DNA of 64,000 bases. Origin: Melastoma dodecandrum. Lineage: Eukaryota > Streptophyta > Magnoliopsida > Myrtales > Melastomataceae. Below, one piece after another: positions 1-64,000 of the stretch. The stretch lies in the NCBI GenBank assembly GCA_029817715.1, contig JARUPY010000296.1:38593-102592 (forward strand). Direction: 5' to 3'. Each line of letters starts with the position of its first letter. Position 1 is the stretch's first letter. The notes beneath the pieces are model-generated. The model was not told the origin of the DNA, searched no databases, and saw only the letters and a list, made by a program, of their open reading frames with translations. A program made the position numbers and the translations under genes.

Positions 1-196
1 GATGTCCTCGACCCGGGCGGCGTAGACGATCTCCGTGAACGTCGCGGGCATGTGTGCCCGGGCCGCCTGCAGGGCGGCCTCCGCGTCGGGGGCGCGCACC
101 AGCAGGACGTGCGTGCTGTGGCGCGCGTCCCGGCGCGTGAACAGCTGGAGGATGAAAGGTGACCGCGAACTGACGGGCCGGGGGTGAGCCGCTCAC
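1..196 (-). CDS. hypothetical protein, cut by the window edge
   Basis: The 3' part lies outside the window. The start is probably the GTG at 196-194, which overlaps the TGA of the upstream gene (GTGA overlap, so likely coupled translation). The frame breaks near 156: one extra T in a TTT run separates the N-terminal RQFAVTF from the downstream ILQLFTRRDARHSTHVLLV. The visible part is compatible with a small alpha/beta protein. Not recognised. Confidence 0.5.
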   Translation of the reverse strand, partial: MSGSPPARQFAVTFHPPAVHAPGRAPQHARPAGARPRRGGRPAGGPGTHARDVHGDRLRRPGRGH

Positions 197-637
197 GACA
201 GATTCTCGACGTAGAGCTTGCGCAGGCCACGCGACTGCGCCTGGCGGATGCCCTCCGAGACGAAGAACCGGTGCTTCTCTTCCGAGTAGCAGTGGATGCC
301 TTCGGCCTCGCAGTAGGCGCGGAATCGGTCGCAATTCGCGTCCGAGAAGCCTTCGTCCTCGACCCAGCCGCTGGCCGTGATCACCGCGGTGCTGTTGAGC
401 ACCTCGACCTCGATCAGGCCGCCGGCGTCGATGAACGCCTGCGCGGCCGCGCGGGTATCGTACATCGGATACCCGGTGCGGGTGCCGTAGGTGAGCGTGT
501 GGAGCTCGCCGTCGGCCTTGCGGATGACGAATTCGTCCCGGGCGGTCTCGTAGTTTGTACATCGTCTCGACGGTGGCGAGGAACTCGGGCAGGGCCGGAC
601 GGACGACGGCGGTCTCGGTCGTGGGGACTGGCGTCAT
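193..637 (-). CDS. hypothetical protein, about 147 aa, one frame break
   Basis: The start ATG at 637 follows a Shine-Dalgarno (GGAGACGACG) and the 649-677 leader hairpin. The frame breaks near 553-560, where one extra A in AAA separates LPEFLATVETMY from NYETARDEFVIRKADGELH. The rest is continuous to TGA 193 and ends GLRKLYVENLS. Acidic N-terminal half, Cys/Tyr-containing middle (RFRAYCEAEGIHCYSEEKH). First gene of a pair with the gene at the window edge. Function unknown. Confidence 0.65.
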
Positions 638-648
638 CGTCGTCTCCT

Positions 649-677
649 GGGATTTGTCGCAGACCTGCGATCAAACC
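649..677 (-). promoter_or_regulatory. leader hairpin of 193-637
   Basis: Plus-strand reading TCGCA-GACC-TGCGA; ends 11 nt before the ATG. Confidence 0.8.
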
Positions 678-696
678 GATTTTGACCCCTGCTCAT

Positions 697-724
697 GAAA
701 AAGGGCGGCCCTTGGGGCCGCCCG
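697..724 (-). terminator. terminator after 757-1167
   Basis: GGGCGGCC/GGCCGCCC stem followed on the minus strand by a U5 tract. Confidence 0.8.
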
Positions 725-756
725 CCGATCTCGGCTTTGGCTTCGGGACGCCCCGG

Positions 757-1167
757 CTAGACGGTGTCGAAAGCGGCGCGGCGCGCCTGGTCGTGTTCGG
801 TCAGGAACAGAGCGATCGTGTCCGCCTCGGTCTCATCCTGACCGCGCCACACCACCTCGGGTTTTCCGGACTGATCCTGATCGGGCCACACGAGCACGGT
901 CCAGACATCGCCGGCGACGTCGAACTGTGCGATCGGCTTCGGACGGGCGATCGCCAGGGCCGCCTGCCGGGCGGGCCAGTGCGCGAGTAGGAATTTTGCG
1001 ATCGTCTCGGCGGTCGTCGGATCGTCGCCCCGCCACACGACCCGCTCCGATCCCGCCTCGGGAGTGTCGGGCCGGACCAGGACCTCCCAGAGCCCGGTGG
1101 AGCGGCGCTGGATCGCCTCCGCGGGCGCGGATGTGAGCGCGGGCGGGTTGAGTGCGGTGTCGGTCAT
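757..1167 (-). CDS. hypothetical protein with two internal repeats, 136 aa
   Basis: Intact. Two copies of a roughly 45-residue unit: residues about 25-70 (GLWEVLVRPD...VVWRGDDPTTAETIAKFLL) and about 88-132 (DVWTVLVWPD...VVWRGQDETEADTIALFLT). Each unit looks like a beta hairpin followed by a helix. The start overlaps the TGA of the upstream gene (ATGA), so it is the last gene of a three-gene unit starting at 2151. Function unknown. Confidence 0.8.
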   Translation of the reverse strand: MTDTALNPPALTSAPAEAIQRRSTGLWEVLVRPDTPEAGSERVVWRGDDPTTAETIAKFLLAHWPARQAALAIARPKPIAQFDVAGDVWTVLVWPDQDQSGKPEVVWRGQDETEADTIALFLTEHDQARRAAFDTV

Positions 1168-1461
1168 CGCCCCTGAACTCCGTCCGTGAGGATGCCGGCG
1201 ACCTGCCGGCCCCGCTCGGCTTGGCTCGCCCGCTCGGCCTGGCGCTTTCTCGTGCCAGAGCCGGGCCATCTCGGCGCGGATCCGGCGCATCTCCCGGGCG
1301 GCCAAACGCCGAGGGAGGGCGTCGGAGAGCCAGTCGTACTGACCGGGCCCGGTCTTCATCACCACGGCCCAGAGGAGCGCGGTCTTGCGCTCGCAGCGGC
1401 GGCCCTGCGCGTCGCAGGGCACGAGGTGGGGCTCGTAGTTCGGCGTGGTGTCGCGCGCCAT
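1164..1461 (-). CDS. hypothetical protein, about 98 aa, one frame break
   Basis: ATG 1461. The N-terminal half is MARDTTPNYEPHLVPC..., with three Cys, then a basic helical stretch (LPRRLAAREMRRIRAEMARL). One extra A in AAA at about 1249 breaks the frame; without it the protein ends QAERGRQVAGILTDGVQGR at a TGA overlapping the next ATG. Middle gene of a coupled trio. Not recognised. Confidence 0.6.
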
Positions 1462-1514
1462 GGCGGGCTCCGTGATCTGCGCTCGCGCGCGGGGTGATGG
1501 CAGGAGGGGTGGCC

Positions 1515-2151
1515 TCAGGCGGCCTTTTTCCGCCGCCCGGTGCGCCCGCTCGCGAGGTAGCGGGTCGGCCACCGCGATCGCGCAGGCGACGAACGCCTCG
1601 AGATCGGCGAGCACCTCAGGCATCGGTGCGTCCGCCTTGTCGCCGCCGAGCCAGAGCTCGACGAGGAGATCTGAGGTCGTGGCGCGCTCGAAGGTCAGCT
1701 CGACGCTGGTGGCCGAGACCGTGAGGTGGAACGCGTTGCTGCTGGAACTCGCGGTCCCGTGCCGGGCGTAGACCTTCTTGCCGGAGGCCAGGCAGAGGTA
1801 CGGCTTGAACCCGGCCGCCGAGATCTGGGTCTCGACGTCCGTGGTCACCGGATGGGCGGCGATCGCGCCGAGCACGGCCTCGCCGTCCTCGGTGGTGGGA
1901 AACCACCCGAGCCGGACCCCGGCGAACGGCAGGGTGTAGCCGAGCCGCGTGCGCTCGGGGCTGTTTGGGGCCGCATTCCAATAGGCGCTGTCGACGTCGC
2001 GCCCGGTCATCCCGTCGGGGTGCCGAAGGGCGTAGCGGAGTTCGCTCACCCCATCGCGGCGGGTCGGTGTGAGCATCAGCCGGCCGCCGGCGCAGTGGGC
2101 GATGGCGATGTCGCTTCCCAAGTCGATCCGGGAGAAACGCAGTTCGCTCAT
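1515..2151 (-). CDS. hypothetical protein, about 211 aa, 3' frame break
   Basis: ATG 2151 follows the variant leader hairpin at 2163-2190 and GGAGACGATC. Mixed alpha/beta sequence with a Ser-rich strand segment (ARHGTASSSSNAFHLTVSATSVELTFERA) and a helical C-terminus. One extra A in the A5 run near 1531 makes the frame read into the next gene; without it the protein ends AAEKAA. Heads the 2151-757 unit. Function unknown. Confidence 0.65.
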
Positions 2152-2390
2152 GATCGTCTCCTGGGGTTTGGCGCGGCTGCGCCCTCACCCGGGGGTGAGG
2201 ATTCGGTCTCGATCCGGATGCGTCGGCGGCCGCCGACCCGGGCGCGGCTGGGGTCGAGGGCGTTGAAGAATCCGTTGCGGTCCCGCACCTGGGCGGGCGT
2301 CGCCCGGCCGGCGGCGATCTCGGCGAGGTCGCGCTCGCGCGCCCGCTGCTTCTCCAGTCGGCGCGCCGCGCCGTTGAACGTGTCCGTCAC
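2148..2390 (-). CDS. small basic hypothetical protein
   Basis: GTG 2390 preceded by GGAGGG, overlapping the TGA of the upstream secreted protein (GTGA). Helical and basic: FNGAARRLEKQRARERDLAEIA. The open frame runs through the leader of the next gene to TGA 2148 (overlapping its ATG), so the true end may be earlier (an alternative frame stops at 2185). Confidence 0.5.
   Translation of the reverse strand: MTDTFNGAARRLEKQRARERDLAEIAAGRATPAQVRDRNGFFNALDPSRARVGGRRRIRIETESSPPGEGAAAPNPRRRS
2163..2190 (-). promoter_or_regulatory. variant leader hairpin of 1515-2151
   Basis: GGCGC-GGCT-GCGCC. The usual outer T:A pair is replaced by G:C, a compensatory change. A second stem CCTCACC/GGTGAGG follows. 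Confidence 0.7.
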
Positions 2391-2953
2391 GCTGCCCTCC
2401 GCGCCGGTGTGTGACCAGGTCGTCGCCTCTGTCGTACCCGTGGCGCACTCAGTCGTCCGCGGCGCGCGATGCGGGTGCTGGCGGGCAGCACCTCGAACCG
2501 CCGTCCGGTCCAGGCGAGCGTCTGCTCGCACGGCAGGTAGCCGGTCCGGTTGCACGCCGAGCCGTGGAGGCTGGCGTAGAGCCGGGGCGTGCCGGCGACC
2601 GTCCGGAACCGGATCTCGCGCACGGTCTCGTCGTAGACTGCCCGGAACTCCCCGCCCACAGAGGCGAACACCTGCAGCGTGCAGCCGCCGGTACCGCAGA
2701 AGAAGTTCGGGTCCTCGCCGCAGCTGAGGAAGCTGTAGTCGAGGATGACGTCGGCGATGCCATCGCCGTTCACGTCGGTGCGCCGGACGAACCCGGGCTG
2801 CGCCTCGATCTCCGCCGGGCAGGCGGCGCGCGCCTGGTCGAGCGCGGCCGCGGCCGCCGGCGGCAGCCGGTCGGGGAGCGGCTGGGCGTTCGTGGGGCCG
2901 GTAAGCGCGAGGAGCGCGCCGAGGGTGAGCAGGGCGACGGAGCGGGTGCGCAT
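2387..2953 (-). CDS. secreted protein with Asp-rich loop, 188 aa
   Basis: Sec signal peptide at residues 1-23 (MRTRSVALLTLGALLALTGP, cut near TNA-QP). The mature part has DVNGDGIADVILDY, an EF-hand/FG-GAP-like Ca-binding loop, then a Cys-rich region (SCGEDPNFFCGTGGCTLQ) fit for periplasmic disulfides. The extreme C-terminus is basic and may be a frame-break artefact (another frame stops at 2449). Variant leader at 2968. Confidence 0.7.
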   Translation of the reverse strand: MRTRSVALLTLGALLALTGPTNAQPLPDRLPPAAAAALDQARAACPAEIEAQPGFVRRTDVNGDGIADVILDYSFLSCGEDPNFFCGTGGCTLQVFASVGGEFRAVYDETVREIRFRTVAGTPRLYASLHGSACNRTGYLPCEQTLAWTGRRFEVLPASTRIARRGRLSAPRVRQRRRPGHTPARRAA

Positions 2954-2967
2954 GATGCGATCCTCTT

Positions 2968-2996
2968 GGGGTTTGGCGCGGCTGCGCCCTCAACCC
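2968..2996 (-). promoter_or_regulatory. variant leader hairpin of 2387-2953
   Basis: GGCGC-GGCT-GCGCC, same core as at 2163; the flanking second stem differs. Confidence 0.7.
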
Positions 2997-3045
2997 TCAT
3001 CGAGGGGTCGTCTCTGAGTGGTCTGCGCCGGCGTGCCGGTGTCCG

Positions 3046-3441
3046 TCAGCCCGTGAGATCGGCGCTCATTCCGGCGCGTCCTGAAACGCGGAAGCTGCCG
3101 TCGGAGGCCACGTGGTAGACCGGCAGGTTCCCGAGGAGGGTGCGGTCCCACTGGGCGTGGTGACCGTCGCGGTAGGGCGGCCCGCCGGGCTCGTGGCTGC
3201 CGCCGCAGACGGTCTTGCCCAGGGGAATGATCAGGACGTCGCCGTTCGGATCACCCTTGCGGCCCCGGCGAATGTCGCCCTCGCGCAGCGGCAGGACGAG
3301 TTCGTAGTGGCACGCCCAGTACCGGTAGCGCGGATGGACCTCCGTGATGACCGGAAGATGGGGGTGGTCGTCCTGCTCTTCCTGCGTGGCGGGGGCCCAG
3401 CGCAGTTGCAGGCGTGGGGCAGGGGGCTTGGCGTCGGACAT
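3046..3441 (-). CDS. hypothetical protein, 131 aa
   Basis: Intact, ATG 3441 after AGGAGG. Soluble, Pro/His/Tyr/Gly-rich (HPRYRYWACHYELVLPLREG, GGSHEPGGPPYRDGHH). No leader hairpin; it directly follows the small ORF 3462-3617. Unrecognised. Confidence 0.7.
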   Translation of the reverse strand: MSDAKPPAPRLQLRWAPATQEEQDDHPHLPVITEVHPRYRYWACHYELVLPLREGDIRRGRKGDPNGDVLIIPLGKTVCGGSHEPGGPPYRDGHHAQWDRTLLGNLPVYHVASDGSFRVSGRAGMSADLTG

Positions 3442-3461
3442 CCGGGATCCTCCTCGCGCGC

Positions 3462-3617
3462 TCAGCCCAGGGTCCGGCCCCCGCCCTTGGGGCCGGGGCT
3501 GCTCCGGTCGCTCGTCTGCCGGGGTGTCGATTCCCCGCTGAATCCCGTGCCTGGCGCGCGCTCGGAGGTGGGGTCCGGGACGGGCGACGGGGGCGGGGCG
3601 ATGATGGGTAGCTTCAT
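3462..3617 (-). CDS. small Pro/Ser-rich ORF, 51 aa
   Basis: MKLPIIAPPPSPVPDP... ends SSPGPKGGGRTLG. Low-complexity and probably disordered. A distant GAGGAT could serve as ribosome binding site. May be only a spacer ORF. Confidence 0.4.
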   Translation of the reverse strand: MKLPIIAPPPSPVPDPTSERAPGTGFSGESTPRQTSDRSSPGPKGGGRTLG

Positions 3618-3666
3618 CGGTGGAGATCCTCGGGTTTGTGGAGCCTGCCGCGGGCCGGGATCGGCC

Positions 3667-3870
3667 TCAGACGGCGCGATGGGCCTCGTGGCGGTGCCAG
3701 GCGGGCGAGCCGCTCGGGAGCACGTCGTAGGTCTGGGGCATGAAGCCGAGATAGGCCTCGAGCTCGTGCCGGAAGCACCAGGTCCGCTCCTGGTCGGACC
3801 AGACGATCAGGTCGTCGGGCTCCGCGCACAGCGGCTGGACGGCGAGGCGCGGATCGTTGGCGTGGGGCAT
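3667..3870 (-). CDS. hypothetical protein, 67 aa
   Basis: Intact, acidic, aromatic-rich (DDLIVWSDQERTWCFRHELEAYLG). ATG 3870 follows GGAGACGACG and a variant leader. Unrecognised. Confidence 0.75.
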   Translation of the reverse strand: MPHANDPRLAVQPLCAEPDDLIVWSDQERTWCFRHELEAYLGFMPQTYDVLPSGSPAWHRHEAHRAV

Positions 3871-3881
3871 CGTCGTCTCCT

Positions 3882-3904
3882 GGGATTTGGCGCGTATGCG
3901 CTTG
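3882..3904 (-). promoter_or_regulatory. variant leader hairpin of 3667-3870
   Basis: GCGC-GTAT-GCGC core with the outer T:A replaced by G.T. Confidence 0.55.
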
Positions 3905-3980
3905 CAGTCGATCCGGCGCGAGATCCGGTTGTGATCGGGGGTCGGGGCGACCACCGGGCCGCCCTGACCCATGCCTTGGC

Positions 3981-4550
3981 CTAGCCGAGCAGCACCGGCG
4001 TCACCGTGAGCGTTCCGGTCGCCGGATCGAAGGCGAATTCGGTCGCGTCCCACCAGCTGCGGCTGCGGTAATGCTCGAAGGCGAACAGCTTGGCGGGATC
4101 GGCCTCGCCGCCGGCGGCGATGAAGGCGGCCCGCAGGCTTTCCGGGCTCTGCGGGGTCGCCGCGATCAGGCCGAGCGGCTTTAAGGAGCGCCAGGATCGC
4201 GGCGACCTCCTGGTCGCTGCCGTCCATCTCGTGGACGATGTAGGCGGCTCCGTGCTGGCAGACCTCGGCGAGGGTGTCGAGCGTCCAGGCCGCGTCGACC
4301 GCGAGCTTGGGGAGCGCCGCGGCGTTGCCGATGGTCAGGCCGCCGTGCTCCTGGCGCGGCGCGATCTGCAGGTGCGTGATCTCGGCCGGCAGCGGCTCCT
4401 GGCCGGTGAACCGGTGTCCGTAGAACGCGCGCCCGTCGCCGCCCTCCCGGCGGACAGCGAGTTCCTTGGCCTCGCCCAGCGAGCCGTGGATGCCCCAGCC
4501 GATCTGGCAGGCCCATCAGGGCCTGGAGCGTCAGTGGGGTCGGGGGGCAT
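3981..4550 (-). CDS. hypothetical protein, paralogue of 47681-48164, broken
   Basis: About 189 aa when read across breaks near 4508-4540 and in AAA near 4183. Conserved with 47681-48164: FYGxxxTGxExLPAE, then DAAWTLDTLAEVCQHGAAYI against DATWTIDRLWEACRAAAAYA. C-terminus FDPATGTLTVTPVLLG. The N-terminus overlaps the 3' end of 4531-4898, so they form one unit. Function unknown. Confidence 0.6.
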
Positions 4551-4898
4551 CTCCGGGCGCGCCGGCCGCGGCGGGCGGGCCATGGCGAGGCCAGCCTCGT
4601 AGGCGAGGTCCTGGATCGACAGCATCCCCGGGTCGTCCCGGTTGTACCGGGCCCGGGCGGCGATCCGCGCACCGGTCCGGAACAGGTGCTCGACGGCGGC
4701 CGATCGCCGGGCCGCAGGCGAACACGATCGCCTGGCCGATCTCGGCGACGAGCACCGGACGATCGTTCGAATTCCGAGCGGTAGGCGTTCGCCAGCACGC
4801 CTTCGACCATCCGGTCGACCGGGCGCGGATCGGCGAGCATCTCACCGGATGTCATGGGCGATGTTGCCATCCAGGCTGCGGATCTCGAGAGCCGTCAT
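4531..4898 (-). CDS. hypothetical protein, paralogue of 24935-25315, broken
   Basis: ATG 4898 behind the 4911 leader. Segments in three frames align in order with the intact 24935-25315 protein: LADPRPVDRMVEGVLANAYR, then RPVLVAEIGQAIVFACGPAI, then MLSIQDLAYEAGLAMARP. At least three single-base breaks. Soluble alpha/beta protein of unknown role. Confidence 0.6.
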
Positions 4899-4910
4899 TG
4901 CTGTCCTCAT

Positions 4911-4939
4911 GGGGTTGTCGCGCATGCCGCGATCAACCC
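4911..4939 (-). promoter_or_regulatory. leader hairpin of 4531-4898
   Basis: TCGCG-CATGC-CGCGA, with a 5-nt loop. Confidence 0.7.
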
Positions 4940-4956
4940 TTTGGGTGGGGGCTCAT

Positions 4957-4985
4957 GAAAAAGGGCGGCCCGCTGGGCCGCCCGG
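4957..4985 (-). terminator. terminator after 5000-5404
   Basis: GGGCGGCCC-GCT-GGGCCGCCC stem with U5 on the minus strand. Confidence 0.8.
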
Positions 4986-4999
4986 TGATCTGGCCACGC

Positions 5000-5404
5000 T
5001 CACTCTCCAGGCGTCTGAGCGGTGTGGTGGAGCGATCTTCGATCAGTGCCTCGAGCACCGGCGGTATTCGACGGCTTGTGCCCCCGTCGTAGGCGAGGGT
5101 GAATGCGCCGTCCCACCGTCCGGACAGCCACGGTCGAGGTCGAGCCCTCGCCGAGATACTGGCACTGCCCGGTCATCATCGCGTTTGGGGTGCGACGGGC
5201 GCAGGGTGTCGAAGCGGCAGGCGACCTCGTCGCCGACGAGCGTGCGGCCGGTGATCCGGATCGCGCCGTCGGTCACGGTGCAGTCGGAGCCGACCGGGGT
5301 CCAGGTGCCGGCGAGCGAGATCGCCGGGGCCGGCATCGCGACCGCGCGCAGCATAGGCTCGCGCCGGCGAAGAGGGCGATGCCGAAGAGGGAGCCGGTGC
5401 GCAT
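5000..5404 (-). CDS. secreted hypothetical protein, broken
   Basis: Signal peptide MRTGSLFGIALFAGASLCCA. Later frames carry SLAGTWTPVGSDCTVTDG, MTGQCQYLGEGSTSTVA and WDGAFTLAYDGG, consistent with a small beta-rich periplasmic domain with one disulfide. At least three indels (near 5350, 5190 and 5125), so the exact end is uncertain. Confidence 0.55.
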
Positions 5405-5449
5405 GGTCGTGGACCTTCTGAAGGACCGCGTCTGCGGTCGATTATTTCC

Positions 5450-5477
5450 GGGGTTTGTCGCCGATCGGCGATCAACC
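5450..5477 (-). promoter_or_regulatory. leader hairpin of 5000-5404
   Basis: TCGCC-GATC-GGCGA; unusually far (45 nt) from the ATG. Confidence 0.7.
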
Positions 5478-5598
5478 CGTCTGCCCCAGGCCCCATGTCC
5501 GGCGGACGCCGTGCGGCGGCCGCGCGTGTGCCGAATCCCTGGACACGGACGTGTTATTGCGGCCAAGCTGTTCTTCGGCAACGCGGAGGTTTTCGGTC

Positions 5599-6266
5599 GT
5601 GCAGGGATGGTTTCGGGATGAGCGCGGCGCCGACCGCGATCGAGTACGCGCTGATCGGGGGTCTGATCGGCCTCGGGTTGATCGGGTCGTTGGTGGCCAC
5701 GAAAGGGTCGCTCAATGCGATCTTCGGCGTGGCCTCAAGCCAGATGGGCTCGTCCTCGGAGGTGGTTCGAGCACGGCCCTCCCGACCACGAGCAACCCGC
5801 AATCGGCGGTGTGGGCACGCAAGACGCTGGCGGCCCGCGCCGACGCAGACGGTCTCCGGCAACGTGGGTGCAAACGAACTGGGTGTTCACCGACGGCACG
5901 ACGGTGAGCCTGCGCACGGGGTCCGGCGGCGTCTGGGACAGTGCGCTGCTGGTCACGGATCCCGCGCAACCACGTCACGCGCGATTTCGAGACGGACCAG
6001 AACGGCAATCAGACGCTCTATGCGACAAGCTACTATGACTCGGCGATGAAGTACTACACCGAGACGCTGTTCGTCGAATACGTCTGCCAGCCCACTGACG
6101 GGCTCGCCGCCCACCATGACGACGATGGTCGATAAGGTCTATTCCGGGGCGAACAACCTCGTGGCGACGTACAACGTCGCGCCGTCGGCGGCGTTCGCGT
6201 CCGATGGTCAGGACGCGTATTACAACTTCAAGTATTTCACCGCGACTCGCGAGCGCGATGCGCTGA
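5599..6266 (+). CDS. Flp-type prepilin-like protein 1, broken
   Basis: GTG 5599 gives a short leader ending FRDERG, the prepilin peptidase site, then ATAIEYALIGGLIGLGLIGS, the Flp/TadA-class helix. An extra C near 5631 breaks the frame at the cleavage site. A long C-terminal domain follows in several frames (TNWVFTDGTTVSLRTG, QTLYATSYYDSAMKYYTETL, NNLVATYNVAPSAAFASDGQ). Typical Flp pilins are only 50-70 aa. At least four indels. Confidence 0.65.
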
Positions 6267-6270
6267 GTCG

Positions 6271-6295
6271 ATGGGGCTGCTGGGTGCAGCCCCAT
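6271..6295 (+). terminator. hairpin after prepilin-like gene 1
   Basis: GGGGCTGC-TGGGT-GCAGCCCC stem between convergent genes; no clear T-tract. Confidence 0.5.
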
Positions 6296-6316
6296 ACGGC
6301 TTCGGGTTCGGCCGAA

Positions 6317-6575
6317 TCAGTCTGTCGCCTCGTCGCGCAGCGCCAGGCAGGTGAGCAGCATCACCCCGTAGGCGTTGATGTGCGCCCGGATTGGCCGTAA
6401 TCCGGGTGAGGGAGTTCGGCCTTGAATCGCCTCGATCTCGGCGCGCGACGGTTGCGGGCTCGCGTCGGGGCGCATCCGTCCGACCATCGCTCGGGTGACC
6501 GAGACGTAGCCGTCCTGGGTGAGGGTCTCGCGTCCGTGAAGGAATCTGTAGACCACGTAGAAAGCTCAGGTTCAC
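6317..6575 (-). CDS. hypothetical protein, about 86 aa, one frame break
   Basis: GTG 6575 after GGGAGGAAG. Removing one T near 6562 joins MNLSF to YVVYRFLHGRETLTQDGYVS. The C-terminal half is helical (HINAYGVMLLTCLALRDEATD). Second gene of a unit with 6603-6895. Confidence 0.6.
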
Positions 6576-6602
6576 GGTTCTTCCTCCCTGTGTGGCTGGG
6601 GC

Positions 6603-6895
6603 TCAGGCCGCGGCGGCCTGCCCATCCCGGACCGGCGCGAACCCGTCGTAGAACAGGGTGTTGGCGATGGCCTCGGGCGGTCGCGAGGGCGAGATTGAGC
6701 CGCTGCGCCTGGAAGGCGTGCTGGATGCGCTCGGGGAGCGTCATCTCCGGCAGGCCCACGAGCGCGCCGGCGATCTCGGCAAACAGCGCGTCGTCGGCGA
6801 GTTCGTAGAGCTGCTCGTCGGCGGGGGTGCCGAGCACGAGGCAGGCGAGGACGCACTCCTTGTCGCGCAGGCTTGAGCGTGGCGGGCTTCGGCAT
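6603..6895 (-). CDS. hypothetical protein, about 97 aa, two frame breaks
   Basis: ATG 6895 behind the leader at 6912. The middle frame is clear: DEQLYELADDALFAEIAGAL, then PERIQHAFQAQRLNLALATA. With one G removed the C-terminus is NTLFYDGFAPVRDGQAAAA. All-helical, acidic. Unrecognised. Confidence 0.6.
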
Positions 6896-6911
6896 GGGTC
6901 TCGTCCTTCCT

Positions 6912-6941
6912 GGGGTTTTGTCGCCAACGGGCGATCAACCC
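6912..6941 (-). promoter_or_regulatory. leader hairpin of 6603-6895
   Basis: TCGCC-AACG-GGCGA; TTTT instead of TTT before the stem. Confidence 0.8.
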
Positions 6942-6962
6942 GGGTGATCTCTCGAGAGCGTC

Positions 6963-6980
6963 GGCCGCTCTGGGGCGGCC
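6963..6980 (-). terminator. hairpin after 6983-7200
   Basis: GGCCGC-TCTGGG-GCGGCC stem; no U-tract, so termination is uncertain. Confidence 0.4.
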
Positions 6981-6982
6981 GA

Positions 6983-7200
6983 TTACCGGCGCGAAGGCAT
7001 CTTCCAGATCCGCGCGCGCCGCTGCCGGACGCGGCGCAAGGCTGGCACGGCCTGAGCCCCAGCGATGGCGACGTCGAGAGCAGCACGCCCGCGTCGCCAG
7101 CTCGGTGGTGTCGACGTGCTCGCGGGTGCGCTCGGCCGCGTACAGGCTGTGAAAGGCGGCTCCGGCGCTGGGCGATGGCAGGATGAGTTTCGCGAGCCAT
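6983..7200 (-). CDS. small hypothetical protein, broken
   Basis: ATG 7200 (MARETHPAIAQRR) after GAGGA. The coherent middle frame AAFHSLYAAERTREHVDTTELATRA is joined through breaks to a basic tail QRRARIWKMPSRR ending at 6983. At least two indels. Lies downstream of 7245-7398 without its own leader. Confidence 0.45.
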
Positions 7201-7244
7201 GGACGGCGTCCTCGTGTGCAGCGGGATGGGGGGAGCGCGTCGGA

Positions 7245-7398
7245 TCAGTCGTCGCGGCTGAAGCGCTCACGGCGGCTGTACGAGCCCCCGGCCCTTCCGG
7301 GCGACGACTACCTTGGCGCGGGTGTCGACGGCGACGGCTGTGCCGGCGTTGCCGGCGCGCATCGACAGGGCGGCGGCGTGCTCGTTGCGCTGGGCCAT
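7245..7398 (-). CDS. small basic protein, paralogue of 37887-38045
   Basis: About 50 aa. MAQRNEHAAALSMRAGNAGT, with KVV in the middle and, after one frame break near 7290, GSYSRRERFSRDD. The intact copy at 37887 reads MARRNEHAAALSMRAGHAGA and ends DRRGRHGGRYDD. The two leaders also share the loop GGCT, so gene and leader were probably duplicated together. Confidence 0.65.
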
Positions 7399-7410
7399 CG
7401 TCGTTCTCCT

Positions 7411-7440
7411 GGGGTTTGTCGCCGGCTGGCGATCAATCCC
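7411..7440 (-). promoter_or_regulatory. leader hairpin of 7245-7398
   Basis: TCGCC-GGCT-GGCGA. Confidence 0.8.
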
Positions 7441-7535
7441 ATCTTAATTTCCTCCGTAACTCTTGGTCCGAGACCGTGATCATCGGTCGGTTCTGAGCCG
7501 CTGTGCTGCGGCGCAGATTTGTCTAGCTGGTCACG

Positions 7536-7567
7536 AGAAAAGGGCGGTGCCCGTGAGGGCCCGCCCT
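7536..7567 (-). terminator. terminator after 7593-7740
   Basis: GGGCGGTGCCC-GTGA-GGGCCCGCCC stem, then UUUUC on the minus strand. Confidence 0.85.
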
Positions 7568-7592
7568 GCTCTGTTGCCGGATCCGGCTCGGC

Positions 7593-7740
7593 TCACGCGC
7601 CCTGGCGCGCCCGGGGCGGCGAAGTAGCGGCCGCGCGCGAGGCGCGCCTGGTGCTTCTTCTCGGCGGCGGCCTCGGCCGCGAGGGTCTCGGCGCGGTTGG
7701 CGATCGAGCGGCGGATGGCGATCTTCTGCGAGAGCTTCAT
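7593..7740 (-). CDS. small basic protein of the IAIRR family
   Basis: About 48 aa. N-terminal module MKLSQKIAIRRSIANR, then the KHQAR module (AEAAAEKKHQARLARGRYF). One extra C in CCCC near 7614; without it the end is FAARARQGA, as in paralogues 21725 and 45050. Probably a nucleic-acid-binding or ribosome-associated peptide; only the charge pattern supports this. Confidence 0.7.
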
Positions 7741-7755
7741 GGTCTTCGTCCTTCA

Positions 7756-7783
7756 GGGGTTTGTCGCGAAGTCGCGATCAACC
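7756..7783 (-). promoter_or_regulatory. leader hairpin of 7593-7740
   Basis: TCGCG-AAGT-CGCGA, followed upstream by the second hairpin TCGATC-CTGA-GATCGA (7785-7800). Confidence 0.8.
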
Positions 7784-7867
7784 TTCGATCCTGAGATCGA
7801 TCCTTGAGGACGCCGCAGGGCGGCCGGACCTTGTGCGCCGGAAGGCGCGAGAAGCGTGGGCTGCGCA

Positions 7868-7899
7868 AGAGAAAGGGCGGTGCCCGTGAGGGCCCGCCC
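7868..7899 (-). terminator. terminator after 7929-8266
   Basis: GGGCGGTGCCC-GTGA-GGGCCCGCCC, almost identical to the 7536 copy. Confidence 0.8.
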
Positions 7900-7928
7900 G
7901 TCTCGGATCAGCGAAAGGTGTGTTCGGA

Positions 7929-8266
7929 TCAGAAGGCGGCGGTAGCCAGCCTGCGCGCCAACCCATGGCCTGAGCAGCGCCTGCTGCACCTTGACCGTGC
8001 CGAGGAGCGTGGCGAGCGACGCGAGGCAGACCGTGACCAAGCCGGCCTCCTTCGGGAAACCCGCGCTGACGAAGTGATCGGTGAGCGCGATGCCCACGAT
8101 CGACGCACAGGCTAGTCCGACGGCGATCGTCCCGTACATCACGACCCAAAACCTGTTTGGGGATTGCGGCGCTGGGCGTCATGAGGATGTCCTTATATCT
8201 CGCCGGCAGGAATAGGAGATCGTCGACCACGCCGTAAAGGCGCGTGGCCGCGTCGTATGTTGACAA
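7929..8266 (-). CDS. membrane protein, about 112 aa, two frame breaks
   Basis: Start possibly TTG 8266 (STYDAATRLYGVVDDLLFLP). Removing one A in CCCAAAC near 8150 joins this to FWVVMYGTIAVGLACASIVG, giving one protein with two membrane helices (MYGTIAVGLACASIVGIAL and AGLVTVCLASLATLLGTV). A second break near 7960 restores the C-terminus ARRLATAAF. The gene begins only about 25 nt from the previous terminator and has no hairpin leader. Confidence 0.55.
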
Positions 8267-8290
8267 TCCTGGGCTTTGCGCCGCCGGCCA

Positions 8291-8324
8291 CGAGAGAAGG
8301 GCGGTGCCCGTGAGGGCCCGCCCT
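8291..8324 (-). terminator. terminator after 8350-8604
   Basis: GGGCGGTGCCC-GTGA-GGGCCCGCCC stem; part of the duplicated block that recurs at 43751. Confidence 0.8.
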
Positions 8325-8349
8325 GGTCTCGGTGGCGCGGTGCGGTGGT

Positions 8350-8604
8350 TCAGGCGGCGACGCCGGCCTTGCGCGCGTAGTGCTCGGAGATGCGGCGGGC
8401 GCGGGCGACGGCCTTGCCGTCGGCGATCTTCTTCTCGATGTGCGCCTTGATCTTCCGGTCGACGTAGCTCTGGCGGATCGCCTTGGTGCGGGCCTTGGCC
8501 TTGCCCTCGGCGCGGGCCTTCATGCCGTAGCCGTAGCGGATGGCCTTCAGCTCGGCCTCGGTGCGCTTGCGGGCGGGGGCGGTGGTCTCGGTGGTCTGGG
8601 TCAT
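8350..8604 (-). CDS. small highly basic protein, 84 aa
   Basis: Intact. Lys/Arg/Ala-rich helical protein: RKRTEAELKAIRYGYGMKAR, then KARTKAIRQSYVDRKIKAHI, ending ISEHYARKAGVAA. The RKRTEAELKA start resembles the KPRSEKQ/KREMSEAQ modules of other proteins here. Near-identical copy at 43809-44067. Probable nucleic-acid binder by composition only. Confidence 0.8.
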   Translation of the reverse strand: MTQTTETTAPARKRTEAELKAIRYGYGMKARAEGKAKARTKAIRQSYVDRKIKAHIEKKIADGKAVARARRISEHYARKAGVAA

Positions 8605-8619
8605 CGTCGTCGTCCTTCA

Positions 8620-8648
8620 GGGGTTTGTCGCAGACATGCGATCATCCC
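8620..8648 (-). promoter_or_regulatory. leader hairpin of 8350-8604
   Basis: TCGCA-GACA-TGCGA. Confidence 0.8.
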
Positions 8649-8729
8649 TTGATCCGGAATCGGATGTCCGGCCGCGCAGGCGGACGGGTTTGGCGGGCTG
8701 TGAGGCCCGCTGTTTTGACCCCGGCCCAT

Positions 8730-8759
8730 GAGAAAAGGGCGGTCCGTGAGGACCGCCCT
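8730..8759 (-). terminator. terminator after 8779-9642
   Basis: GGGCGGTCC-GTGA-GGACCGCCC, then UUUUC. Confidence 0.85.
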
Positions 8760-8778
8760 CGCCGGGGGTGTCGCGCTG

Positions 8779-9642
8779 TCAGGCTGCCCGGCAGCCTGAG
8801 CTTTGCCCGGAGCCTGGGGATCATCGCCAGGCAGTGCCGGTACTCCGTCTCCATCACCTCCGGGCCGGTGAACCTCTGGGCGTCCGTGTCTGGCGCGTGG
8901 ATGAGAGGGGAAGGCGGAGCCGCGCTCAGGCCGCGAGCGGCTCGCGGTACGGCTTCTCGCGCCTGGTCGAGGAAGGCGTTCGCGCGGGCGAGCGCATCCA
9001 TCTCCAGAGCCGCGTCGGTCCGCTCCGAGTGCAGCAGCAGGGCGATCGCCTTGCGGGCGCGCTTCACGTCCTCGATCGAGCGGTACGCCTTGCGCTTGAG
9101 CACGGCCTCGATCTCGGTCCAGACCGGGTTGCCGGTCTCGGGCTGGGCGGCCTTGGGACGCTCGCCGAGGTGTCGGAAGAAGCCCTCGAATGGGTTGTCG
9201 CGCGGGTCGGCCTTCGCGCGCTCTTTGGCGCGGGCGTCGAACCCGGGCGAGGCTCGTCCTCGACCTTGGCCCGGCTCTTCACGGGTGCGACGGCGAGGAT
9301 CTCGACGCGGTAGGTGCCGCCCTTGCGGACCTTGACCTTCACGTCCTGGGTCACCCACAGGCCCGTGAACGAGCCGCCGTTCGGGCCGTCGCCGATCTTG
9401 TAGGCGATGGTCAGGTCGCGCCCGACGCCGTCGACCGCTGTGTCGGCGTCCGCACCGAAGGCGGCGGCCCACTCGTAGCCGGCCTCGGGCGACGCGCCGG
9501 CCGGCGAGATCCGCAGCTTGCGGTAGCCCTTGCCGTTCTTCGCCTGGCTGACGGTGGTGCGCATCTCGACCCGCAGGGTGGCGAGCACCGCCTTGGACAC
9601 GGCGCAGGCGAGCTCGAGCGTGCACAGGTCGATGTGGCTCAT
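8779..9642 (-). CDS. hypothetical protein, about 287 aa, two frame breaks
   Basis: One of the longest proteins here. N-terminal beta-rich domain (LRVEMRTTVSQAKNGKGYRK, TQDVKVKVRKGGTYRVEILA); a break near 9240; a helical middle (DPRDNPFEGFFRHLG, SIEDVKRARKAIALLLHSER); and a C-terminal METEYRHCLAMIPRLRA segment shared with 22600-22992 (MQARYKHCLDMIPGLRA). A second break near 8805 gives a short tail. The N-terminal half might be an ssDNA-binding-like fold, but this is a guess. Confidence 0.6.
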
Positions 9643-9654
9643 CGTCGTTCTCCT

Positions 9655-9683
9655 GGGGTTTGTCGCCAAGAGGCGATCAACCC
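9655..9683 (-). promoter_or_regulatory. leader hairpin of 8779-9642
   Basis: TCGCC-AAGA-GGCGA. Confidence 0.8.
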
Positions 9684-9801
9684 GATCCTCTGCGAGAGGA
9701 GGATCCGAATCTGTTGAGGAGCGGTGCGCCGGTGTTTACCGGAGCCCGTGCGATTCGTAGGGTCCGGCGGCCGGGCGAGACCGGCGGCGCGGAGGTGATC
9801 T

Positions 9802-10053
9802 ATGCGGGACGATCTTGTCCGGGCGATCCGGCGTCAGGCTCCATCGCTGATCTTCGGCAGCGTGGGCCTGGTCCTGGGCGCGTCCGCGCTCATTGGGTTC
9901 GCGGTGGCGGATCACGCGACGCTGGACGTCATGCCGTCCCGGGTGTTCCTCGGGACCCTCGGGAGCTGCGCCCTCGGCATCACCGCGCTCGCCTACGCCC
10001 TCGTTCAGATCCGGGCGGCAACCGACGAAGGAACGACCCTGACATGGCGGTGA
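9802..10053 (+). CDS. two-helix membrane protein, 83 aa
   Basis: Plus strand. Start ATG 9802 after an excellent Shine-Dalgarno (GGAGGTGATC). Membrane helices at residues about 16-36 (LIFGSVGLVLGASALIGFAV) and 48-68 (VFLGTLGSCALGITALAYAL). Overlaps the next gene by 10 nt. Pairs with 10044-10268 as a small membrane operon lacking the hairpin leader. Function unknown. Confidence 0.8.
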   Translation: MRDDLVRAIRRQAPSLIFGSVGLVLGASALIGFAVADHATLDVMPSRVFLGTLGSCALGITALAYALVQIRAATDEGTTLTWR

Positions 10054-10268
10054 AGATTGGGATGGTGGTCGTCCTGGCCGGCCTCGTCGCCGGGCATCTG
10101 TGTCTCGCCGGGCTCCTCGCCCTGGCCCAATGGGTGATCTGGCGCGAGATGGGGCTGTGGTCGGTGCCGTTTCAGATCGGCCTCGCGGCGCTCTGCCTCG
10201 TGCTGACGCGTGTTCACCTCGACACCGTGAATCTCCGGACCAACGACCGGCTGTTCGCGAGGCCCTGA
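10044..10268 (+). CDS. two-helix membrane protein, 74 aa
   Basis: Start ATG 10044 inside the end of 9802-10053. Helices at residues about 5-28 (GMVVVLAGLVAGHLCLAGLL) and 41-58 (PFQIGLAALCLVLTRVHL). Ends facing the next minus-strand gene. Unrecognised. Confidence 0.75.
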   Translation: MAVKIGMVVVLAGLVAGHLCLAGLLALAQWVIWREMGLWSVPFQIGLAALCLVLTRVHLDTVNLRTNDRLFARP

Positions 10269-10294
10269 GCCGGACGATTTGCCCCGCCGGGCAC

Positions 10295-10327
10295 GAAGAG
10301 AGGGCGGTCCCCCGACGGGGCCGCCCT
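10295..10327 (-). terminator. terminator after 10348-10545
   Basis: GGGCGGTCCCCCGACGGGGCCGCCC, serving both convergent units. Confidence 0.75.
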
Positions 10328-10347
10328 TCGCATGTCCGCCCTGGGGC

Positions 10348-10545
10348 TTACGCCGCGAGGCTCTCGGCGGCCGCGCGCTGCGCGTCGCGGCGGGCGCGGA
10401 CCATCTCGCCGAACCGGGCATCGCTCGCGAGCTGCCGCTCGGTGCGGGGCTTCTTCACCGTCTCGGCGACGACGGGCACGTCGACGACGGCGGCGCGGCG
10501 GGCCTGGATCGAGCGGCGGATGGCGATGCGCTGAGCGAGCTTCAT
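10348..10545 (-). CDS. small basic IAIRR-family protein, 65 aa
   Basis: Intact. N-terminal module MKLAQRIAIRRSIQARRAAV; C-terminal module KPRTERQLASDARFGEMVRA, which is also the tail of the unrelated protein 31587-32021 (KPRSEKQIASDRAWGERMRA). A good example of module exchange. Role unknown. Confidence 0.8.
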   Translation of the reverse strand: MKLAQRIAIRRSIQARRAAVVDVPVVAETVKKPRTERQLASDARFGEMVRARRDAQRAAAESLAA

Positions 10546-10560
10546 GGTCTTCGTCCTTCT

Positions 10561-10589
10561 GGGGTTTGTCGCCATCTGGCGATCAACCC
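10561..10589 (-). promoter_or_regulatory. leader hairpin of 10348-10545
   Basis: TCGCC-ATCT-GGCGA; second hairpin GATCTC-GAAT-GAGATT at 10593-10608. Confidence 0.8.
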
Positions 10590-10668
10590 AGAGATCTCGA
10601 ATGAGATTGGACGGACGCGTAGGCGGCCGCGTTTTTGCCCCCGTCACGGGTTTGTCGGCGTGCGCAGA

Positions 10669-10699
10669 AGAAAAGGGCGGTGCCCGTGAGGGTCCGTCC
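10669..10699 (-). terminator. terminator after 10735-11010
   Basis: GGGCGGTGCCC-GTGA-GGGTCCGTCC with U4 on the minus strand. Confidence 0.75.
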
Positions 10700-10734
10700 T
10701 CACCTCGATCCGTGTCATCGTGAGACGCTGGCTT

Positions 10735-11010
10735 CTAGTGGACGGCGATCGCCGTCCGCTCCCACGAGATCCCGGCGTCGACGATCCGGGAGAGCGTCCC
10801 GCAGACCGCGTCGTACCGGGCGTCGGACACGGGCGCGTAGGTCTCGCCCGCGCCCCGCTCGCACAGGTCGTTGATCACGAGGCCTTCCTTCTCGTACAGG
10901 TACGCGAACCGGAAGGTCGCGCTGGCGGCCGGGCCGGAGACCGTGACGGTCATGGCCGTAAAGCCCCGACGATCCTTCTCGGCGCAGGCGAGGGTCTGAT
11001 AGTCCCGCAT
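10735..11010 (-). CDS. hypothetical protein, 91 aa
   Basis: Intact alpha/beta protein: TAMTVTVSGPAASATFRFAYLY, then LVINDLCERGAGETYAPVSD. Two Cys. ATG 11010 behind a degenerate leader. Unrecognised. Confidence 0.75.
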   Translation of the reverse strand: MRDYQTLACAEKDRRGFTAMTVTVSGPAASATFRFAYLYEKEGLVINDLCERGAGETYAPVSDARYDAVCGTLSRIVDAGISWERTAIAVH

Positions 11011-11222
11011 CGTCGTCTTCCCGGGGTTTGGCGCGAGCCCCCGATCAATCTCGCGATCCGCGATCGAGTAACCGTGGCCCGGCGACGGGCCGTGTTGTGC
11101 TTGAGCAACTCGGCTTCGATCCCATTCATGTACGCCTCACGGCGGGCGGCGATCCGAGCCGTGATGGTCTCCGTGCGGGCTTCGTTCGCGCGGCGGATCG
11201 CGAGCGTCTGAGCGACGGTCAT
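10950..11222 (-). CDS. small basic IAIRR-family protein, 3' end uncertain
   Basis: MTVAQTLAIRRANEARTETI is a clear family N-terminus. The open frame then crosses the leader of 10735-11010 and overlaps that gene, so the true stop probably lies near 11040-11060. No terminator lies between the two genes. Confidence 0.55.
   Translation of the reverse strand: MTVAQTLAIRRANEARTETITARIAARREAYMNGIEAELLKHNTARRRATVTRSRIARLIGGSRQTPGRRRCGTIRPSPAPRRIVGALRP
11023..11050 (-). promoter_or_regulatory. degenerate leader of 10735-11010
   Basis: GGGGTTTGGCGCGAG...CGATCAA keeps the flanks but the stem is largely lost. Confidence 0.45.
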
Positions 11223-11237
11223 CGTCTTCGTCCTTCA

Positions 11238-11266
11238 GGGGTTTGTCGCGCGTGCGCGATCACCCC
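11238..11266 (-). promoter_or_regulatory. leader hairpin of 10950-11222
   Basis: TCGCG-CGTG-CGCGA. Confidence 0.8.
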
Positions 11267-11355
11267 CTGAGACCTGATGGTCGCATTGGGCTGCCTCGGC
11301 CTGTTTGCTATCGCCGCTGCCGCGCCAGATCGGCGCGGGTTTTTCGGCTTGGCCA

Positions 11356-11390
11356 TGAGAGAAGGGCGGGTCCCATGAAGGGCCCGCCCG
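11356..11390 (-). terminator. terminator after 11397-11985
   Basis: GGGCGGGTCCC-ATGAA-GGGCCCGCCC. Confidence 0.75.
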
Positions 11391-11396
11391 GGTGCC

Positions 11397-11985
11397 TCAG
11401 TGGAGCGTGCCGGTGGTCGCAGCGTTCCAGATCGCGTCGCGATCCGCGTTTGCACTGCTCCAGCGCGTCGAGTTCGGCCGAGGCCTGCTTCATCGCCGTG
11501 ACCTGAGCCTGGTCTGGCATCTGGGTCACCTCGAAGACATCGCCTCTCGCGACGGCGACGAAGTCGACCATGTTCAGCCCGAAGGGCTCGTAGCTCTCGT
11601 GCAGCAATTCGATCCACTCGGGATTGCGCACGATGAAGGGGTAGACTGCGTCGTCGCTGTCCATGCGGATCTCGCCCTTCAGGACGGTCTCACCGGTGAC
11701 TTCACAGGTGTGGTCGTCGAGGTCGATGATCTCACCCGTGAGGATGTAGCTCTCCGCCGGGCCGGCAACATGGAGCGAGCCGTCGACCATCTGGCCGTAG
11801 AGCGTGACCGGGCCATTGACGATCGGTCCGAGCAGGCTCATGGCCTCGGCCGAGATATGGACCGGCGTCATTTGCTCTTGGCCCAAGACGACGTGCTTGA
11901 GCAGGCCCGTCGTCTGCTCCTTGCCGACGATCAGTTTGAACAGGTCTCCGGAGAACACGTTCGGATCGCGCTGCGCGTCGGACAT
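11397..11985 (-). CDS. VFSG-family protein, about 195 aa, one frame break
   Basis: Starts MSDAQRDPNVFSGDLFKLIV. Distant member of the family at 18332, 19173 and 53508: VFSG start, a middle strand pair around GPIVNGPVTLYGQMVDGSLHVAG, and a second lobe ending VDFVAVARGDVFEVTQM. One extra A near 11449; without it the protein ends AIWNAATTGTLH. Two similar lobes suggest a duplicated beta-barrel (OB-like) fold, by pattern only. Confidence 0.65.
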
Positions 11986-11998
11986 CGTCGTTCCTTTT

Positions 11999-12027
11999 GG
12001 GGTTTGTCGCCCATCGGCGATCAATCC
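11999..12027 (-). promoter_or_regulatory. leader hairpin of 11397-11985
   Basis: TCGCC-CATC-GGCGA. Confidence 0.8.
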
Positions 12028-12111
12028 ATCGATCGATGATCGATCCCCTCACGGAAGGCCGCGCGACGCTTGAGGCGTGAATGCCGGAGGCCTGATTTGC
12101 GGAGCCTGCGC

Positions 12112-12146
12112 AAAAGAAAAGGGCGGTGCCCATCGGGCCCGCCCTG
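12112..12146 (-). terminator. terminator after 12169-12387
   Basis: GGGCGGTGCCC-ATC-GGGCCCGCCC, then UUUUCUUUU. Confidence 0.85.
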
Positions 12147-12168
12147 TCTCGTGTGCCGAGGGTGACGC

Positions 12169-12387
12169 TTATGCGGCGACCGGCGTCTCGGCGGTGAGCG
12201 CCTCGCGCGCGGCCTTCTTGGCGGCGCGACCGGCCTGCAGGCTCGGCAGGATCACGGTGTTCCACACCAGCGCCTGCTTCTCGCTCATCGGGCGCTTGGC
12301 CTTCGGCGCGGGGGTGACGGCCTCGCCGGCGACGGCGGCGCGGGCCTGGATCGAACGGCGGATGGCGATTTTCTGCGAGAGCTTCAT
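12169..12387 (-). CDS. small basic IAIRR-family protein, 72 aa
   Basis: Intact. N-module MKLSQKIAIRRSIQARAAVA; C-module AKRPMSEKQALVWNTVILPS, also found as the tail of 40712-41210 (AKREMSEAQKLAWNTIILPK) behind a different N-terminal domain. Ends TAETPVAA. Helical. Confidence 0.8.
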   Translation of the reverse strand: MKLSQKIAIRRSIQARAAVAGEAVTPAPKAKRPMSEKQALVWNTVILPSLQAGRAAKKAAREALTAETPVAA

Positions 12388-12403
12388 GGTGTGATGTCCT
12401 TCA

Positions 12404-12432
12404 GGGGTTTGTCGCGAAATCGCGATCATCCC
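12404..12432 (-). promoter_or_regulatory. leader hairpin of 12169-12387
   Basis: TCGCG-AAAT-CGCGA. Confidence 0.8.
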
Positions 12433-12505
12433 TTGGACCTCGTCCATGTCTCGGCTGCCGCAGGGCGGCCGATCGCGGCGGGTCCGGATTTGCCCGGCGC
12501 GCCAA

Positions 12506-12536
12506 CGAAAAAGGGCGGTGCCACAGGCACCGCCCT
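12506..12536 (-). terminator. terminator after 12549-13032
   Basis: GGGCGGTGCC-ACA-GGCACCGCCC, then U5. Confidence 0.85.
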
Positions 12537-12548
12537 CCGTGTCTTCGA

Positions 12549-13032
12549 TCAGCGTTCGACACCGAATAGCGGCACCGTCTTTTCGAGTTCGAACGGCGGC
12601 TCGCGGTTGCCGTCGAAGGTCTCGCCGCAGCCGCCGCAGGTGAACGGGGCACTGTCGGCGATCTCCTCGGAACCGCGTTTCGGCACCATGCGACCGCGAC
12701 GCCAGTGATAGGTGATGAAGCCGCCGATCGTCATGTCGGTCGATCCGCATTCCGGGCACCGGGGCCCGGAGGATTTTGTCCCGGCCGCGGCGGTCATCGT
12801 GCCTTGGCCGCTTGGCGACGCCGGGATCGCTTCGAGCCGGTCGCGCGCGGTAGCTGCACGGGCCATCGGGCAGCGGCCGCGACCGGAACGACGGCCGCTC
12901 GAACGGGTCGTCGTCGGCTTGTCCCCTGGCGAGCGCGGGAGGATTCGGCAGGCCGAGGCTCGCGCTCAGGCGCAGGTCGGCCCCGAGGCCGATCGGTCCT
13001 CCGATCATCGTTCGCCGGATCCCTGCCACCAT
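12549..13032 (-). CDS. zinc-ribbon protein, about 160 aa, one frame break
   Basis: ATG 13032 after AGGAGG. A basic/Pro-rich N-terminal region breaks near 12862 and continues into a C-terminal zinc ribbon: CPECGSTDM followed about 40 residues later by CGGCGETFDGN. Two CxxC pairs fit one structural Zn. Likely a nucleic-acid-binding accessory protein. No leader hairpin. Confidence 0.65.
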
Positions 13033-13079
13033 GGAACGGCCTCCTGCTTCGGTGGGTACGCCTTTAACTGGGCTGCCGT

Positions 13080-13424
13080 TCAGTGCCGTGCGCCGACGAC
13101 TTCTCGTGTCAGCGCCAACAGCTCGGATACGGGCGTTTCGCGATTCGAGGCGATGCGCACGAAGATCGGGTTCTTGAACGGGTCGAGCTTACCGACGGTC
13201 GCCGCGACGTCGGCGATGAACGCGCCGCCCTTCATGCCGTGCGCGGTGCCGTGGTCGATCTGGATCGAGAAGGCGAGGATCTCGGTGACGGCCGCGCCGA
13301 TCTCGGTGGCGGCGGTCTTCTCAGCGAGCGAGGCGAGCATCACGAGGTCGAGCTTGCTCTTCGGCTGGTAGACGCCCTCGCGGATGGCGGTGCGGACCTG
13401 GGTGGCGAAGCTGATCTCGGTCAT
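13080..13424 (-). CDS. hypothetical protein, paralogue of 35508-36218, 114 aa
   Basis: Intact. N-terminus FATQVRTAIREGVYQPKSKL aligns with FIVEVRKAIRAGTYRPAAGS of 35508-36218, and ILAFSIQIDH aligns with AFAMAMQIDW. Shorter than that paralogue. Helical, soluble. Unknown function. Confidence 0.8.
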   Translation of the reverse strand: MTEISFATQVRTAIREGVYQPKSKLDLVMLASLAEKTAATEIGAAVTEILAFSIQIDHGTAHGMKGGAFIADVAATVGKLDPFKNPIFVRIASNRETPVSELLALTREVVGARH

Positions 13425-13436
13425 CGTCGTCCTCTT

Positions 13437-13467
13437 GGGGTTTGTCGCGAATCCGCGATCACACCCC
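13437..13467 (-). promoter_or_regulatory. intercistronic leader hairpin before 13080-13424
   Basis: TCGCG-AATC-CGCGA. Its TGA is the stop codon of the upstream gene 13459-13701. Confidence 0.8.
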
Positions 13468-13701
13468 TTCGCTAGAGCCGGAGGCGGACGGGGCGGCCGC
13501 AGGGCCGCCCGGGTCTTGGACAGGCGGGAACGGATCCTTCAGAAACCGCGCCAGGGTCCCGATCCGCACGGCGGTGTCGCGGACGACGCCCTGGCTGAGC
13601 TTTTTCCCGCGGCCGCGGTGGTAGCTCTGGCAGGGCGGGGACGTCGTGACGATCGTCCCGGACCCGAGGGCCTCATCGAGATTCGGGAAGCGCAGCGTCA
13701 T
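13459..13701 (-). CDS. 80-aa protein with a PPCQ motif
   Basis: Intact. Contains TTSPPCQSYHRGRGKK, resembling motif IV (PPCQ/PCQ with the catalytic Cys) of C5-cytosine methyltransferases, then VRDTAVRIGTLARFLK. The rest of a methyltransferase is absent, so it is either a fragment or a coincidence. ATG 13701 after GAGG; the stop lies inside the next leader. Confidence 0.6.
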   Translation of the reverse strand: MTLRFPNLDEALGSGTIVTTSPPCQSYHRGRGKKLSQGVVRDTAVRIGTLARFLKDPFPPVQDPGGPAAAPSASGSSEGV

Positions 13702-13768
13702 GGCAACCTCGGTTTTCGCGCGAAACGGGATCGCCTCCCGCCGTGCGGAAGGCGCAGATCGGGGGGCG

Positions 13769-14476
13769 TCAGGCGGCCTCGGCCCACGTTGCGTGGCTGA
13801 CCCGTGGCCGCCCGAACAGGCGGCGCAGGGTCCAGGTTTCCTCCACCGGGACGGTGAGCCTCGGCCGGTAGGGCTCGCCGGCGTTCCCCGTCGGGGCGGG
13901 GGCGAGCAGCGCGGCGTTCATCTGGGCGACCGCGCGCGTGCCGCGGAGGACGATCTGCTGCAGGCTCGCGGGATCGACCGGTATGGATTCGTGCTTCGTG
14001 ATCCGCCGAGCGATCTCGTGGAGACCGCCGTCGATGATCGCCTGTAAGGCGATGGGGTCGAGAGGTTCCCGGTAGAGGGTCCTGACCTGTCCGGCCAAAG
14101 CCTCAAGATCCGGAGCCTCGCCGCACAGGCAGCGCGCCAGGGCTTCGGGCGCTTCGCAGTCCATGAAATACATGTGCAGCGTGGACGAACCGACGCTCTC
14201 CCGCAGGAGTTCGGGCCCGTAGACCTCGCGGTCGAGGCGTCCATAGCCGCCGAGATTCGTCGGGCCGTCCAGGGACGCGTCGACGCTGAACAGCGCGGTG
14301 GTCGCCGCGTCGAGGTACATCGTGCCCGGCGTGCCGGTGAGCGCCGACGGTCCCTTGAGCGTGCCCCGGGTGACGACGTCGTCGCCGAGCACGAAGGGCT
14401 GGAGGGTGACGCCGAGTTCGAGGGTGGGGCCGTCGATCGGCGTCAGGGCGAGGTAGGTGCGGTCGCGCGCGGCCAT
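13769..14476 (-). CDS. hypothetical protein, 235 aa
   Basis: Intact, ATG 14476 after AGGAGA. Beta-rich first half (LGVTLQPFVLGDDVVTRGTL), Cys pair in DCEAPEALARCLCGEAPDLE, helical second half. Second gene of a two-gene unit led by 14515-15003. Unrecognised. Confidence 0.8.
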   Translation of the reverse strand: MAARDRTYLALTPIDGPTLELGVTLQPFVLGDDVVTRGTLKGPSALTGTPGTMYLDAATTALFSVDASLDGPTNLGGYGRLDREVYGPELLRESVGSSTLHMYFMDCEAPEALARCLCGEAPDLEALAGQVRTLYREPLDPIALQAIIDGGLHEIARRITKHESIPVDPASLQQIVLRGTRAVAQMNAALLAPAPTGNAGEPYRPRLTVPVEETWTLRRLFGRPRVSHATWAEAA

Positions 14477-14514
14477 GGCGGATCTCCTGATGGGGGAACG
14501 GGTAGCGGGCGGTC

Positions 14515-15003
14515 TCAGACGGCCGCCATCTCGGCCAGCGCCGCGTCGCGGGCGGCGAGCACGGCCCGGGCGTAGGCCTTCGGGGCCCACGGGCGGATCG
14601 CGCAGGATCCGGCGAGCGGGCCGCAGCCCATGTAGATCGGATCGCCGTCGCGGAACTGGTCCGGGATATCCCGAGCGTAGTCCACGTCCTGGCGCTCCTT
14701 GGCGCTGAGCGCCGAGCCGGTGCAGAGCTCGTGGCGGAGGTAGCGCAGCCGCACGTGGGTCAGCGCCTCGTGGGCGGCGACGGTCTCGGTGAGCTTCGCC
14801 TCGACCTCGGCGAGGCTCGGCACGTGCGGGAACGTGTGCACGTGGAAGTCCTGATCGCCGTCGCGGACCCAGCGCGGGTTTTCCGGCATCGCCGCGTTCG
14901 AGACCTGGTCGAAGGTCACGATCAGCCGGGTCCAGGTGACCGGGTCGGAGCCGACCGAGAAGCGGCGGGCGTCGGCGAGGCTGATCGGGGTCTTCGTGAT
15001 CAT
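14515..15003 (-). CDS. hypothetical protein, 162 aa
   Basis: Intact. MITKTPISLADARRFSVG..., then VTWTRLIVTFDQVSNAA, a His-rich strand (DFHVHTFPHVPS) and helices VEAKLTETVAAHEAL. Leads the unit with 13769-14476, 38 bp apart. Function unknown. Confidence 0.8.
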   Translation of the reverse strand: MITKTPISLADARRFSVGSDPVTWTRLIVTFDQVSNAAMPENPRWVRDGDQDFHVHTFPHVPSLAEVEAKLTETVAAHEALTHVRLRYLRHELCTGSALSAKERQDVDYARDIPDQFRDGDPIYMGCGPLAGSCAIRPWAPKAYARAVLAARDAALAEMAAV

Positions 15004-15018
15004 CGCGTCGTCCTTTCC

Positions 15019-15047
15019 GGGGTTTGTCGCCTGGAGGCGATCAACCC
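15019..15047 (-). promoter_or_regulatory. leader hairpin of 14515-15003
   Basis: TCGCC-TGGA-GGCGA. Confidence 0.8.
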
Positions 15048-15203
15048 GTCGATCGACGATCGATCCGCGTGCCGCCGCAGGGCGGCCGCTGGAGCGCCTG
15101 CCGGAAGGGGAACGGGTTGAGCGGTCGATTGAGATTGCCCGGCCGGTTAACCCTCCGGTATGGTCACGCTTGTGACAGTAATGAATCGCGCAAAGGACAG
15201 GAT

Positions 15204-15854
15204 ATGCGACGACTGACGAAGATCTTGCGCGACGACCGCGGGGCCAACGCGATCGAGTATGCTCTGATTGCAGCCCTGATTGGCATCGGTCTGATCGGTT
15301 CGCTCGTCGGCACGCGGACGTCGCTGTCGAGCATTTTCGGGTCGCTCTCGACGACGATGGCTTCAGCTTCCCCGGGCGGAGGTCAGCCGGCCGCTGCTCA
15401 GCCGAACCCGGCATTTGCCGGAAAGACACTGTCGACGCGGACCGCGACGGTTCGGCCATGGGGCGCGACGCAGTACAATTATACCTATACCGATGGATCG
15501 ACGGCGACGTACTACACGGCGTCGGCTTACAACGGATCGTATTACCGATCCAACCTGTCGATGACCGACGCGGCGACGGGCCTGAAGTACACCTATACGC
15601 CGAGCGAGGTCGATACGACGAACGGTCAGACGCTTGCGGCTGGCTTGAGCGTGGTATCGTACTATGCCAGCGGAAATCAGAAGACCTACACGAACTATTC
15701 GCTGGACCAGACCGGTCAGACCTGGACGGGCAATCTCGTCGGGTATGCGGATTCACCTGGAGCCGGCGGGCTCAACAACGGCACTGTGACGGCTCCAGTC
15801 TCGCAGTATCAGAGCATCTACGATCAGTACAATGCGTATAAGGCGAATCCCTGA
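15204..15854 (+). CDS. Flp-type prepilin-like protein 2, 216 aa
   Basis: Intact, ATG 15204 after AGGACAGGAT. Short basic leader ending RDDRG, cleavage, then ANAIEYALIAALIGIGLIGS (Flp helix with the conserved Glu-Tyr). The roughly 160-residue C-terminal domain is Tyr/Thr/Ser-rich (YNYTYTDGSTATYYTASAYN, QTWTGNLVGYADSPGAGG). Secreted through a Tad-type system if the host has one; none is encoded here. Confidence 0.85.
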   Translation: MRRLTKILRDDRGANAIEYALIAALIGIGLIGSLVGTRTSLSSIFGSLSTTMASASPGGGQPAAAQPNPAFAGKTLSTRTATVRPWGATQYNYTYTDGSTATYYTASAYNGSYYRSNLSMTDAATGLKYTYTPSEVDTTNGQTLAAGLSVVSYYASGNQKTYTNYSLDQTGQTWTGNLVGYADSPGAGGLNNGTVTAPVSQYQSIYDQYNAYKANP

Positions 15855-15887
15855 TCGCATGATCCGCGGATTTTGACGGCGGGTGAT

Positions 15888-15918
15888 GAGAAAAGGGCGG
15901 CCGACGGACCGCCCTTTG
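15888..15918 (-). terminator. shared terminator, prepilin 2 and 15932-16543
   Basis: GGGCGGTCCGTCGGCCGCCC-type stem with A/T runs on both sides. Confidence 0.75.
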
Positions 15919-15931
15919 TCGTTCTGGTCTC

Positions 15932-16543
15932 TCAGCGCTGGCGCGAGAATCGCAGGTTGCACGCGCGGGTCGCCTCGGTGAGCGCGTCGCTGCGGCTCCG
16001 GGCGAGCTCGGTCGCGGCCGGCCGTGTGGCCAGCGTGTCCGGGTCGATCGTCAGGCCGAGGGGCATGCAGATCGCCGTGCCCTGGAAGAACACGCGGTCT
16101 CCGGACGCGATCTCGTCGTGGCTCCGGCCCATCGCGAACACCCGGCCGGTCGCATTCGACACGTAGATGTCGCCGTTGGTGCGCACCGGCAGTTCCGCGC
16201 AGCGCGGAATCGTACCGAGCACGGCGTAGGCGTCGTGCGCGAGCAGCATCGCGATGTCCTTCTCAGACGGCTTCCCGATGATCGGGCCGTTCTTGACCCG
16301 CTTCACCACGCGCTTGCGCGAGCGCGACGAACGCCAGTTCACGATCGGGGTAAGGATCGTGTAGCCCTCGAGGTTCGTGGCATCGCTGGGGCCGGTCACG
16401 GCTGCGGCGGCCTGACCGACGGGGCGACGGGCGCTGTCCGGGCGCGAGCCCGCCGTCTTGGCGACTGGCCCGGCGGCGTTCCGGCGCGCCAGGCTGTGGC
16501 GGATGGCGATGATCTGACGGAGCGAGCGCTGGGCCTGGGCCAT
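15932..16543 (-). CDS. IAIR-module fusion protein, 203 aa
   Basis: Intact. The N-terminal SLRQIIAIRHSLARRNAAGP is an IAIRR-type module, here fused to a larger basic and then alpha/beta domain (SSRSRKRVVKRVKNGPII, PVRTNGDIYVSNATGRVFAM). Shows that the short family motif can front an unrelated domain. Role unknown. Confidence 0.8.
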   Translation of the reverse strand: MAQAQRSLRQIIAIRHSLARRNAAGPVAKTAGSRPDSARRPVGQAAAAVTGPSDATNLEGYTILTPIVNWRSSRSRKRVVKRVKNGPIIGKPSEKDIAMLLAHDAYAVLGTIPRCAELPVRTNGDIYVSNATGRVFAMGRSHDEIASGDRVFFQGTAICMPLGLTIDPDTLATRPAATELARSRSDALTEATRACNLRFSRQR

Positions 16544-16558
16544 GGGTCGGTCTTTCCT

Positions 16559-16586
16559 GGGGTTTGTCGCCAGCAGGCGATCAACC
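16559..16586 (-). promoter_or_regulatory. leader hairpin of 15932-16543
   Basis: TCGCC-AGCA-GGCGA. Confidence 0.8.
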
Positions 16587-16689
16587 TGGAATCCGGGCGT
16601 AGCATGATGCAGCGCTTCTTTCAGAACGTTGCGAATCCCGTGGAGATTTGTCAGTCCCTGCGAAGCACATGCAGGCAGGGTGTCAGACG

Positions 16690-17364
16690 ATGGTTCTCCC
16701 CAGATTGATCCGGTCGGACCGTGGCGCGACCGCCATCGAGTACGCGATCATCGGCGCGTTGATCGGCATCGGGCTGATCGGCTCTCTGGTGACGACCAAG
16801 GGGTCCTTAAGTGCCATCTTCGGCACGGCCTCGGGCCAGATGGGCTCGGCGTCGGCCTCTGGCGCTCCGGCTGCGAGCCTGGGGCAGACCCTGTGGGGAT
16901 CGAAGACGCTGACCTCGACCTCCGTTGTGCCCACGGGCGGGACGCGCAATCCGGACGGCTCGCTCCAGGGCGGCCAGGTCCAGTATCAGTTCGCTTATGG
17001 CGACGGATCGTTCGTTGAATATACGATTCAGCGCGACAGCAGCAACAACACGACCACGTCGCGGATTTATGTGAAAAATCCGGCGACCGATCCGAACGCG
17101 ATCTACATCCTGCAAATGGATGTGAGCGGCGCGCAGACGTATTTCGAGCGCGACAATTATTCGGGCGGTTATTCCGGCACTCTGGTTGGCTACAACACCC
17201 AGAGTGCCGCCGGCTCGGCGATGACCAACGGCTCGTGCACGAACGGGCGCTGCTCGGCGGTCGGGTCATCGGCTCCGAGCTCGGACTTCGCCGCGGCGGC
17301 CGCGTCGGTGGCCGGCCAGGTCGATTACTTCAAGCAGCTCAGCGCGCCCCTGCCGGTGAAGTAG
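16690..17364 (+). CDS. Flp-type prepilin-like protein 3, 224 aa
   Basis: Intact. MVLPRLIRSDRG leader, then ATAIEYAIIGALIGIGLIGS. The first 60 residues closely match prepilins 1, 4, 5 and 6 (VTTKGSLSAIFGTASGQMGS). Distinct C-terminal domain: VQYQFAYGDGSFVEYTIQRD, AQTYFERDNYSGGYSGTLVG, with one CTNGRC Cys pair. No hairpin leader upstream. Confidence 0.85.
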   Translation: MVLPRLIRSDRGATAIEYAIIGALIGIGLIGSLVTTKGSLSAIFGTASGQMGSASASGAPAASLGQTLWGSKTLTSTSVVPTGGTRNPDGSLQGGQVQYQFAYGDGSFVEYTIQRDSSNNTTTSRIYVKNPATDPNAIYILQMDVSGAQTYFERDNYSGGYSGTLVGYNTQSAAGSAMTNGSCTNGRCSAVGSSAPSSDFAAAAASVAGQVDYFKQLSAPLPVK

Positions 17365-17392
17365 GCCGCTCCCGGGTTTGGACGCCGGGTCA

Positions 17393-17420
17393 GGAAAAAA
17401 GGCGACCCGGAGGGTCGCCT
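17393..17420 (-). terminator. terminator after 17451-17699
   Basis: GGCGACCC-GGA-GGGTCGCC, then U6. Confidence 0.85.
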
Positions 17421-17450
17421 TCGTGGAGCGTCGCGGATCCGCGCGGGCGG

Positions 17451-17699
17451 TCAGTTGAAGTGCCGGCGCAGCGAGGTCAGGACGGTCTCCTTGATCTCGT
17501 CCCAGCTGCACACGCCGTCGCCGCTGAGGCTGCTATCGTCGACGTCGACGTCGGCGTGGTTGACGGTGAGCGACAGCGCGCCGCCGCGGAAGGACGCCTC
17601 GAAGGCCTTGTTCTGGCCGTCGACGGTCACGAGGCCCTGGAAGACGGTCGGGCAGCCGAAGCCGGTCTGCTTCTTCGTCGCGATCTTGACCTTCGCCAT
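17451..17699 (-). CDS. CPTVF-family protein, 82 aa
   Basis: Intact. Paralogue of 48550-48844: GCPTVFQGLVTVDG matches SCPTVFEGTVVVDG, and CSWDEIKETV matches CTWPEIKDPI. Predicted antiparallel sheet followed by a C-terminal helix; two Cys. Unknown function. Confidence 0.8.
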   Translation of the reverse strand: MAKVKIATKKQTGFGCPTVFQGLVTVDGQNKAFEASFRGGALSLTVNHADVDVDDSSLSGDGVCSWDEIKETVLTSLRRHFN

Positions 17700-17712
17700 C
17701 GTCGTCTCTCCT

Positions 17713-17741
17713 GGGGTTTGTCGCCAGTCGGCGATCAATCC
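17713..17741 (-). promoter_or_regulatory. leader hairpin of 17451-17699
   Basis: TCGCC-AGTC-GGCGA. Confidence 0.8.
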
Positions 17742-17875
17742 ATCGATCGAGGATCGATCCCTTGAGACGCGGTCGGACAGAGATTCATGTCGGATTGGGT
17801 AGTCCCGCGCATCACGTCTGTCCTTGACGACATGACAGTGCTCTGCACGATAGTCTGATGTGAGGGGTGTCGAAG

Positions 17876-18257
17876 ATGATCCGAATGGGTGCTCTGGCTG
17901 GCGCGTTTCTGCTCCTGGCCGTTCCCGCGATCGCCAAGGAGCGCAAGTGCATCAAGCCGCCCGGTCCGATCGACTGGTCCTGCGGCCGCTGCCAGGAGGT
18001 CGAGGACAGCAAGTCCTTGCGGGACGGTGGCGGCGGGCGCGGGGTTCTGGTGGTCGATGAGTCCCGCCTACCGGTTCGACGAGGGCGGGTACCTGCGCTG
18101 CAATCCGGACGTCGCCGAGGCGATCCAGAGCGGCCGGTACAAGTCGGCGGTCGAGCACTACTGCGCCACGTATCGGCGCGAGCACCGGGTCTCGATGTGC
18201 GACGAGGGGTATCGGTACGATCCGAGCCATCCCTATCGCAGCCCGTTCTCGCGCTGA
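17876..18257 (+). CDS. secreted Cys-rich protein, about 126 aa, one frame break
   Basis: Signal peptide MIRMGALAGAFLLLAVPAIA. The mature protein has CIKPPGPIDWSCGRCQ and, after a break near 18040, MSPAYRFDEGGYLRCNPDVA and VEHYCATYRREHRVSMCDEG. About six Cys imply periplasmic disulfides. ATG 17876 after GAGGGG. Unrecognised. Confidence 0.65.
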
Positions 18258-18283
18258 ACCGCGGGCTTTGTCCCGCGGGTCAC

Positions 18284-18314
18284 GAGAGAAGGGCGGCCCC
18301 ATCGGGACCGCCCT
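18284..18314 (-). terminator. terminator after 18332-18953
   Basis: GGGCGGCCCC-ATCG-GGACCGCCC. Confidence 0.75.
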
Positions 18315-18331
18315 GTTCATCGCCGCGGCGA

Positions 18332-18953
18332 TCAGCCGTTGACCGGCCCCTTCTTCTCGGCGCGGCGCGCACGGGCGCGGGCGTTTCGGGCGTCCTTCTG
18401 ATCCCGGCTCAGCATGCGCTTGGCGGGCTTGGTCGTCGGGGTCGGGACGCCGATCACCTCGAGGGTGTCGCCCATCAGGACGCCGATCAGGTCGGTGTCG
18501 AAGGTCTTGTACTGCACGAGCGTCTCGGCGAAGGCCTCGGCGAGCGCGCTGTCGCGGACCAGGAAGGTCTTGACGGTCTCGTTCGCGAGCCGGATCTCGC
18601 CCTTGACGTAGAGCTTGCCCGTCGCCTGGGAGATGCGGCGGCCGTAGCTCGTGATCTCGCCGGTGAACGCCCTGCGGGGCCGGCGGGCCCATCTCGCCGC
18701 GCGGGCGGGCCGCGGCCAGCGTGCGGCGGCGGAGATCCGGGCCGAGCACGGTGAGCACGCCGTCGTTCAGCGCGCCGTAGAGCGCGACCGCGCCCTCGGT
18801 CAGGCTCTCGATCTTCACGAGCACGTCCGCGTCGATCTGGATCGGGGTCGTCCGCTCGCGGTCGCGGAAGGTGTGCGTCAGGCTGGCGGCGGCGATGCCG
18901 TCGGCGACGACGAGGTTCGAGAGCAGGCCGGAGAACACGCGGGCGGTGGTCAT
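18332..18953 (-). CDS. VFSG-family protein, about 206 aa, one frame break
   Basis: Close paralogue of 19173-19793. Lobe 1: ARVFSGLLSNLVVADG through GVLTVLGPDLRRRTLAAARP; a break near 18665; lobe 2 ends DLIGVLMGDTLEVIG. Basic tail KRMLSRDQKDARNARARARR, shared with 19173. Two similar beta-rich lobes; OB-fold suspected from the strand pattern only. Confidence 0.7.
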
Positions 18954-18969
18954 GATCGTCGTCCTTCCT

Positions 18970-18997
18970 GGGGTTTGTCGCCAGTCGGCGATCAATC
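18970..18997 (-). promoter_or_regulatory. leader hairpin of 18332-18953
   Basis: TCGCC-AGTC-GGCGA, identical loop to 17713. Confidence 0.8.
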
Positions 18998-19124
18998 TCC
19001 CGATCCTCGATCGATCCCGCGGACGCCGGAGGGCGACCGCGCTGATGAGCCGTGAGGCTCCCCGGCTCTGTGGCCGCGACGGCGGCAGTTCTGGCGATCC
19101 GGCGGGATTTGTCCGACCGGCCAT

Positions 19125-19157
19125 GAGAAAAGGGCGGTGCCCGTGAGGGCCCGCCCT
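19125..19157 (-). terminator. terminator after 19173-19793
   Basis: GGGCGGTGCCC-GTGA-GGGCCCGCCC, UUUUC. Confidence 0.85.
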
Positions 19158-19172
19158 GATTGAGTCTCGTCC

Positions 19173-19793
19173 TCAGGCGGTGACCGCCTTCTTCTTCTCG
19201 GCCCGGCGGACCCGGGCGCGGGCATTGCGCGCGTCCTTCTGATCGCGGCTGAGCTCGCGCTTCGCCGCGCCGGTCTTCGGCATCTCAAACCCCAGGACCT
19301 CGATGGCGTCGCCCATCATGACGCCGCGCAGACGGACGTCGGTGCTGGTGATGGTCTCGGCGAAGCGCTCGGCGAGCGAGCCGCGGACCAGGTAGGTCTG
19401 GGTCGAGCCGTCCTGGAGCATCACCGTGCCCTTGATGTAGGGCTTGCCCGTGGTGCGGGCGATCAGGCTGTTGAGGCTGACGATCGTGCCCGCGATCATC
19501 TGCGGGGCCGGCGGGCCCATCTCGCCGCGGGGGCGGGCGGCCGCGAGCGTGCGGCGGCGCAGGTCGGGACCGAGCACGACGAGCACGCCGTCCTTCAGGT
19601 CGCCGTAGAGCGCGATCGGGCCCTCGGTGACGGTCCCGAGGGTCTTCAGCACCTCGGCCGAGATCCGGATCGGGGTGTCGCGCTCGCTGTCGCGCAGGGT
19701 GTGCGTGAGGAGGCCGGCGGCCATGACCTCGTTCATCTGCAGGTGCGAGAGCAGGCCGGTGAAGACGCGGGCGGTGGAGCGCGAGAGGGTCAT
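19173..19793 (-). CDS. VFSG-family protein, 206 aa, intact
   Basis: Best reference for the family. Residues about 8-80 form lobe 1 (VFTGLLSHLQMNEV ... ALYGDLKDGVLVVLGPDLRR), about 100-175 lobe 2 (IAGTIVSLNSLIARTTGKPY ... VRLRGVMMGDAIEVLG), then a basic tail. The lobes share G-x-hydrophobic starts and V-L-G ends, suggesting internal duplication. Tandem with 18332-18953. Confidence 0.8.
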   Translation of the reverse strand: MTLSRSTARVFTGLLSHLQMNEVMAAGLLTHTLRDSERDTPIRISAEVLKTLGTVTEGPIALYGDLKDGVLVVLGPDLRRRTLAAARPRGEMGPPAPQMIAGTIVSLNSLIARTTGKPYIKGTVMLQDGSTQTYLVRGSLAERFAETITSTDVRLRGVMMGDAIEVLGFEMPKTGAAKRELSRDQKDARNARARVRRAEKKKAVTA

Positions 19794-19810
19794 GGTCGTG
19801 TCGTCCTTCG

Positions 19811-19839
19811 GGGGTTTGTCGCGATTGCGCGATCAACCC
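19811..19839 (-). promoter_or_regulatory. leader hairpin of 19173-19793
   Basis: TCGCG-ATTG-CGCGA. Confidence 0.8.
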
Positions 19840-19919
19840 TTCGATCTGAGATTGATCTGGAGGACGCCGCAGGGCGGCCGATCTGCGGGCGGGACGCCCG
19901 TCGGGGTCGGCGTGAAACA

Positions 19920-19948
19920 CAACGGGCGGCCTTGTGGGCCGCCCGTTG
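19920..19948 (-). terminator. terminator after 20008-20262
   Basis: ACGGGCGGCC-TTGT-GGGCCGCCCGT, near-perfect stem. Confidence 0.75.
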
Positions 19949-20007
19949 TTCGGATCTCTCGATGGTGCCGGCGACGGGCCGGCCTGTCGTACCCGCGTCT
20001 CGGCGGT

Positions 20008-20262
20008 TCAGGCGTGCTCCGGGCTTCCTGGCTTGCGCCAGATCAGGGCCAGCAGGACCAGCGCCGCGATGCCGAAGCACAGCGACCCACCGTTGATGTA
20101 GTAGGGGGCCAGCGCCGTGGCGAGCGGATCCAGGGTGGCACTCGGATTGCTGTAGGAGCCGCCGCCATCCGTAGGTAGGCCTGCCCGACCGTAGATCAGT
20201 GCGAGACCGGCGAAAGCGAACAAGACCAGGGCGGAATTGACCAGTCTCTTGTCGGTGGGCAT
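20008..20262 (-). CDS. two-helix membrane protein, 84 aa
   Basis: Intact. ATG 20262 after AGGAGAT. Helices at residues about 9-25 (SALVLFAFAGLALIYG) and 55-75 (GGSLCFGIAALVLLALIW) with a Ser/Pro loop between. No hairpin leader. Unknown. Confidence 0.75.
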   Translation of the reverse strand: MPTDKRLVNSALVLFAFAGLALIYGRAGLPTDGGGSYSNPSATLDPLATALAPYYINGGSLCFGIAALVLLALIWRKPGSPEHA

Positions 20263-20443
20263 GGTTTACCATCTCCTGGCATAGCCAAGCCTGACGATCT
20301 GGAGCGAGAGCCAAATAAATCATCAGGTTTATCTCTCGCGGGATGTATCCTTCAGCGAGACCGACCGTCAAGCGAACGGTCCGGACTATCCACCTGGAAC
20401 GTCCAGGGTTTGGGCCTTGAGTCGGGATTCGGTCGCGACAGCG

Positions 20444-20635
20444 TCACAGCCGCGGATCCGGTTCTCCGGATACGGCGCGGATCAGGTCTCTCGTCCCCAT
20501 GGAGAGGACCACCAGGGCGAACACGACGCCCATGACGGAAATCGCCGTTCCAAGATGTCCTCCCGTGATCGGGCCAATTTCGGCCGAGACCGCCGAGAGG
20601 ATCATATATCCGATGAAAGTCTTCATGGATGACAT
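20444..20635 (-). CDS. two-helix membrane protein, 63 aa
   Basis: ATG 20635 chosen because AAGGAGGG lies 7 nt upstream (a TTG two codons earlier is possible). MSSMKTFIGYMILSAVSAEI, then GTAISVMGVVFALVVLSMGT. No leader hairpin, and no terminator between it and 20008-20262. Confidence 0.65.
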   Translation of the reverse strand: MSSMKTFIGYMILSAVSAEIGPITGGHLGTAISVMGVVFALVVLSMGTRDLIRAVSGEPDPRL

Positions 20636-20768
20636 CGGCAACCCTCCTTATAGCGTTGCGTAAGCTATGAGCGTCGTTGCTGTATATCAGCATAATCCAA
20701 GGGGACAAACAGGGCCACTGTGATACAGATTTACCTCTGAGCAGGATGGGATTTTGATCATCGGCGTC

Positions 20769-20801
20769 GAGAAAAGGGCGGTGCGCGCGAGCGCCCGCCC
20801 T
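20769..20801 (-). terminator. terminator after 20820-21500
   Basis: GGGCGGTGCGC-GCGA-GCGCCCGCCC, a covarying version of the common stem. Confidence 0.85.
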
Positions 20802-20819
20802 GTCTCGGGTGATCCAGCC

Positions 20820-21500
20820 TCACTCCCGCTCGAGGTGGTAGAGGAGGTCGCATTCGATGTGGTTGAGGCCCACGAAGACCTCGGTTCGCAGGATCTCCTC
20901 GTCGTCCGTATTCAGGCCACGGGTGACGGTCATCTCCACGAATGCGTCGCTCTCGGCGAAGCTGTAGAACAGCCCCTGATTGCTGAACGTCAGGGTCTTG
21001 TCCTCACGCGACAGGTCGCAGTCGCAGCGGGCGGATTCGGCGATCTCGGTCGCGACGATGAGCAACGCGTCGGCGAGGCTCGTCGGCTTCTCCTTGGCGA
21101 GCCGTGTGATCGTGTGGCTGAGGAGCCGGGTCACGCCGAGATAGTCGGGCTCGTCGACGAGGCTGGAGACCAGCACGCTGTCGAATCCGGCCATGTCGGT
21201 GAAGCGCACGCCCTTCACCCGCAGGTAGCAGATCGGCACGCCGGCCGGATGGCCGTGCGGCACGACGCCGATGAACAGGCGCAGGCGCTCGGCCAAGGCC
21301 GGATCGGTGGTGTAGAGCCGCGGTCCGTCCTGCGTGATGACCTGCCAGATATCGGCTCTGTTGCCCTGCCCGTAGCGGCCTGCGCCGACGCCGGAGACCG
21401 CGACGACGTCGAAGGTGTCATTCTGGTCGTCGACAGCCTGCGCAGCGACGATCACGTCGGTGAAGGTGACGTTCGAGGGCCGGTCGGAGCTCAGGATCAT
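20820..21500 (-). CDS. hypothetical protein, paralogue of 46904-47599, 226 aa
   Basis: Intact. Shares with 46904-47599 the block ADIWQVITQDGPRLYTTDPA (there ANIWQVVTETGPRLYTIDPK), AERLRLFIGVVP, YLGVTRLL and C-terminal CDLLYHLERE. Mixed alpha/beta with a CDCD pair. Both copies carry their own leader. Function unknown. Confidence 0.8.
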   Translation of the reverse strand: MILSSDRPSNVTFTDVIVAAQAVDDQNDTFDVVAVSGVGAGRYGQGNRADIWQVITQDGPRLYTTDPALAERLRLFIGVVPHGHPAGVPICYLRVKGVRFTDMAGFDSVLVSSLVDEPDYLGVTRLLSHTITRLAKEKPTSLADALLIVATEIAESARCDCDLSREDKTLTFSNQGLFYSFAESDAFVEMTVTRGLNTDDEEILRTEVFVGLNHIECDLLYHLERE

Positions 21501-21515
21501 CGTCGTCTCCTTCAT

Positions 21516-21543
21516 GGGGTTTGTCGCTAGGAAGCGATCAACC
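21516..21543 (-). promoter_or_regulatory. leader hairpin of 20820-21500
   Basis: TCGCT-AGGA-AGCGA, the only T:A closing pair seen; compensatory. Confidence 0.85.
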
Positions 21544-21664
21544 GCGCTTGCGCTGATGGTGTCGTCCCGTTCGGAGGCGAACCCTGCCGCTTCGAAGGGG
21601 TCTCCCTTCATCGGATGGCCCGATCCGATGAATCCGCACGCGCCAGATTTGCAAGCGTGCTGAT

Positions 21665-21697
21665 GAGAAAAGGGCGGTGCCCGTGAGGGCCCGCCCT
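21665..21697 (-). terminator. terminator after 21725-21877
   Basis: GGGCGGTGCCC-GTGA-GGGCCCGCCC, UUUUC. Confidence 0.85.
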
Positions 21698-21724
21698 GCT
21701 CATGGTGTCCGGTCCTGGCCAGCC

Positions 21725-21877
21725 TCAGGCGGCCTTGGCCGCGCGGGCGCGGCGGGCGAAGTAGCCGCGGCGCGCGACGCGAGCCTGGTGCTTGGCCTCC
21801 GCCACGGCCTCGGCCTGGATCATCTCCTGGCGGGCGGCGATGTTCTTGCGGATGGCGATGCGCTGCGCGACGGTCAT
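21725..21877 (-). CDS. small basic IAIRR-family protein, 50 aa
   Basis: Intact. N-module MTVAQRIAIRKNIAARQEMI; KHQAR C-module EAKHQARVARRGYFARRARA. The smallest complete member and the best guide to the family. No Cys and strongly positive; nucleic-acid or ribosome binding is only a guess. Confidence 0.8.
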   Translation of the reverse strand: MTVAQRIAIRKNIAARQEMIQAEAVAEAKHQARVARRGYFARRARAAKAA

Positions 21878-21893
21878 GGCGTGATGTCCTTCA

Positions 21894-21922
21894 GGGGTTT
21901 GTCGCGAGATCGCGATCAATCC
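21894..21922 (-). promoter_or_regulatory. leader hairpin of 21725-21877
   Basis: TCGCG-AGAT-CGCGA; second hairpin GATCTC-TGTG-GAGATC at 21926-21941. Confidence 0.8.
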
Positions 21923-22002
21923 TGAGATCTCTGTGGAGATCGGACGGACGCCATGGGGCGGCCCGGCGCTTGGGCCGATGGCCCGGTTTGTATGGCCGAT
22001 CA

Positions 22003-22034
22003 CGAGAAAAGGCGGGCCCGTGAGGGCCCGCCTT
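22003..22034 (-). terminator. terminator after 22051-22425
   Basis: GGCGGGCCC-GTGA-GGGCCCGCC, UUUUC. Confidence 0.85.
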
Positions 22035-22050
22035 CGGCTCGTCGCGTCGC

Positions 22051-22425
22051 TTAGTGGCTCTCGACGAGGCTCGTCACCAGGAAGCTCGGCTCGTTCTGGT
22101 CGTTCGTGAACGGGATTCCGTTCACGCGGATGCTGCGGTCGCGCACTCTGCACAGGCTATGCATTGTGCGGGCGATCGCGCGGTCGGTGACGTAGACCAT
22201 CTCCCGCGATGTCCGCGCCCGCCAGTAAATGTCCTTGACCTGATCCTGGCCCATGTCGAACCAGTTGCCCTCATTGAGGTCGGAGGTCAGCACGAAGTCG
22301 CGCCTCTCGCTCGGGCTCGTCTCGGAGGTGAGGATCGCCCGAGGCAGCGCGTGCGCGACCGCCATGGCGACCAGCGCGTTCGTCCGGAGCTGGGTCGTGA
22401 TGTTGGTGCTGATCGTGGGCTTCAT
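22051..22425 (-). CDS. hypothetical protein, 124 aa
   Basis: Intact. N-terminal helical (ALVAMAVAHALPRAILTSET), then mixed (NWFDMGQDQVKDIYWRARTS), C-terminus PSFLVTSLVESH. Unrecognised; the LVTSLVE end faintly recalls LVSSLVD of 20820-21500. Confidence 0.75.
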   Translation of the reverse strand: MKPTISTNITTQLRTNALVAMAVAHALPRAILTSETSPSERRDFVLTSDLNEGNWFDMGQDQVKDIYWRARTSREMVYVTDRAIARTMHSLCRVRDRSIRVNGIPFTNDQNEPSFLVTSLVESH

Positions 22426-22441
22426 GGTCTGTCGTCCTTCA

Positions 22442-22470
22442 GGGATTTGTCGCGAAGTCGCGATCAATCC
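22442..22470 (-). promoter_or_regulatory. leader hairpin of 22051-22425
   Basis: TCGCG-AAGT-CGCGA; second hairpin GATCTC-TGTG-GAGATC at 22474-22489. Confidence 0.8.
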
Positions 22471-22550
22471 TGAGATCTCTGTGGAGATCGGACGGACGCC
22501 GCGAGGCGGCCGGCGCTTGGGCCGGAGGCCCGGTTTGTACGGCCGATCAC

Positions 22551-22580
22551 GAGAAAAGGCGGACCCGCGAGGGTCCGCCT
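22551..22580 (-). terminator. terminator after 22600-22992
   Basis: GGCGGACCC-GCGA-GGGTCCGCC, UUUUC. Confidence 0.85.
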
Positions 22581-22599
22581 TCGGACGCGGTCTCGATCT

Positions 22600-22992
22600 T
22601 CAGGCGGCCTCGGCAAGGCCGTACCGGGCGCGCAGACCCGGGATCATGTCCAAGCAATGCTTGTAGCGGGCCTGCATCTCGCTCTCGGTCACGAACCGAT
22701 GCCCGACGAAGCGCAGCTCGAAATTCACGAGGTCGGCGAAGTCGAGATCGGCGGCGGTCTTGAGCGCCGTCGCGCTGCCGATCAGCGAATCCCGCAGATG
22801 CTCGACGTCGCGGTTCGCGCCGTTGCGCACCTGCGATCCGTCCGGATTGACGGTGCCGGCGGCGACGAGGGTCTCGTGGAGCTGCCGTGCCTGGGTGAGC
22901 AGGGCCCGGTAGGTCGCCTGGGCGAGGCTGACGCCCGCTTCGAGGGCGGCGACCTGCGCCGGGCTGTGATGGTATTGGCTGTGCGCGAACAT
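22600..22992 (-). CDS. helical hypothetical protein, 130 aa
   Basis: Intact. Coiled-coil-prone N-terminal half (AQVAALEAGVSLAQATYRAL, LTQARQLHETLVAAG); C-terminal MQARYKHCLDMIPGLRARYG matches the tail of 8779-9642. Second gene after 23037-23366, 44 bp away. Confidence 0.8.
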   Translation of the reverse strand: MFAHSQYHHSPAQVAALEAGVSLAQATYRALLTQARQLHETLVAAGTVNPDGSQVRNGANRDVEHLRDSLIGSATALKTAADLDFADLVNFELRFVGHRFVTESEMQARYKHCLDMIPGLRARYGLAEAA

Positions 22993-23036
22993 GGCGGTCT
23001 CCCGGTCGGGCGAGGGATGGAGCGGAGCGCGGGCGC

Positions 23037-23366
23037 TCAGATGAAGGCGATCGAGGCGCGTGCGCCGGGGGTCTCGGCCAGCGCGCAGGCGGCGGCGAGA
23101 TCCTCGACCTGCTCCTCGCTCCACCGGCCGTAGATCTGCATGAGGTCGTGACCGCGCCGGGGGCGCTTGGGCGCGCCGCGCAGCCCCTTGATCGGGACCC
23201 GCCGGGCGATCCCGCCGGGCTGCAGCATGCTCACCACCGGTCCGTACCCGAAGGCGCGGGCGAGCGGGGCCTCGTCGCCGAACGCGCCGAGCTCGAACTC
23301 GTGCTTGGTCATGCCGCCGCGTGCGGCCTCGGCGGACGGGGTGTGGATCGTGACGAGGAGCGGCAT
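23037..23366 (-). CDS. hypothetical protein, 109 aa
   Basis: Intact. MPLLVTIHTPSAEAARGGMT, then RVPIKGLRGAPKRPRRGHDL and helix SEEQVEDLAAACALAE. Leads the unit with 22600-22992. Unrecognised. Confidence 0.75.
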   Translation of the reverse strand: MPLLVTIHTPSAEAARGGMTKHEFELGAFGDEAPLARAFGYGPVVSMLQPGGIARRVPIKGLRGAPKRPRRGHDLMQIYGRWSEEQVEDLAAACALAETPGARASIAFI

Positions 23367-23381
23367 CGTGGCGTCCCTTCC

Positions 23382-23407
23382 GGGGTTTGTCGCCAAGAGG
23401 CGATCAA
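23382..23407 (-). promoter_or_regulatory. leader hairpin of 23037-23366
   Basis: TCGCC-AAGA-GGCGA. Confidence 0.8.
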
Positions 23408-23455
23408 AGCGGGACTTCCCAGGGCGTCGTTTTTTGGTGCGCGCCTCAGCAGGCC

Positions 23456-23852
23456 TCAGGCGGCCTTGGGTCTGACCCGATGAGGCAGTCGCGGGATCAT
23501 CGCGAGGACCCTGTCGAGCCAGCCGGGCTTGTTGGACGGGCGGGTCCTCGACAGGCTGAGCTGATCGGGGCCGATCACCGCGAAGACCTCGTCGAGCGTG
23601 CCGAAGAAATCCCACGGTCCCGCCCTCGATGATCCAACGGGGCGCGTAGCTCTCGAAGAATGAGAGATTGTCGCCGCTCAGGGTGAATGGGATCCGCCGC
23701 GCCGCGCCGGCATCGGTGTTTTCGATGAAGCCCGTCACGGTCGGGACATCGAGGATCGTCGTGCGGCTGAGATCCCGCAGGATGCCGCGCACGACGACGT
23801 AGCGGGTCGCAGAGGGCGGGTTTGTCACGGTGACGAGTGCAGGCGAGACCAT
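23456..23852 (-). CDS. hypothetical protein, about 131 aa, one frame break
   Basis: ATG 23852 after GAGGAG. Beta-rich N-terminal half (ATRYVVVRGILRDLSRTTIL, FTLSGDNLSFFESYAPRWII). A break near 23617; then DFFGTLDEVFAVIGPDQLSL and a basic helix ending RVRPKAA. Unrecognised. Confidence 0.6.
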
Positions 23853-23866
23853 GGGATGCTCCTCAA

Positions 23867-23893
23867 GGGTTTATCGGCGGGATCTTGGCCGAT
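23867..23893 (-). promoter_or_regulatory. diverged leader hairpin of 23456-23852
   Basis: ATCGGC-GGGATCTTG-GCCGAT: same position and GGGTTT flank, but stem recoded and loop enlarged. Confidence 0.5.
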
Positions 23894-23901
23894 GCCGGAC
23901 C

Positions 23902-24241
23902 TCAGAGGCCCGGCTCGATCATCACGCGCGCGCTGGGCGCACGGGCGGCGATCTGGGCGAGGGCGAGCTCGCCGATCGCCGAGCTGACCGTGTCCAAGCA
24001 GCGGCCGTTGATCATGTTAAGGTCGGGCGCGATCCGGAGCCCGAGGAGCCCGGTCGGGTCGATCTCGACGCCTTGGACGTCCGCGCTCAGCTCGTCGTAG
24101 GCGGCCGTGCAGCCGAGCATCTCGACGAGGTCAGCGGTGAAGCTCGACACGGGCGAGACGTTGTAGCCGGTGGCGGCGAGCTTGGCGCGGCCGTTGGCGA
24201 GGGTGCCGGGCGATGGTCAGGATCGTGATGCGCAGGCTCAT
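23902..24241 (-). CDS. hypothetical protein, paralogue of 37265-37603, one frame break
   Basis: MSLRITILT start, a break near 24210, then SSFTADLVEMLGCTAAYDEL, LRIAPDLNMINGRCLDTVSS and GELALAQIAARAPSARVMIE. Aligns throughout with the intact copy (FTRDLLALLECAADYAAL, LTIEPDLGRINGRRFDCVGT). About 112 aa. Function unknown. Confidence 0.65.
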
Positions 24242-24256
24242 CGGTGTCGTCCTTCA

Positions 24257-24285
24257 GGGGTTTGTCGCGCGAGCGCGATCAACCC
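24257..24285 (-). promoter_or_regulatory. leader hairpin of 23902-24241
   Basis: TCGCG-CGAG-CGCGA. Confidence 0.8.
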
Positions 24286-24331
24286 GTCTGTCCTGATGGT
24301 GCCGGCCCTGATGCCGCCCCTGACCGCGGAG

Positions 24332-24390
24332 GAAAGGGGGTAATCCTGCCCCTTTAAGGGGGTATCGGGCGGGTCACGTTACCCCCTTTC
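24332..24390. repeat. nested inverted repeat
   Basis: GAAAGGGGGTAA (24332-24343) is repeated inverted at 24379-24390, and the loop holds the palindrome CCCCTTTAAGGGG (24349-24361). Lies between 24399-24788 and the 24257 leader, where the common terminator is missing. Confidence 0.75.
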
Positions 24391-24398
24391 GCCGGCGA

Positions 24399-24788
24399 TC
24401 ACCGAGCTTCGATGTGGTGGTCGGTGGTGTAGGCCCCTTCGGGATCGTCCTCCATCAGCGCGCGGCTCAGCGCGGCGTAGGCCTCCGAATCGGCAGAGAC
24501 GATGATCTTCGCGTCGATCTGGGCTTGCCCGACGCGGCGCAGGAGCGCTGGGAGCACGCTGTGCCGGGACCCGCGGGGATCGTTGTCCGAAATCGCGATC
24601 ACGATCGTATCGGGTACGACGCGCGTGAATGCGCAGAGTTGGCTGAAGACCCGAATTGCCGCGGCATCGCTCCCGCCAGAGCCTGTCTCAGCGGGGAGGT
24701 GGATCGGCCATCCGTCGAGCGGAAGCCGGATCTCACAGCCTCCAAGGACCGATCCCGCCGGCAGGATCGGCCCGCCCGCGCTGCGCAA
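24399..24788 (-). CDS. hypothetical protein, about 129 aa
   Basis: Alpha/beta protein: IRVFSQLCAFTRVVPDTIVI, AISDNDPRGSR, QAQIDAKIIVSADSEAYAAL. A vWA or Rossmann-like fold is possible but unproven. Start unclear: TTG 24788, or ATG 24832 with a break near 24780. Confidence 0.55.
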   Translation of the reverse strand: MRSAGGPILPAGSVLGGCEIRLPLDGWPIHLPAETGSGGSDAAAIRVFSQLCAFTRVVPDTIVIAISDNDPRGSRHSVLPALLRRVGQAQIDAKIIVSADSEAYAALSRALMEDDPEGAYTTDHHIEAR

Positions 24789-24887
24789 GAACCCAAATTA
24801 CCGGCACCCTCCATCGCAGCGCCCTGTACCATCGTTTGGGCCCGGGATCTGATCCGGCGAGGCGAGACCGGGTTTCTCCACCGCGGA

Positions 24888-24921
24888 TGAAAAAGGGGCG
24901 GTGCCCGCGAGGGCCCGCCCC
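24888..24921 (-). terminator. terminator after 24935-25315
   Basis: GGGGCGGTGCCC-GCGA-GGGCCCGCCCC, U5. Confidence 0.85.
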
Positions 24922-24934
24922 GGCCTCAGATCGA

Positions 24935-25315
24935 TCAGGCGGCCGCGCGCTCATCCCGGGCGATGCCGAACCGGTTGGCCGGACGGGGCATCGCGACGCC
25001 GGCGTCGTAGGCGAGGTTGATCACCGAGAGCACGCCCGGATTCTGGCTGTAGCGCACCCGGGCGGCGATCCGCTGCCCGTCCTGGAACAGGTGCTCGACC
25101 CGGCTGACCGCGACGCCGTAGGCGAAGACGGTGGCGACGCCGAGCTCGGCCACGGCGATGTCGGCGACAAGCACCGGGCGGCCATTGACCGTGATGTGCC
25201 GGGTGTTGCGCAGGATGCCCTCGATCGACCGGTTGCTCGGCCACGGATCGGCGAGCACCGCGGCGATCTCCTGGACCTTGGCGTCGTCGAGTCTGCGCGT
25301 GGAGAGGTTCATCAT
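24935..25315 (-). CDS. hypothetical protein, 126 aa, reference copy
   Basis: Intact paralogue of the broken 4531-4898. VLADPWPSNRSIEGILRNTR, HITVNGRPVLVADIAVAELG, VEHLFQDGQRIAARVRYSQN, GVLSVINLAYDAGVAMPRPA. Starts with two adjacent ATGs. Soluble alpha/beta. Function unknown. Confidence 0.8.
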   Translation of the reverse strand: MMNLSTRRLDDAKVQEIAAVLADPWPSNRSIEGILRNTRHITVNGRPVLVADIAVAELGVATVFAYGVAVSRVEHLFQDGQRIAARVRYSQNPGVLSVINLAYDAGVAMPRPANRFGIARDERAAA

Positions 25316-25329
25316 CGGACCGTCCTCCT

Positions 25330-25359
25330 GGGGTTTTGTCGCGGATGCGCGATCACCCC
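25330..25359 (-). promoter_or_regulatory. leader hairpin of 24935-25315
   Basis: TCGCG-GATG-CGCGA. Confidence 0.8.
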
Positions 25360-25379
25360 TGTGGCGGTCGAGAGAAACG

Positions 25380-25416
25380 CTGCGCAACGTCCCGGTTGCG
25401 CAGCGTCCTGACCCTG
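25380..25416 (-). terminator. terminator after 25428-25778
   Basis: ACGCTGCGCAACG-TCC-CGGTTGCGCAGCGT, a long stem of unrelated sequence to the common one. Confidence 0.75.
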
Positions 25417-25427
25417 GATGGGCCGGA

Positions 25428-25778
25428 TCAGGCGAAGTCGCGCAGCCAGCTGCCGTGGAGCTTGCCGCGCTCCGCCTCCGTCGCCTCGCGGAAGGCAAAG
25501 CGCCCGTGATCGTCACCCTCGTCGAAGGTGTTGGTGAGCGCCGCGGCGCGCGCGTCGTCGAAATCCAGGCTCGGATCGAGCGGGATGCTCAGGTGGAATC
25601 CGAGACCTTGGCTGCCGCCGATCATCTCGATCCCGCCGACGATCGCGAGCGCGCCGGCCGGCATCTCGTGTTCCTCGCCGTGATGATCCTGACCGCCCGT
25701 CGGGCAGGTCATCACCAGGATCGTGCCTTCGCGGATCGGGAATCCGACGAGGGCGGTGGCGCGCTGTTGCAGGTCCAT
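25428..25778 (-). CDS. hypothetical protein, 116 aa
   Basis: Intact, ATG 25778 after GGAG. Contains CPTGGQDHHGEEHEM (His/Glu/Cys cluster, possible metal site) and acidic DDARAAALTNTFDEGDDHGR. No hairpin leader. Unrecognised. Confidence 0.7.
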   Translation of the reverse strand: MDLQQRATALVGFPIREGTILVMTCPTGGQDHHGEEHEMPAGALAIVGGIEMIGGSQGLGFHLSIPLDPSLDFDDARAAALTNTFDEGDDHGRFAFREATEAERGKLHGSWLRDFA

Positions 25779-25841
25779 GCTGGGGCTCCGTTGCGGTGTT
25801 GCGGGGCGCGCGACGCGCGACCCCGAGGTCTGGCCGGCCGA

Positions 25842-26123
25842 TCAGGCCGTGGGGCGGCGGGCGGTCAAGCTCTTGGGATCGACGCCGAGATGGGCCGCGA
25901 ACGGATTGGTGAAGGTGTACCGGAACATGAACCGGCTCCCGACGAGGATGAGGGCGGCGGTCACGCCGATGATGGCGAACAGGGTCGGGGTGGCCGGGTG
26001 CCGCTCGATCACGTTCGCATAGAGAGCGAGCGATCCGACGATGGTGAAGGCGACGGTGAGGACGAGGCCGGACCAGTAGGCGAACCGGTAGAACCGCAGA
26101 GCTGACTTGTCGGGCTGTGGCAT
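25842..26123 (-). CDS. two-helix membrane protein, 93 aa
   Basis: ATG 26123 chosen for spacing to GGAGAGG; longer starts upstream are open. Helices at residues about 13-36 (WSGLVLTVAFTIVGSLALYA) and 46-64 (LFAIIGVTAALILVGSRF). Cytoplasmic C-terminus. Unknown. Confidence 0.65.
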   Translation of the reverse strand: MPQPDKSALRFYRFAYWSGLVLTVAFTIVGSLALYANVIERHPATPTLFAIIGVTAALILVGSRFMFRYTFTNPFAAHLGVDPKSLTARRPTA

Positions 26124-26270
26124 AGGCATCCTCTCCGGGATCCGCATGGTGTCGGGGACCGACCGGACGAATCGCACCATGGCCTGGTGCCGCGTGAGCG
26201 AGAAGATGCCCGGGCCGTTATCCACCTCGCGTTTCAGGTCATCGCATCGGCGCTTTGGACGGCCGTCCAC

Positions 26271-26298
26271 GAAAAAGGGCGGCTCATCGAGCCGCCCT
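26271..26298 (-). terminator. terminator after 26325-26537
   Basis: GGGCGGCTC-ATC-GAGCCGCCC, U5. Confidence 0.85.
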
Positions 26299-26324
26299 GG
26301 TCTCGTCGTCAAGCTGTCTTGTCG

Positions 26325-26537
26325 TCAAGCTGTCTCGCCGTCGAACGCGAGGGTGCCCGAGCCGTATTCCCGCTCGAGGTCGGCCGCGCCGGCGGCGCTG
26401 ATCTCGCAGCCGATCCCGAGCCAGTCCGGGAGGAGGCCGCGCGGGTCGCGGATGGCCCGGACCCGGTACTCGCCGTCGCCGAGGTGGTCGACGGTGACGA
26501 CGGGCCGGCTGCGGTCGGCGGCGCTGGCGCGGGGCAT
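26325..26537 (-). CDS. hypothetical protein, 70 aa
   Basis: Intact. RPVVTVDHLGDGEYRVRAIR, then WLGIGCEISAAGAADLEREY. Start after GAGGAG, 9 bp downstream of 26547-27200, so the second gene of that unit. Unknown. Confidence 0.75.
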   Translation of the reverse strand: MPRASAADRSRPVVTVDHLGDGEYRVRAIRDPRGLLPDWLGIGCEISAAGAADLEREYGSGTLAFDGETA

Positions 26538-26546
26538 CGGGGCTCC

Positions 26547-27200
26547 TCAGGCGGCGAAGGCGTAGCTGGCGATGATCGTGGTCGGCAGGACCGGGCCGAA
26601 CTGGTCGGTCTCGCGGCCCTCGGTGATGCGCTGGTGCTTCTGCGCGGAGCAGCGCACGGCATGCAGCAGGGTGCGCGCGAGCTGCCCGGTCGTCATCGTC
26701 ACGGGCTGGCCCTTGAAGGCGATGTCCTTGGCGTCGGCGATGCTGATCTCGGGCTTGCCCTCGCGCAGGGCCGAGCACGGCAGCATCGTGATCCCGGCGG
26801 TCATCGTGAACGTGTGCTCGGTCTCCTCGGTCGAGCCGGCGGGCAGCGGCCGGCCGAAGGCCTCGAACAGGGTGCCGCACTCCGCGACGTAGGGCAGCGA
26901 GCCGTGGGGATGGCGGACCATGTACATCGCGCCGCTGTCGAGATCGACGAACACCGGCCGGTTGACCAGGAGGTCGGCGAAGTGGTCCTGCAGGGCTTCG
27001 GTGACCGGCGCGTCGCCGTCGATGCTGACCTCGACGGCCTTGGGTTCGATCAGGAAGCCGCCCTGGCGGACCAGCGCCTGCACGTCCTCGATTTGCGGGA
27101 ACGGGCGGTTGAGCACCCGGGTGAACAGGATCGGCAGGATGAAGGCGGTGCCGACCATCTTGTCGGCGCGCAGCACGGCGAAGGTCCGGGTCGTGATCAT
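26547..27200 (-). CDS. hypothetical protein, paralogue of 54355-55010, 217 aa
   Basis: Intact reference copy. Conserved blocks: LRADKMVGTAFILPILFTRV, NRPVFVDLDSGAMYMVR and HQRITEGRETDQFGPVLPTT, against RADQMVGSDFILPVMIK, SRPVFVDVATGRLYVTR and a TTVIAS end in the paralogue. Long alpha/beta protein without a recognised motif. Confidence 0.8.
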   Translation of the reverse strand: MITTRTFAVLRADKMVGTAFILPILFTRVLNRPFPQIEDVQALVRQGGFLIEPKAVEVSIDGDAPVTEALQDHFADLLVNRPVFVDLDSGAMYMVRHPHGSLPYVAECGTLFEAFGRPLPAGSTEETEHTFTMTAGITMLPCSALREGKPEISIADAKDIAFKGQPVTMTTGQLARTLLHAVRCSAQKHQRITEGRETDQFGPVLPTTIIASYAFAA

Positions 27201-27213
27201 CGGCGTCTCTCCT

Positions 27214-27242
27214 GGGGTTTGTCGCGAGGTCGCGATCAATCC
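27214..27242 (-). promoter_or_regulatory. leader hairpin of 26547-27200
   Basis: TCGCG-AGGT-CGCGA. Confidence 0.8.
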
Positions 27243-27246
27243 TCTT

Positions 27247-27567
27247 TCATGATGCCGTTGCACTTCCGGAGGCGGCGGAGAGACCGGGATCGCGCAGGAA
27301 GACCTTCGTGTTGGTGTTTCTGATGATGGCTTCGGCCTCGCCCGGGCTCAGGGGGCGCATGGGATTCGGCCACGAGCCGACGAGGACATAGCGCATTCCT
27401 TTGCCGGGATCCGGCAGGGGCGTGCCGGCCTCGACCGTGACGTACCGGGGATTCCGGCTATGCCGGATCATCCCGATTAGGCGCTGAATCAGGCGACGGC
27501 TTTTGGACACGGGCGACTCCGCGTTCGACGACGGGGGTGCGGCGGCTGTAAGCCGAGACTGGGCCAT
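27247..27567 (-). CDS. hypothetical protein, 106 aa
   Basis: Intact frame ending at TGA 27247, just upstream of the next leader. Basic helix (SKSRRLIQRLIGMIRHSRN), then GMRYVLVGSWPNPMRPLSPG. Upstream gene of the unit leading to 26547-27200; no hairpin of its own. Confidence 0.65.
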   Translation of the reverse strand: MAQSRLTAAAPPSSNAESPVSKSRRLIQRLIGMIRHSRNPRYVTVEAGTPLPDPGKGMRYVLVGSWPNPMRPLSPGEAEAIIRNTNTKVFLRDPGLSAASGSATAS

Positions 27568-27614
27568 TGGCGAGTGTCGGCGTCGCGCAAGACGACGATT
27601 TGCGCGCGTAACGA

Positions 27615-27643
27615 CAGAAAAGGGCGGTCCAGCGGGACCGCCC
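27615..27643 (-). terminator. terminator after the split gene
   Basis: GGGCGGTCC-AGC-GGGACCGCCC, U4; terminates the gene interrupted by the TnpB element. Confidence 0.8.
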
Positions 27644-27687
27644 TGAGTGAGCGCTTGAGATCACTCTCGTAGCGAAGTTTGACGGAT

Positions 27688-27756
27688 TCAGTCCTCGTCC
27701 GCGTCCTCGCAGCCGCACGGCTCGACGGCGCGCGGGTTTTCGGGATCGAAGGGTCA
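27688..27756 (-). pseudogene. 3' fragment of a split gene
   Basis: Reads FDPENPRAVEPCGCEDADED to TGA 27688, followed by a normal terminator but with no start or leader of its own. The missing 5' part is probably 29113-29223, on the other side of the TnpB element. Confidence 0.5.
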
Positions 27757-29124
27757 TTCGTTATTTGGGGTTGATGCTGGGTAGGACGGCTTGACGGGTT
27801 CGCGCTCTGTTCCGTAGCGTCGGTCCGTGATCTTGACCTACCGCCAGAAGCTGCGCCCGACGCGAGCGCAGCACCGCCTGCTCGACGAGCGGCTGGAGCG
27901 GCAGCGTAATCTTTACAACGCCGCGCTTCAGGAACGTCGTGATGCCTGGCGGCTTGCGAAGAAGCCGATCACGCGGCTCGATCAGCAGAAATCATTGACG
28001 GTCATCCGCGCCGACGATCCGGAGGGTCATGGCGCAGATCCGGCGACGATGGGTCGTTGGACGCTCGCGCGTGTCGAGGATGCGTTCACCGGATTCTTCA
28101 GCCGGATGAAGCGCGGGGCCGGCAAAGCCGGCTTCCCGCGCTTCAAGCCGCGCTCGCGCTGGCGGAGCTTTGGGCTCCATGAGATCACCGGTCTGCGCCT
28201 CGATCTCGGCCACCATCGCGTCCGTTTGAAAGGCATGGATCGGCCGATCCGGCTATGTCCAGATCGCGCGCTGCCCGAGGATGCCCGCCTGCTTGGCGCG
28301 ATTTTCACCAAGGCTGGACGTGGCTGGCACCTCGCGTTGACCTTTGACAGCGCTGAGGTGGTCTCGCCGGTTCACGCCCAGCCCGGCTCCGCCGTCGGCT
28401 GCGACCTTGGCGTCGAGGCGCTGCTCACCCTCTCGACTGGTGAGCGCATTGAGAACCGCCGGCCGGCCTCGCGCCGCGAGCGGGAGATCCGCCGATCACG
28501 CCGGGCGCTCGCCCGGTGCAAGAAGGGTTCTCACGGCCGACGCAAGGCCAGGGCGCGTCTCGCGCGCGGGCTGCGCCGCGTTGCGGCTCAGCGTGCCGAC
28601 TGGCTGCACAAGGTGAGCGCCAGCCTCACCAAGCGGTTTGCGCTGATCGTCCTGGAAGAACTTCGGATCCACAGCCTGACGCGCTCGGCCGCCGGTACGG
28701 TAGACGAGCCGGGCGTCAACGTCGCGCAGAAGCGCGGCCTCAATCGCGAAATCCTTGACGCCGCCTGGCGGCGTCTCATTGAATACACGCGCTACAAGGC
28801 CGTGAGAGCCGGTGGCGTCGTTAGAACCCGAGATGCGCGCCGGTCCTCCGGCGAGTGCTCGGTCTGCGGTGCGTACGCGCCGAAGCCGCTCTCGCTTCGC
28901 AGACACACCTGTGCCTGCGGAGCGGAGATGCACCGCGACGAAAACGCAGCGCGGGTGATGCTCGCGCGCGGGCGTGCGGATTATGCCGCGACGGGGGAGG
29001 CCGTGCCCCCGGGGGACGCCAACGTGGGCGGATACGCCGTGCGTCGTCCCGGAACCCTCCTCGCTGCCTATAGGCAGCGCTGGAGACGAGACGTCAGATG
29101 GGGTGATCAACCTCAAATGACGAA
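27757..29124 (+). mobile_element. TnpB element with imperfect inverted ends
   Basis: TTCGTTATTTGGGGTTGAT (27757-27775) recurs inverted with two mismatches at 29106-29124 around a single TnpB gene. No TnpA. The inner ends could instead be those of an IS200/IS605- or IS607-type element, whose ends are not inverted repeats; the boundaries are inferred. Confidence 0.55.
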
Positions 29125-29185
29125 GAACCGATCGAAGCAGATCACGCCGGTGCCCTTGCAGGCCTGGCAGCCGGTCCCGGCGTAG
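27827..29185 (+). CDS. tnpB: TnpB-family RNA-guided nuclease (IS OrfB)
   Basis: 452 aa, GTG start. N-terminal helical region (PTRAQHRLLDERLERQRNLY), RuvC Asp193 in GSAVGCDLGVEALL, bridge-helix-like basic stretch KKGSHGRRKARARLARGLRR (232-251), RuvC Glu277 in IVLEEL, zinc ribbon C344/C347 and C362/C364, RuvC Asp371 in HRDENAARVML. All three catalytic acids are present, so it is probably active. The last 25 or so residues are encoded beyond the inferred element end. A guide (omega) RNA would be expected at the 3' end. Confidence 0.9.
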   Translation: MILTYRQKLRPTRAQHRLLDERLERQRNLYNAALQERRDAWRLAKKPITRLDQQKSLTVIRADDPEGHGADPATMGRWTLARVEDAFTGFFSRMKRGAGKAGFPRFKPRSRWRSFGLHEITGLRLDLGHHRVRLKGMDRPIRLCPDRALPEDARLLGAIFTKAGRGWHLALTFDSAEVVSPVHAQPGSAVGCDLGVEALLTLSTGERIENRRPASRREREIRRSRRALARCKKGSHGRRKARARLARGLRRVAAQRADWLHKVSASLTKRFALIVLEELRIHSLTRSAAGTVDEPGVNVAQKRGLNREILDAAWRRLIEYTRYKAVRAGGVVRTRDARRSSGECSVCGAYAPKPLSLRRHTCACGAEMHRDENAARVMLARGRADYAATGEAVPPGDANVGGYAVRRPGTLLAAYRQRWRRDVRWGDQPQMTKNRSKQITPVPLQAWQPVPA

Positions 29186-29223
29186 TCCATGCGGTCTCTG
29201 ATGCTGTCAGGATCGTAGCTCAT
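29113..29223 (-). pseudogene. 5' fragment of a split CxxCxGxG gene
   Basis: MSYDPDSIRDRMDYAGTGCQ then ACKGTGVICFDRF, with a CQACKGTG motif of the DnaJ zinc-finger type. ATG 29223 lies behind GGAG and a degenerate leader. The frame stops at a TGA inside the TnpB element end. With 27688-27756 it would make a small Cys-rich protein. Confidence 0.55.
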
Positions 29224-29241
29224 GGCAGCACTCCTTTAGGA

Positions 29242-29268
29242 GGTTTTTCGGTGATAGGCGATCGAGCC
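29242..29268 (-). promoter_or_regulatory. degenerate leader of the split gene
   Basis: TCG...CGA with GATCGAGCC flank; stem reduced, loop 8 nt. Confidence 0.45.
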
Positions 29269-29409
29269 AAATTTTTTAGCCTTTTATGTCACATCTGCAT
29301 AGGAAATTTTATCTGCTATGCCTGAAGCTAGATACTCATATTTAGCGTTCATAAAGGCCAATCTAGTGTTTTATATACACCTCGGCCATATAACATAATG
29401 GAGATGTAA

Positions 29410-29613
29410 ATGAAGTATTCTGTAAAGAAAAGAATCGATAGTCAAACATTTATTGTAGAGGCATCGGAAGAATATGTAGGAATGCCTATTTCTATTATAG
29501 GTCAGTCTTTCGTTTACGAAGGAACTCAGCACATAATACAAGGTATTATAGGAGATTACAGAGAAGATTATAAGATAAATCCAGGTGATGAAATTCAAGT
29601 TCACGTACGTTGA
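29410..29613 (+). CDS. small protein in AT-rich islet, 67 aa
   Basis: ATG 29410 after GGAGATG. KYSVKKRIDSQTFIVEASEE, then SFVYEGTQHIIQGIIGDYRE and NPGDEIQVHVR. Alternating strand pattern suggests a small beta-barrel (SH3- or OB-like). Codon use is unlike the rest of the window. Unrecognised. Confidence 0.75.
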   Translation: MKYSVKKRIDSQTFIVEASEEYVGMPISIIGQSFVYEGTQHIIQGIIGDYREDYKINPGDEIQVHVR

Positions 29614-29619
29614 AAATTA

Positions 29620-29646
29620 CTTGTCGCCGCATTGTTGCGGCGACTC
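29620..29646. terminator. bidirectional hairpin in the islet
   Basis: GTCGCCGCA-TTGT-TGCGGCGAC, nine-pair stem between convergent genes. Confidence 0.75.
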
Positions 29647-29666
29647 AATTTCATATTTATGTACAA

Positions 29667-29951
29667 TTAACTGTTGAACTGGTGTGTGTATCCAAGAGCT
29701 ATTCCATTGTGATCAACTAAGATTACATAATGAACTGTCTGAACTCCATCATTTTTGAACCACTGGTACAAAGTTCCATTTTCATGGCCGCTTATTGCAT
29801 TAGGTTTTCCTACCTTCTTAATAATACTATCTATTTCCATTCCTTTTATATCTCCCATCCGAGCAAACTTTTCTTTTATATTTGCTGCGCTTGCATAGCC
29901 AAGCAGAATTACACCAATAAATATTATTAGACATACTATCAAAGGATCCAT
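29667..29951 (-). CDS. membrane-anchored BamE-like small protein, 94 aa
   Basis: ATG 29951 after GAGGAAC. One N-terminal membrane helix (LIVCLIIFIGVILLGYASAA), then GMEIDSIIKKVGKPNAISGH and GTLYQWFKNDGVQTVHYVIL. The G-M-x-x-x-x-I...GxP pattern followed by paired strands resembles the BamE/SmpA fold used in small envelope proteins. AT-rich foreign codon use. Confidence 0.7.
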   Translation of the reverse strand: MDPLIVCLIIFIGVILLGYASAANIKEKFARMGDIKGMEIDSIIKKVGKPNAISGHENGTLYQWFKNDGVQTVHYVILVDHNGIALGYTHQFNS

Positions 29952-30243
29952 TTGTTCCTCATCTGGTTCTATATAATTCCAAAATGGCGATTCGACTCTC
30001 ATGGCTATTTTGCCATGATCCGATCCGAAAGTCAGCCATTTTTGCTTTCATAAATTATAATTAATATATTATTATTTTTACTGATCTAAAATAATGATAT
30101 AATATAATTTAGGAAGAATGCATATTTTTACGATATTTATGTGGACAATATGAACCATCCAGAAAGAGTCGCCGAGAAACACGAGGTTGACCTTCCGTGG
30201 CGTGATAGCCGGGCGTCGCTTCCTACGCCACCCGGCGTTGTAA

Positions 30244-31012
30244 TCACAGCGTGTCAAGATCGAGCATCGTCAGGTTGCCGGTGCGGAACGCGCCGGTGTC
30301 GATCCACCACTGGTTGCCGTGGTTGATCGGGGCGGAGGACGATGGTGTGCCCGTAGACGACCCGGTCGATGCCGGGCACGATCCAGTCGTCGCAGCGCAC
30401 GCCGCGGGCGGCCTCGGCGATCGCGTATTCCGCGGCCTTGCGCATCCACTGGCAATCCCAGGCCATGGCCTCGCGCGCTGGATCGGGGCCTTCGAGCGCC
30501 GCGACCATCTCGTCCCAGGTCTCGGTCGGCACGCCGGCGTGAACGAGGCCGACGCGGCGGCCGCCGGGCGTGAGCACGGTGTAGGCGATCGGTGCGTCGT
30601 TGAGCCGGTCGGCGAGGCGCGTCAGGGTGGCGTCTGGGAGCCCGGTGTCGTCGTCGGAATAGTCCACGGCCCACCCGCCGCCGTTGCGCACGAGGTTGTA
30701 GCAGGACGTGTCCTGGTCGATCCGGCCGTCGGGATAGCAGGCTGAGCGCAGCATCTCGTCGTGGTTGCCCCGCACCCACTTGATCCGCGGGTAGGCGTCG
30801 AGGAACGCGTTCATCTCGGGCAGCCCGTCCGGGCCACGATCCATCCAGTCGCCGAGCCCGACGGCGAGATCGCCGGCCTCGGGGTCGTACCCGTGGGCCT
30901 TCAGCGCGGCGACGAGCAGCTCCAGGCAGCTATGGGTGTCGCCGAAGGTGAGCACGCGGCGCGCGTTCCGCGCATCGAGGATCTCGTGAAAGCGCAGGTC
31001 GGCCATCGACAT
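30244..31012 (-). CDS. calcineurin-like metallophosphatase, about 255 aa, 3' frame break
   Basis: Ser/Thr phosphatase (PPP/ApaH-like) family. Motifs in order: FGDTHSCLELL (GDxH), GLGDWMDRGPDG (GDxxDRG), WVRGNHDE (GNHD), VGLVHAG, VVYGHTIV (GH). These bind two metals and hydrolyse phosphoesters. One extra base near 30335 breaks the end; corrected it reads WWIDTGAFRTGNLTMLDLDT. Substrate unknown. Starts behind a leader hairpin like the other cassettes. Confidence 0.85.
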
Positions 31013-31023
31013 GGTCCTGTTCT

Positions 31024-31052
31024 GGGGTTTGTCGCGAACGCGCGATCAACCC
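31024..31052 (-). promoter_or_regulatory. leader hairpin of 30244-31012
   Basis: TCGCG-AACG-CGCGA. Confidence 0.8.
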
Positions 31053-31102
31053 GATGAGACGGGCGGTCTGAAGGCGCGCATGGCGCGCCTCTTGGAGCGG
31101 AC

Positions 31103-31427
31103 TCAGGCGTGGAGGTGGAACTCCGTATCGGCCGGCAGATGCATCAGCGCGTGGTGGACCGGCTTCCCCGTCGCGCGTGAGCACCGCATGCGGCCAGATC
31201 GCGTAGGCGAGATCGGCCTCGGTCCACGCGGCGTCGAACAGCGCATCACCGCCGTCGGGAAAGCGCCGGTCGAAATCGGCGCGGATCGCCGAGCGGGTGC
31301 TGCCGCGCGCGCCGGCGGCCTCGATCAGGTCAGCGATGGCGGTCGCCGCGTCGGAGACCAGGCGGAGCGCGAGCGGCCCTTCATAGGCCAGCACCGGGAT
31401 CCGATGGCGGTCGTGCGAGAGGGTCAT
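31103..31427 (-). CDS. hypothetical protein, about 107 aa, one frame break
   Basis: MTLSHDRHRIPVLAYEGPLA, LRLVSDAATAIADLIEAAGA, RFPDGGDALFDAAWTEADLA. One extra G near 31173; without it the end is HALMHLPADTEFHLHA. Helical. Unknown. Confidence 0.6.
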
Positions 31428-31441
31428 CGGTGCGTCCTTTC

Positions 31442-31470
31442 GGGATTCGTCGCGGATCTGCGTTCGACCC
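31442..31470 (-). promoter_or_regulatory. degenerate leader of 31103-31427
   Basis: TCGCG-GATC-TGCGT; stem partly lost, flanks kept. Confidence 0.5.
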
Positions 31471-31530
31471 TCAGGGTCGGCGGTCAGTCCGGCATCCCAG
31501 CCGCGGGCGGCCCGGGTTTGCCGGAGCGGT

Positions 31531-31561
31531 TAAAAAGGGGGCGGCCCCATGAGGGCCGCCC
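31531..31561 (-). terminator. terminator after 31587-32021
   Basis: GGGCGGCCCC-ATGA-GGGCCGCCC, U5. Confidence 0.85.
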
Positions 31562-31586
31562 GGGCGTCTGGCGAGGGTGGTCCGGA

Positions 31587-32021
31587 TCAGGCCGCGAGGG
31601 CCGCGAGCTTCTTCGCCTCGCGGGCGGCGCGCATCCGCTCGCCCCAGGCCCGGTCGCTGGCGATCTGCTTCTCGGAGCGCGGCTTCGCGCCTACGACGGT
31701 CGGGGCGGCGGCCGCGGCGGCCTCGCGGGCGAGGGTGCGCTTGGTCAGGTCCCGGCCGATGATGATGGCGTATTGCGGCCCCTTCTCGCCGTAGAGGCGG
31801 ACGCTGTTGCCCTCGACCAGCAGGTCGTCGACGGCGGCGAGCGCATCGCCCTGGATCATCAGGGAGTAGACGTTCTCCCGGCCGAGGTACTGCGTGATCA
31901 GGGAGGCGAGGACGATCTCGCCGTCGCCGAGCGGAGCGCGCTCGATGTTGGCGAGGACGCCGGCGAGCGTGCCCTTGTTCGCGCGGGCGGCGACGGTCTC
32001 GGCGGCGACGGTCTCGGTCAT
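31587..32021 (-). CDS. GPDL-family protein with KPRSEKQ tail, 144 aa
   Basis: Intact. Residues about 18-100: LAGVLANIERAPLGDGEIVL, then VRLYGEKGPQYAIIIGRDLT and KRTLAREAA. Same plan as the single lobe of 40712-41210 and lobe 1 of 19173 (VLGPDLRRRTLAAARP). The C-terminal module KPRSEKQIASDRAWGERMRA is shared with 10348-10545. Single beta-rich domain plus basic helix. Confidence 0.8.
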   Translation of the reverse strand: MTETVAAETVAARANKGTLAGVLANIERAPLGDGEIVLASLITQYLGRENVYSLMIQGDALAAVDDLLVEGNSVRLYGEKGPQYAIIIGRDLTKRTLAREAAAAAAPTVVGAKPRSEKQIASDRAWGERMRAAREAKKLAALAA

Positions 32022-32041
32022 CGGTCTATCCTCGTCCTCGT

Positions 32042-32069
32042 GGGGTTTGTCGCCAGCAGGCGATCAACC
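32042..32069 (-). promoter_or_regulatory. leader hairpin of 31587-32021
   Basis: TCGCC-AGCA-GGCGA. Confidence 0.8.
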
Positions 32070-32146
32070 TTGCGATTCTGATGAGGAGGGTGGACGCCGT
32101 AGGGCGTCCTGTCCGGGCCGGCAGGCCCGCTTTGCTCCGCCCGGCA

Positions 32147-32180
32147 CGAGAAGAGGGCGGTGCCCGCGCGGGCCCGCCCT
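32147..32180 (-). terminator. terminator after 32196-32870
   Basis: GGGCGGTGCCC-GCGC-GGGCCCGCCC. Confidence 0.8.
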
Positions 32181-32195
32181 GATCGTGGCGTTCGG

Positions 32196-32870
32196 TTACG
32201 CGCGACGCCGGGACAGGCGCGTCTCGCGCTTGGTGCGGCCGGCGGCCTCGTACTCGTCGGCGAAGGTGCAGGCGAGGAGCACGTGCATCGCCGGATGCTC
32301 CAGGAAGCTCGGCCAGAAGCACGGGATCGGGCCGGACTGGCCGTCGAGCGCGGTCGCGAGCCGCATCAGATTGCGGCAGTAGCCGTCGCCGGCGCGCTCG
32401 AACTCCAGGTGCACGTAGGTGTCGGCGATGACGAGCGTGAACATGTGCCGTCCGACGTCGCGCCGGTAGAACTTGGCGTTCCCGGCCGAGTGGACGAACT
32501 TGAACCTCGCCTGCTCCAGCAGCGCGCCGATGGCGGGGACCTCGGTGGTGCGGCGGGCGAGCGCGATCAGGCGCTTGCCGTCCTCGACGGTGGCGAAGTA
32601 GCCCTGCTCGTGGGTCGAGCCCGGGAACGTGCCCATCAGCTGCCACCAGGCATGCGAGCCCTCTTCGGCCGCCTTGATTGCGGCCGAGCGCCCGAGGATG
32701 TCCATGCCGTCCGGCATCGGCAGCGAGATCTTGATCTCGGAGACGTCGCCGAGCGGATCGCGCAGGGTGATCGTGTAGCCGTCGAAGGAGCCGGTCTCGC
32801 TCTTGTACTTCGGGCTGATCAAGCGGAAGGCGATCGGCTCCAGGGTGTCGCTCTGCGTGCCGTAGGCCAT
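32196..32870 (-). CDS. hypothetical protein, 224 aa
   Basis: Intact. Beta-rich N-terminal half (FDGYTITLRDPLGDVSEIKI), central helix HAWWQLMGTFPGSTHEQG, then KFYRRDVGRHMFTLVIADTY, and a basic tail (AGRTKRETRLSRRRA). Downstream of 32905-33325 with an intercistronic hairpin. Unrecognised. Confidence 0.8.
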   Translation of the reverse strand: MAYGTQSDTLEPIAFRLISPKYKSETGSFDGYTITLRDPLGDVSEIKISLPMPDGMDILGRSAAIKAAEEGSHAWWQLMGTFPGSTHEQGYFATVEDGKRLIALARRTTEVPAIGALLEQARFKFVHSAGNAKFYRRDVGRHMFTLVIADTYVHLEFERAGDGYCRNLMRLATALDGQSGPIPCFWPSFLEHPAMHVLLACTFADEYEAAGRTKRETRLSRRRA

Positions 32871-32882
32871 CGTCCGTCTCCT

Positions 32883-32911
32883 GGGGTTTGTCGCCGATCG
32901 GCGATCAACCC
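32883..32911 (-). promoter_or_regulatory. intercistronic leader hairpin before 32196-32870
   Basis: TCGCC-GATC-GGCGA; its TGA is the stop of 32905-33325. Confidence 0.8.
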
Positions 32912-33325
32912 TGTTTTTCGAGGGGGGTGGGCCTCGGCGGCTCGGGATGCCGATTGAAGACGAACAGGGTCTCGACTTCGTAGGTTCGTGTGACGGGACT
33001 GTCCGTTCCACCAGAGGTCTCGATGATGGAGACGGTCGTGTAGTCTCGAAAATCCTTGAAGACGGAATTGTCGACATGGGAATTGAGGACGATCTCCATC
33101 CCGTACGTGCCCATCCGCATCGCGAGCAGGTAGCAGTACTTGCGGTTGTCGACGAGGAGAACGCTCTCGATCGGTTCCGGTGCGGCATCGCGCAGATACG
33201 TGATCACGATCTTCGGGCCGTCGTCCATCATAGGCCGTGTGCCAGGCAATGCCGGTGTGCTCGGCCAGCATTCGGCTCACCTCATCGGCCGTGACGAGCC
33301 GGCCCTTGGTGTTGGTCTCTGACAT
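32905..33325 (-). CDS. hypothetical protein, about 140 aa, one frame break
   Basis: MSETNTKGRLVTADEVSRML, a break near 33232, then GPKIVITYLRDAAPEPIESV and MEIVLNSHVDNSVFKDFRDY. Ends PLEKQG at the TGA of the next leader. ATG 33325 after GGGAG, only about 25 nt from the preceding terminator U-tract. Alpha/beta, unknown. Confidence 0.6.
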
Positions 33326-33353
33326 GCGAATCTCCCGTTCGAGAGCGTGGTCA

Positions 33354-33384
33354 CAAAAAAAGGCGAGACCTGCAAGGTCTCGCC
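33354..33384 (-). terminator. terminator after 33471-33825
   Basis: GGCGAGACC-TGCA-AGGTCTCGCC, U7. Confidence 0.85.
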
Positions 33385-33470
33385 CATGCTTGGATCTGCG
33401 ATCGATGGCGTTCCTGCACACGGATTTCGACGGCGTCGCGGCTGAACCCGACTGAGACAGGATCGTCGGG

Positions 33471-33825
33471 TCACGCACCCGGGTTCGCCCAGGGATCGTG
33501 GGCGAGGTTGTGGGCGGCGCGCCAGGCGGCCGAGGCGGTTCCGAGTTCGGCGATCAGACGGTCCCAGTCGCGGTTGAACGCCTCGGTCTCGCGCGTGCCC
33601 GGGCAGCTGATGCAGTAGGCCTGCACGCGGTACGAGATCTGGCCGCCGATCTCCGGAAAGGCATTCATCACCCGGCGATACGCCTCGCTTTCAACGGCGG
33701 ATTCGAGTTCCATGACGACGACACCTGTCTGCCGGTCGATCACCTGAAAGGTGGGGTCTTGGCCGGCCGTGCCTGTGGGTGCAGCGAAGATGAAGCGATC
33801 GTTTTGTGTCCGGGCGCTGGGTCAT
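33471..33825 (-). CDS. hypothetical protein, about 117 aa, one frame break
   Basis: MTQRPDT, a break (extra A near 33802), then RFIFAAPTGTAGQ, QVIDRQTGVVVMELESAVES, YRVMNAFPEIGG and a CISC pair. Alpha/beta. ATG 33825 after GAGGATC. About 85 nt between stop and terminator hold no convincing ORF. Confidence 0.6.
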
Positions 33826-33863
33826 GGCGATCCTCGTTCCTGCCCGTGAGGGCTCGTCCTTCA

Positions 33864-33892
33864 GGGGTTTGCCGCAGGCTTGCGAGCAACCC
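33864..33892 (-). promoter_or_regulatory. leader hairpin of 33471-33825
   Basis: CGCA-GGCT-TGCG with a mismatched outer pair; second hairpin GATCCC-CATC-GGGATC at 33895-33910. An extra insert separates it from the ATG. Confidence 0.7.
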
Positions 33893-33965
33893 TGGATCCC
33901 CATCGGGATCGGACGAGGCTCGCGCGTGCGCCGCACGCGCGGTTCTCTTGATTTTGACCACGGGT

Positions 33966-34000
33966 GAAAAAGAAAGGCGGTGCCCGTGAGGGCCCGCCCT
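33966..34000 (-). terminator. terminator after 34024-34143
   Basis: GGCGGTGCCC-GTGA-GGGCCCGCC. Confidence 0.8.
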
Positions 34001-34023
34001 GCGGGATCGTCCAGGATCTGGAA

Positions 34024-34143
34024 TCAGCGCAGCGGCGCGATCGGCACGAACGTCTGCGCCTGCTCGGACGGCACGGTGTTGTGGATCGCGGCCGAGAGCG
34101 TGGCGAGGCAGCCGAGCGCGCCGATCAGGGCGATGATCTTCAT
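34024..34143 (-). CDS. short exported or membrane peptide, 39 aa
   Basis: MKIIALIGALGCLATLSAAI is a signal peptide or single membrane helix, followed by only about 19 residues (HNTVPSEQAQTFVPIAPLR). Complete cassette with leader and terminator, so expression is likely. Role unknown. Confidence 0.7.
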   Translation of the reverse strand: MKIIALIGALGCLATLSAAIHNTVPSEQAQTFVPIAPLR

Positions 34144-34158
34144 GGTGTCGTCCTTTCC

Positions 34159-34187
34159 GGGGTTTGTCGCAAACCTGCGATCAACCC
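34159..34187 (-). promoter_or_regulatory. leader hairpin of 34024-34143
   Basis: TCGCA-AACC-TGCGA. Confidence 0.8.
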
Positions 34188-34256
34188 ATCGATCCGGGAT
34201 CGGACTGGCGACGCCGCGAGGCGTCGTCGCCTGCGAGGATTTTGCCAACCGTGAAC

Positions 34257-34289
34257 GAGAAAAGGGCGGTGCGCGTGAGCGCCCGCCCT
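34257..34289 (-). terminator. terminator after 34315-34569
   Basis: GGGCGGTGCGC-GTGA-GCGCCCGCCC, UUUUC. Confidence 0.85.
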
Positions 34290-34314
34290 CGACGTCGTGA
34301 TCGGCTGTGTCGGG

Positions 34315-34569
34315 TCAGTACGCCATCGCGTCGGCGACTTGGTTGCAGCATCGGCCGGCGGAGCCCGGGAACGGGTCCGCGCCCCGGATGCCGACGACGA
34401 CGTCGGGGCTCGTGGTCACGGCCGTCTGCCCGGGGAAGGCGACGGTCTTGAACAGCGGCTCGTGCGGGACGCGCTCCCAGCGCGTCGGCGCGGCCGACGG
34501 GGCCTGCATCACGGCGAGCGACATGGACAGCGCGAAACCAAGCAGGCCGAAGGCGGCGAGGAACTTCAT
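34315..34569 (-). CDS. secreted protein, 84 aa
   Basis: Intact. Signal peptide MKFLAAFGLLGFALSMSLAV, then a short mature region with SAGRCCNQVADAMAY (adjacent Cys). Periplasmic or exported. Unrecognised. Confidence 0.75.
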   Translation of the reverse strand: MKFLAAFGLLGFALSMSLAVMQAPSAAPTRWERVPHEPLFKTVAFPGQTAVTTSPDVVVGIRGADPFPGSAGRCCNQVADAMAY

Positions 34570-34581
34570 CGTGTTGCTCCT

Positions 34582-34606
34582 GGGATTTGTCGCGGATGCG
34601 CGATCC
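34582..34606 (-). promoter_or_regulatory. leader hairpin of 34315-34569
   Basis: TCGCG-GATG-CGCGA; the ATCAA flank is shortened to ATC. Confidence 0.75.
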
Positions 34607-34717
34607 CTTCTCCCACCCGGCCGTGACGTCTGACCATTCGGTGGACCGGCTCGTTGGCGGCGTGATCCGCGCCTTGCGCTCTGCTATGCCGGGTCCGTTC
34701 ATGGGGGCACGAGGCGC

Positions 34718-34927
34718 ATGTCTGATCTGGATCCCGCTGTCGGACGCATCTTCGAGTGGCCGATCAACCATCGCTTGCGCGAGATCCTGATGGGGATCTG
34801 CGTGTTCGTGATCGTAAATCTCGGCGCTGATGATCGTGATGAAGATCCGCATTGCGCACATGGACCATCCAGCAAAGCCTGGGGACGGTCGGCGTCAGTC
34901 GGTAGCGGGCTCTTCGGCGTCGGGTGA
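34718..34927 (+). CDS. single-helix membrane protein, plus strand, probably one frame break
   Basis: MSDLDPAVGRIFEWPINHRL, then membrane helix LMGICVFVIVNLGA. Removing one base near 34829 extends the helix (LMIVMKIRIAHMDHPAKPGD). ATG after GAGGCGC. The 3' end overlaps the convergent phosphatase gene. Confidence 0.5.
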   Translation: MSDLDPAVGRIFEWPINHRLREILMGICVFVIVNLGADDRDEDPHCAHGPSSKAWGRSASVGSGLFGVG

Positions 34928-35440
34928 GGCCGGCAGGCTCTCAGCCCGCGCAAGGAGTTCGTCGATCGAGACCGGGGCGTAGCCCCACGCGTCCACGCCG
35001 ATATCAAGGGCGTTGGCGTAGCTCCGCATCCGGTTGTGCGAGTGCCCGAACAGGTGGATCGCGCCGCGATGTAGCCCGGGCCACGAGCGCATCGGGTAGT
35101 GGAACAGCACGAAGCGCCGGTTGCTCGCCGAGAACGCGAGCGGCGTCTCGGTGATCGCGTCCCACGGCAGGCCGAGCGTGTCGGGACCGTCGTGGTTGCC
35201 GCGCACGAGCACGATCCGCTTCGGCCGGGTCCGTCGCGCCCAGATCCGCTTCAGCCGGTCGAGCGGGCAGCGATGGGCGAAGTCGCCGCCGTAGTACACG
35301 ACCGAGTTCGGGCGGATCCGTGCGTTCCAGTTCTGGATCAGGATCTCGTCCATCTCGTCGATGTTCGCGAACGGACGCCCGGCATTCGCCAGGATGCCGG
35401 GATGGCCGTGGTGGTCGTCGGCACTGAAGAACACGGTCAT
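34895..35440 (-). CDS. metallophosphoesterase, 181 aa
   Basis: Intact from MTVFFSADDHHGHPGIL (ATG 35440; a start at 35468 is possible). Motifs: SADDHHGH (the usual SDxHxGH, with Asp-Asp), YYGGDFAH, VRGNHDG, FHYPMRSWPG and FGHSHN. This is the small phage/bacterial metallophosphoesterase type with FANIDEMDEILIQNWN before the second motif. Two-metal phosphodiesterase or monoesterase; substrate unknown. No leader hairpin; separated from 35508-36218 by a terminator. Confidence 0.85.
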   Translation of the reverse strand: MTVFFSADDHHGHPGILANAGRPFANIDEMDEILIQNWNARIRPNSVVYYGGDFAHRCPLDRLKRIWARRTRPKRIVLVRGNHDGPDTLGLPWDAITETPLAFSASNRRFVLFHYPMRSWPGLHRGAIHLFGHSHNRMRSYANALDIGVDAWGYAPVSIDELLARAESLPASPDAEEPATD

Positions 35441-35470
35441 CGATTTGGTCCCGGTCAGCGAGGACATGAC

Positions 35471-35498
35471 GACAGGGAGGGCCTGAGCCCTCCCTGTC
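35471..35498 (-). terminator. perfect hairpin after 35508-36218
   Basis: GACAGGGAGGGC-CTGA-GCCCTCCCTGTC, 12 pairs, no U-tract; sits just before the phosphoesterase start. Confidence 0.7.
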
Positions 35499-35507
35499 GG
35501 GTTCGGT

Positions 35508-36218
35508 TCACGCGGCCTGAGCGACCGGGCCGACCCGGCGGATCTCGCCGGCATCGAGCCGGCGCTCCTGCTCGGCGCGCCAGGCCTCGAGGCGGCGCTC
35601 GACGGCGACGAGGAGGTCGCCGAGCCGCGTCGTCGGCAGCTGACCGAAGCTGATATCGCAGCCGCTGTGGCAGCGCGGCGTGGCGAGCTTCGTGAAGACC
35701 CGCCAGGAGCGATCGTCCCCATCCGGGCCGGGCCACACGTTGCCGATGTAGCCGAACGAGAGGCCGAGGCGCGGGTACTTGGCGGCGGCGGCCTTGACGA
35801 TCCCGGCGATGACCGTCGACGGGTTCTCGACCTGCGAGCGGGCCCGGTCGGCCTCGTCCTGGGCGATCTTCGCCTGGACGGCGGCGAGCACGTCGCCGAC
35901 CTTCGGGTTCTGCCGGGGCAGCGTCTTGAGGATCTCGCTCTTCAGGCCGTTGGGGCTTGAGATCATCGCCCAGGCGGTGGCGGTGAGCGCGAGGACGGTC
36001 TCGTCGACCGGCTTCGTCATGTCGATCTGGCCGGACCAGTCGATCTGCATCGCCATCGCGAAGGCGATGTAGAGGTCGCTCACGTCGTAGTCGCGCGCGC
36101 CGTGGCCGATCACGAGGCGGCCGATCTCGAGGATCTCCGACCCGGCCGCGGGCCGGTAGGTCCCGGCGCGGATCGCCTTGCGGACCTCGACGATGAAGGC
36201 GTGGGAGCTGAAGGTCAT
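35508..36218 (-). CDS. hypothetical protein, 236 aa
   Basis: Intact. N-terminus is the longer paralogue of 13080-13424 (FIVEVRKAIRAGTYRPAAGS; YIAFAMAMQIDWSGQIDM). Second half has PRLGLSFGYIGNVWPGPDGD, CHSGCDISFGQL and helix GDLLVAVERRLEAWRAEQER. Possibly two domains. Unknown function. Confidence 0.8.
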   Translation of the reverse strand: MTFSSHAFIVEVRKAIRAGTYRPAAGSEILEIGRLVIGHGARDYDVSDLYIAFAMAMQIDWSGQIDMTKPVDETVLALTATAWAMISSPNGLKSEILKTLPRQNPKVGDVLAAVQAKIAQDEADRARSQVENPSTVIAGIVKAAAAKYPRLGLSFGYIGNVWPGPDGDDRSWRVFTKLATPRCHSGCDISFGQLPTTRLGDLLVAVERRLEAWRAEQERRLDAGEIRRVGPVAQAA

Positions 36219-36230
36219 CGTCGTCCTCCT

Positions 36231-36259
36231 GGGGTTTGTCGAGGGCTGTCGATCAACCC
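36231..36259 (-). promoter_or_regulatory. leader hairpin of 35508-36218
   Basis: TCGA-GGGCTG-TCGA: the fourth pair C:G became A:T on both sides, with a larger loop. Confidence 0.75.
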
Positions 36260-36327
36260 GTCCCAGGGCATCCGTGATGGCCGTCCCGGCCGCGCTCCGG
36301 AGGGAGGGCGGCCGGGTGTGTCTTGAC

Positions 36328-36654
36328 CTAGCCGATCACCCGGAGCTGGGTGCGCCGGGCCTGCGCGCCCGGGCTGCGGCTGTCGGCGACGCCGATCGGG
36401 GTGTAGCCGGTGATCGCCTCGGCGCTGTAGCCGAGGGCGCGCGCGGCCTCATGGGCCGTATCGTAGGCCGCGGTCGCCGCCGCGAGGTCGGCCGCGCTGC
36501 GCTTGCCCAGCTCGTGCGCCCGGCGGATGCCGGTGAGCGCGGTGTGGGCCCGGCGGGCCAGCACGAGGACGGTCGCGTCCGCCTCGCTGTGCGGCGCGGG
36601 CTGGCGTCCGGTGACGACGGTGAACCGGGTGGGGGCGGACGAGGGCTGGGACAT
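36328..36654 (-). CDS. hypothetical protein, 108 aa
   Basis: Intact. Ala-rich helices (ATVLVLARRAHTALTGIRRA, ADLAAATAAYDTAHEAARAL), C-terminus QARRTQLRVIG. ATG 36654 after GGAG, no hairpin. Unknown. Confidence 0.7.
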   Translation of the reverse strand: MSQPSSAPTRFTVVTGRQPAPHSEADATVLVLARRAHTALTGIRRAHELGKRSAADLAAATAAYDTAHEAARALGYSAEAITGYTPIGVADSRSPGAQARRTQLRVIG

Positions 36655-36751
36655 CGACGAGCTCCGTACTGGACAGGATCTGGGAGGATTCCGGGGCGGC
36701 CGGCGCTCGACCGGCCCTGCGTTGTGATGCGGGTGCGACGCGCGGGCGGGG

Positions 36752-37117
36752 TCAGAGGACGCCGCAGCCGCGGGCGGTCACGCTGTCGTCGTTGTCGAGA
36801 TCGGCCTCGAACAGGGTGACGACGGTGCCGTTGCCGACGAACCCGCCGGTCTCGATCTCGCCGAGTAGCGCGTTGGCGTCGATGACGTTCTCGAGCCGGA
36901 TCAGGATCTCGGAGCCGTAGGGCAGCGGCGTGCCGCAGGAGCGGCGCAGGCTCGGGTCGGTGGAGAGCGTGCGCGCCCGGGCCATCAGCCGGTCGGGTCG
37001 GTAGCGGCAGCCGAGGATCGCCTCGATCGCGACGTCGAGCGCCGGCCCGATCAGGTATCCGGCGCGGAAGCGGTCGATCGCGAGGTTGTCGGTGGCGGTG
37101 CTGAGCCCGTGAGCCAT
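36752..37117 (-). CDS. hypothetical protein, 121 aa
   Basis: Intact. AIDRFRAGYLIGPALDVAIE, LRRSCGTPLPYGSEILIRLE, TGGFVGNGTVVTLFEADLDN. Alpha/beta with two Cys. Leader at 37129. Unknown. Confidence 0.8.
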   Translation of the reverse strand: MAHGLSTATDNLAIDRFRAGYLIGPALDVAIEAILGCRYRPDRLMARARTLSTDPSLRRSCGTPLPYGSEILIRLENVIDANALLGEIETGGFVGNGTVVTLFEADLDNDDSVTARGCGVL

Positions 37118-37128
37118 CGGTCATTCCT

Positions 37129-37156
37129 GGGGTTTGTCGCGAGAGCGCGATCAACC
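37129..37156 (-). promoter_or_regulatory. leader hairpin of 36752-37117
   Basis: TCGCG-AGAG-CGCGA. Confidence 0.8.
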
Positions 37157-37216
37157 TGCCGTCGGTTTTTCCGAAGATTTCCGGACTGTTCCGGACCGGG
37201 TTTGTCCGGCCGCGCA

Positions 37217-37247
37217 CGAGAGAAGGCGGCCCCATGAGGGCCGCCTT
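37217..37247 (-). terminator. terminator after 37265-37603
   Basis: GGCGGCCCC-ATGA-GGGCCGCC. Confidence 0.8.
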
Positions 37248-37264
37248 CGCGGGGGTCTTATGTC

Positions 37265-37603
37265 TCAGACGCCGATCGCGATCAGGACCCGGGCGCGGCC
37301 CTGGCGGGCCGCCTGTTGGGCCATGGCGAGATGCACGATCCCGGTCCCGACGCAGTCGAACCGGCGGCCGTTGATCCGACCGAGATCCGGCTCGATCGTG
37401 AGGTCGAGCAGGGCGTAGCGATCGATCTCGATGGTGTCGCCCTCGTCCTTCAGCGCCGCGTAGTCGGCGGCGCATTCGAGCAGCGCGAGGAGGTCGCGGG
37501 TGAACGCGGCGGCCCGCGACACCGCGAAGCTGCGGCCGGTGAGCTTCTCGCCGCCGTCGGATAGCATGCCAAACGGGGTGAGGATCGTGATCGTCAGGCT
37601 CAT
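37265..37603 (-). CDS. hypothetical protein, 112 aa, reference copy
   Basis: Intact paralogue of 23902-24241. MSLTITILTPFGMLSDGGEK, then AAAFTRDLLALLECAADYAA and IVHLAMAQQAARQGRARVLI. Third gene of the unit 38045-37265, 15 bp after 37619-37843. Unknown. Confidence 0.8.
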   Translation of the reverse strand: MSLTITILTPFGMLSDGGEKLTGRSFAVSRAAAFTRDLLALLECAADYAALKDEGDTIEIDRYALLDLTIEPDLGRINGRRFDCVGTGIVHLAMAQQAARQGRARVLIAIGV

Positions 37604-37618
37604 CGCCGCGCGCTCCGG

Positions 37619-37843
37619 CTACGGGTGGTCGCGCTGCGTCCAGGCGTGCGGGCCGGCCTCCAGCGCGCGCTGGGCGGCGTCCTGGCTCGGCCAGTACTCC
37701 GCGGATTCGCGGCTGTATGGCCCGCACTCGTCGGCGGTGCCGATGTAGTAGCCGGCGGCCGAGCGCAGCACCTGCAGGGGCAGCCGCGAGCCGCCGATCT
37801 GGCGGGCGAGTTCTCCGGTCGGGGCATGGGGGCTGAGCGGCAT
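37619..37843 (-). CDS. hypothetical protein, 74 aa
   Basis: Intact. PLQVLRSAAGYYIGTADECG, then YSRESAEYWPSQDAAQRALE. The YYIG...SREYW/SQDAAQRAL arrangement looks like a small beta-beta-alpha fold. ATG 37843 after GGAGACGATC. Confidence 0.75.
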   Translation of the reverse strand: MPLSPHAPTGELARQIGGSRLPLQVLRSAAGYYIGTADECGPYSRESAEYWPSQDAAQRALEAGPHAWTQRDHP

Positions 37844-37886
37844 GATCGTCTCCAGGGTTCAGGCGGCGGCAGGGTTCCTTGATGGC

Positions 37887-38045
37887 TCAATCGTCGTAGC
37901 GACCGCCGTGACGGCCGCGACGGTCGTAGGAGCCTGCGCCCTTGCGCGGCTTCACGATCTTCGCCCGGGTGTCCACGGCGACGGCGGCCCCGGCGTGGCC
38001 GGCGCGCATCGACAGGGCGGCGGCGTGTTCGTTGCGGCGAGCCAT
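37887..38045 (-). CDS. small basic protein, 52 aa
   Basis: Intact paralogue of 7245-7398: MARRNEHAAALSMRAGHAGA, VAVDTRAKIVKPRKG, Arg/Gly/Asp tail RRGRHGGRYDD. First gene behind the leader. Charge pattern suggests nucleic-acid contact only as a guess. Confidence 0.75.
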   Translation of the reverse strand: MARRNEHAAALSMRAGHAGAAVAVDTRAKIVKPRKGAGSYDRRGRHGGRYDD

Positions 38046-38058
38046 CGTCGTTCTCCCT

Positions 38059-38086
38059 GGGGTTTGTCGCCGGCTGGCGATCAACC
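38059..38086 (-). promoter_or_regulatory. leader hairpin of 37887-38045
   Basis: TCGCC-GGCT-GGCGA, same loop as the paralogue's leader at 7411. Confidence 0.85.
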
Positions 38087-38261
38087 GGGATCCGATTCTC
38101 CTGTTGGTGTTCCTGCGCCGTCCTCGAACCGCCGTCCGCGGGTTCACGGCGTGCTTGGCGAATGCCCGCCACGGCGCGGTGAGGCATGTCTTGCGCTGGG
38201 TCTGAAGGTCGTGGCTTATCGAATCCGGGTCCTACACAGATCAAGATCTTGAGATTCATGC

Positions 38262-38924
38262 ATGTCATCACGCGATTCCTTTAGGACCGGCGACGATTCC
38301 GGCGCGACCGCGATCGAGTACGCGCTGGTGGCTGGCCTCATCGCGCTTGGCCTGATCGGCTCCTTGGTGACGACGAAGGGGTCGCTCAACGCGATCTTTG
38401 GCACGGCGTCGTCGCAGATGGGCTCGGCCTTGAGTGCGGGCGCGGACACCGGCGGTGTGACGTTCTCTGGTCCTCAGGCGCTGTTTCGGACGAAGACGCT
38501 CGCCTCGAAATCGGGGGTCACGGGTGGGAACGGGTCCTATCTCACGCGGACCTACACCTTCACCGACGGATCGACGGCGAAGGTGTATTACGGCCTTCCG
38601 GTCTATGCCGGATATATCGCCGTCGATTTTCGAGATCCGGTCAACGGCAACATCCTCGTCGAGGTCGGCAATGGATACACAAACCAGTCCACCGGGGTTG
38701 TGAATCCACCCGCGATGGACATCAACACGTACAATGCGAGCAACACGATCGTCAGCCAGTTGACGTCGCTCTACAATGCCGACGATACGACGAGCGACAT
38801 CGTGAGGACGTATACCAAGGGTCAGGTCTCGAGCTCGCAGACTTCTGTGGGGCTGAAGTCCAACTATGCCCCGTACTATGCCGATTACGACTACATCGTC
38901 GCGTTGACGGCGGCGGATCGCTGA
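38262..38924 (+). CDS. Flp-type prepilin-like protein 4, 220 aa
   Basis: Intact. Leader MSSRDSFRTGDDSG, cleavage, ATAIEYALVAGLIALGLIGS. VTTKGSLNAIFGTASSQMGS is nearly identical in prepilins 1, 3 and 5. Private C-terminal domain: YLTRTYTFTDGSTAKVYYGL, NTYNASNTIVSQLTSLYNAD, YYADYDYIVALTAADR. No Cys in the C-terminal domain. Confidence 0.85.
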   Translation: MSSRDSFRTGDDSGATAIEYALVAGLIALGLIGSLVTTKGSLNAIFGTASSQMGSALSAGADTGGVTFSGPQALFRTKTLASKSGVTGGNGSYLTRTYTFTDGSTAKVYYGLPVYAGYIAVDFRDPVNGNILVEVGNGYTNQSTGVVNPPAMDINTYNASNTIVSQLTSLYNADDTTSDIVRTYTKGQVSSSQTSVGLKSNYAPYYADYDYIVALTAADR

Positions 38925-38939
38925 TCGGTCCCGCCACGC

Positions 38940-39140
38940 CTAGGCGTGGCGGCGGGCTCGGGCGCGGAGCGAGTGTGCCGAGAGGGATCGGATCTCGATC
39001 AGCAGGATCTGAAGGAAGGCGTAGCCGATCACGAGCCCGCCGAGGCTGCCCCACAGGGGCGCGGCGTCGACCAGGGCGTAGATCAGCGCGGCGACGAGCG
39101 CCGTGCACGCGATCATGAGGGCGGCGATCTGGAACAGCAT
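38940..39140 (-). CDS. two-helix membrane protein, 66 aa
   Basis: Intact. MLFQIAALMIACTALVAALI and WGSLGGLVIGYAFLQILLIE, then a basic tail SLRARARRHA. Behind an intercistronic leader. Converges on prepilin 4. Confidence 0.75.
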   Translation of the reverse strand: MLFQIAALMIACTALVAALIYALVDAAPLWGSLGGLVIGYAFLQILLIEIRSLSAHSLRARARRHA

Positions 39141-39157
39141 CGGCGGTCTCCGGGTCT

Positions 39158-39186
39158 GGGGTGTGTCGCCGATCGGCGATCACTCC
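39158..39186 (-). promoter_or_regulatory. intercistronic leader hairpin before 38940-39140
   Basis: TCGCC-GATC-GGCGA; its TGA stops 39180-39607. Confidence 0.8.
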
Positions 39187-39607
39187 TGGGGTCGCGGGGT
39201 GCGGAACGTCATGACGATCTCGCGCGCGGCCTCGGGCAGGCCCGGACGCGCAGGCCCGGATAGATGTGCGCGCGCAGGATGCGCTCGGCGGTCGCGAGAT
39301 CGTCGTCGGATCCCCGGCCGGCCGGCGTGATCGCGTCCGGCAGCTCGCCGGTGGTGACGAAATAGCTGAGGAGTGGCAGCAGTGCGGCCGCCATCTCCTG
39401 CGTGAGGTGCATGCGTGCGTTCGGGATGTTGTCCCGGCCGAGCCAGAGGCAGGCCTCGTCGGCGAGAGTGCTCTCTTGGATGCTGCACTCGAAATCGTAG
39501 CGATCGATGAATGCGGCGACCCGGCAGCCATAGCGGGTCCGGGTGATCTCGAGTCCGCTCTGCGGAATCTCCTCTGAAGGGATCGGTTCTGCGACGGGCG
39601 GGGGCAT
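39180..39607 (-). CDS. hypothetical protein, about 142 aa, one frame break
   Basis: MPPPVAEPIPSEEIPQSGLE, then CRVAAFIDRYDFECSIQEST, MHLTQEMAAALLPLLSYFVT. A break near 39245; then EIVMTFRTPRPQE ends at the leader TGA. ATG 39607 after AAGGA. Unknown. Confidence 0.65.
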
Positions 39608-39706
39608 CTATGGGGTCCTTGGATTGACTGGGCGCGCGATCGGGGTATCGGGTTTGAGGGGCCGCTCAGCAAAAAGTCGGCCCCTCGCGGAGCCGCCCGG
39701 TGGACG

Positions 39707-40046
39707 TCAGTCGCTGAGTGCGGCGGGCCAGGCGCACGACGCCGGCGGCGATCTCGGTCTCCGTCATGCTGGAGAACTCGAACACACACCAGTGCGAGGA
39801 CTTGCCCTGCATCCGCACGCGCAGGTCGAATCCGGCGCGCACTGCGGGATCGCCGAGCGCCGTCGCACCCAGGGCGTGGAAACCGCTCGATGAATTCCAC
39901 CGCGGCCAGGTCGGCCGCGTCGTCGTCCATCTCGTCGGCCCCGTGGACCTCGAGCAGCCAGCCCTTGCCGGGGAAGCTGTTGTCGAGGGAGACGGTCACA
40001 CACCGTGGGGAGCCACGGCCTGGAGGGCGTTGCGGGCATCCTGCAT
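39707..40046 (-). CDS. hypothetical protein, about 113 aa, two frame breaks
   Basis: MQDARNALQAVAP, a break near 40003 (GTGTGTG), TVSLDNSFPGKGWLLEVHGA, then after a second break near 39885 FDLRVRMQGKSSHWCVFEFS and helix MTETEIAAGVVRLARRTQRL. Alpha/beta. Unknown. Confidence 0.6.
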
Positions 40047-40058
40047 CGTCCGTCTCCT

Positions 40059-40086
40059 GGGGTTTGGCGCGGATGCGCGATCACCA
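40059..40086 (-). promoter_or_regulatory. intercistronic leader hairpin before 39707-40046
   Basis: CGCG-GATG-CGCG, outer pair lost; its TGA stops 40081-40626. Confidence 0.75.
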
Positions 40087-40626
40087 CCGCGACTCCTTGG
40101 AATTCGGGTGCTGGGGCGGTCCGTAGCGGACGAAGTTCGTCAGCCGCCAATGCAGGTCCTCGGCGAGCATGACATGCGGGAGCGACAGGTACTGGATCCA
40201 TTCGGGCACCCGGTCCTTTGCCGCCAGCATCTGGGCGAGACGGACGGTGTCGGGATAGGTGATGCCGTCCTCGTAGACGTGCCGCTCCTTCCAGATCCAC
40301 GCGACGAGTTCCCGGTGGATCTGCTCGTCGGGACGCTGACCCTCGGCCGTGAGGGGATGGCCGACGGCCCTGCTGAGTTCGGCCCTGACCGTCGGAACCC
40401 GGTCGAAGGGGAGCCGGCGCAGGTAGGCCGCCGCGATCGCGTGGCGCTTCTCCAGGGCGTGGATCCGGTCGCGCTCGTCGATCGCGGCGTTCCGGCGGCG
40501 CTGATCCTCGGCATCCTGGATCTCGGATTCGCGCAGGCTCTGGGCCAAGCGTCGCCACTTCTCGCGATCCTCTTCCCGCGCCTGGCTCTCGGATTGGAAG
40601 TAGAAGATCCGTTCGGACATCGTCAT
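40081..40626 (-). CDS. coiled-coil hypothetical protein, 181 aa
   Basis: Intact. Long charged helix at residues about 10-65 (SQAREEDREKWRRLAQSLRE, QRRRNAAIDERDRIHALEKR), then LPFDRVPTVRAELSRAVGHP and LAQMLAAKDRVPEWIQYLSL. ATG 40626 after AGGAG, about 40 nt past the previous terminator, no hairpin of its own. Unknown. Confidence 0.75.
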   Translation of the reverse strand: MTMSERIFYFQSESQAREEDREKWRRLAQSLRESEIQDAEDQRRRNAAIDERDRIHALEKRHAIAAAYLRRLPFDRVPTVRAELSRAVGHPLTAEGQRPDEQIHRELVAWIWKERHVYEDGITYPDTVRLAQMLAAKDRVPEWIQYLSLPHVMLAEDLHWRLTNFVRYGPPQHPNSKESRW

Positions 40627-40665
40627 GGCGTGCTCCTGGCAGGCCGGATTTGGTCGCGGTCGCTA

Positions 40666-40697
40666 CGAAAAAGGGCGGCCCTTTCGGGTCCGCCCTT
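40666..40697 (-). terminator. terminator after 40712-41210
   Basis: GGGCGGCCC-TTTC-GGGTCCGCCC, U5. Confidence 0.8.
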
Positions 40698-40711
40698 CGG
40701 GTTGCCGGATG

Positions 40712-41210
40712 TTACGCGGCGACCGGCTCGGCGGCCTGTGCCGCGGCGCGCTCGGCGGCCTTGCGGGCCCGGCCTTCCATCATCTTCGGCAGGATGATCG
40801 TGTTCCAGGCGAGCTTCTGGGCCTCGGACATCTCCCGCTTGGCCTTCTTCGGCGCGGGGGCCGCGGCGACGGTCTCGACCGGCTCGGCCTTGGCCGCCTC
40901 GCGGGCGAGCGTGCGCTTCGTCAGGTCGGGGCCGATCACGGTGCAGTAGGACTCGCCGAGCTCGGCGTAGAAGCGGGCGAAGCCGCCCTCGACGAGCAGG
41001 TCCTCGACGGCGACGAGCGCGTCGCCGGAGATGGACAGGGTGCGGGTGGTCTCGCTGCCCTTGAAGGACGTGGTCAGGGACGCGAGGCACGATCACGCTG
41101 CCCTCGACCTCGGTCCGGGCGATGTTGGACAGGATGCCGGCGAGGGCGCGGCGCTGGGCGCGGGGGGCGACGGTCTCGGTGGCGACGACGGTGCTGGTGA
41201 TCTCGGTCAT
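40712..41210 (-). CDS. GPDL-family protein with MSEAQ tail, about 165 aa, one frame break
   Basis: LAGILSNIARTEVEGSVIV, a break near 41090, then LASLTTSFKGSETTRTLSIS, VEDLLVEGGFARFYAELGES, VIGPDLTKRTLAREAA. Aligns with 31587-32021 over the whole domain. The C-terminal module AKREMSEAQKLAWNTIILPK is shared with 12169-12387, not with 31587. Confidence 0.7.
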
Positions 41211-41230
41211 CGGTCTCGTCCTTGTCCTTC

Positions 41231-41260
41231 GGGGGTTTGTCGCAGATGTGCGATCACTCC
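41231..41260 (-). promoter_or_regulatory. leader hairpin of 40712-41210
   Basis: TCGCA-GATG-TGCGA. Confidence 0.8.
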
Positions 41261-41333
41261 CTCGATCCTGAGATCGATTTCGATCCGCCGCAGGGCGGAT
41301 CCGGTTCACGCCCGGATTTGTCCGGGTGGGCAT

Positions 41334-41360
41334 GAAAAAGGCGGCCCGTGAGGACCGCCT
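41334..41360 (-). terminator. terminator after 41389-41718
   Basis: GGCGGCCC-GTGA-GGACCGCC, U5. Confidence 0.8.
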
Positions 41361-41388
41361 CCCTCGCTCCGCCCGTCTCCGCTCGGGC

Positions 41389-41718
41389 TCAGCCCTGGAG
41401 ATGGGCGTGCGCTTTGCTGCTCAGGTACATCCGCGCGCCGGGCTTCGTCGCCTCGCTCTGGGCGGCCGCGAGCTGCTCGACGCCTCGTCGTTGGCGTCGA
41501 AGGTCGCGCCATCGATCACGCTGACCATCGGGCTGATCCGCAGCTCGAGCAGTCGCTCGGGGGTGATCTCGATCATGTCGGGACCGCCGCCCTTCAGGAG
41601 CGCGCCGGTCTTCTGGGCGTCGAGCAGGATCAGGACGTCCGTCGGTGAAGCCGCCCCCGGGCGAGATCGGGAATTCGCGCATCGATCCGGCACGCTGGAT
41701 GATGATGAACAGCTGCAT
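41389..41718 (-). CDS. hypothetical protein, 109 aa, two frame breaks
   Basis: MQLFIIIQRAGSMREFPISP, GGGFTDVLILLDAQKTGALL, MIEITPERLLELRISPMVSV, IDGATFDANDEA, then TKPGARMYLSSKAHAHLQG. The breaks near 41640 and 41480 cancel. Alpha/beta. Unknown. Confidence 0.65.
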   Translation of the reverse strand: MQLFIIIQRAGSMREFPISPGGGFTDGRPDPARRPEDRRAPEGRRSRHDRDHPRATARAADQPDGQRDRWRDLRRQRRGVEQLAAAQSEATKPGARMYLSSKAHAHLQG

Positions 41719-41734
41719 CGGGGTCGTCCTTCCA

Positions 41735-41761
41735 GGGGTTTGTCGCCCGTGGGCGATCAAA
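41735..41761 (-). promoter_or_regulatory. leader hairpin of 41389-41718
   Basis: TCGCC-CGTG-GGCGA. Confidence 0.8.
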
Positions 41762-41789
41762 CGCGATGTCTCTGCTGGTCCTTGCGGCG

Positions 41790-42059
41790 TCAGCCGCGGA
41801 AGTGCTGCCCCTCCGGGCTTTCGCGCCCGGCCTCGACGATCGCGGCGACGACGGCCGGGGCCAGGGCGCGGCCGAGCGCGCGCAGGTCGAGCCGGGTCGA
41901 GACCGCGCGCGGGTCGGTGCAGCCGAAGGCGGCGATCACCGCGTCGAGGTCCCGGCTCTGGCTGAGGAGGTCCATCAGCGCCTCGGCGGCGACCCGCTCG
42001 GCATCGGCCTGGCGGTTCTTGAGCGGCAGGGCGCGCATCAGGGCGTCTCGGCGGGACAT
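41790..42059 (-). CDS. helical hypothetical protein, 89 aa
   Basis: Intact. RRDALMRALPLKNRQADAER, VAAEALMDLLSQSRDLDAVI, FGCTDPRAVSTRLDLRALGR. All-helical, perhaps a small regulator, but no clear helix-turn-helix. No terminator of the common type after it. Confidence 0.75.
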   Translation of the reverse strand: MSRRDALMRALPLKNRQADAERVAAEALMDLLSQSRDLDAVIAAFGCTDPRAVSTRLDLRALGRALAPAVVAAIVEAGRESPEGQHFRG

Positions 42060-42071
42060 GCCGTGTCCCCT

Positions 42072-42099
42072 GGGGTTTGTCGCGGGTGCGCGATCAACC
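42072..42099 (-). promoter_or_regulatory. leader hairpin of 41790-42059
   Basis: TCGCG-GGTG-CGCGA. Confidence 0.8.
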
Positions 42100-42121
42100 A
42101 GGGTCTTGGACGATCTCCCTC

Positions 42122-43209
42122 TCAGTTCGCGTAACCCATCGGCAGGGCGAAGCCGCCGTCGTGGCGCACGACCCGGTCGGCATAGGCCTCCAGGGCTCCG
42201 ATCACCTCGGGTTCGACGAGGTGCCAGAGCGCGGTGCCGATCGGATAGGGACCGAGCAGCGTCCGGCTCATCTCGGCGATGATCTGGATCTGCGCGTCGG
42301 CATGGTAGACGTGAAGGGTCCCGATCCGCTCGGCCCAGTCCGGTCCCGGGTCGTCCTTTCCGCCGAGCGCGAGGGTGAGGCCGAGCGCGCCCGCCTCGCC
42401 GATCCAGCGTTCGACGAGGTCCATCACCGTCATCTGGCCGACGGTCTGGATCGGCTCGCCGGGCGGCCCGCATGACAGGGTCGGGTAGGTCTGGGCGAGC
42501 GCGGCGATGAACCGGTCCGCGGTCTCCGGGCCGTGCGCTCTCGGCATCGTCGCGGTAGACGGTGCGCATGTGCAGGCCGATCAGGGCGCGCACGCACGGT
42601 TCGGCCTCGGGCGGCGGCTGCGCGCCGTCCGGATCGATCGCCTGATCGAACGCTTCGCGGAATGCGGCCTCGCGCTCCGGCGTGCTCGGGCTCTTGGAGA
42701 GGAGAGAATCGACGAGCCGGTTGAGCGCTCGACGGAGCGCGCCGGGCTCCTGATCGAGCAGCCATTCCGCGCGCATCGGGCGCGGCAAGAACACGATGAA
42801 GTCGTCGGGCCCGCCGTAGCCGCTGGTCTCGAAGGCGTCGGCGAAGCCGACCACGCTCTCGGAGCCGGCGGTGACCGGGCTGAGGTCGCGCGGCTGCGCG
42901 ACGAAGGGCACGAACACGAACTCGATCCTCGCGCGCGGTGTCCCGGAACGGGCCGCGCTCAAGGCGGCTGCAGGCCATCCAGTAGACGTCGCGCAGGAAC
43001 CGCGGGGTCTCGGATCCGAGCAGCGCGGTGAGCGCGGTCGTCGCCCCGCGGAAGGCGGCATCGAACCCGGGCGCGTCGAGCGGCAGATCCATCAGCGCCC
43101 CGGTCGGATCCTCGGTCCAGGTCCGCGCGAGGGCGAGGATGGCCTCGGCCATCGCCGGATCGTGCTCCGGCACCGCGGCGGCGTCAGTGGGAGGGATGGG
43201 GGTGCGCAT
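42122..43209 (-). CDS. large hypothetical protein, about 361 aa, two frame breaks
   Basis: Segments: MAEAILALARTWTEDPTGAL and GSETPRFLRDVYWMACSRLE; after a break near 42935, RIEFVFVPFVAQPRDLSPVT, DDFIVFLPRPMRAEWLLDQE and CVRALIGLHMRTVYRDDAES; after a break near 42545, ETADRFIAALAQTYPTLSCG and GQMTVMDLVERWIGEAGALG, to stop 42122. Same length and layout as the broken 55821-56878. Cytosolic, unknown. Confidence 0.65.
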
Positions 43210-43266
43210 CGATCACGGGTCCGGGCGTGCTCGGGATGAGCACCGGAGACCGTGATGGCCGATTCG

Positions 43267-43590
43267 CTAGGCCGCGCCAACACACCGACGCATCGCCTGC
43301 CACAGGCTCGGCAGGGCGAGGTGCAAGCCCGGCGCGAAGCCCTGGAGGGCGGCGCGATCCGGCTGGGCCAGGACGGCCATGCGGTAGCGATAGGCCTCGT
43401 AGAGCGGGCGCAACGCCGGCGCGACGCTGCGGCCGATGTCGCTCGGCACCTCCGGCATCCAGTCCGGGCCGTAGCAGGCGATGCAGCGGAGCATCGTCCG
43501 GCCGCTCTCGGCGTCGGCGAGCGGCTCGAGTAGGTCGAAGGCCTCGACGATCCCGCAGCAGTCGCACCGGTCGGTTCGTACGCGGGCCAT
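43267..43590 (-). CDS. zinc-finger-like hypothetical protein, 107 aa
   Basis: Intact. N-terminal CDCCGIVEAFD and CIACYGPDWM about 25 residues apart give two CxxC pairs, a probable single zinc site. C-terminal helices (LPSLWQAMRRCVGAA). First gene of the unit with 42122-43209. Confidence 0.75.
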   Translation of the reverse strand: MARVRTDRCDCCGIVEAFDLLEPLADAESGRTMLRCIACYGPDWMPEVPSDIGRSVAPALRPLYEAYRYRMAVLAQPDRAALQGFAPGLHLALPSLWQAMRRCVGAA

Positions 43591-43603
43591 GGTCATCCTC
43601 TTC

Positions 43604-43631
43604 GGGTTTGTCGCCGGCTGGCGGTCAACCC
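43604..43631 (-). promoter_or_regulatory. leader hairpin of 43267-43590
   Basis: TCGCC-GGCT-GGCGG, outer T.G wobble. Confidence 0.75.
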
Positions 43632-43750
43632 TGAAATTTCTATTGGCATCGTGGCCGATCAGTTGAGATTCGCCAAGGTCAGGACGGCTTCCTTTGAGAC
43701 AGCGCATGACTGGGGCCTCGGGTGATCGCAGATTTGTTTTGCCTCTCCAA

Positions 43751-43783
43751 GAGAACAGGGCGGTGCCCGTGAGGGCCCGCCCT
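43751..43783 (-). terminator. terminator after 43809-44067
   Basis: Copy of the 8291 terminator; the U-tract is interrupted (UGUUC). Confidence 0.7.
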
Positions 43784-43808
43784 GGTCTCGGTGGCGCGGT
43801 GCGGTGGT

Positions 43809-44067
43809 TCAGGCGGCGACGCCGGCCTTGCGCGCGTAGTGCTCGGAGATGCGGCGGGCGCGGGCGACGGCCTTGCCGTCGGCGATCTTCTTCTCGATGT
43901 GCGCCTTGATCTTCCGGTTCGACGTAGCTCTGGCGGATCGCCTTGGTGCGGGCCTTGGCCTTGCCCTCGGCGCGGGCCTTCATGCCGTAGCCGTAGCGGA
44001 TGGCCTTCAGCTCGGCCTCGGTGCGCTTGCGGGCGGGGGCGGTCACGGTCTCGGTGGTCTGGGTCAT
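43809..44067 (-). CDS. small highly basic protein, copy of 8350-8604
   Basis: Same protein as 8350-8604 apart from a two-residue change near the start (TETVTAPARKR). One extra T near 43918 breaks the frame after IRQSYV; the remaining sequence still encodes the full C-terminus ISEHYARKAGVAA in the shifted frame, so this is probably a sequencing indel. Confidence 0.7.
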
Positions 44068-44082
44068 CGTCGTCGTCCTTCA

Positions 44083-44109
44083 GGGGTTTGTCGCAGGCAT
44101 GCGATCACA
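44083..44109 (-). promoter_or_regulatory. leader hairpin of 43809-44067
   Basis: TCGCA-GGCA-TGCGA. Confidence 0.8.
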
Positions 44110-44275
44110 CCATCGATCTCGATCGGATCGTGCCGACGCCGCAGGGCGGCGGCCTCTTCTGCCCTCGACCGACCTGACGAAGTCACGAGGTCGAGAGAGA
44201 CTTGCGTGAATCAGGTTTTCCCGGCTACGCATCTGTTAGAGCCTTTGCCGACCCGCACGATTATGGACCCTCGAG

Positions 44276-44960
44276 ATGCCGAGACTTGCGATTCGTTCTG
44301 ACGATCGTGGCGCGACCGCCATCGAGTACGGCCTCATCGCGGGCTTGGTGGCCCTCGGTATCGTCGGCTCGCTCGTGACCACGAAGGGGTCGCTGAACTA
44401 CATCTTCGGCTCGGCTTCGAGCCAGATCGGCGCGGCCAACGGCGGCGGTTGTGGCCTCGCCGCCGGCACAGCCCGGGGTGACCCAGCAGCGCGCGATCGT
44501 CGCGGGCAACACCTCGGCGCGTGCGCCGTACTGGAACGCGAAGACGCTGGCGTCGAAGACGGTGACAAATCCCACGTCGACCAGCCAGTTGACGACGTTC
44601 ACGTATACGGACGGCGCTTCGGGCTCGTATCTCGCGAACTTCGACGCGACGGGCAAGCTCCTGAGCGAGGTGGTGACGAGCTACCCGCTGAACTATTCCG
44701 GCCGAACCATGGACAGCCTCCAGTTCACCTACGGGGCTGACGGCTCGCAGCAGTCGATGATCTACACGGATCGCTATGCGAGCGGTGCGGCGCGTCAGAT
44801 CTCGACCAGCGCGGCCGCCAACGGATGGGCCGAGACGGTCCGGATTTTCGACACCAACGGCAATCAGACGAGCTCGGGCTCGAACGGCGCGACCGGCAGC
44901 GGCGTGCTTGCCACGGGGTCGGCCGACGAGATCTACTTCCGCGCCCTCGCCAACCAGTGA
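44276..44960 (+). CDS. Flp-type prepilin-like protein 5, about 227 aa, one frame break
   Basis: MPRLAIRSDDRG leader, ATAIEYGLIAGLVALGIVGS helix. A break near 44450, then VTQQRAIVAGNTSARAPYWN, LTTFTYTDGASGSYLANFDA, FTYGADGSQQSMIYTDRYAS, ending DEIYFRALANQ. Whole-length paralogue of prepilin 6. Terminates at a shared bidirectional hairpin. Confidence 0.75.
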
Positions 44961-44993
44961 TCTGATCCCTCCGGGCTTTGCACGGCCGGACAT

Positions 44994-45028
44994 GAGACAA
45001 GGGCGGTCCCGTGAGGGCCGCCCTTTTT
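44994..45028. terminator. bidirectional terminator, prepilin 5 and 45050-45206
   Basis: GGGCGGTCCC-GTGA-GGGCCGCCC with T5 on the plus side. Confidence 0.8.
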
Positions 45029-45049
45029 CGCGTTCGGGTCGAGCGTCGC

Positions 45050-45206
45050 TCAGCCGGCCTTGCGCGCCCGGGCGCGGGCGGCGAACACGCCGCGGCGGGC
45101 TGCGATGCGGGCCTGATGCTTGGCCTCGGCAGCGGCCTCAGCCGCGATCATTCTCGTCACGAGCGGCGATCGAGCGGCGGATGGCGATCTTCTGAGCGAT
45201 GGTCAT
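45050..45206 (-). CDS. small basic IAIRR-family protein, one frame break
   Basis: MTIAQKIAIRRSIAAR, a break near 45160, then AEAAAEAKHQARIAARRGVF and AARARARKAG. Same module order as 7593 and 21725. About 51 aa. Confidence 0.7.
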
Positions 45207-45220
45207 GGTGTTCGTCCTTC

Positions 45221-45248
45221 GGGGGTTTGTCGCGAAGTCGCGATCATG
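45221..45248 (-). promoter_or_regulatory. leader hairpin of 45050-45206
   Basis: TCGCG-AAGT-CGCGA. Confidence 0.8.
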
Positions 45249-45409
45249 GCCCTCGATCCGCGTGGGATCGTGCGGACGCCGGAGGGCGGCTGCCTCCTCT
45301 TCGAATGGCGCGCTCATCGAGCGGTCGCTGTTTGCGAAAATCCGGGTGAACTTTATCAGGCGGTCTGTTACCGTCTTGTTGAAACCGGAAACCTTAGGAT
45401 TTTCACAAG

Positions 45410-46095
45410 ATGATCGGACGCGCGATTCGAGCGGATGACCGTGGCGCGACTGCCATCGAGTACGCGATCATTGGAGCCTTGATCGGGATCGGCTTGGTCG
45501 GCTCGCTCGTGACCACCAAGACGAGCCTCAACGCGATCTTCGCGTGGCCTCGGATCAGATGGGCTCGGCCAATTCTGGGGCGTCGGGCAATGCCAACGGC
45601 GGGGTGACGTCACAGCGTCCAGTGGCGGCGGCGAGCACGTCGACGCGGGCCGCGTACTTGGGGCGCGAAGACGCTCACCGTCCAAGACGGTGACGTATCC
45701 GACGGCGAAACAGCCAGCTGACGACGTTCACCTATGCAGACGGCTCCGTCGGGTCGTACCTCGCGCAGTACGACAGCACCGGCAAACTGACCGGCGAGGT
45801 TGTCACGACCTACCCGTTCTACTGGAGTTCCGGTCGTACCCTGGACAGCTTCCAGGTGACCTATGCCGCCGACGGGTCTCAGGTCTCGTCCTCGTATATC
45901 GATCGGTATGCCAACGGGGTGACTAAGGAGACCGCGACGGCGGCCGCTGCGAACAACTGGTACGAGACCGTGAATTGGTACAATTCGAACGGAAGCTTCT
46001 CGTACACGCAGAGCCTCTACGACGCGGATCTCACGAAATATCGTGGGACGGCGACCGGCGACGAGATCTATTTCCGCGCCCTCGCCAATCAATGA
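45410..46095 (+). CDS. Flp-type prepilin-like protein 6, about 227 aa, frame breaks
   Basis: MIGRAIRADDRG leader, ATAIEYAIIGALIGIGLVGS. Breaks near 45542 and 45660-45710, then LTTFTYADGSVGSYLAQYDS, FQVTYAADGSQVSSSYIDRY, NWYNSNGSFSYTQSLYDADL, ending DEIYFRALANQ. Tandem duplicate of prepilin 5 with a diverged middle. Confidence 0.75.
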
Positions 46096-46127
46096 ACGCA
46101 GGCTCCCGGGCTTTGTCCCGGTGGGCA

Positions 46128-46160
46128 CGAAAACAGGGCGGTCCCATCGGGGTCGCCCTG
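46128..46160. terminator. terminator between prepilin 6 and 46173-46455
   Basis: GGGCGGTCCC-ATC-GGGGTCGCCC stem between convergent genes. Confidence 0.7.
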
Positions 46161-46172
46161 TTCGCGGTTCAG

Positions 46173-46455
46173 TTACGCGGCTAGGAGCTTGGCGTAGGTC
46201 ATGCTCCGGGCGCTCAGCCGATTTCACCTGGGTCTCTGCCCTGCCGCTTGCGACCGGATTATCGGTTCGCTCCAGATCCGCGCGGACCATCCCGGCGAGC
46301 GCCTCGGCGTCGAATTCCGGGAAGCTCGTCACAGCGGCCCGAGAGGCTACCGCCAGCGCTTCCGGGCCGGCGGTGAGGCTCATCAGGCTCCGCGCGAGGC
46401 AGATCGCCTGCGTGCGCCGGATCTGGGCCATGATGTCGGTGAGGCTGCTGCACAT
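46173..46455 (-). CDS. helical protein, paralogue of 46507-46785, one frame break
   Basis: MAQIRRTQAICLARSLMSLT matches IKARIRLSQAKSLARTMISV of its neighbour; FPEFDAEALAGMVRADLERT matches FPDIAPALLIEEIRAEHARA. A break near 46215 gives the tail SMTYAKLLAA. Second gene of a tandem paralogous pair. Confidence 0.7.
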
Positions 46456-46506
46456 CGTCCTGCTCCAGGTGGGTTTGATCGGGCGGTCGTCGACCGGGGG
46501 CGCGGC

Positions 46507-46785
46507 TCAGAGCCGCCGGCCGGTGAGATTCGTGTAGGCCTGTTCGGCCCGGGCGTTGATCTGGAAGGCGGCGAGCGTGTCGTTGGCATTGGCCCACGCC
46601 CGCGCGTGTTCGGCCCGGATCTCCTCGATGAGCAGAGCCGGAGCGATGTCCGGGAACTGCTCGGCGGCGAGGCTGCAGGCGGCCTCGATATCGGCCGCGT
46701 CGGACTTCACGCTGATCATCGTGCGCGCGAGGCTCTTGGCCTGGCTCAGTCGGATGCGGGCCTTGATGCTCTCGAAGTCGGCCAT
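46507..46785 (-). CDS. helical protein, 92 aa
   Basis: Intact. MADFESIKARIRLSQAKSLA, then DAADIEAACSLAAEQFPDIA and NARAEQAYTNLTGRRL. All-helical. First gene behind the leader; the paralogue follows 51 bp later. Confidence 0.8.
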   Translation of the reverse strand: MADFESIKARIRLSQAKSLARTMISVKSDAADIEAACSLAAEQFPDIAPALLIEEIRAEHARAWANANDTLAAFQINARAEQAYTNLTGRRL

Positions 46786-46805
46786 GGTCGCCTCGTGTCC
46801 TTGTC

Positions 46806-46834
46806 GGGGTTTGTCGCCAGTCGGCGATCAATCC
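46806..46834 (-). promoter_or_regulatory. leader hairpin of 46507-46785
   Basis: TCGCC-AGTC-GGCGA. Confidence 0.8.
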
Positions 46835-46864
46835 GGGGTCTTCCGATTTTTGGGATCTCTCACG

Positions 46865-46892
46865 AAGAAAGGCGGCCCGGGAGGGCCGCCTT
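46865..46892 (-). terminator. terminator after 46904-47599
   Basis: GGCGGCCC-GGGA-GGGCCGCC. Confidence 0.8.
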
Positions 46893-46903
46893 GATCGACG
46901 TGG

Positions 46904-47599
46904 TCAGTCTCGCTCGAGGTTCTGCAGCAGGTCGTACTCGACGCTGTTGAGATCGCAGAACGTCTCGGTGCGCAGGGTCTCCTCGTCGTCGCCGCTGCCT
47001 TGCGTGACGGTCATCTCCAGGAAGTCCAGGAGGCCTCTGACCGGCGAGAAGGTGTAGGTCAGGCCCTGATTCTCGAAGCTCAGGGTTTGCTCCTCGCGCG
47101 AGAAATCGCAGTGGCAGCGAGCGCTCGTTGCCATCTCGTGGGCGACGATGAGCATCGCGTCGACGAGATTCGCCGGCTTGGCCGCGACCAGCATGCTGAA
47201 CGTGGCGCTCAGGAGCCCGGTCACGCCGAGGTAATCCTCCTCGACGAGCCGCAGGACGAGGAAGCTCGCCTGTCTGGCGGCGTCCCGGAACGGCAGGCCG
47301 GAGACCCGGAGATGGGTCACGGGTACGCCCGGGCGATGATGGTCGGGGACCGTTCCGATGAACAGGCGCAGGCGCTCGGCGACCTTTGGGTCGATGGTGT
47401 AGAGCCGCGGGCCGGTCTCGGTGACGACCTGCCAGATGTTGGCGACCCCGCTGCCGTCGTAGCAGCCCTCGCCGACGCCCGAGGTCGGGGCGACGTCGCG
47501 GATCTCCAGGGTGTCCGTCTCGGTGCGCAGCAGCGTCGCGGCGATCGGGTTCATGAACGCGCTGCGGGTCGCGTGGACCGGGCTGAGGCTGGTGAGCAT
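46904..47599 (-). CDS. hypothetical protein, paralogue of 20820-21500, 231 aa
   Basis: Intact. Extra N-terminal segment (MLTSLSPVHATRSAFMNPIA), then the common core: IWQVVTETGPRLYTIDPKVA, YLGVTGLLSATFSMLVAAKP, MATSARCHCDFSREEQTLSF, C-terminus EYDLLQNLERD. CHCD here, CDCD in the paralogue. Unknown. Confidence 0.8.
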   Translation of the reverse strand: MLTSLSPVHATRSAFMNPIAATLLRTETDTLEIRDVAPTSGVGEGCYDGSGVANIWQVVTETGPRLYTIDPKVAERLRLFIGTVPDHHRPGVPVTHLRVSGLPFRDAARQASFLVLRLVEEDYLGVTGLLSATFSMLVAAKPANLVDAMLIVAHEMATSARCHCDFSREEQTLSFENQGLTYTFSPVRGLLDFLEMTVTQGSGDDEETLRTETFCDLNSVEYDLLQNLERD

Positions 47600-47611
47600 C
47601 GGGCGTCTCCT

Positions 47612-47640
47612 GGGGTTTGTCGCGAAGTCGCGATCAACCT
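47612..47640 (-). promoter_or_regulatory. leader hairpin of 46904-47599
   Basis: TCGCG-AAGT-CGCGA. Confidence 0.8.
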
Positions 47641-47680
47641 TCCCTGGTGGGTGTCCGCGGTCCGCGTTATTGCGGACAGC

Positions 47681-48164
47681 TCAGATCAGCCCGAGCGCGG
47701 CCGTGAGGCGGGTGCCGGTCGGATCCGACCTCGAAGAAGGTCTGGTCCCAGGCGAGCGGGCCGCCGAGTGCGCCCGGCACGGGCGCGAGCATTTGCGTGA
47801 CCACGAGGCCGGCGGGGACGAGGTCCCTCAAGGCTTGGTCGTGCGCGACGATGTCGTCATGCGCGCGGGCGATCGCGTAGGCGGCTGCGGCGCGGCAGGC
47901 CTCCCAGAGCCGATCGATCGTCCAGGTCGCGTCCATCGCCGCGTTCAGGCGGCCGGTCATCTCCCCGCAGACGATCTCGATCGTGATCTGCCGGAGCTCG
48001 GCCGGCAGCAGCTCGGCACCGGTGAGGTGCTGCCCGTAGAATCCGCGGGCCTCGCCGGGGCCGAGGCGGCGCTTGTTCTCGGCCAGGTCGACGGTGATTT
48101 CGCCGAAGACGTGGAGCCTCAGCAGCATCGTGCAGCTGATGCGGGTCGTGTCGGTCTGCGACAT
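47681..48164 (-). CDS. hypothetical protein, paralogue of 3981-4550, one 3' frame break
   Basis: MSQTDTTRISCTMLLRLHVF, GEARGFYGQHLTGAELLPAE, AMDATWTIDRLWEACRAAAA, LVVTQMLAPVPGALGGPLAW, then a break near 47720 to TGTRLTAALGLI. About 161 aa. Second gene after 48191-48467. Unknown. Confidence 0.7.
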
Positions 48165-48190
48165 GGCGGCGGTTTTCCGGATTCGTGAGT

Positions 48191-48467
48191 TCAGTCGTTG
48201 CGCCAGCCCTGAGGAAGCGGGATCACTTCGAACAGGTGTCCGACGTCGAATGCGCGCGTGCGGCGGTGCGCCCAGGCGGTCCCGGCCACCCTCGCCTCCT
48301 CCACGGTGAGGGCGACGCAGTCGAGCGGATCGCGGCAGGTCTGGCCGGCGACGGCCGCGTAGCCGTAGGTCGAGCCGTCGGCGTTGATCAGCCCGCGCGG
48401 TGAACTCGCGGGTGAGGCCATCGCAGTAGCGGGCGGTGTTGCGCACGGGCGCGGCGGCGGACAGCAT
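48191..48467 (-). CDS. hypothetical protein, about 92 aa, one frame break
   Basis: MLSAAAPVRNTARYCDGLTR, a break near 48403, then GLINADGSTYGYAAVAGQTC and VEEARVAGTAWAHRRTRAFD, ending IPLPQGWRND. ATG 48467 after GGAGAT; begins just past the 48511 terminator without a hairpin leader. Confidence 0.6.
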
Positions 48468-48510
48468 GGCGATCTCCGTGAGGGTGATCCGCCCGCGGGT
48501 GCGCGGACGC

Positions 48511-48538
48511 GAAAACCGGCGGTCCTCGAGGACCGCCG
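48511..48538 (-). terminator. terminator after 48550-48844
   Basis: CGGCGGTCCTC-GAGGACCGCCG, U4. Confidence 0.8.
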
Positions 48539-48549
48539 TGCGGGGTGTG

Positions 48550-48844
48550 TCAGGCGGCTTCAGCCCAGACCCTCTGGCGGCGCTCGGCGTAGTCCGCGCC
48601 GTTGAAGTGCGCGTCCATCGCGTCGCGGATCGGATCCTTGATCTCGGGCCAGGTGCACGTCCGGTCCGAGTTCAGCTCGACCTCGATCTCGATATCGACG
48701 CTTGCCGTCGTCAGGGTCAGCTTGCCTTGCCGGTAGTAGGCATGGAACGTCTCGGTGATTGCCGTCGACGACGACGGTGCCCTCGAACACCGTCGGGCAG
48801 CTCGCGGAGGTGCGGCGGCGGTCGGTGATCTGAACGTTGCGCAT
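48550..48844 (-). CDS. CPTVF-family protein, about 98 aa, one frame break
   Basis: MRNVQITDRRRTSASCPTVF, EGTVVVDG, a break near 48760, then ITETFHAYYRQGKLTLTTAS, CTWPEIKDPIRDAMDAHFNG and an extra tail RRQRVWAEAA. Paralogue of 17451-17699 with a longer C-terminus. Confidence 0.65.
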
Positions 48845-48856
48845 CGTCGTTCTCCC

Positions 48857-48884
48857 GGGGTTTGTCGCCAATGGGCGATCAACC
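48857..48884 (-). promoter_or_regulatory. leader hairpin of 48550-48844
   Basis: TCGCC-AATG-GGCGA. Confidence 0.8.
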
Positions 48885-48901
48885 GGTTTTCGGCTTTCAC
48901 A

Positions 48902-48929
48902 CGAAAAGGGTGGCCCTCTGGGCCGCCCG
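48902..48929 (-). terminator. terminator after 48973-49351
   Basis: GGGTGGCCC-TCT-GGGCCGCCC, U4; one mismatch. Confidence 0.75.
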
Positions 48930-48972
48930 GGTTTTCCGTGCCGAGTCCTGGGGCTCGGCACCCGTGAGGCTG

Positions 48973-49351
48973 CTACCAGCCGTAGCCGTAGGGCTGACGG
49001 TAACCGTAGCCATACCCGGCCGGGTTCGGCCGATACGGGCGCATCACCCGGCGGGGGCGGGCCACGACGACCTCTTCCGTCTCGTAGCCGTAGACATCTT
49101 CGACCGGCATGGGCCGGTACAACCGGTGCGGGCCGGTAGACCGGCGCGTAGCCCGGGTTGTAGCCGTAGGCGGGATAGCCGTAGCCCGGTGCGGCATAGG
49201 CGTTCGTGGCTCCGCCGAGCAGCGCGCCGGCGGCGAGGCCGCCGATGATCCCGGCGACGACAGCGCCACCCCCGCGGGCCTCTGCCCCGGTGGTGGTCAG
49301 GCTCCCCAGGCCCAGGAGGGTCACGGCGGCGAACGTGGTGAGCAGCTTCAT
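48973..49351 (-). CDS. secreted Gly/Tyr/Pro-rich protein, about 126 aa, one frame break
   Basis: Signal peptide MKLLTTFAAVTLLGLGSLTT, then a glycine-zipper-like stretch VVAGIIGGLAAGALLGGATN and a YG/YPA repeat region (PGYGYPAYGYNPGYAPVYRP). After a break near 49130: VEDVYGYETEEVVVARPRRV and tail GYGYRQPYGYGW. Probably an outer-membrane or surface-associated low-complexity protein. Confidence 0.7.
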
Positions 49352-49362
49352 CGGTTTTTCCC

Positions 49363-49391
49363 GGGGTTTGTCGCCAGTTGGCGATCAATCC
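49363..49391 (-). promoter_or_regulatory. leader hairpin of 48973-49351
   Basis: TCGCC-AGTT-GGCGA. Confidence 0.8.
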
Positions 49392-49469
49392 GTCGATCCA
49401 GGATCGATGTCGCGGCCCGCCCTGGGTCGGTCGCTCTCGGGCCGCAGGGCCGGTTTACCCACGTTGCCA

Positions 49470-49503
49470 CGAGAAAAGGGCGGTGCCCGTGAGGGCTCGC
49501 CCT
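49470..49503 (-). terminator. terminator after 49528-49779
   Basis: GGGCGGTGCCC-GTGA-GGGCTCGCCC, UUUUC. Confidence 0.8.
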
Positions 49504-49527
49504 TCGCTTCGTGCGTTACGCGTCGGA

Positions 49528-49779
49528 TCAGCGGCGATCGGCGGACATCCGCACGAGGTCGCTGGTGAAGAACCCGGGACTGGCCGGCCAGGCGGGCATG
49601 CGCGGCAGCCGGTCTGCGAGGCGGTGGTTCATCAGGCGGGCCCGCCGCTTGCGCGCGAGGCGGTAGGCCTCGCGGGTCCTGGTGTACTGGGCGCGCGCGA
49701 GGAGCCGCTCCGTGCGCGGTGTCATCATCGCGGGCCAGAGCGGCACGACCACGGTGTCGTCGGAGAGGCTGCGGATCAT
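49528..49779 (-). CDS. basic hypothetical protein, 83 aa
   Basis: Intact. VVVPLWPAMMTPRTERLLAR, then TREAYRLARKRRARLMNHRL. Shares LARKRRAR with its upstream neighbour 49824-50043 (LARKRRARTVTIWIRRRR). No hairpin leader. Confidence 0.7.
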   Translation of the reverse strand: MIRSLSDDTVVVPLWPAMMTPRTERLLARAQYTRTREAYRLARKRRARLMNHRLADRLPRMPAWPASPGFFTSDLVRMSADRR

Positions 49780-49823
49780 GGTCAGGTCCTATCGCGCCTT
49801 CTGAGGTCGGTCTCGGGGCGGGC

Positions 49824-50043
49824 TTACCGCACCAACCGGACGATGGTCGGATCGGACCCGGTTACCGGCGCGAGGATCTTCGCGACCCCCCTTGGCGATG
49901 CGCGCGACGGTCAGGGCCGAGAGCGGGCGCATGCGTCGGCGGCGGATCCAGATGGTGACCGTGCGCGCCCGCCGCTTGCGGGCGAGCGTGACGACGTCGC
50001 CGACGGGTGTGGCGAAGACGGACGGCGTAGAAGCGTGAAACAT
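49824..50043 (-). CDS. basic hypothetical protein, about 72 aa, one frame break
   Basis: MFHASTPSVFATPVGDVVTL, ARKRRARTVTIWIRRRRMRP, a break in the G6 run near 49892, then VAKILAPVTGSDPTIVRLVR. Middle of the unit 50626-49528, all without internal hairpins. Confidence 0.6.
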
Positions 50044-50061
50044 GGGTCTGATCTCCGCTGG

Positions 50062-50626
50062 TCAGAGGACGGCGGCGCGGAGCGCCGCGACGACGGTGGT
50101 GGCTTGGTCGAGGGTGAAGGCGGTGTAGCCGCCGCCGAACTGATCGTCGCCCGGCTGGTTGATCCCGTCGCCGGTCTCGTACCAGAGGCCGATGCCCGGG
50201 ACCGGGTAGCCGTCGTCCGGGCGCAGCCGCTCGACGGCGAGGCTCGGGCTGGCGGTGAGCGCCTCGGCCTCGTGCGCGAAGCCGAGCGCGTCGACGGCCG
50301 GCACGGGGCGGTCCGCGCCGAGGATCTTCGTGGTCCGGCCGGCCTCAGAGCGGGCGGCCTCCTCGATCAGGTCGGCGACGCGCAACGCGTCCTCCGGGTT
50401 GAGCGAGAGCAGCGCGACGCTCTCGTCGAGCATTAGCAGGCCGACGAAAGTCCGGCTGGTCTGGCGCAGGTCGGCGGCTTGGTAGGCGAACACCCCGGTG
50501 CCGCAGCCGTAGGCGTCGGTCTCGACGAGCGTGACGCTCTCGCGGGCGAGGAGCTCGGCGACGCCGTCGAGCGCGGCGAACGCGCCGATGTCGAAGGTGG
50601 AAGCGGTGACGGTCGCGAACCTGCAT
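50062..50626 (-). CDS. hypothetical protein, about 187 aa, one 5' frame break
   Basis: MQ, a break at 50620, then FATVTASTFDIGAFAALDGV, VTLVETDAYGCGTGVFAYQA, RTFVGLLMLDESVALLSLNP and GYTAFTLDQATTVVAALRAA. Alpha/beta. ATG 50626 behind the 50640 leader. Unknown. Confidence 0.7.
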
Positions 50627-50639
50627 CGTCGTGTCTCCT

Positions 50640-50668
50640 GGGATTTGTCGCCGATGGGCGATCATTCC
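50640..50668 (-). promoter_or_regulatory. intercistronic leader hairpin before 50062-50626
   Basis: TCGCC-GATG-GGCGA; its TGA stops 50662-51060. Confidence 0.8.
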
Positions 50669-51060
50669 TTCGGACCGATGTTTCCTGAAGCCTCGTGGGT
50701 GCGATCCGAGGCCTGCTCCATCACAGGTTGGCATCGGTCGGCGAGCCCGATCCGGGCCCGGCGCGCGCCTTGCACGTTGTGAAACCGTCCTTCCACGAAG
50801 GTGATGCTGTGCGGGGTGCGACGCACGTGGATGGTCGCGATCACGCGGGCCTCGGGATCCCGCCCGCGCAGACGCGCCTCGGCCTGCGCGACCGTGAGAT
50901 CCATCAGTTCGTAGGCCGGGCTCATCGCCCACCCGAGCGCCCGGAGGGTGCGCGCCGTGCCGCCGGCGTTGAGCCCGTAGCGGCCGAACTCGGGCTGGGC
51001 GTGCGCGAACACGGCCTCCCAGTCCGCGCCGGTGATCGCGCCGGTGAGATACTGGGCCAC
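50662..51060 (-). CDS. hypothetical protein, 132 aa
   Basis: Intact, GTG 51060. ADWEAVFAHAQPEFGRYGLN, LTVAQAEARLRGRDPEARVI, FVEGRFHNVQGARRARIGLA; ends GNIGPKE at the leader TGA. Four bases after the stop of 51064-51204, so coupled. Unknown. Confidence 0.7.
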   Translation of the reverse strand: MAQYLTGAITGADWEAVFAHAQPEFGRYGLNAGGTARTLRALGWAMSPAYELMDLTVAQAEARLRGRDPEARVIATIHVRRTPHSITFVEGRFHNVQGARRARIGLADRCQPVMEQASDRTHEASGNIGPKE

Positions 51061-51063
51061 CGA

Positions 51064-51204
51064 TCAGCCCCGGCGTTCGGGGCGGCGCGCCCGGTCCGGC
51101 TCCGGGGCCGGCGTGTGCGTCGGCCAGAGCATCAGGCCGGTCTGAGCGGCGCTCATCACGGCGAGGGCGGCGAGCAGTTGCTGCGCGCGGAGCGTGAACG
51201 GCAT
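51064..51204 (-). CDS. small membrane or exported peptide, 46 aa
   Basis: ATG 51204 after AGGAG. MPFTLRAQQLLAALAVMSAA is one hydrophobic helix, then a Pro/Arg tail (HTPAPEPDRARRPERRG). First gene of a coupled pair. Unknown. Confidence 0.6.
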   Translation of the reverse strand: MPFTLRAQQLLAALAVMSAAQTGLMLWPTHTPAPEPDRARRPERRG

Positions 51205-51255
51205 CGGCGGGTCTCCTGGGTACGGGATGGGGCGAGGTCGCGCGAGGGGCTCGGG

Positions 51256-51489
51256 TCAGCGCGCGAAGCGCAGGTGCTCCCGGCCGGCCCAGCTGCTGCC
51301 CTGCGTGTTGATCAGCCGGCCCTGAGGATTGCGCGCCTGCCAGGCGACGCGCTGGGCGTGCGCCCTCTCGGCCTGGTCGGCCTCCCACGCGGTCATGCCG
51401 CGCGCGAGATTTGCCCGGCGGCGGATCTCGCGGCCCAGGTGGTCGCCGTCCTGCTGAACGTCGGTCAGCTGTGCTGCGGTCTGGGCCAT
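51256..51489 (-). CDS. helical hypothetical protein, 77 aa
   Basis: Intact. MAQTAAQLTDVQQDGDHLGR, RRRANLARGMTAWEADQAER, ARNPQGRLINTQGSSWAGRE. Charged helix. Unknown. Confidence 0.75.
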   Translation of the reverse strand: MAQTAAQLTDVQQDGDHLGREIRRRANLARGMTAWEADQAERAHAQRVAWQARNPQGRLINTQGSSWAGREHLRFAR

Positions 51490-51501
51490 GGGTCATCTCC
51501 T

Positions 51502-51529
51502 GGGGTTTGTCGCCCAGTGGCGATCAACC
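51502..51529 (-). promoter_or_regulatory. leader hairpin of 51256-51489
   Basis: TCGCC-CAGT-GGCGA. Confidence 0.8.
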
Positions 51530-51549
51530 GGCCTGGTCGGAGAGGAGGC

Positions 51550-51693
51550 CTAGTCCGCGTGTTTGCGCAGGATGCGCCGCACCTCCGCCTTCGCCTCGGC
51601 CGCGGTGGGCTCGCGCCCCAGCCGGGCGGCGAGGCGGTTCCAGATCGTGTCCGGGTTCGGGTTGTGGACTGAGATCGTGATCTCGACGGCCAT
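51550..51693 (-). CDS. small hypothetical protein, 47 aa
   Basis: MAVEITISVHNPNPDTIWNR, LAARLGREPTAAEAKAEVRR, ILRKHAD. A strand followed by a helix; the length and spacing recall a ribbon-helix-helix-sized peptide, but no motif is decisive. Leader at 51705. Confidence 0.7.
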   Translation of the reverse strand: MAVEITISVHNPNPDTIWNRLAARLGREPTAAEAKAEVRRILRKHAD

Positions 51694-51704
51694 GTTCGTC
51701 GTCC

Positions 51705-51732
51705 TGGGATTCGTCGCGGTGTGCGATCAAAA
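51705..51732 (-). promoter_or_regulatory. shortened leader hairpin of 51550-51693
   Basis: TCGC-GGTGT-GCGA, stem one pair shorter (13 nt). Confidence 0.6.
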
Positions 51733-51749
51733 TCCGGGGGCGCGAGGCT

Positions 51750-52466
51750 CTTACTTGTATTGCGAGATGCTCTGACCGTTGGCCGTCACCGTCCCGGTCC
51801 GCGACGTCGTGACGTCGCCGATGTAGTTTCCAGCTCGTCGGGGTCGAATTGTAGACGACGTTTCTGCGACTGATACATCCAAGCGGCCGCATTCGTGCCG
51901 TCGACGAGGTCGTTATGGTAGATGACCATGTTCGACCCGTCGGGCTGCGCCTGGAACGTCCACGAGCTGCGATAGGTGCAGTTGCAGCTTCCGGCCCCGG
52001 TCTGCTGGTACATGGCCGTCGTCGGCCCGAGCCACGTGGTCGCCGTGTTCGTGACATTGCCGGCTGCGTCGATCCACAGGCTGCCGGTCTCGACGCCGTT
52101 CTTGTCGTAGTAGGTCGTCGAGGCTGTGAACCACTGGTTGCCCGCGCCGGGGGTGCGCACGAGGTCCATCGAGCCGTCGGTGTAGTACACCCACTTCTGA
52201 TCGACCGGCCGGCCGCCGTCGGTATAGGAGGTCGTCGGCACGGTCTTCAGGACCGTCTTCGGCGGGGCATCTCCTTGCGTCGCCTGACCGATCGCATAGG
52301 AGATCTTGTCGTAATTGACGTTCAGGCTGCGCTTGAGCTGATTGAGCGACGAGATGATCCCGAGCCCGACGATCGCGCCCAGCAGCGCGTACTCGATCGA
52401 GGCGTTGCCGCGGTCGTCGCTGGACAGCCGGCTCCGCAGCGGGCGGGCGAGGGCGATCAGGCTCAT
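51750..52466 (-). CDS. Flp-type prepilin-like protein 7, about 238 aa, 3' frame breaks
   Basis: Minus strand. MSLIALARPLRSRLSSDDRG leader, then NASIEYALLGAIVGLGIISS. C-terminal domain: SYTDGGRPVDQKWVYYTDGS, DLVRTPGAGNQWFTASTTYY, GSCNCTYRSSWTFQAQPDGS. Breaks near 51855 and 51835; the corrected end resembles NYIGDVTTS...SQYK of prepilin 8. No leader hairpin. Confidence 0.7.
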
Positions 52467-52506
52467 GCGGCTCTCCGAAATGCGATCGTCACAGCACCGC
52501 GACCCC

Positions 52507-53239
52507 TTACTGATACCGGCTCACGTTCTGGCCGTTGCTCGCGGTCACGCCGGACTGGGACGTCGTGATGTCGCCAACATAGTTCCAGAACGTCGCCGAG
52601 GAATTGTAGACCACGGTCTGCTGGCTGTACATCGACGGGTCGATCAGCCCGCCGGCGGCGGTCGGCGAGATCAGGTTGTTCTTGTAGATCACGTAGGTCG
52701 AGCCGTCGGCTTGCGCCTCGTACGAGACGGCGGACCGATAGATGCAGTTGCACGATCCGGTTCCGGTCCAGGTCACCATCGAGGTATTCGGATCGAGGTA
52801 CGAGAGTTCCTGCGTGTACGATTCCCCGGCGGCGTTCGTGTAGACGTTCTTCACCAACTGGCTGCTGGTGTCATAGCTGAGCACGCCGGAGGTGAACCAC
52901 TTGTTGTCGACCGGCGGCGTCCGGACGAGATCGTAGGTCCCGTCCGTGTAGTACACGTAGGTCTGGTTCACCGGCCGGCCGCCATCGGTGTACGGCGTCC
53001 CGGCGACCTGGCGCAGGATCGTCTTGCTCGTGTTCGTCGGCGTCGTGACCGCCTGACCGATCGAGTACGAGATCGTGTCGAGCCGGACGTTCTCGGCGCG
53101 CTTGACCGAACTCAGCGCGGCGACGAGTCCGAGCCCGAGGAGGATCCCGATGATCGCGTACTCGATGGCGACCGCGCCGTCATCGCGGCGCTTCAGCGAC
53201 CGAAGATCATAGAAATCGCGAACGGGTGAGGTAAGACAT
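52507..53239 (-). CDS. Flp-type prepilin-like protein 8, about 243 aa, 5' frame break
   Basis: MSYLTRSRF, one extra T near 53210, then YDLRSLKRRDDG, cleavage, AVAIEYAIIGILLGLGLVAA. C-terminal domain parallels prepilin 7: PYTDGGRPVNQTYVYYTDGT, GTGSCNCIYRSAVSYEAQAD, FWNYVGDITTSQSGVTASNG. The paired Cys in CNC is private to these two. ATG 53239 after GGGGAGAG. Confidence 0.75.
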
Positions 53240-53460
53240 TCGCTGTGCTCTCCCCTGGCTCCGACGCGGCCTAAAAGGGAGAGCGCCCGAATCAGCGTGA
53301 TTCCATGGTCTTTCCGCGTAGCACGGTCGCACGGTTCTTCAAAATCAGCGACTTGTATTTTCCGGCATCGCCATGTCGTGTTTTGACAAGAGCGGCTTTT
53401 CTTAGCGATTCGTGTCGTCGTGTGACGCGCGGATTTTGCCGGCTGGACAGCGGAACGACG

Positions 53461-53489
53461 AAAGGGGCGGCCCTTCGGGCCGCCCCTTT
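53461..53489. terminator. bidirectional terminator after 53508-54230
   Basis: AAAGGGGCGGCCC-TTC-GGGCCGCCCCTTT, 13 pairs with runs on both sides. Confidence 0.85.
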
Positions 53490-53507
53490 CGTGTGAGAAC
53501 GCGCGTC

Positions 53508-54230
53508 TCAGGCTGCGACCGTCTCGATGGGGCGCAGCGGCTTGTCCTTGTAGCGCGCGAAGCCGCGGACCCAGGTCTTGCCCGTGACCGGCTCGCGGTT
53601 GACGCCCTTGCCGATCTGATGCGGCTTCAGCTGCCGCCAGAACCCTTCCAGGTTCTGCTGGTAGGCGGGTTCGGCCCGGGTGCCGCCCGCGCGGCCCTGC
53701 ATCGGCTCCCGCTCGATCCGCGGCAGCCCGGTGACCTCGAACACGTCGCCGACGACGTAGCCCTCGACGGTGGCCGGGCCGTTGGCCAGGACCGACCTCA
53801 GGCTGAGGGCGGTCGCGCCGCGCACGAGCAGGGTCTTCGTCTGGCTCTTCCCCGCCGCGTCGGCGAACCGGAATCGGCTGATGAGGTAGACCTTGCCCCG
53901 GCCGTTGAGGCGCTCGCGAAGGTTGGTGATCTCCCCGTCGACGAAGCTCGGCGCGATCGGGCCGGCGGCGGTGACCACCGCCGGCGCGCGGCGCAGGTCG
54001 GGACCGAAGACGATGAAGGTCCCGTTGCGGAACTCGCCGTAGAGCTGCTTGCGGCCCGGCGCGAACTCGCCGAGGCGCTCCAGGACGCCCGACGGCACGT
54101 AGAGGTTCGTGCGGACGCGCCGGTCGCCGATGGTGACGAGGAACCGGCCCTGGACGCGGCCCTGGCTGAACCGCAGTTTCGAGACAGCGCCGGAGAACAC
54201 CTGGCGGGTGGTGGGCAGGGTGACCGGCAT
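53508..54230 (-). CDS. VFSG-family protein, 240 aa
   Basis: Intact, the most diverged member. Lobe 1: TRQVFSGAVSKLRFSQGRVQ through GTFIVFGPDLRR; lobe 2: VDGEITNLRERLNGRGKVYL through VGDVFEVTGLPRIE; then a C-terminal extension QNLEGFWRQLKPHQIGKGVN and RGFARYKDKPLRPIETVAA. Keeps the GPDLR signature. Confidence 0.8.
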   Translation of the reverse strand: MPVTLPTTRQVFSGAVSKLRFSQGRVQGRFLVTIGDRRVRTNLYVPSGVLERLGEFAPGRKQLYGEFRNGTFIVFGPDLRRAPAVVTAAGPIAPSFVDGEITNLRERLNGRGKVYLISRFRFADAAGKSQTKTLLVRGATALSLRSVLANGPATVEGYVVGDVFEVTGLPRIEREPMQGRAGGTRAEPAYQQNLEGFWRQLKPHQIGKGVNREPVTGKTWVRGFARYKDKPLRPIETVAA

Positions 54231-54246
54231 CGGCGTCGTCCTTCGT

Positions 54247-54275
54247 GGGGTTTGTCGCCAGCAGGCGATCAATCC
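54247..54275 (-). promoter_or_regulatory. leader hairpin of 53508-54230
   Basis: TCGCC-AGCA-GGCGA. Confidence 0.8.
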
Positions 54276-54311
54276 GTCCGACCACGCAGTTGGGTTTTGA
54301 CCTCCGGTCAC

Positions 54312-54342
54312 GAAAAAGGGGCGGTCCGTGAGGACCGCCCCG
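54312..54342 (-). terminator. terminator after 54355-55010
   Basis: GGGGCGGTCC-GTGA-GGACCGCCCC, U5. Confidence 0.85.
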
Positions 54343-54354
54343 GAGGATCTTCGA

Positions 54355-55010
54355 TCAGGCGAACCGGCAGCTTGCGATCACCGTCGTTCGCGGCGTAGGC
54401 CCCGAACTCGCCGGTGATCTTGTTCGCGGTGATGGCCCGGTGGCGCTGGGCCGCGACGGAGACGGCGGCGACCATGGTCCGGGCGATATCGCGCCTGGAC
54501 ATCGTGATCGGCGAGCCGAAGTCGACGGCGTGCTTCACCTCGGCCGGGTTCAGTTCCGGCCGGGCCTGGCGCACGACGCCGACCGGCAGGACCCGGACCT
54601 TGCTCGTGAACACGGCCCGGTACAGGCCCTCCGGGCTCATGCCGTCGAGGGCGATGGCCGAAGGCGCTGAACAGGTCGCCCTGGGCGATCAGGAATTCCT
54701 GGCCCGCGCCCATGGAGCGGGTGACGTACAGGCGGCCGGTGGCGACGTCGACGAAGACCGGCCGGCTCGGCAGCAGCTCGCGGAAGGTCTCCTGCAGAGC
54801 GTACTCGATCTCGATCTCGGTCTCGAGGTCGACGGTCTTCACCTCGACCCGGAAACCCGCCCTCCGAGCGCAGGAGGTCGTAGACGTACTGCGTCTGCGG
54901 GAAGTTGTCTCCGATGACGCCGCTTGATCATCACCGGCAGGATGAAGTCGGAACCGACCATCTGATCACGGCGCGCAGGATCGCGATCTCGCTGGCGTGG
55001 TCTCGGTCAT
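54355..55010 (-). CDS. hypothetical protein, paralogue of 26547-27200, at least four frame breaks
   Basis: Fragments in order: MVGSDFILPVMIK, KTVDLETEIEIEYALQETFR, PSRPVFVDVATGRLYVTRSM, GMSPEGLYRAVFTSKVRVLP, ITMSRRDIARTMVAAVSVAA and TTVIASCRFA. Collinear with the intact paralogue over about 217 residues, so the gene is probably whole. Confidence 0.6.
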
Positions 55011-55025
55011 CGCCGTCGTCCTTTC

Positions 55026-55054
55026 GGGAGTTTGTCGCCAGATGGCGATCAACC
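55026..55054 (-). promoter_or_regulatory. intercistronic leader hairpin before 54355-55010
   Basis: TCGCC-AGAT-GGCGA. Its TGA is the likely stop of 55049-55739. Confidence 0.75.
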
Positions 55055-55739
55055 TGTTCGGATCGTGTCCCTCTCGAATGGGCTTCGGCCCAGTCCTGGA
55101 ATTCGGATCTCGGCTCGGGCCGGGGCTCCGGCTCCGGCGGGGCTACGACCGTCGCGGTCGCCACGTCGATGATCAGCCCGTGGAGCGGGCAGGTCACGCG
55201 GCCGCCGGCATCGGGTCGCAAGCGTCCCCGAGTGCGAAGGCCCTTGTGCGGGCAGATGAGCTGACCGCCGGCGTCGCGGCCCGCAAGCGCGCCGGCCGGC
55301 GTAGGTGCGGTGGAGGTACCCGTGCGGCCGTGTTTCGCAGCGCGTACCCGAGCGGGTACCGGTGATCGGTCGAGATACACACCGCGCGGCCGCCACACCG
55401 GATCGGGGAGCGGCGGCGTCTCGCGGGTCATGGTGAACCGGCGCGCTCTCGCGGCCGCCAAGGTCACGGCGTCGAGGCCGTGGCGCTCGGCGGCCGTCGC
55501 CGTACTCGGCGATTCATCTTTTCGCCCCTGTCGCACCGAGTGAGGAAGCGCAGGTCGACGAGTGATAGTGCGGCCACGGGAAGTGCAGGTCGACATCCTC
55601 GTGCTTGGGCCCCATGACGGGCCAAGCTGAGGTGACCTCCCGCCAGGGATGGGTGACAGTCGGCACGAGGTAGCGCTCGCCGACGATCGGCCGGCGCGGT
55701 GAGGGCGTCGATGCGTGGGATCCGCGTCTGCGTAGGCAT
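55049..55739 (-). CDS. Rieske-type [2Fe-2S] protein, about 230 aa, several frame breaks
   Basis: The cluster-binding loops are clear: ICPHKGLRTRG (CxH) and, 17 residues on, VTCPLHGLIIDVATA (CxxH), as in Rieske ferredoxins and oxygenase Rieske domains. N-terminal segments (YLVPTVTHPWREVTSAWPVM, GPKHEDVDLHFPWPHYH, LPDPVWRPRG) are spread over three frames. No catalytic mononuclear-iron domain is seen, so it is an electron carrier or sensor rather than an oxygenase. ATG 55739 after AAGGA. Confidence 0.65.
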
Positions 55740-55820
55740 GCTCAGTGTCCTTGATGCCTCTGAGTGGCGGGATGCTCGCAGCGGATCGGCGGTCAATGCG
55801 CAGTCGCTCCGGCCCGGCTA

Positions 55821-56878
55821 TTACGCCTCCTCGTTGATCACGATCTCGCCTCCGGTCTCCTCGACGATGACGAGATCTCACGGGTGGCGAGCATCGCGAT
55901 GCGCGGCGGCACGGTGATCGGTTCCGCGATTTCGAGCCGGCCGTGATGGGCGAGACGATCTCCAACACCTCGCCCTCCGGGGTGGGGTGGTGGTGCAGCC
56001 AGATCTCGTCCGGACGGGCGTCTTCCGGCAGTCCGTGGAGCCGTGTCAGGTCCGCCAGATCGCGGCAGATCTCACAGGCGGCCATGCGCCGGACGGCGGT
56101 GATCGGGTCGCCTCGGCGCGTCGAAGGCGAGGTCCGGCCCAGCGCGCCTGCAGGCGGGCGATCACAACCCCGGGTCTTCACCGCGTCGTGGAACGGATCG
56201 TCGAATCCGTCGAACATGCTCTCTTGACGCTGGAACGCGCAGGCCGACGAGGGCCGCGTACCGCGACCCCGTCGGCCGGGCCGAAGTCCGGGGTCTCGAG
56301 GAGCGCGGCGGCCTCGCGCAGGTTTCGGCCATCGACGGCAGCGTGATCGGCCCTGCCATGCCCCTGCGCCTTCAGGAACAAGGGCGTGGAGCGTCACCGG
56401 CAGGGCGACCGGCATCTGCGCGAGCCGGGCTGGCGTCGCGCAGGCCGGAAGGAAGGTGGCCTGATCCTCCGGTGCGCAGGACCGGGCAGTTCCAGAGCAG
56501 GTCGTTGAGCGCCTCAAGGTCTTCGCTGATGAGGCGCGCGATCGTGGCCGATGGGCCGATCACCGGCATGACGAACGTGGTCGTCTCGTACCGGTCCGCC
56601 CCGCCGGGTTCGCGCGCCGGCAGGCGCGTGTTCCGGCTGCACAGGTGCCGGTAGACCTCGCCGAGGAACTGGCCGATGGCGTCGTCCAGGACGTCCCAGA
56701 GCTCCGGGATCGCTGCCTCTAGGCCGGCTTCGAACGCCGGGGCGGTCCACGGGCAGCCGCGGGACGGCCCAGAAAGGATCCGTCTTCCACAGGCGGGCGC
56801 AGGTGACGATCGCGTCGCGCACCTCGGCCAGGGTTAGGCTGGTCCGCTCGGCGACATCGCCGTCGAGAAACAGGTCAT
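55821..56878 (-). CDS. large hypothetical protein, paralogue of 42122-43209, many frame breaks
   Basis: Fragments: VRDAIVTCARLWKTDPFWAV, AIPELWDVLDDAIGQFLGEV, RYETTTFVMPVIGPSATIAR, CPVLRTEDQATFLPACATPA, FLKAQGHGRADHAAVDG, FQRQESMFDGFDDPFHDAVK, ACEICRDLADLTRLHG and ETGGEIVINEEA. The first three align with the paralogue, and the total span gives a similar length (about 350 aa). At least six indels. Confidence 0.5.
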
Positions 56879-56941
56879 GGCGGTCCTGCAGTCCGGTGCG
56901 GAAGGATGGGGCGAGCCGGGGTCTCGAGACAGCCCTGGATT

Positions 56942-57330
56942 TCAGGGCGTCGCCGTGCTGAGCGCGCCCTGGGCGGCGGTCTCCGCGGCGGCGACGCGCG
57001 CGTAGGTCGGCTCGCCGGTGAGAACACGGCGTAGCTCGCCTCGGGGACGAGCTTCAGGTCCTTCGGCTGCTCGCGGCAGCGCGCCTCTGCGCGCAGGTCG
57101 AGCGGCATCAGGTACACCCGGTCGCGCAGGCCCTGGTTGAGGCCGGTGCTGCTGAGGTGCAGGATCTCGGTGTCGACGGACACGCGCACGGCGACGTGTC
57201 TCCACTCGCCCGAGCACCCAGACGTGATCGCGGGACCAGATCCGCGCCAAGCTGAGCAGGGCGATGATGTTTGGGCGGCGCGCACGCCGTTGCGCGTCCG
57301 GACGCCGGCGAGGGTGACGGTCTGGCTCAT
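56942..57330 (-). CDS. hypothetical protein, about 128 aa, frame breaks
   Basis: MSQTVTLAGVRTRNGVRA, then SLARIWSRDHVWVLGRVET, VSVDTEILHLSSTGLNQGLR, MPLDLRAEARCREQPKDLKL and PTYARVAAAETAAQGALSTA. Beta-rich then helical. ATG 57330 after GGAGGAG; no hairpin. Unknown. Confidence 0.55.
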
Positions 57331-57382
57331 GGTGGTCTCCTCCGGGTCGCCCCGGAGGGCGAGCGTGCGACGGCGCGGCGCG

Positions 57383-57682
57383 CTAGTCGGACGCTGCTTC
57401 GTCGGCCGGCGTGCTCGCGGCTTTCAGGCTGGCCTCGAAGGCCTTCATGCCTCCGCCGCCGGGGCCGAAATGCGCCTTCAGCGCGTCCGGGCTGAGGAGC
57501 GCCCTGGCTCTCTCGATGCCCTCGGGCGTGTCAATGCGGATCGTGGCGATGGGGCCGGCCGCGAATGCGGCGCCGTCACAGGCCTTCTTGGCCTCGCCCC
57601 TCGCACTGGAGGCAGCCCTGGCCTTTGGCACCCACCGGCAGTCGACGTAGCGATGCCCGTCGAAGCGCATGGGTCTCTTCAT
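57383..57682 (-). CDS. hypothetical protein, 99 aa
   Basis: Intact. MKRPMRFDGHRYVDCRWVPK, SARGEAKKACDGAAFAAGPI, IDTPEGIERARALLSPDALK. Basic N-terminus and helical C-terminus. Follows 57721-58093 closely. Unknown. Confidence 0.65.
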   Translation of the reverse strand: MKRPMRFDGHRYVDCRWVPKARAASSARGEAKKACDGAAFAAGPIATIRIDTPEGIERARALLSPDALKAHFGPGGGGMKAFEASLKAASTPADEAASD

Positions 57683-57720
57683 CGGATCTCTCAGTGATCG
57701 GTGGTCTGGACGTCGCCGTA

Positions 57721-58093
57721 TCAGGCGGCGATCGCATCGAGGTGGCTGAGATCCTCGGCCAGGGCGCGGCCCATCTGGATCTCCAGGCCGAGCGTCTCGG
57801 CGACGGCCATGACGGCATCCGAGGATCAGCGTCTCGTTCGGGTTCCAGAACTCGAACATCTGCCAGGTCGAGACGTCGTCACGGCCGCAGTGCCCGCCCT
57901 GGTGAAACCACTTGGTCGCCTTGGGCATGTCGTAGCAGGCCTCACGGAAGCGCACGGCGAGGGCGCGGCCCGCCGGCGTCGCGGCGACGTTGAGCGCGAA
58001 CAGCCAGTTCCGGCACTTCAGCGGATCGTCGTTGTACAGGTACAGCACGTAGGGCACGGCCTGACCGTCGACGGTGAGCGTGGTCTTCTCCAC
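57721..58093 (-). CDS. hypothetical protein, about 124 aa, one frame break
   Basis: GTG 58093 after GGAGGC. TTLTVDGQAVPYVLYLYNDD, CRNWLFALNVAATPAGRALA, WFHQGGHCGRDDVSTWQMFE. A break near 57822 to MAVAETLGLEIQMGRALAED, ending LDAIAA. Several Cys/His residues; unknown. Confidence 0.6.
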
Positions 58094-58149
58094 GGGAGCC
58101 TCCAGAACTCGGGTGCGACAGCGCGCGGGGTTTCGGGTCCGGCGGGTCC

Positions 58150-58501
58150 TCAGGCCGCCTGCTGCCGGGGGCGGCGCACGAGCGCCGCGCATTCCAGGTC
58201 CTCGATCCGGGTGAGGCCGGCGACGCGAATCATTGCCGCCCGCGCTTCGTCTTCTCGGCGCTGGGCTCCGCCCGTGCTCGGGTCACGATCGACCCAGACG
58301 TTCGTGGCGACGCTCGGGCGCGACGGGCTCGCCGTAGCGGACGCCCACATGGTCGGCGTACCGGACGCGCGAGCGGCCGGGGGTGACCGTGTAGGTTCGG
58401 GCACAGCTCGCGCGGGCGCGGGCCGGGCGGTGAACACGCTGCTCGCGGCGCACCGGCGCGCGGCCCCTCGGTCGGGTGCCGAACGCGGAGGTCGCGCACA
58501 T
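58150..58501 (-). CDS. hypothetical protein, about 117 aa, one frame break
   Basis: MCATSAFGTRPRGRAPVRRE, then RTYTVTPGRSRVRYADHVGV, RYGEPVAP, a break near 58320, VATNVWVDRDPSTGGAQRRE, EARAAMIRVAGLTRIEDLEC. Basic. Overlaps the 3' end of the next gene upstream. Unknown. Confidence 0.5.
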
Positions 58502-58801
58502 CGAGAGCCTGAGCACTCGAACCCGTCGATGGCGACGAGCATATGCTTGGTGCGATCGACCACCTGGACCATGAGGCCGGTGAGGCGCTCGAAATCGTAG
58601 TAGCCGTGGGAATTCTTCGGGTGCACGGGCCGGGTGATCATCACCTCGACCTGCTCGCCGGGCTGCGGGCAATCGCCGTGCCGCCTCTCGAAGAAGCACA
58701 GCTGGTCGCCGATGAAAGGCGACGACCTCGCCCGGCTTGCGCCGGCTCGGCTGCACGGTGGCGATCAGCGGCTGGTGGGCGATGCCGTAGGTCTGAGCCA
58801 T
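58502..58801 (-). CDS. hypothetical protein, about 100 aa, one frame break
   Basis: MAQTYGIAHQPLIATVQPSR, RKPGEVV, a break near 58717 and then GDQLCFFERRHGDCPQPGEQ, VMITRPVHPKNSHGYYDFER, TGLMVQVVDRTKHMLVAIDG. Small beta-barrel-like strand pattern (PGEVV...GEQVEVMITRP...VQVVD). ATG 58801 behind the 58813 leader. Confidence 0.6.
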
Positions 58802-58812
58802 CGTCGTCTCCT

Positions 58813-58841
58813 GGGGTTATGTCGCCGGCTGGCGATCAACC
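58813..58841 (-). promoter_or_regulatory. leader hairpin of 58502-58801
   Basis: TCGCC-GGCT-GGCGA, with TTAT for TTTG upstream. Confidence 0.75.
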
Positions 58842-58913
58842 AGAGATCCTGTGTTCTCCGATTGCGCGACGATGTTGCGAACGTCGGCCCCGGGGTTTTT
58901 AACCGCCTGGATC

Positions 58914-58942
58914 GAGAAAAGGGCGGCCTGTATGGGCCGCCC
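58914..58942 (-). terminator. terminator after 58954-59210
   Basis: GGGCGGCC-TGTAT-GGGCCGCCC, U4. Confidence 0.8.
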
Positions 58943-58953
58943 GCGCAGCGATG

Positions 58954-59210
58954 TCAGGCGACGGTGTATACCGACTCGAACATGTACTCCTTGAGCATCT
59001 CCTCGAAGCTCGCGGTGCTGACGATGTTCTCCTATCGCGTTTGATCTCGCGTGAGCATCTCGCGGAATCTCGCGCATCTCGGCGAGCACGGCCTCCCGGC
59101 CGGTGCGGTGCTTCATGTTGTCCAGGGTGGTTCTCGAGCTGATTCAGCTCCTACCACAGGGCCCGCCAGAGCAGGTCGCCGCGGGTCTTGGTGAGATCGA
59201 GGGCGCTCAT
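58954..59210 (-). CDS. helical hypothetical protein, about 85 aa, frame breaks
   Basis: MSALDLTKTRGDLLWRALW, then ELNQLENH, MKHRTGREAVLAEMREI and ASFEEMLKEYMFESVYTVA. At least four indels and an in-frame TAG near 59155. ATG after AGGAGAGG. Confidence 0.5.
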
Positions 59211-59219
59211 GGTGGCCTC

Positions 59220-59304
59220 TCCTGAGGGCGTATTCGGACGAAGGCGGGTCGGACGTCTTAGCGATCGCCATCGGGTATGCGGTGATCTGCCGGATCGCCG
59301 TCAT
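59220..59304 (-). CDS. possible short ORF
   Basis: MTAIRQITAYPMAIAKTSDP then PSSEYALRR, start 9 nt after GGAG; runs into the next gene unless a frame break ends it. May not be a gene. Confidence 0.25.
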
Positions 59305-59436
59305 TCATCTGGCTCCGGCGACGGTCGCGCCGCCAAGCCTGAAAATGGTAGTTTCGCCGCGCTCAGACTAAGAATCGAACCATCGGGTGAGGTCGGTCTG
59401 TGTCATGCCGGCGTCGAGCGCTTCGAGTGATCAGCG

Positions 59437-59630
59437 TCATCCCGGCATCCCGTCAGGCGACCGGTCGATCGCCAGATCGGAGGGGATGCCGGATCTTGCA
59501 GCCGCTCGATCAGCGCTTTCCATATGATCGGCACGAGCTATGGCCAATCGGGCTTCGTCTCGCGCTTTTGCGAGATGGCTTTCGAGTGGATTTAGTGTTC
59601 CGATATAGACAGCAATGGGCTCTCCTCGAT
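59437..59630 (-). CDS. possible helical ORF without clear start
   Basis: IGTLNPLESHLAKARDEARL, AIARADHMESADRAAARSGI, ending SPDGMPG. Reads like a real helical protein, but no ATG or GTG follows the upstream stop; an indel near 59625 may hide the start. Bordered by the AT-rich patch 59640-59745. Confidence 0.35.
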
Positions 59631-59790
59631 GCTGCGTCTATGACACAAACAATTTAGAAAAAGGATACGTATTCGAAAATTATAATTACGGAATCACATC
59701 GAAATCGAGAATTTCGAAGTCGGATATCGAAAACCCGGCTTCGATGCCGACCAATGCCGTTCGAGATCGATCGCCCCCGGACTGCCCTGC

Positions 59791-59995
59791 TCAGTCGCGC
59801 GGCGGGAACACCGCCATCAGCGCGTCGTGCTGGCCTGGATGCGCCGGTCCATCTCGGCGACGAGGGGCGTCCGTGTTTCCGGTGGCCCCACCACGGCTCG
59901 TCGCCGTGGCCGACGGCCCCGGCGAGCGCGTCGAGCGCCTCCCAGGCGGCGGCCTCGGCCGGGTCCATCTACGGCCTCGGGCGGATCGCGGTCAT
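59791..59995 (-). CDS. small hypothetical protein, frame breaks
   Basis: MTAIRP, then DPAEAAAWEALDALAGAVGH, GDEPWWGHRK, LVAEMDRRIQAQHDALMAVF and PPRD. Three indels. Helical. Unknown. Confidence 0.5.
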
Positions 59996-60012
59996 GTCCG
60001 GCCATGCGCGCT

Positions 60013-60735
60013 TCACGCCTCCGCCGGTTCGGGGGCGGCGTTGAGCTTCGCACAGCAGCGTTGATCAGCAGCTTCATGAATGAACTTCACGTTCTCGAAC
60101 GGGGCGCTGAAGCGGCCGAAGTTGCGGCTGCCCGTACTTGGCGAGCGGCAGGATCTCGCGCACGGGCCTCGTCGATGTATTCGATCTGCTTGGCGTCGGG
60201 TGAACCACGCCGTGCATCGTCCAGAGGTTGTGCATCCGGTCCGCACAGCTTCACGAGCAGCGCCATCCAGGAGGTCTTGATCTCGGCGAAGTAGAAGGCC
60301 TCGTCCTTCTTGATGCCGTTCCCGGACCTTGGACAGGAGCTCGACGTTGTCTTGCGACGACCCGCGCCGAAACTGGGCGCGCAGGATGGCGTCGGTCATC
60401 GGCCAATCTGGCCCGGCCGGGAACCTTCGCCGGATCGGAATAATCCTCGACGATGTCGTGCAGGATGGTCGATGCAGATCAGGTCCTCGAGGAATCTCCT
60501 CGGGGATCGCGAGCGTGAGGACGTAGAGGGCGATCGTGACCTGGTGATCGAACTCCGGCGTCACGCCGTCCTTGCGCGTGGCCGACGTGGTAGCGCTCGG
60601 CGAGCGCCATGGCGTCGAGCGCGCGCCAGTACTTGTCGGGCGCGCAATTCCGTGCGCAGCACGAGGCGCGGCGCTTTCTTCGCGCTGGAGACGTCCGGTC
60701 CATCACCCAGCAATGGTGTTCTCGAGTTGGGTCAT
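60013..60735 (-). CDS. HD-domain hydrolase, SpoT/MESH1-like, many frame breaks
   Basis: Reading across indels: YWRALDAMALAERYHVG, HQVTIALYVLTLAIPEEI, ILHDIVEDYSDPAKVP (HD motif), MTDAILRAQFRRGSSQDNVE, LLVKLCDRMHNLWTMHG (second D, DRxHN), EYIDE and FENVKFIHEAADQRCCAKL. Order and spacing match the (p)ppGpp-hydrolase HD domain (LLHDxxED...KLADRxHN). No synthetase domain, so a small alarmone hydrolase is the best guess. Leader at 60751 is degenerate. Confidence 0.65.
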
Positions 60736-60750
60736 GGCCGGGGTCCTTTC

Positions 60751-60778
60751 GGGGGTTTTGTGTCGGCGGGCGATCACT
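60751..60778 (-). promoter_or_regulatory. degenerate leader of 60013-60735
   Basis: GGGGGTTTTGTGTCGGCGGGCGATCA keeps flanks; stem largely lost. Confidence 0.45.
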
Positions 60779-60885
60779 CGCTGTGATGGAACGGGCCGTC
60801 ACGGTTTTTCCGGCGGGCGGAGCCGGTTACGGCTCCGACCCATCGCCGGCAAGGGGTCATATGACGCGGCGCTTGCGTCCGCGGC

Positions 60886-61038
60886 TTACCGGCGTGCGCC
60901 GGGTCGCCAGCGCGGTGCGGCGAGGCGCGCGTAGACGCTCGTCAGATCTTCCTCGCCCGCGGCTGCGGCGAGCTTGAGGCCGGCGGGGGGCCGCCGCAAT
61001 CGATGCCGGTCGGGGTGGTCGCGCATCGCGGTCGTCAT
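60886..61038 (-). CDS. small basic hypothetical protein, 50 aa
   Basis: Intact. MTTAMRDHPDRHRLRRPPAG, LKLAAAAGEEDLTSVYARLA, APRWRPGARR. ATG after GGAGAC. No hairpin leader; no visible terminator. Unknown. Confidence 0.6.
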   Translation of the reverse strand: MTTAMRDHPDRHRLRRPPAGLKLAAAAGEEDLTSVYARLAAPRWRPGARR

Positions 61039-61054
61039 GGCGGGTCTCCGCAGG

Positions 61055-61353
61055 TCATGCGATTCTCGGGAATTTGGCCGTGATCCGGTCCATGCTTCGG
61101 CCTGGCCTGATCCGCGCCGCGTTTGGCGCGCACTCGGCGGTCGGGCTCAGGCGGGAGTAGCCGCGGGAGACTGCGGCTCGCCGAATTGGCGATGCACAGC
61201 CGGGAAGGCTCCAGCGCATCACCTCGTCTCTCGGAGGCGAGTGGCCGGTGCTTTTTTTTTCGGCACGGGTTCGAGGGTCGGCTGAGCAATGCCCATCCGG
61301 TCGTCGCTGGTGACACCCGTGGCGTTGTCCCAGCGCAGATTGCGCTGGACCAT
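61055..61353 (-). CDS. hypothetical protein, about 98 aa, break at a poly-A run
   Basis: MVQRNLRWDNATGVTSDDRM, GIAQPTLEPVPKKK, an A9 run near 61251 where the frame is lost, then MRWSLPGCASPIRRAAVSRG and GRSMDRITAKFPRIA. The homopolymer length is uncertain, so the C-terminal frame is too. Confidence 0.45.
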
Positions 61354-61539
61354 CACGCGCGCGGGCTGCAGCCCATCTCGGTGGCGTCACTGTGAGAGTG
61401 TCGTGCGCAGGCGTCGGGATATGCGACAACTCGGCGATGCGGATGATCCTGGCGCATGGTGGTGGATCCTGAGAGGGCGGCGCCGAGGCTCTCGGCAACC
61501 GGTCGCCCAGGTTTCGAGCTGGGGATGGCCAGCCACGAC

Positions 61540-61578
61540 GAAAGGGCTGGCCCGTTATGAGGGAGCCGCCCTTCGGGC
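61540..61578 (-). terminator. degenerate terminator after 61582-61945
   Basis: GGGCTGGCCCGTTATGAGGGAGCCGCCC resembles the common stem with several mismatches. Confidence 0.4.
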
Positions 61579-61581
61579 CGG

Positions 61582-61945
61582 TCAGGGATGCGTGGGCTCA
61601 GCCCTCTCTGTAGCGGGACGTCCTGCATCGGGGATTCCTCCGGGCTGTCGGTCACGCGTCGGGTCGATCTCGCTGAACCGGTATGTTTCGGCCGTCGAGG
61701 CGGATCGGCGTGGTAATCATCGCCTGGAGCTGGTCGCCGCTCAGAGGCTTCCCGAGACTGGGTAGCTGGCGAAGCCTTTCCCGATCACGAGATGATCGCC
61801 GAGGCTGATACCGAGCGCCGCTTGGCGATGTAGCGCCGGCGCGGCCCTCGTCCGAGCGTGCCGCGGCACGGGCTTGGCGATCCCGCCGAACTGCGCGAGG
61901 TGCTGCTGCTCAAGCCAGGCGACGGGTGGCGGCGTCGAGGTTCAT
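61582..61945 (-). CDS. hypothetical protein, about 120 aa, frame breaks
   Basis: MNLDAATRRLA, LEQQHLAQFGGIAKPVPRHA, then SLGDHLVIGKGFASYPVSG, GKPLSGDQLQAMITTPIRLD, FSEIDPTRDRQPGGIPDAGR. The start overlaps the upstream stop (ATGA). Unknown. Confidence 0.5.
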
Positions 61946-62132
61946 GCCCACATGCTTCCAGGGCGGCCTTCTTGGCGCGGGGCGCGGGCGGCGAAGACTG
62001 CCCCGACGGGCGGCGGATGCGGGCCTGGTGACGGCTGCTCGGCGGCGGCCTCGGCCGCGATCGCACGCGTCGCGGGCCGAGCGATCCGGGCGCGGAATGA
62101 GTCATGATTTCTGGCGAGCCGAAGCGAGCCAT
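61942..62132 (-). CDS. small basic KHQAR-module protein, frame breaks
   Basis: MARFGS start, then FRARIARPATRAIAAEAAAE, RHQARIRRP, VGAVFAARAPR. The AEAAAE-xxHQARI-xFAAR order matches 45050-45206 and 21725-21877. Behind the last leader hairpin of the array. Confidence 0.5.
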
Positions 62133-62145
62133 GGTGTCGTCCTTC

Positions 62146-62174
62146 GGGGTATTGTCGCCAGCTGGCGATCAACA
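62146..62174 (-). promoter_or_regulatory. leader hairpin of 61942-62132, last of the array
   Basis: TCGCC-AGCT-GGCGA with ATTG in place of TTTG. Confidence 0.7.
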
Positions 62175-63090
62175 CATCGGTCGAGGATCGAGACGGTATT
62201 GAGCGACGGGCCCGCAGGGCGTCGGGCTCTGAACGGATCCGTGGGATGTGGGCGCGGACGGGGTTCGAAGGTCCCGCACTTGTCTGAGGCCGGCAGACAG
62301 AGCGGCTGCATGGCACCTGGCCGTTTCGCCGACATCGGGTCGCGCGCCACAGCTCACCCTTGCCACGAAATCCCGCGATTCATCAAAAATTTCTCATGCG
62401 GGAAAACTTTCCGCGTTCACGGCGGGGAGGACGCATGTCCCATCTTGGTGATCAGCGAGAACGATGCCGAGAACGTGCGGATGCACGTCCCATCGTGGCC
62501 TAACCGGGTTTCGTGCTATGTAATCCGACGCCTGAGCAGGAGAACCCTCCTGTACTCAGGCGGTCCGTGTCTGCGGGTTGATCCTACAACCTGGCGCTGT
62601 GAACAGCGCCGGGATCACTGGGGGGCGTTTCAAAGCGCCAGAATCCGGCAGGCGCGCTGTCGATACACAGAGCCAGGCGCGGAACTGACGGGCTCTGCGC
62701 GCCGAGAAATCTCCCCTGGATTCGCCGCGGTGTCCGCAGACGATTTTTTTTTTTTTTTTTTAACAGCAAGGGCAGTGCGCTGCGTGATCTCGACAGTTGC
62801 GTTTTCAGTCGCTTCGTCTTCCGAGGCGAGGCGCGGTAGTACCGCGGCCCGCGCGCCGATCGTGGTGAAGAACGATGGCGTCCGTCTTTTCATGGCGCGT
62901 GAAGCGAAGATCACCGCGCTTAACGGGGGACGTGGAGTCACTGGTCCGCACACGTGCCCAACGTGGGCGCGGTCCGATTTCGGGACCTCGCGGGCGACGA
63001 GTGGGGGCGGGTGTCCTCAATGTGACAGGTCTCGCGCGACGCGCTCGGCTGGCACGTGAGTTTCGCCTGTGAGCGCGAGATCGTAGCCGC
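62175..63090. other. no convincing gene
   Basis: Long frames here are interrupted or of low coding quality. A 23-codon plus-strand ORF at 62433 (MSHLGDQRER) follows GGGGAGGAC but is too short to call. Contains the hairpin cluster at 62529-62640 and an 18-T run (62744-62761). Confidence 0.5.
62529..62640. ncRNA. candidate structured RNA or DNA: three hairpins
   Basis: Hairpin 1: CGCCTGAG + CAGGAG-AACC-CTCCTG + CTCAGGCG (62529-62562, 14 pairs with a 2-nt bulge). Hairpin 2: GGCGCTG-TGAA-CAGCGCC (62593-62610). Hairpin 3: GGCGTT-TCA-AAGCGCC type (62624-62639). Strand and function unknown. Confidence 0.4.
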
Positions 63091-63830
63091 CGGTTCATAT
63101 GGGGGAGCCGGCGCGTTCGGTGATCTCGACGCACGGCATCGATATCACACGATGGCCCTGTCCGACCGGGTCGGTTTTCGCGACCCTGCCGGTGGACCGC
63201 ACTCAACGTGCTCGCCCGGCGGGCGAAGCGGGCAGCAATCGGGCGGTGGCGCGCCGGCCAGCGCGGCTCACGCCGCAAACGCGGTGGGCGAAAGGCCAAG
63301 GTCGCCCGGATCCAGGCCAAAGCGGCGGCGGTGGTGCAGCAGTCAATTCGGCAGCACGTGACGACTCGAGGCCGCAGGTTCGCGCGGCAGTTCTCGACTC
63401 GTGGAGTACGTCGAGAATCTGGCGGTGCGTACGATGGGACGGCTTCGGGTGCGCGGGACGGTTGAGGACGCCTGGCCGGAACGTTTCGGCCAGAAGGCCC
63501 GGGACTCAACCGGTTCGAATCCCTCGTCGAACGGGTGGTGCACGGCAGCGTGACGATGCTGAGTCCCTAACAAGCTGCTTCGCCGGCTACTTGGATAGCG
63601 CGGGTGGTGAAGGACATGGGGCGGCCATACAAGCTCGCAGACCTGCCGGAAGTTCTGCGGGCAACCGCGCGCCGGAGAACCCGCGAGAGCCCAAGCGGTG
63701 TTTCCGAGGTGCGTGGCCTGCGGGCATGCCGAGAATGCGGATTACGAATGCGGCCGGGGTTCTCCTCGGCCGCTAATCGACGGCGGGGGAGCACTCCGTT
63801 GCAGGACGTGGAGGAGTAAGGGCGTCGGCC
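63090..63830 (+). pseudogene. decayed TnpB-like gene
   Basis: RRKRGGRKAKVARIQAKA resembles the TnpB basic bridge segment; YVENLAVRTMGR recalls the I-V-E-x-L strand with its catalytic Glu; CVACGHAENADYECG recalls the zinc-ribbon and final RuvC region. The pieces lie in different frames with stops between. Different copy from the 27.8-kb gene. Confidence 0.45.
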
Positions 63831-63855
63831 TCACCTGCGAAGGCGTCAACTCGAC

Positions 63856-63881
63856 GATCTCAGGGCTGTCAGCCTGAGATC
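63856..63881. repeat. perfect hairpin downstream of TnpB remnant
   Basis: GATCTCAGG-GCTGTCAG-CCTGAGATC, nine pairs. Placed where IS605-type right-end structures or the omega-RNA 3' hairpin are found. Confidence 0.5.
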
Positions 63882-64000
63882 CGAAAATCCAGCGTCGTTC
63901 ACGGCGAGAGAAGGATGTTAGAATTCAAACCGCATTCGGGATTGGGTGGCAGCGACCGAGGTGGACCGGGTACGGGGCTCCGTCGCCGGCCTGCGCGGCC

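What the first reader, a model, noticed from the sequence alone, without database searches (positions are those of the whole stretch)
649..62174. About 60 copies of one covarying leader hairpin, all on one strand
Directly before the Shine-Dalgarno of most minus-strand genes stands GGGGTTTG-TCGC-N-nnnn-N'-GCGA-TCAA (plus-strand reading). The stem is kept while the fifth pair is C:G, G:C, A:T or T:A (21516), the fourth becomes A:T at 36231 and the outer pair becomes G:C at 2163 and 2968. The 4-nt loop sequence is free. Conservation with compensatory change over unrelated genes points to a selected RNA (or single-stranded DNA) structure that is shared regulation, not protein coding. I know no named element that fits.
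Basis: seen in the sequence. Interest (0 to 1): 0.9.

Follow-up and report, generated by a model that had tools for sequence, protein, structure and literature searches.

The report
Plasmid-wide hairpin before gene starts
Dozens of small genes on a large transferable bacterial plasmid each carry the same short folded RNA-like signal just before their start, and related plasmids have their own versions, which suggests one shared switch for a whole block of genes that may help the plasmid settle in a new cell.

Summary
A covariance model finds 58 minus-strand copies of a 34-nt element, 2 of them outside its training set; the only plus-strand hit with E<0.01 mirrors a known copy. The stem covaries: fifth pair C:G 27, G:C 20, A:U 6, U:A 1 of 56, 54 complementary with 22 expected.

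The window ends a 102.6-kb contig in a 373-Mb assembly. The contig's left part has a T4SS, a MobA/MobL relaxase and a DnaB-like helicase, ordered as in large Microvirga, Sphingosinicella and Erythrobacter plasmids. Those plasmids also have mostly one-strand arrays of small genes beside the relaxase, with start-associated leaders of other sequence. In two, the leader pairs with the ribosome-binding site beyond permutation.

Best reading: a translation-start leader marking a plasmid regulon, perhaps its leading region. RNA or single-stranded DNA is not settled; trans factor, oriT and function are unknown. No Rfam match.

The parts
647..62178 (-). Array of 58 copies of the leader element (33-34 nt each: GGG, UUG-A-UCGCN-NRYY-N'GCGA-CAA, A-CCCC). 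Model hits (start-end): 647-680, 2161-2194, 2966-2999, 4909-4942, 5448-5481, 6911-6944, 7409-7442, 7754-7787, 8618-8651, 9653-9686, 10559-10592, 11021-11054, 11236-11269, 11997-12030, 12402-12435, 13435-13468, 15017-15050, 16557-16590, 17711-17744, 18968-19001, 19809-19842, 21514-21547, 21892-21925, 22440-22473, 23380-23413, 24255-24288, 25329-25362, 27212-27245, 31022-31055, 31440-31473, 32040-32073, 32881-32914, 33862-33895, 34157-34190, 34580-34613, 36229-36262, 37127-37160, 38057-38090, 39156-39189, 40057-40090, 41230-41263, 41733-41766, 42070-42103, 43601-43634, 44081-44114, 45220-45253, 46804-46837, 47610-47643, 48855-48888, 49361-49394, 50638-50671, 51500-51533, 51704-51736, 54245-54278, 55025-55058, 58812-58845, 60750-60783, 62145-62178
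   Evidence: covariance model R1, E<0.01; alignment A1
22446..22467 (-). Typical 22-nt core: UUG A UCGC G ACUU C GCGA CAA A; bulged A on the 5' side, 4-nt loop
22423..22445 (-). UCCC tail, SD (GAAGGAC) and ATG following the hairpin of this copy
22474..22489 (-). Upstream palindrome of this copy (GATCTC-CACA-GAGATC). Over all copies a perfect inverted repeat of 6 bp or more in the 40 nt upstream occurs in 15 of 58 (shuffled mean 4.0, maximum 10 of 58 in 200 rounds)
22550..22581 (-). Intrinsic-terminator-like repeat (GC stem, then TTTTCTC) ahead of this copy; coordinates approximate. The pattern CGCC-Y-T-run occurs 32 times on the minus strand and 2 on the plus strand of the window
30254..31006 (-). 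Leader-bearing metallophosphoesterase gene; relatives L014:29449-30243 and L016:25811-26632 also carry leaders of their own plasmid's type
37887..38045 (-). Leader-bearing ArfA-like gene (Pfam ArfA E 1.3e-4, below cut-off); the annotated arfA genes of L014 and L017 also carry leaders; similarity to the L014 gene by tblastn, to the L017 gene by annotation only
31587..32021 (-). Leader-bearing orphan gene; its five relatives in L018 (8147-8470, 11839-12162, 12462-12785, 14026-14346, 42572-42895) carry GGGGATGAAA or GGACGAAA hairpin leaders
58150..58801 (-). Leader-bearing orphan gene, in two frames in this contig; relative at L014:30376-30939 carries a leader
37619..37843 (-). Gene without leader; its relative L017:47490-47714 also has none that I could see or that the pattern finds

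Best explanation
The element is a cis-acting leader at the translation start of a plasmid-wide regulon. Shown: 58 copies in one orientation, a fixed place just before the SD, a stem that covaries, a nearly invariant unpaired A, a constrained loop end and a CCCC tail; related plasmids have analogous leaders on their own arrays of small genes. Inferred: the hairpin works in the mRNA as a binding site or switch that sets ribosome access, so that one factor (most simply a plasmid-encoded RNA-binding protein that reads the bulged A and the loop pyrimidines, as in phage coat-protein operators) controls dozens of genes together, whether they stand alone or inside operons. Inferred with less certainty: the array is the leading (establishment) region of the plasmid, so the purpose would be coordinated, perhaps transient, expression after transfer.
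For: Covariation and strand specificity, also among copies whose genes have no relative in the set (30 of 32). Fixed distance to the start codon. Flank pairing of the same copy beats permuted flanks (6 nt: z -3.97, 2 of 5000; 40 nt: z -2.55, 30 of 5000). 9 of 57 leaders begin 8-53 nt after a predicted stop of the preceding gene, leaving little room for a promoter of their own; in 6 more the predicted frame runs into the leader and may be a miscall. Relatives: 129 start-associated leaders with AAA?(T/C)CCC on the array strand against 7 on the other in five Microvirga genomes, 31 against 2 in Sphingosinicella and 17 against 0 in the Erythrobacter array stretch. In the last two an upstream segment pairs with the start signal beyond permutation (close class n=29, z 4.56, 0 of 20000; hairpin class n=15, z 4.78, 0 of 20000). 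Footprinting of Microvirga orthologues shows conservation concentrated near the start; 1 of 9 groups shown has a conserved TATAAT-like box upstream of the hairpin (by eye). Leader status agrees in 5 of 5 gene groups shared with Sphingosinicella or Erythrobacter. Array beside and mostly co-oriented with the MobL relaxase in the four plasmids.
Against: In the window copies the SD is not predicted to be more closed than with shuffled upstream sequence (52 leaders with a recognised SD, 0.476 against 0.488 unpaired, p 0.41), and a long-range anti-SD helix is not supported (56 leaders, z 1.46, 1522 of 20000). Mismatches lean to A.C (26) rather than G.U (3), core pairs 4 against 1, which an RNA helix would not favour. 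In Microvirga structural support is modest (mean z -1.13 against -0.24 upstream, 19 groups). In Sphingosinicella a shifted control also gave z 2.68 (156 of 20000). 24 of 58 leader ORFs are related to another one, so duplication contributes. No trans factor, no oriT and no transcript data.
Confidence: 0.58

Rival explanations
1. The element acts in the single-stranded transferred DNA (T-strand) on entry into a recipient, as an Frpo/ssi-like promoter, priming site or protein-loading site.
For: Conjugative plasmid; array genes mostly point towards the relaxase side in the four plasmids, as expected if the T-strand were the template and oriT lay near the relaxase; A.C mismatches in the mRNA sense are T.G wobbles in the other strand (26 against 3). 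UUGAUC resembles a -35 box in 4 of 6 letters (consensus, by eye).
Against: No -10-like box at the usual distance from UUGAUC (that place holds ACAAACCCC, by eye). The stems are short, unlike the Frpo description in PMC11541004 (passages). Tight coupling to the SD and start codon; start-signal pairing in relatives. oriT and the transferred strand were not located.
Confidence: 0.18
2. A double-stranded DNA operator bound by a dimeric repressor, as in the repressor-based establishment regulon of clade II pLS20-family plasmids.
For: Near-palindromic 22-bp site in many copies; repressor-based establishment regulons are known (PMC8708921, section read).
Against: The fifth pair stays complementary with all four pair types (54 of 56), which a DNA dimer does not need; asymmetric features (5' bulged A, pyrimidine loop end) keep one orientation in the 58 copies; location tied to the SD.
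Confidence: 0.07
3. A repeat that hitchhikes with duplicated gene cassettes and is conserved by recent copying, not by function.
For: 24 of 58 leader ORFs have a relative among the others and the terminator-like repeats are also copied.
Against: 34 of 58 have no relative in the set, and pairing holds in 30 of 32 aligned copies of that kind; flanks and loop vary while pairing holds; leaders kept by related genes in plasmids whose leader sequence differs.
Confidence: 0.09
4. A processing or stability element (5' hairpin or endonuclease site) that sets mRNA half-life rather than ribosome access.
For: Hairpin near the predicted 5' end in the one Microvirga group with a promoter-like box; terminator-like sequences ahead of part of the leaders.
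Against: Constant link with the SD and start-signal pairing in relatives.
Confidence: 0.08

Closest known systems
[quoted passage not shown]
   Same: Many copies, nearly all in one orientation, at translation starts of small non-structural genes; about half with an inverted repeat just upstream; function not established
   Different: SAS is a 13-bp sequence GGGATAGGAGCCC and ESAS a 17-bp imperfect inverted repeat with variable spacer, read as containing a promoter in Adephagia; here one compact hairpin with bulged A and 4-nt loop, with covariation, on a conjugative plasmid
EGeRS1 of pLS20-family plasmids (PMC8708921: abstract and two sections read)
   Same: Repeated structured sequence ahead of RBSs of several variable operons on a conjugative plasmid, proposed establishment regulon, mechanism unknown
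   Different: EGeRS1 is 400-600 bp with several inverted repeats, five copies on pLS20, in Bacillus; here about 34-60 nt and 58 copies
Frpo/ssi single-stranded DNA promoters of leading regions (PMC11541004: passages read)
   Same: Folded element in the leading region of conjugative plasmids, genes in one orientation
   Different: Promoter with -35/-10 boxes in a folded strand; here a short hairpin at the SD without such a pair of boxes
Phage coat-protein translational operators such as MS2/PP7 (recalled, no call)
   Same: Short hairpin with a bulged A near a ribosome-binding site; 4-nt loop in MS2
   Different: A single operator per genome that includes the start codon; loop and bulge spacing differ; no binding protein known here

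Membership tests
SAS/ESAS of cluster K phages | 13-bp GGGATAGGAGCCC next to the start codon | tested here: not met
   Consensus of 56 copies is different
SAS/ESAS of cluster K phages | 17-bp imperfect inverted repeat with variable spacer | tested here: not met
   8-11 bp stem with a 4-nt loop in the aligned copies
SAS/ESAS of cluster K phages | Carried by a phage | tested here: not met
   T4SS, relaxase and synteny with plasmids; no megablast match of window 36000-58000 in the phage collection
EGeRS1 | Conserved 400-600 bp region with several inverted repeats | tested here: not met
   Conservation limited to about 34-60 nt
EGeRS1 | Upstream of establishment genes of a conjugative plasmid | tested here: inconclusive
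   Plasmid shown; establishment role only inferred
Frpo/ssi | -35 and -10 boxes formed within the folded single strand | tested here: inconclusive
   UUGAUC fits 4 of 6 letters of a -35 box, no -10 box in the hairpin consensus (by eye); the wider upstream region was not modelled as DNA
Frpo/ssi | Located in the leading region, T-strand as template | tested here: inconclusive
   Gene orientation fits, oriT not mapped
MS2-like coat-protein operator (features recalled) | Bulged A on the 5' side of the stem | tested here: met
   A in 55 of 56
MS2-like coat-protein operator (features recalled) | Hairpin contains the start codon and an ANYA loop | tested here: not met
   Loop NRYY, hairpin upstream of the SD
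MS2-like coat-protein operator (features recalled) | Bound by a cognate protein | not testable with these tools
   No candidate identified
Any Rfam 15 family | Score above the gathering cut-off | tested here: not met
   0 matches over the window; one tRNA only in L014, L016 and L017; weak matches in 7000-23000 all below cut-off

The most novel reading that the evidence does not exclude
A plasmid-encoded RNA-binding protein (or small RNA) recognises this bulged-A hairpin and keeps dozens of leading-region genes translationally silent in the donor. On entry into a recipient the factor is absent, so the whole block is expressed at once until the factor accumulates: zygotic induction at the level of translation, with leader and factor co-evolving so that each plasmid lineage has its own leader code.
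Probability: 0.22. Interest if true: 0.92.

Novelty: new variant of a known kind. Interest (0 to 1): 0.77.

Why it matters
Establishment regulons of conjugative plasmids are described as controlled by ssDNA promoters, by repressors, or by structured sequences of unknown action (PMC11541004 and PMC8708921). A compact covarying hairpin at the ribosome-binding site of 58 places on one plasmid, with analogous leaders in plasmids of other alphaproteobacterial genera, would be a further kind of control, at translation. It would also give a search key for orphan establishment or anti-defence genes: a gene behind such a leader belongs to the set. The testable question is whether the leaders silence these genes in donors and release them in recipients.

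Tried and rejected
Phage origin: considered first (small one-strand genes). No megablast match of window 36000-58000 in the phage collection, exact pattern absent from viral contigs, 44 candidate stretches but no relative of the coupling protein in viral contigs, no PHROGs match for 9 of 10 left-part proteins, the tenth being DnaB-like. Replaced by plasmid.

Near relatives by DNA: window 2000-26000 has no megablast match in the plasmid collection.

Long-range anti-SD helix in the window copies: not supported over all copies (z 1.46), although single copies such as 22467, 21919 and 10586 fold that way. SD occlusion in the window: not supported.

Trans-acting complement of CAAACCCC: on the plus strand GGGGTTTG occurs 44 times, on the minus strand once and inside the window; nothing pointed to a small RNA.

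RNA model of the window element in relatives: no significant hit (best E 0.037 in 681,645 bases). Weak hits in the Microvirga arrays lean to the array strand by eye, but the model includes the CCCC tail, so I count this as suggestive only.

Integron cassette array: considered because of one-strand orphan genes with inverted repeats; not tested with a tool.

Regulator gene: a divergent gene between relaxase and array is shared by Erythrobacter and Sphingosinicella (39% identity) but has no Pfam match at 0.1; not claimed as the factor.

Papers: the listings showed no description of these leaders or arrays; for 63, 64, 90 and 91 I saw listings only. Subscription journals are mostly not held.

Best reading lowered from 0.60 to 0.58, ssDNA rival raised from 0.17 to 0.18, copying rival from 0.08 to 0.09.


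Full report
WHAT IS THERE. The repeated element is real. A covariance model built from 56 aligned copies (A1; R1) finds 58 minus-strand copies in the window at E<0.01, two of which (4909-4942 and 51704-51736) were not used to build it. The only plus-strand hit below 0.01 is the mirror of a known copy. Before building I dropped the two weakest of 58 PWM candidates (29265 and 3907). In the searched assembly the strict pattern occurs 34 times, all on this contig, all on one strand, and 0 times in the reversed control.

ANATOMY (transcript sense). 5'-GGG-UUG-A-UCGCN-NRYY-N'GCGA-CAA-A-CCCC-NG-SD-AUG. The unpaired A is present in 55 of 56 copies, the A after CAA in 55 of 56, and the last two loop bases are pyrimidines in 52 and 50 of 56. 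Pair 15:20 is C:G 27, G:C 20, A:U 6, U:A 1; 54 of 56 are complementary with 22.1 expected from the columns alone. For the whole helix the covariation score is 0.150 against 0.044 in shuffles (0 of 500) and at most 0.087 in slid controls. Not every measure is that clear: further pair types are reached by 26 of 500 shuffles and exceeded by two slides, and pairs with a change on both sides are equalled by the same two slides. The outer GGG/CCC extension pairs better with its own copy than with permuted flanks (6 nt: z -3.97, 2 of 5000). An ATG follows within 8-25 nt in 56 of 58 PWM candidates. A second palindrome, often built on GATC, lies upstream in part of the copies: 15 of 58 have a perfect inverted repeat of 6 bp or more within 40 nt (shuffled mean 4.0, maximum 10). 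Many leaders are preceded by a copied intrinsic-terminator-like repeat. 9 of 57 leaders begin 8-53 nt after the predicted stop of a preceding gene, and in 6 more the predicted frame runs into the leader, possibly by miscalling.

PARALOGY. 24 of 58 leader ORFs have a relative among the others, so duplication has spread some copies. Among the 32 aligned copies without such a relative the fifth pair is complementary in 30 (13.3 expected), with C:G 16, G:C 11 and A:U 3.

WHERE IT IS. The window is G000:C275:38593-102592, the right end of a 102,592-bp contig in a 373-Mb assembly of 607 contigs. That size points to a eukaryote sequenced together with bacteria; the assembly also holds 5 matches to the bacterial SSU rRNA family, of which one or more could be organellar. 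The left 38.6 kb has no copy of the element at up to 3 mismatches. It encodes a T4SS coupling protein, VirB9-like CagX, a MobA/MobL relaxase lying in two overlapping frames (a frame break, probably sequencing error) and a DnaB-like helicase. Translated comparison shows the same order from coupling protein through VirB11-, VirB10-, VirB9-, VirB8- and VirB4-like genes, DnaB-like protein and relaxase in Microvirga pMVF16-3, and for most of these in Sphingosinicella sp. BN140058 p1 and the Erythrobacter aureus plasmid (gene names from those annotations). A scan of genome contigs with the coupling protein adds Microvirga Mcv34, M. sesbaniae, M. calopogonii, Microvirga BT688, M. tunisiensis, Camelimonas and a Croceicoccus MAG (8 loci in all).

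RELATIVES HAVE THEIR OWN LEADERS. In the four plasmids an array of small, mostly hypothetical genes lies beside the relaxase, on the side away from the T4SS, and mostly runs in its direction; in the window contig about 11 kb with some plus-strand frames lie between relaxase and array. Five Microvirga genomes: AAA?(T/C)CCC leaders ahead of open frames, 129 on the array strand, 7 on the other (29/1, 30/2, 29/2, 17/2, 24/0). In VF16, 28 lie in the array part and 1 doubtful one in the backbone part. A stricter pattern has 29 matches in these five genomes, 28 on the array strand, each genome's on one contig; two scattered matches in M. tunisiensis; none in Camelimonas and Croceicoccus; control 0. 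Sphingosinicella: 31 against 2, the 31 all in the array and none in the backbone part of L014. Erythrobacter: 17 against 0 in L017, 1 of the 17 falling in the backbone part, and 2 against 2 in L013 outside the array. The sequences differ from the window's, and model R1 does not find them significantly (best E 0.037). In Sphingosinicella and Erythrobacter an upstream segment pairs with the GGGGAATGAAA/GGGATGAAA start signal around an inner hairpin. Own pairing beats permuted pairing in the close class (29 of 48 leaders; z 4.56, 0 of 20000; singly Erythrobacter z 2.31, Sphingosinicella z 2.73; a shifted control gave z 1.44 and 2.68) and in the hairpin class (15 after removing duplicates from 19; z 4.78, 0 of 20000). 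Footprinting of Microvirga orthologues shows conservation concentrated near the start, including hairpin, AAAUCCCC and SD, and 1 of 9 groups shown has a conserved TATAAT-like box upstream of the hairpin (by eye). Consensus-fold support there is modest (mean z -1.13 against -0.24 further upstream; 19 groups).

THE SAME GENES KEEP LEADERS. Of five gene groups of the array shared between the window and Sphingosinicella or Erythrobacter, four have leaders on both sides (metallophosphoesterase, ArfA-like, the family of 31587-32021, and 58150-58801) and one has none on either side (37619-37843). This was read by eye, n is small, and it does not cover genes without detectable relatives. Of 20 array proteins sent to Pfam had no match at 0.01, one is a metallophosphoesterase and one a weak DUF2505 match; of 10 frames sent, 9 had none.

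HOW IT MOST LIKELY WORKS. The fixed place at the SD and the start-signal pairing in relatives point to translation initiation. A nearly invariant bulged A, a constrained loop end and a free but paired closing base pair look like a protein-recognised hairpin (inference; MS2-type operators recalled). Against simple occlusion: in the window copies the SD is not more closed than with shuffled upstream sequence (52 leaders, 0.476 against 0.488, p 0.41), while it is in Microvirga (107 leaders, 0.414 against 0.531, p 8e-9), Erythrobacter (12, p 0.034) and Sphingosinicella (17, p 0.035). A long-range anti-SD helix is not supported in the window. So the window element is more likely a binding site next to the SD than a lock by itself. 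The RNA reading is not proven: mismatches are A.C 26 against G.U 3 over all pairs, 4 against 1 in the core, which would fit the other strand at least as well; most of this comes from the outer C columns, which may be conserved for other reasons.

LEADING REGION. Gene orientation towards the relaxase and the place on its far side from the T4SS fit a leading region as described in PMC11541004 (passages read), where leading genes lie on one strand and act early. I did not find oriT. The annotated ssb genes of Erythrobacter and Microvirga lie outside the arrays. I hold this at about even odds.

COMPARISON. Closest kinds are SAS/ESAS (later read as containing promoters; still of unverified function), EGeRS1 and Frpo. 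The element fails defining features of the first two; for Frpo the tests are inconclusive. UUGAUC fits 4 of 6 letters of a -35 box, but no -10 box follows. No Rfam family matches. The literature searches did not show these leaders; the library lacks most subscription journals.

LIMITS. Gene calls are my own crude calls on a contig with frame breaks. Copies inside one plasmid may be related by duplication, so shuffle counts are not probabilities. The classes were chosen after looking at the leaders. No expression data exist here.

Noticed in passing
window 27827-29185 (+): IS605-type OrfB/TnpB gene (PF01385, PF07282) inside the array, in a 4-kb block of low G+C (0.616 at contig 68000-72000).
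   Followed up: partly
L010:6235-9592 (contig 24827-28184): MobA/MobL relaxase lies in two overlapping frames, one of several frame breaks that suggest sequencing indels in this contig.
   Followed up: partly
window, minus strand, for example 22550-22581: A terminator-like sequence (GGGCGGGCCCTCACGGGCaCCGCCCTTTTCTC) is itself repeated many times ahead of leaders, often followed by GRCAAA.
   Followed up: partly
window, the 58 hairpins: UUGA of the hairpin contains a UGA stop; in 5 cases a predicted upstream frame ends exactly there (50665, 40084, 32908, 13462, 8645), so termination next to reinitiation is a possibility not tested.
   Followed up: no
window 7531-7740, 10348-10545, 12169-12387, 21725-21877, 45138-45206: Paralogous small basic proteins sharing an (A)IRRSI-like start; another family (VFSGLL...) at 11308, 17952, 19173 and 53508.
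   Followed up: no
G000 contigs C547, C128, C2, C360: Five near-full-length matches to the bacterial SSU rRNA family in the assembly, so it seems to hold bacterial sequence besides the main genome; the host of the plasmid may be among them.
   Followed up: no
L017:9103-9963 (+) and L014:24643-25533 (+): A divergent gene between relaxase and array is shared (39% identity) by the Erythrobacter and Sphingosinicella plasmids, no Pfam match; possible regulator.
   Followed up: partly
L015:15342-15809 (-): Small gene between array and relaxase in Microvirga pMVF16-3 with a weak SSB/OB-fold match (E 0.0037, below cut-off).
   Followed up: no
window 54931-56517 (-): Long open frame with a weak Rieske domain match just below the cut-off.
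   Followed up: no
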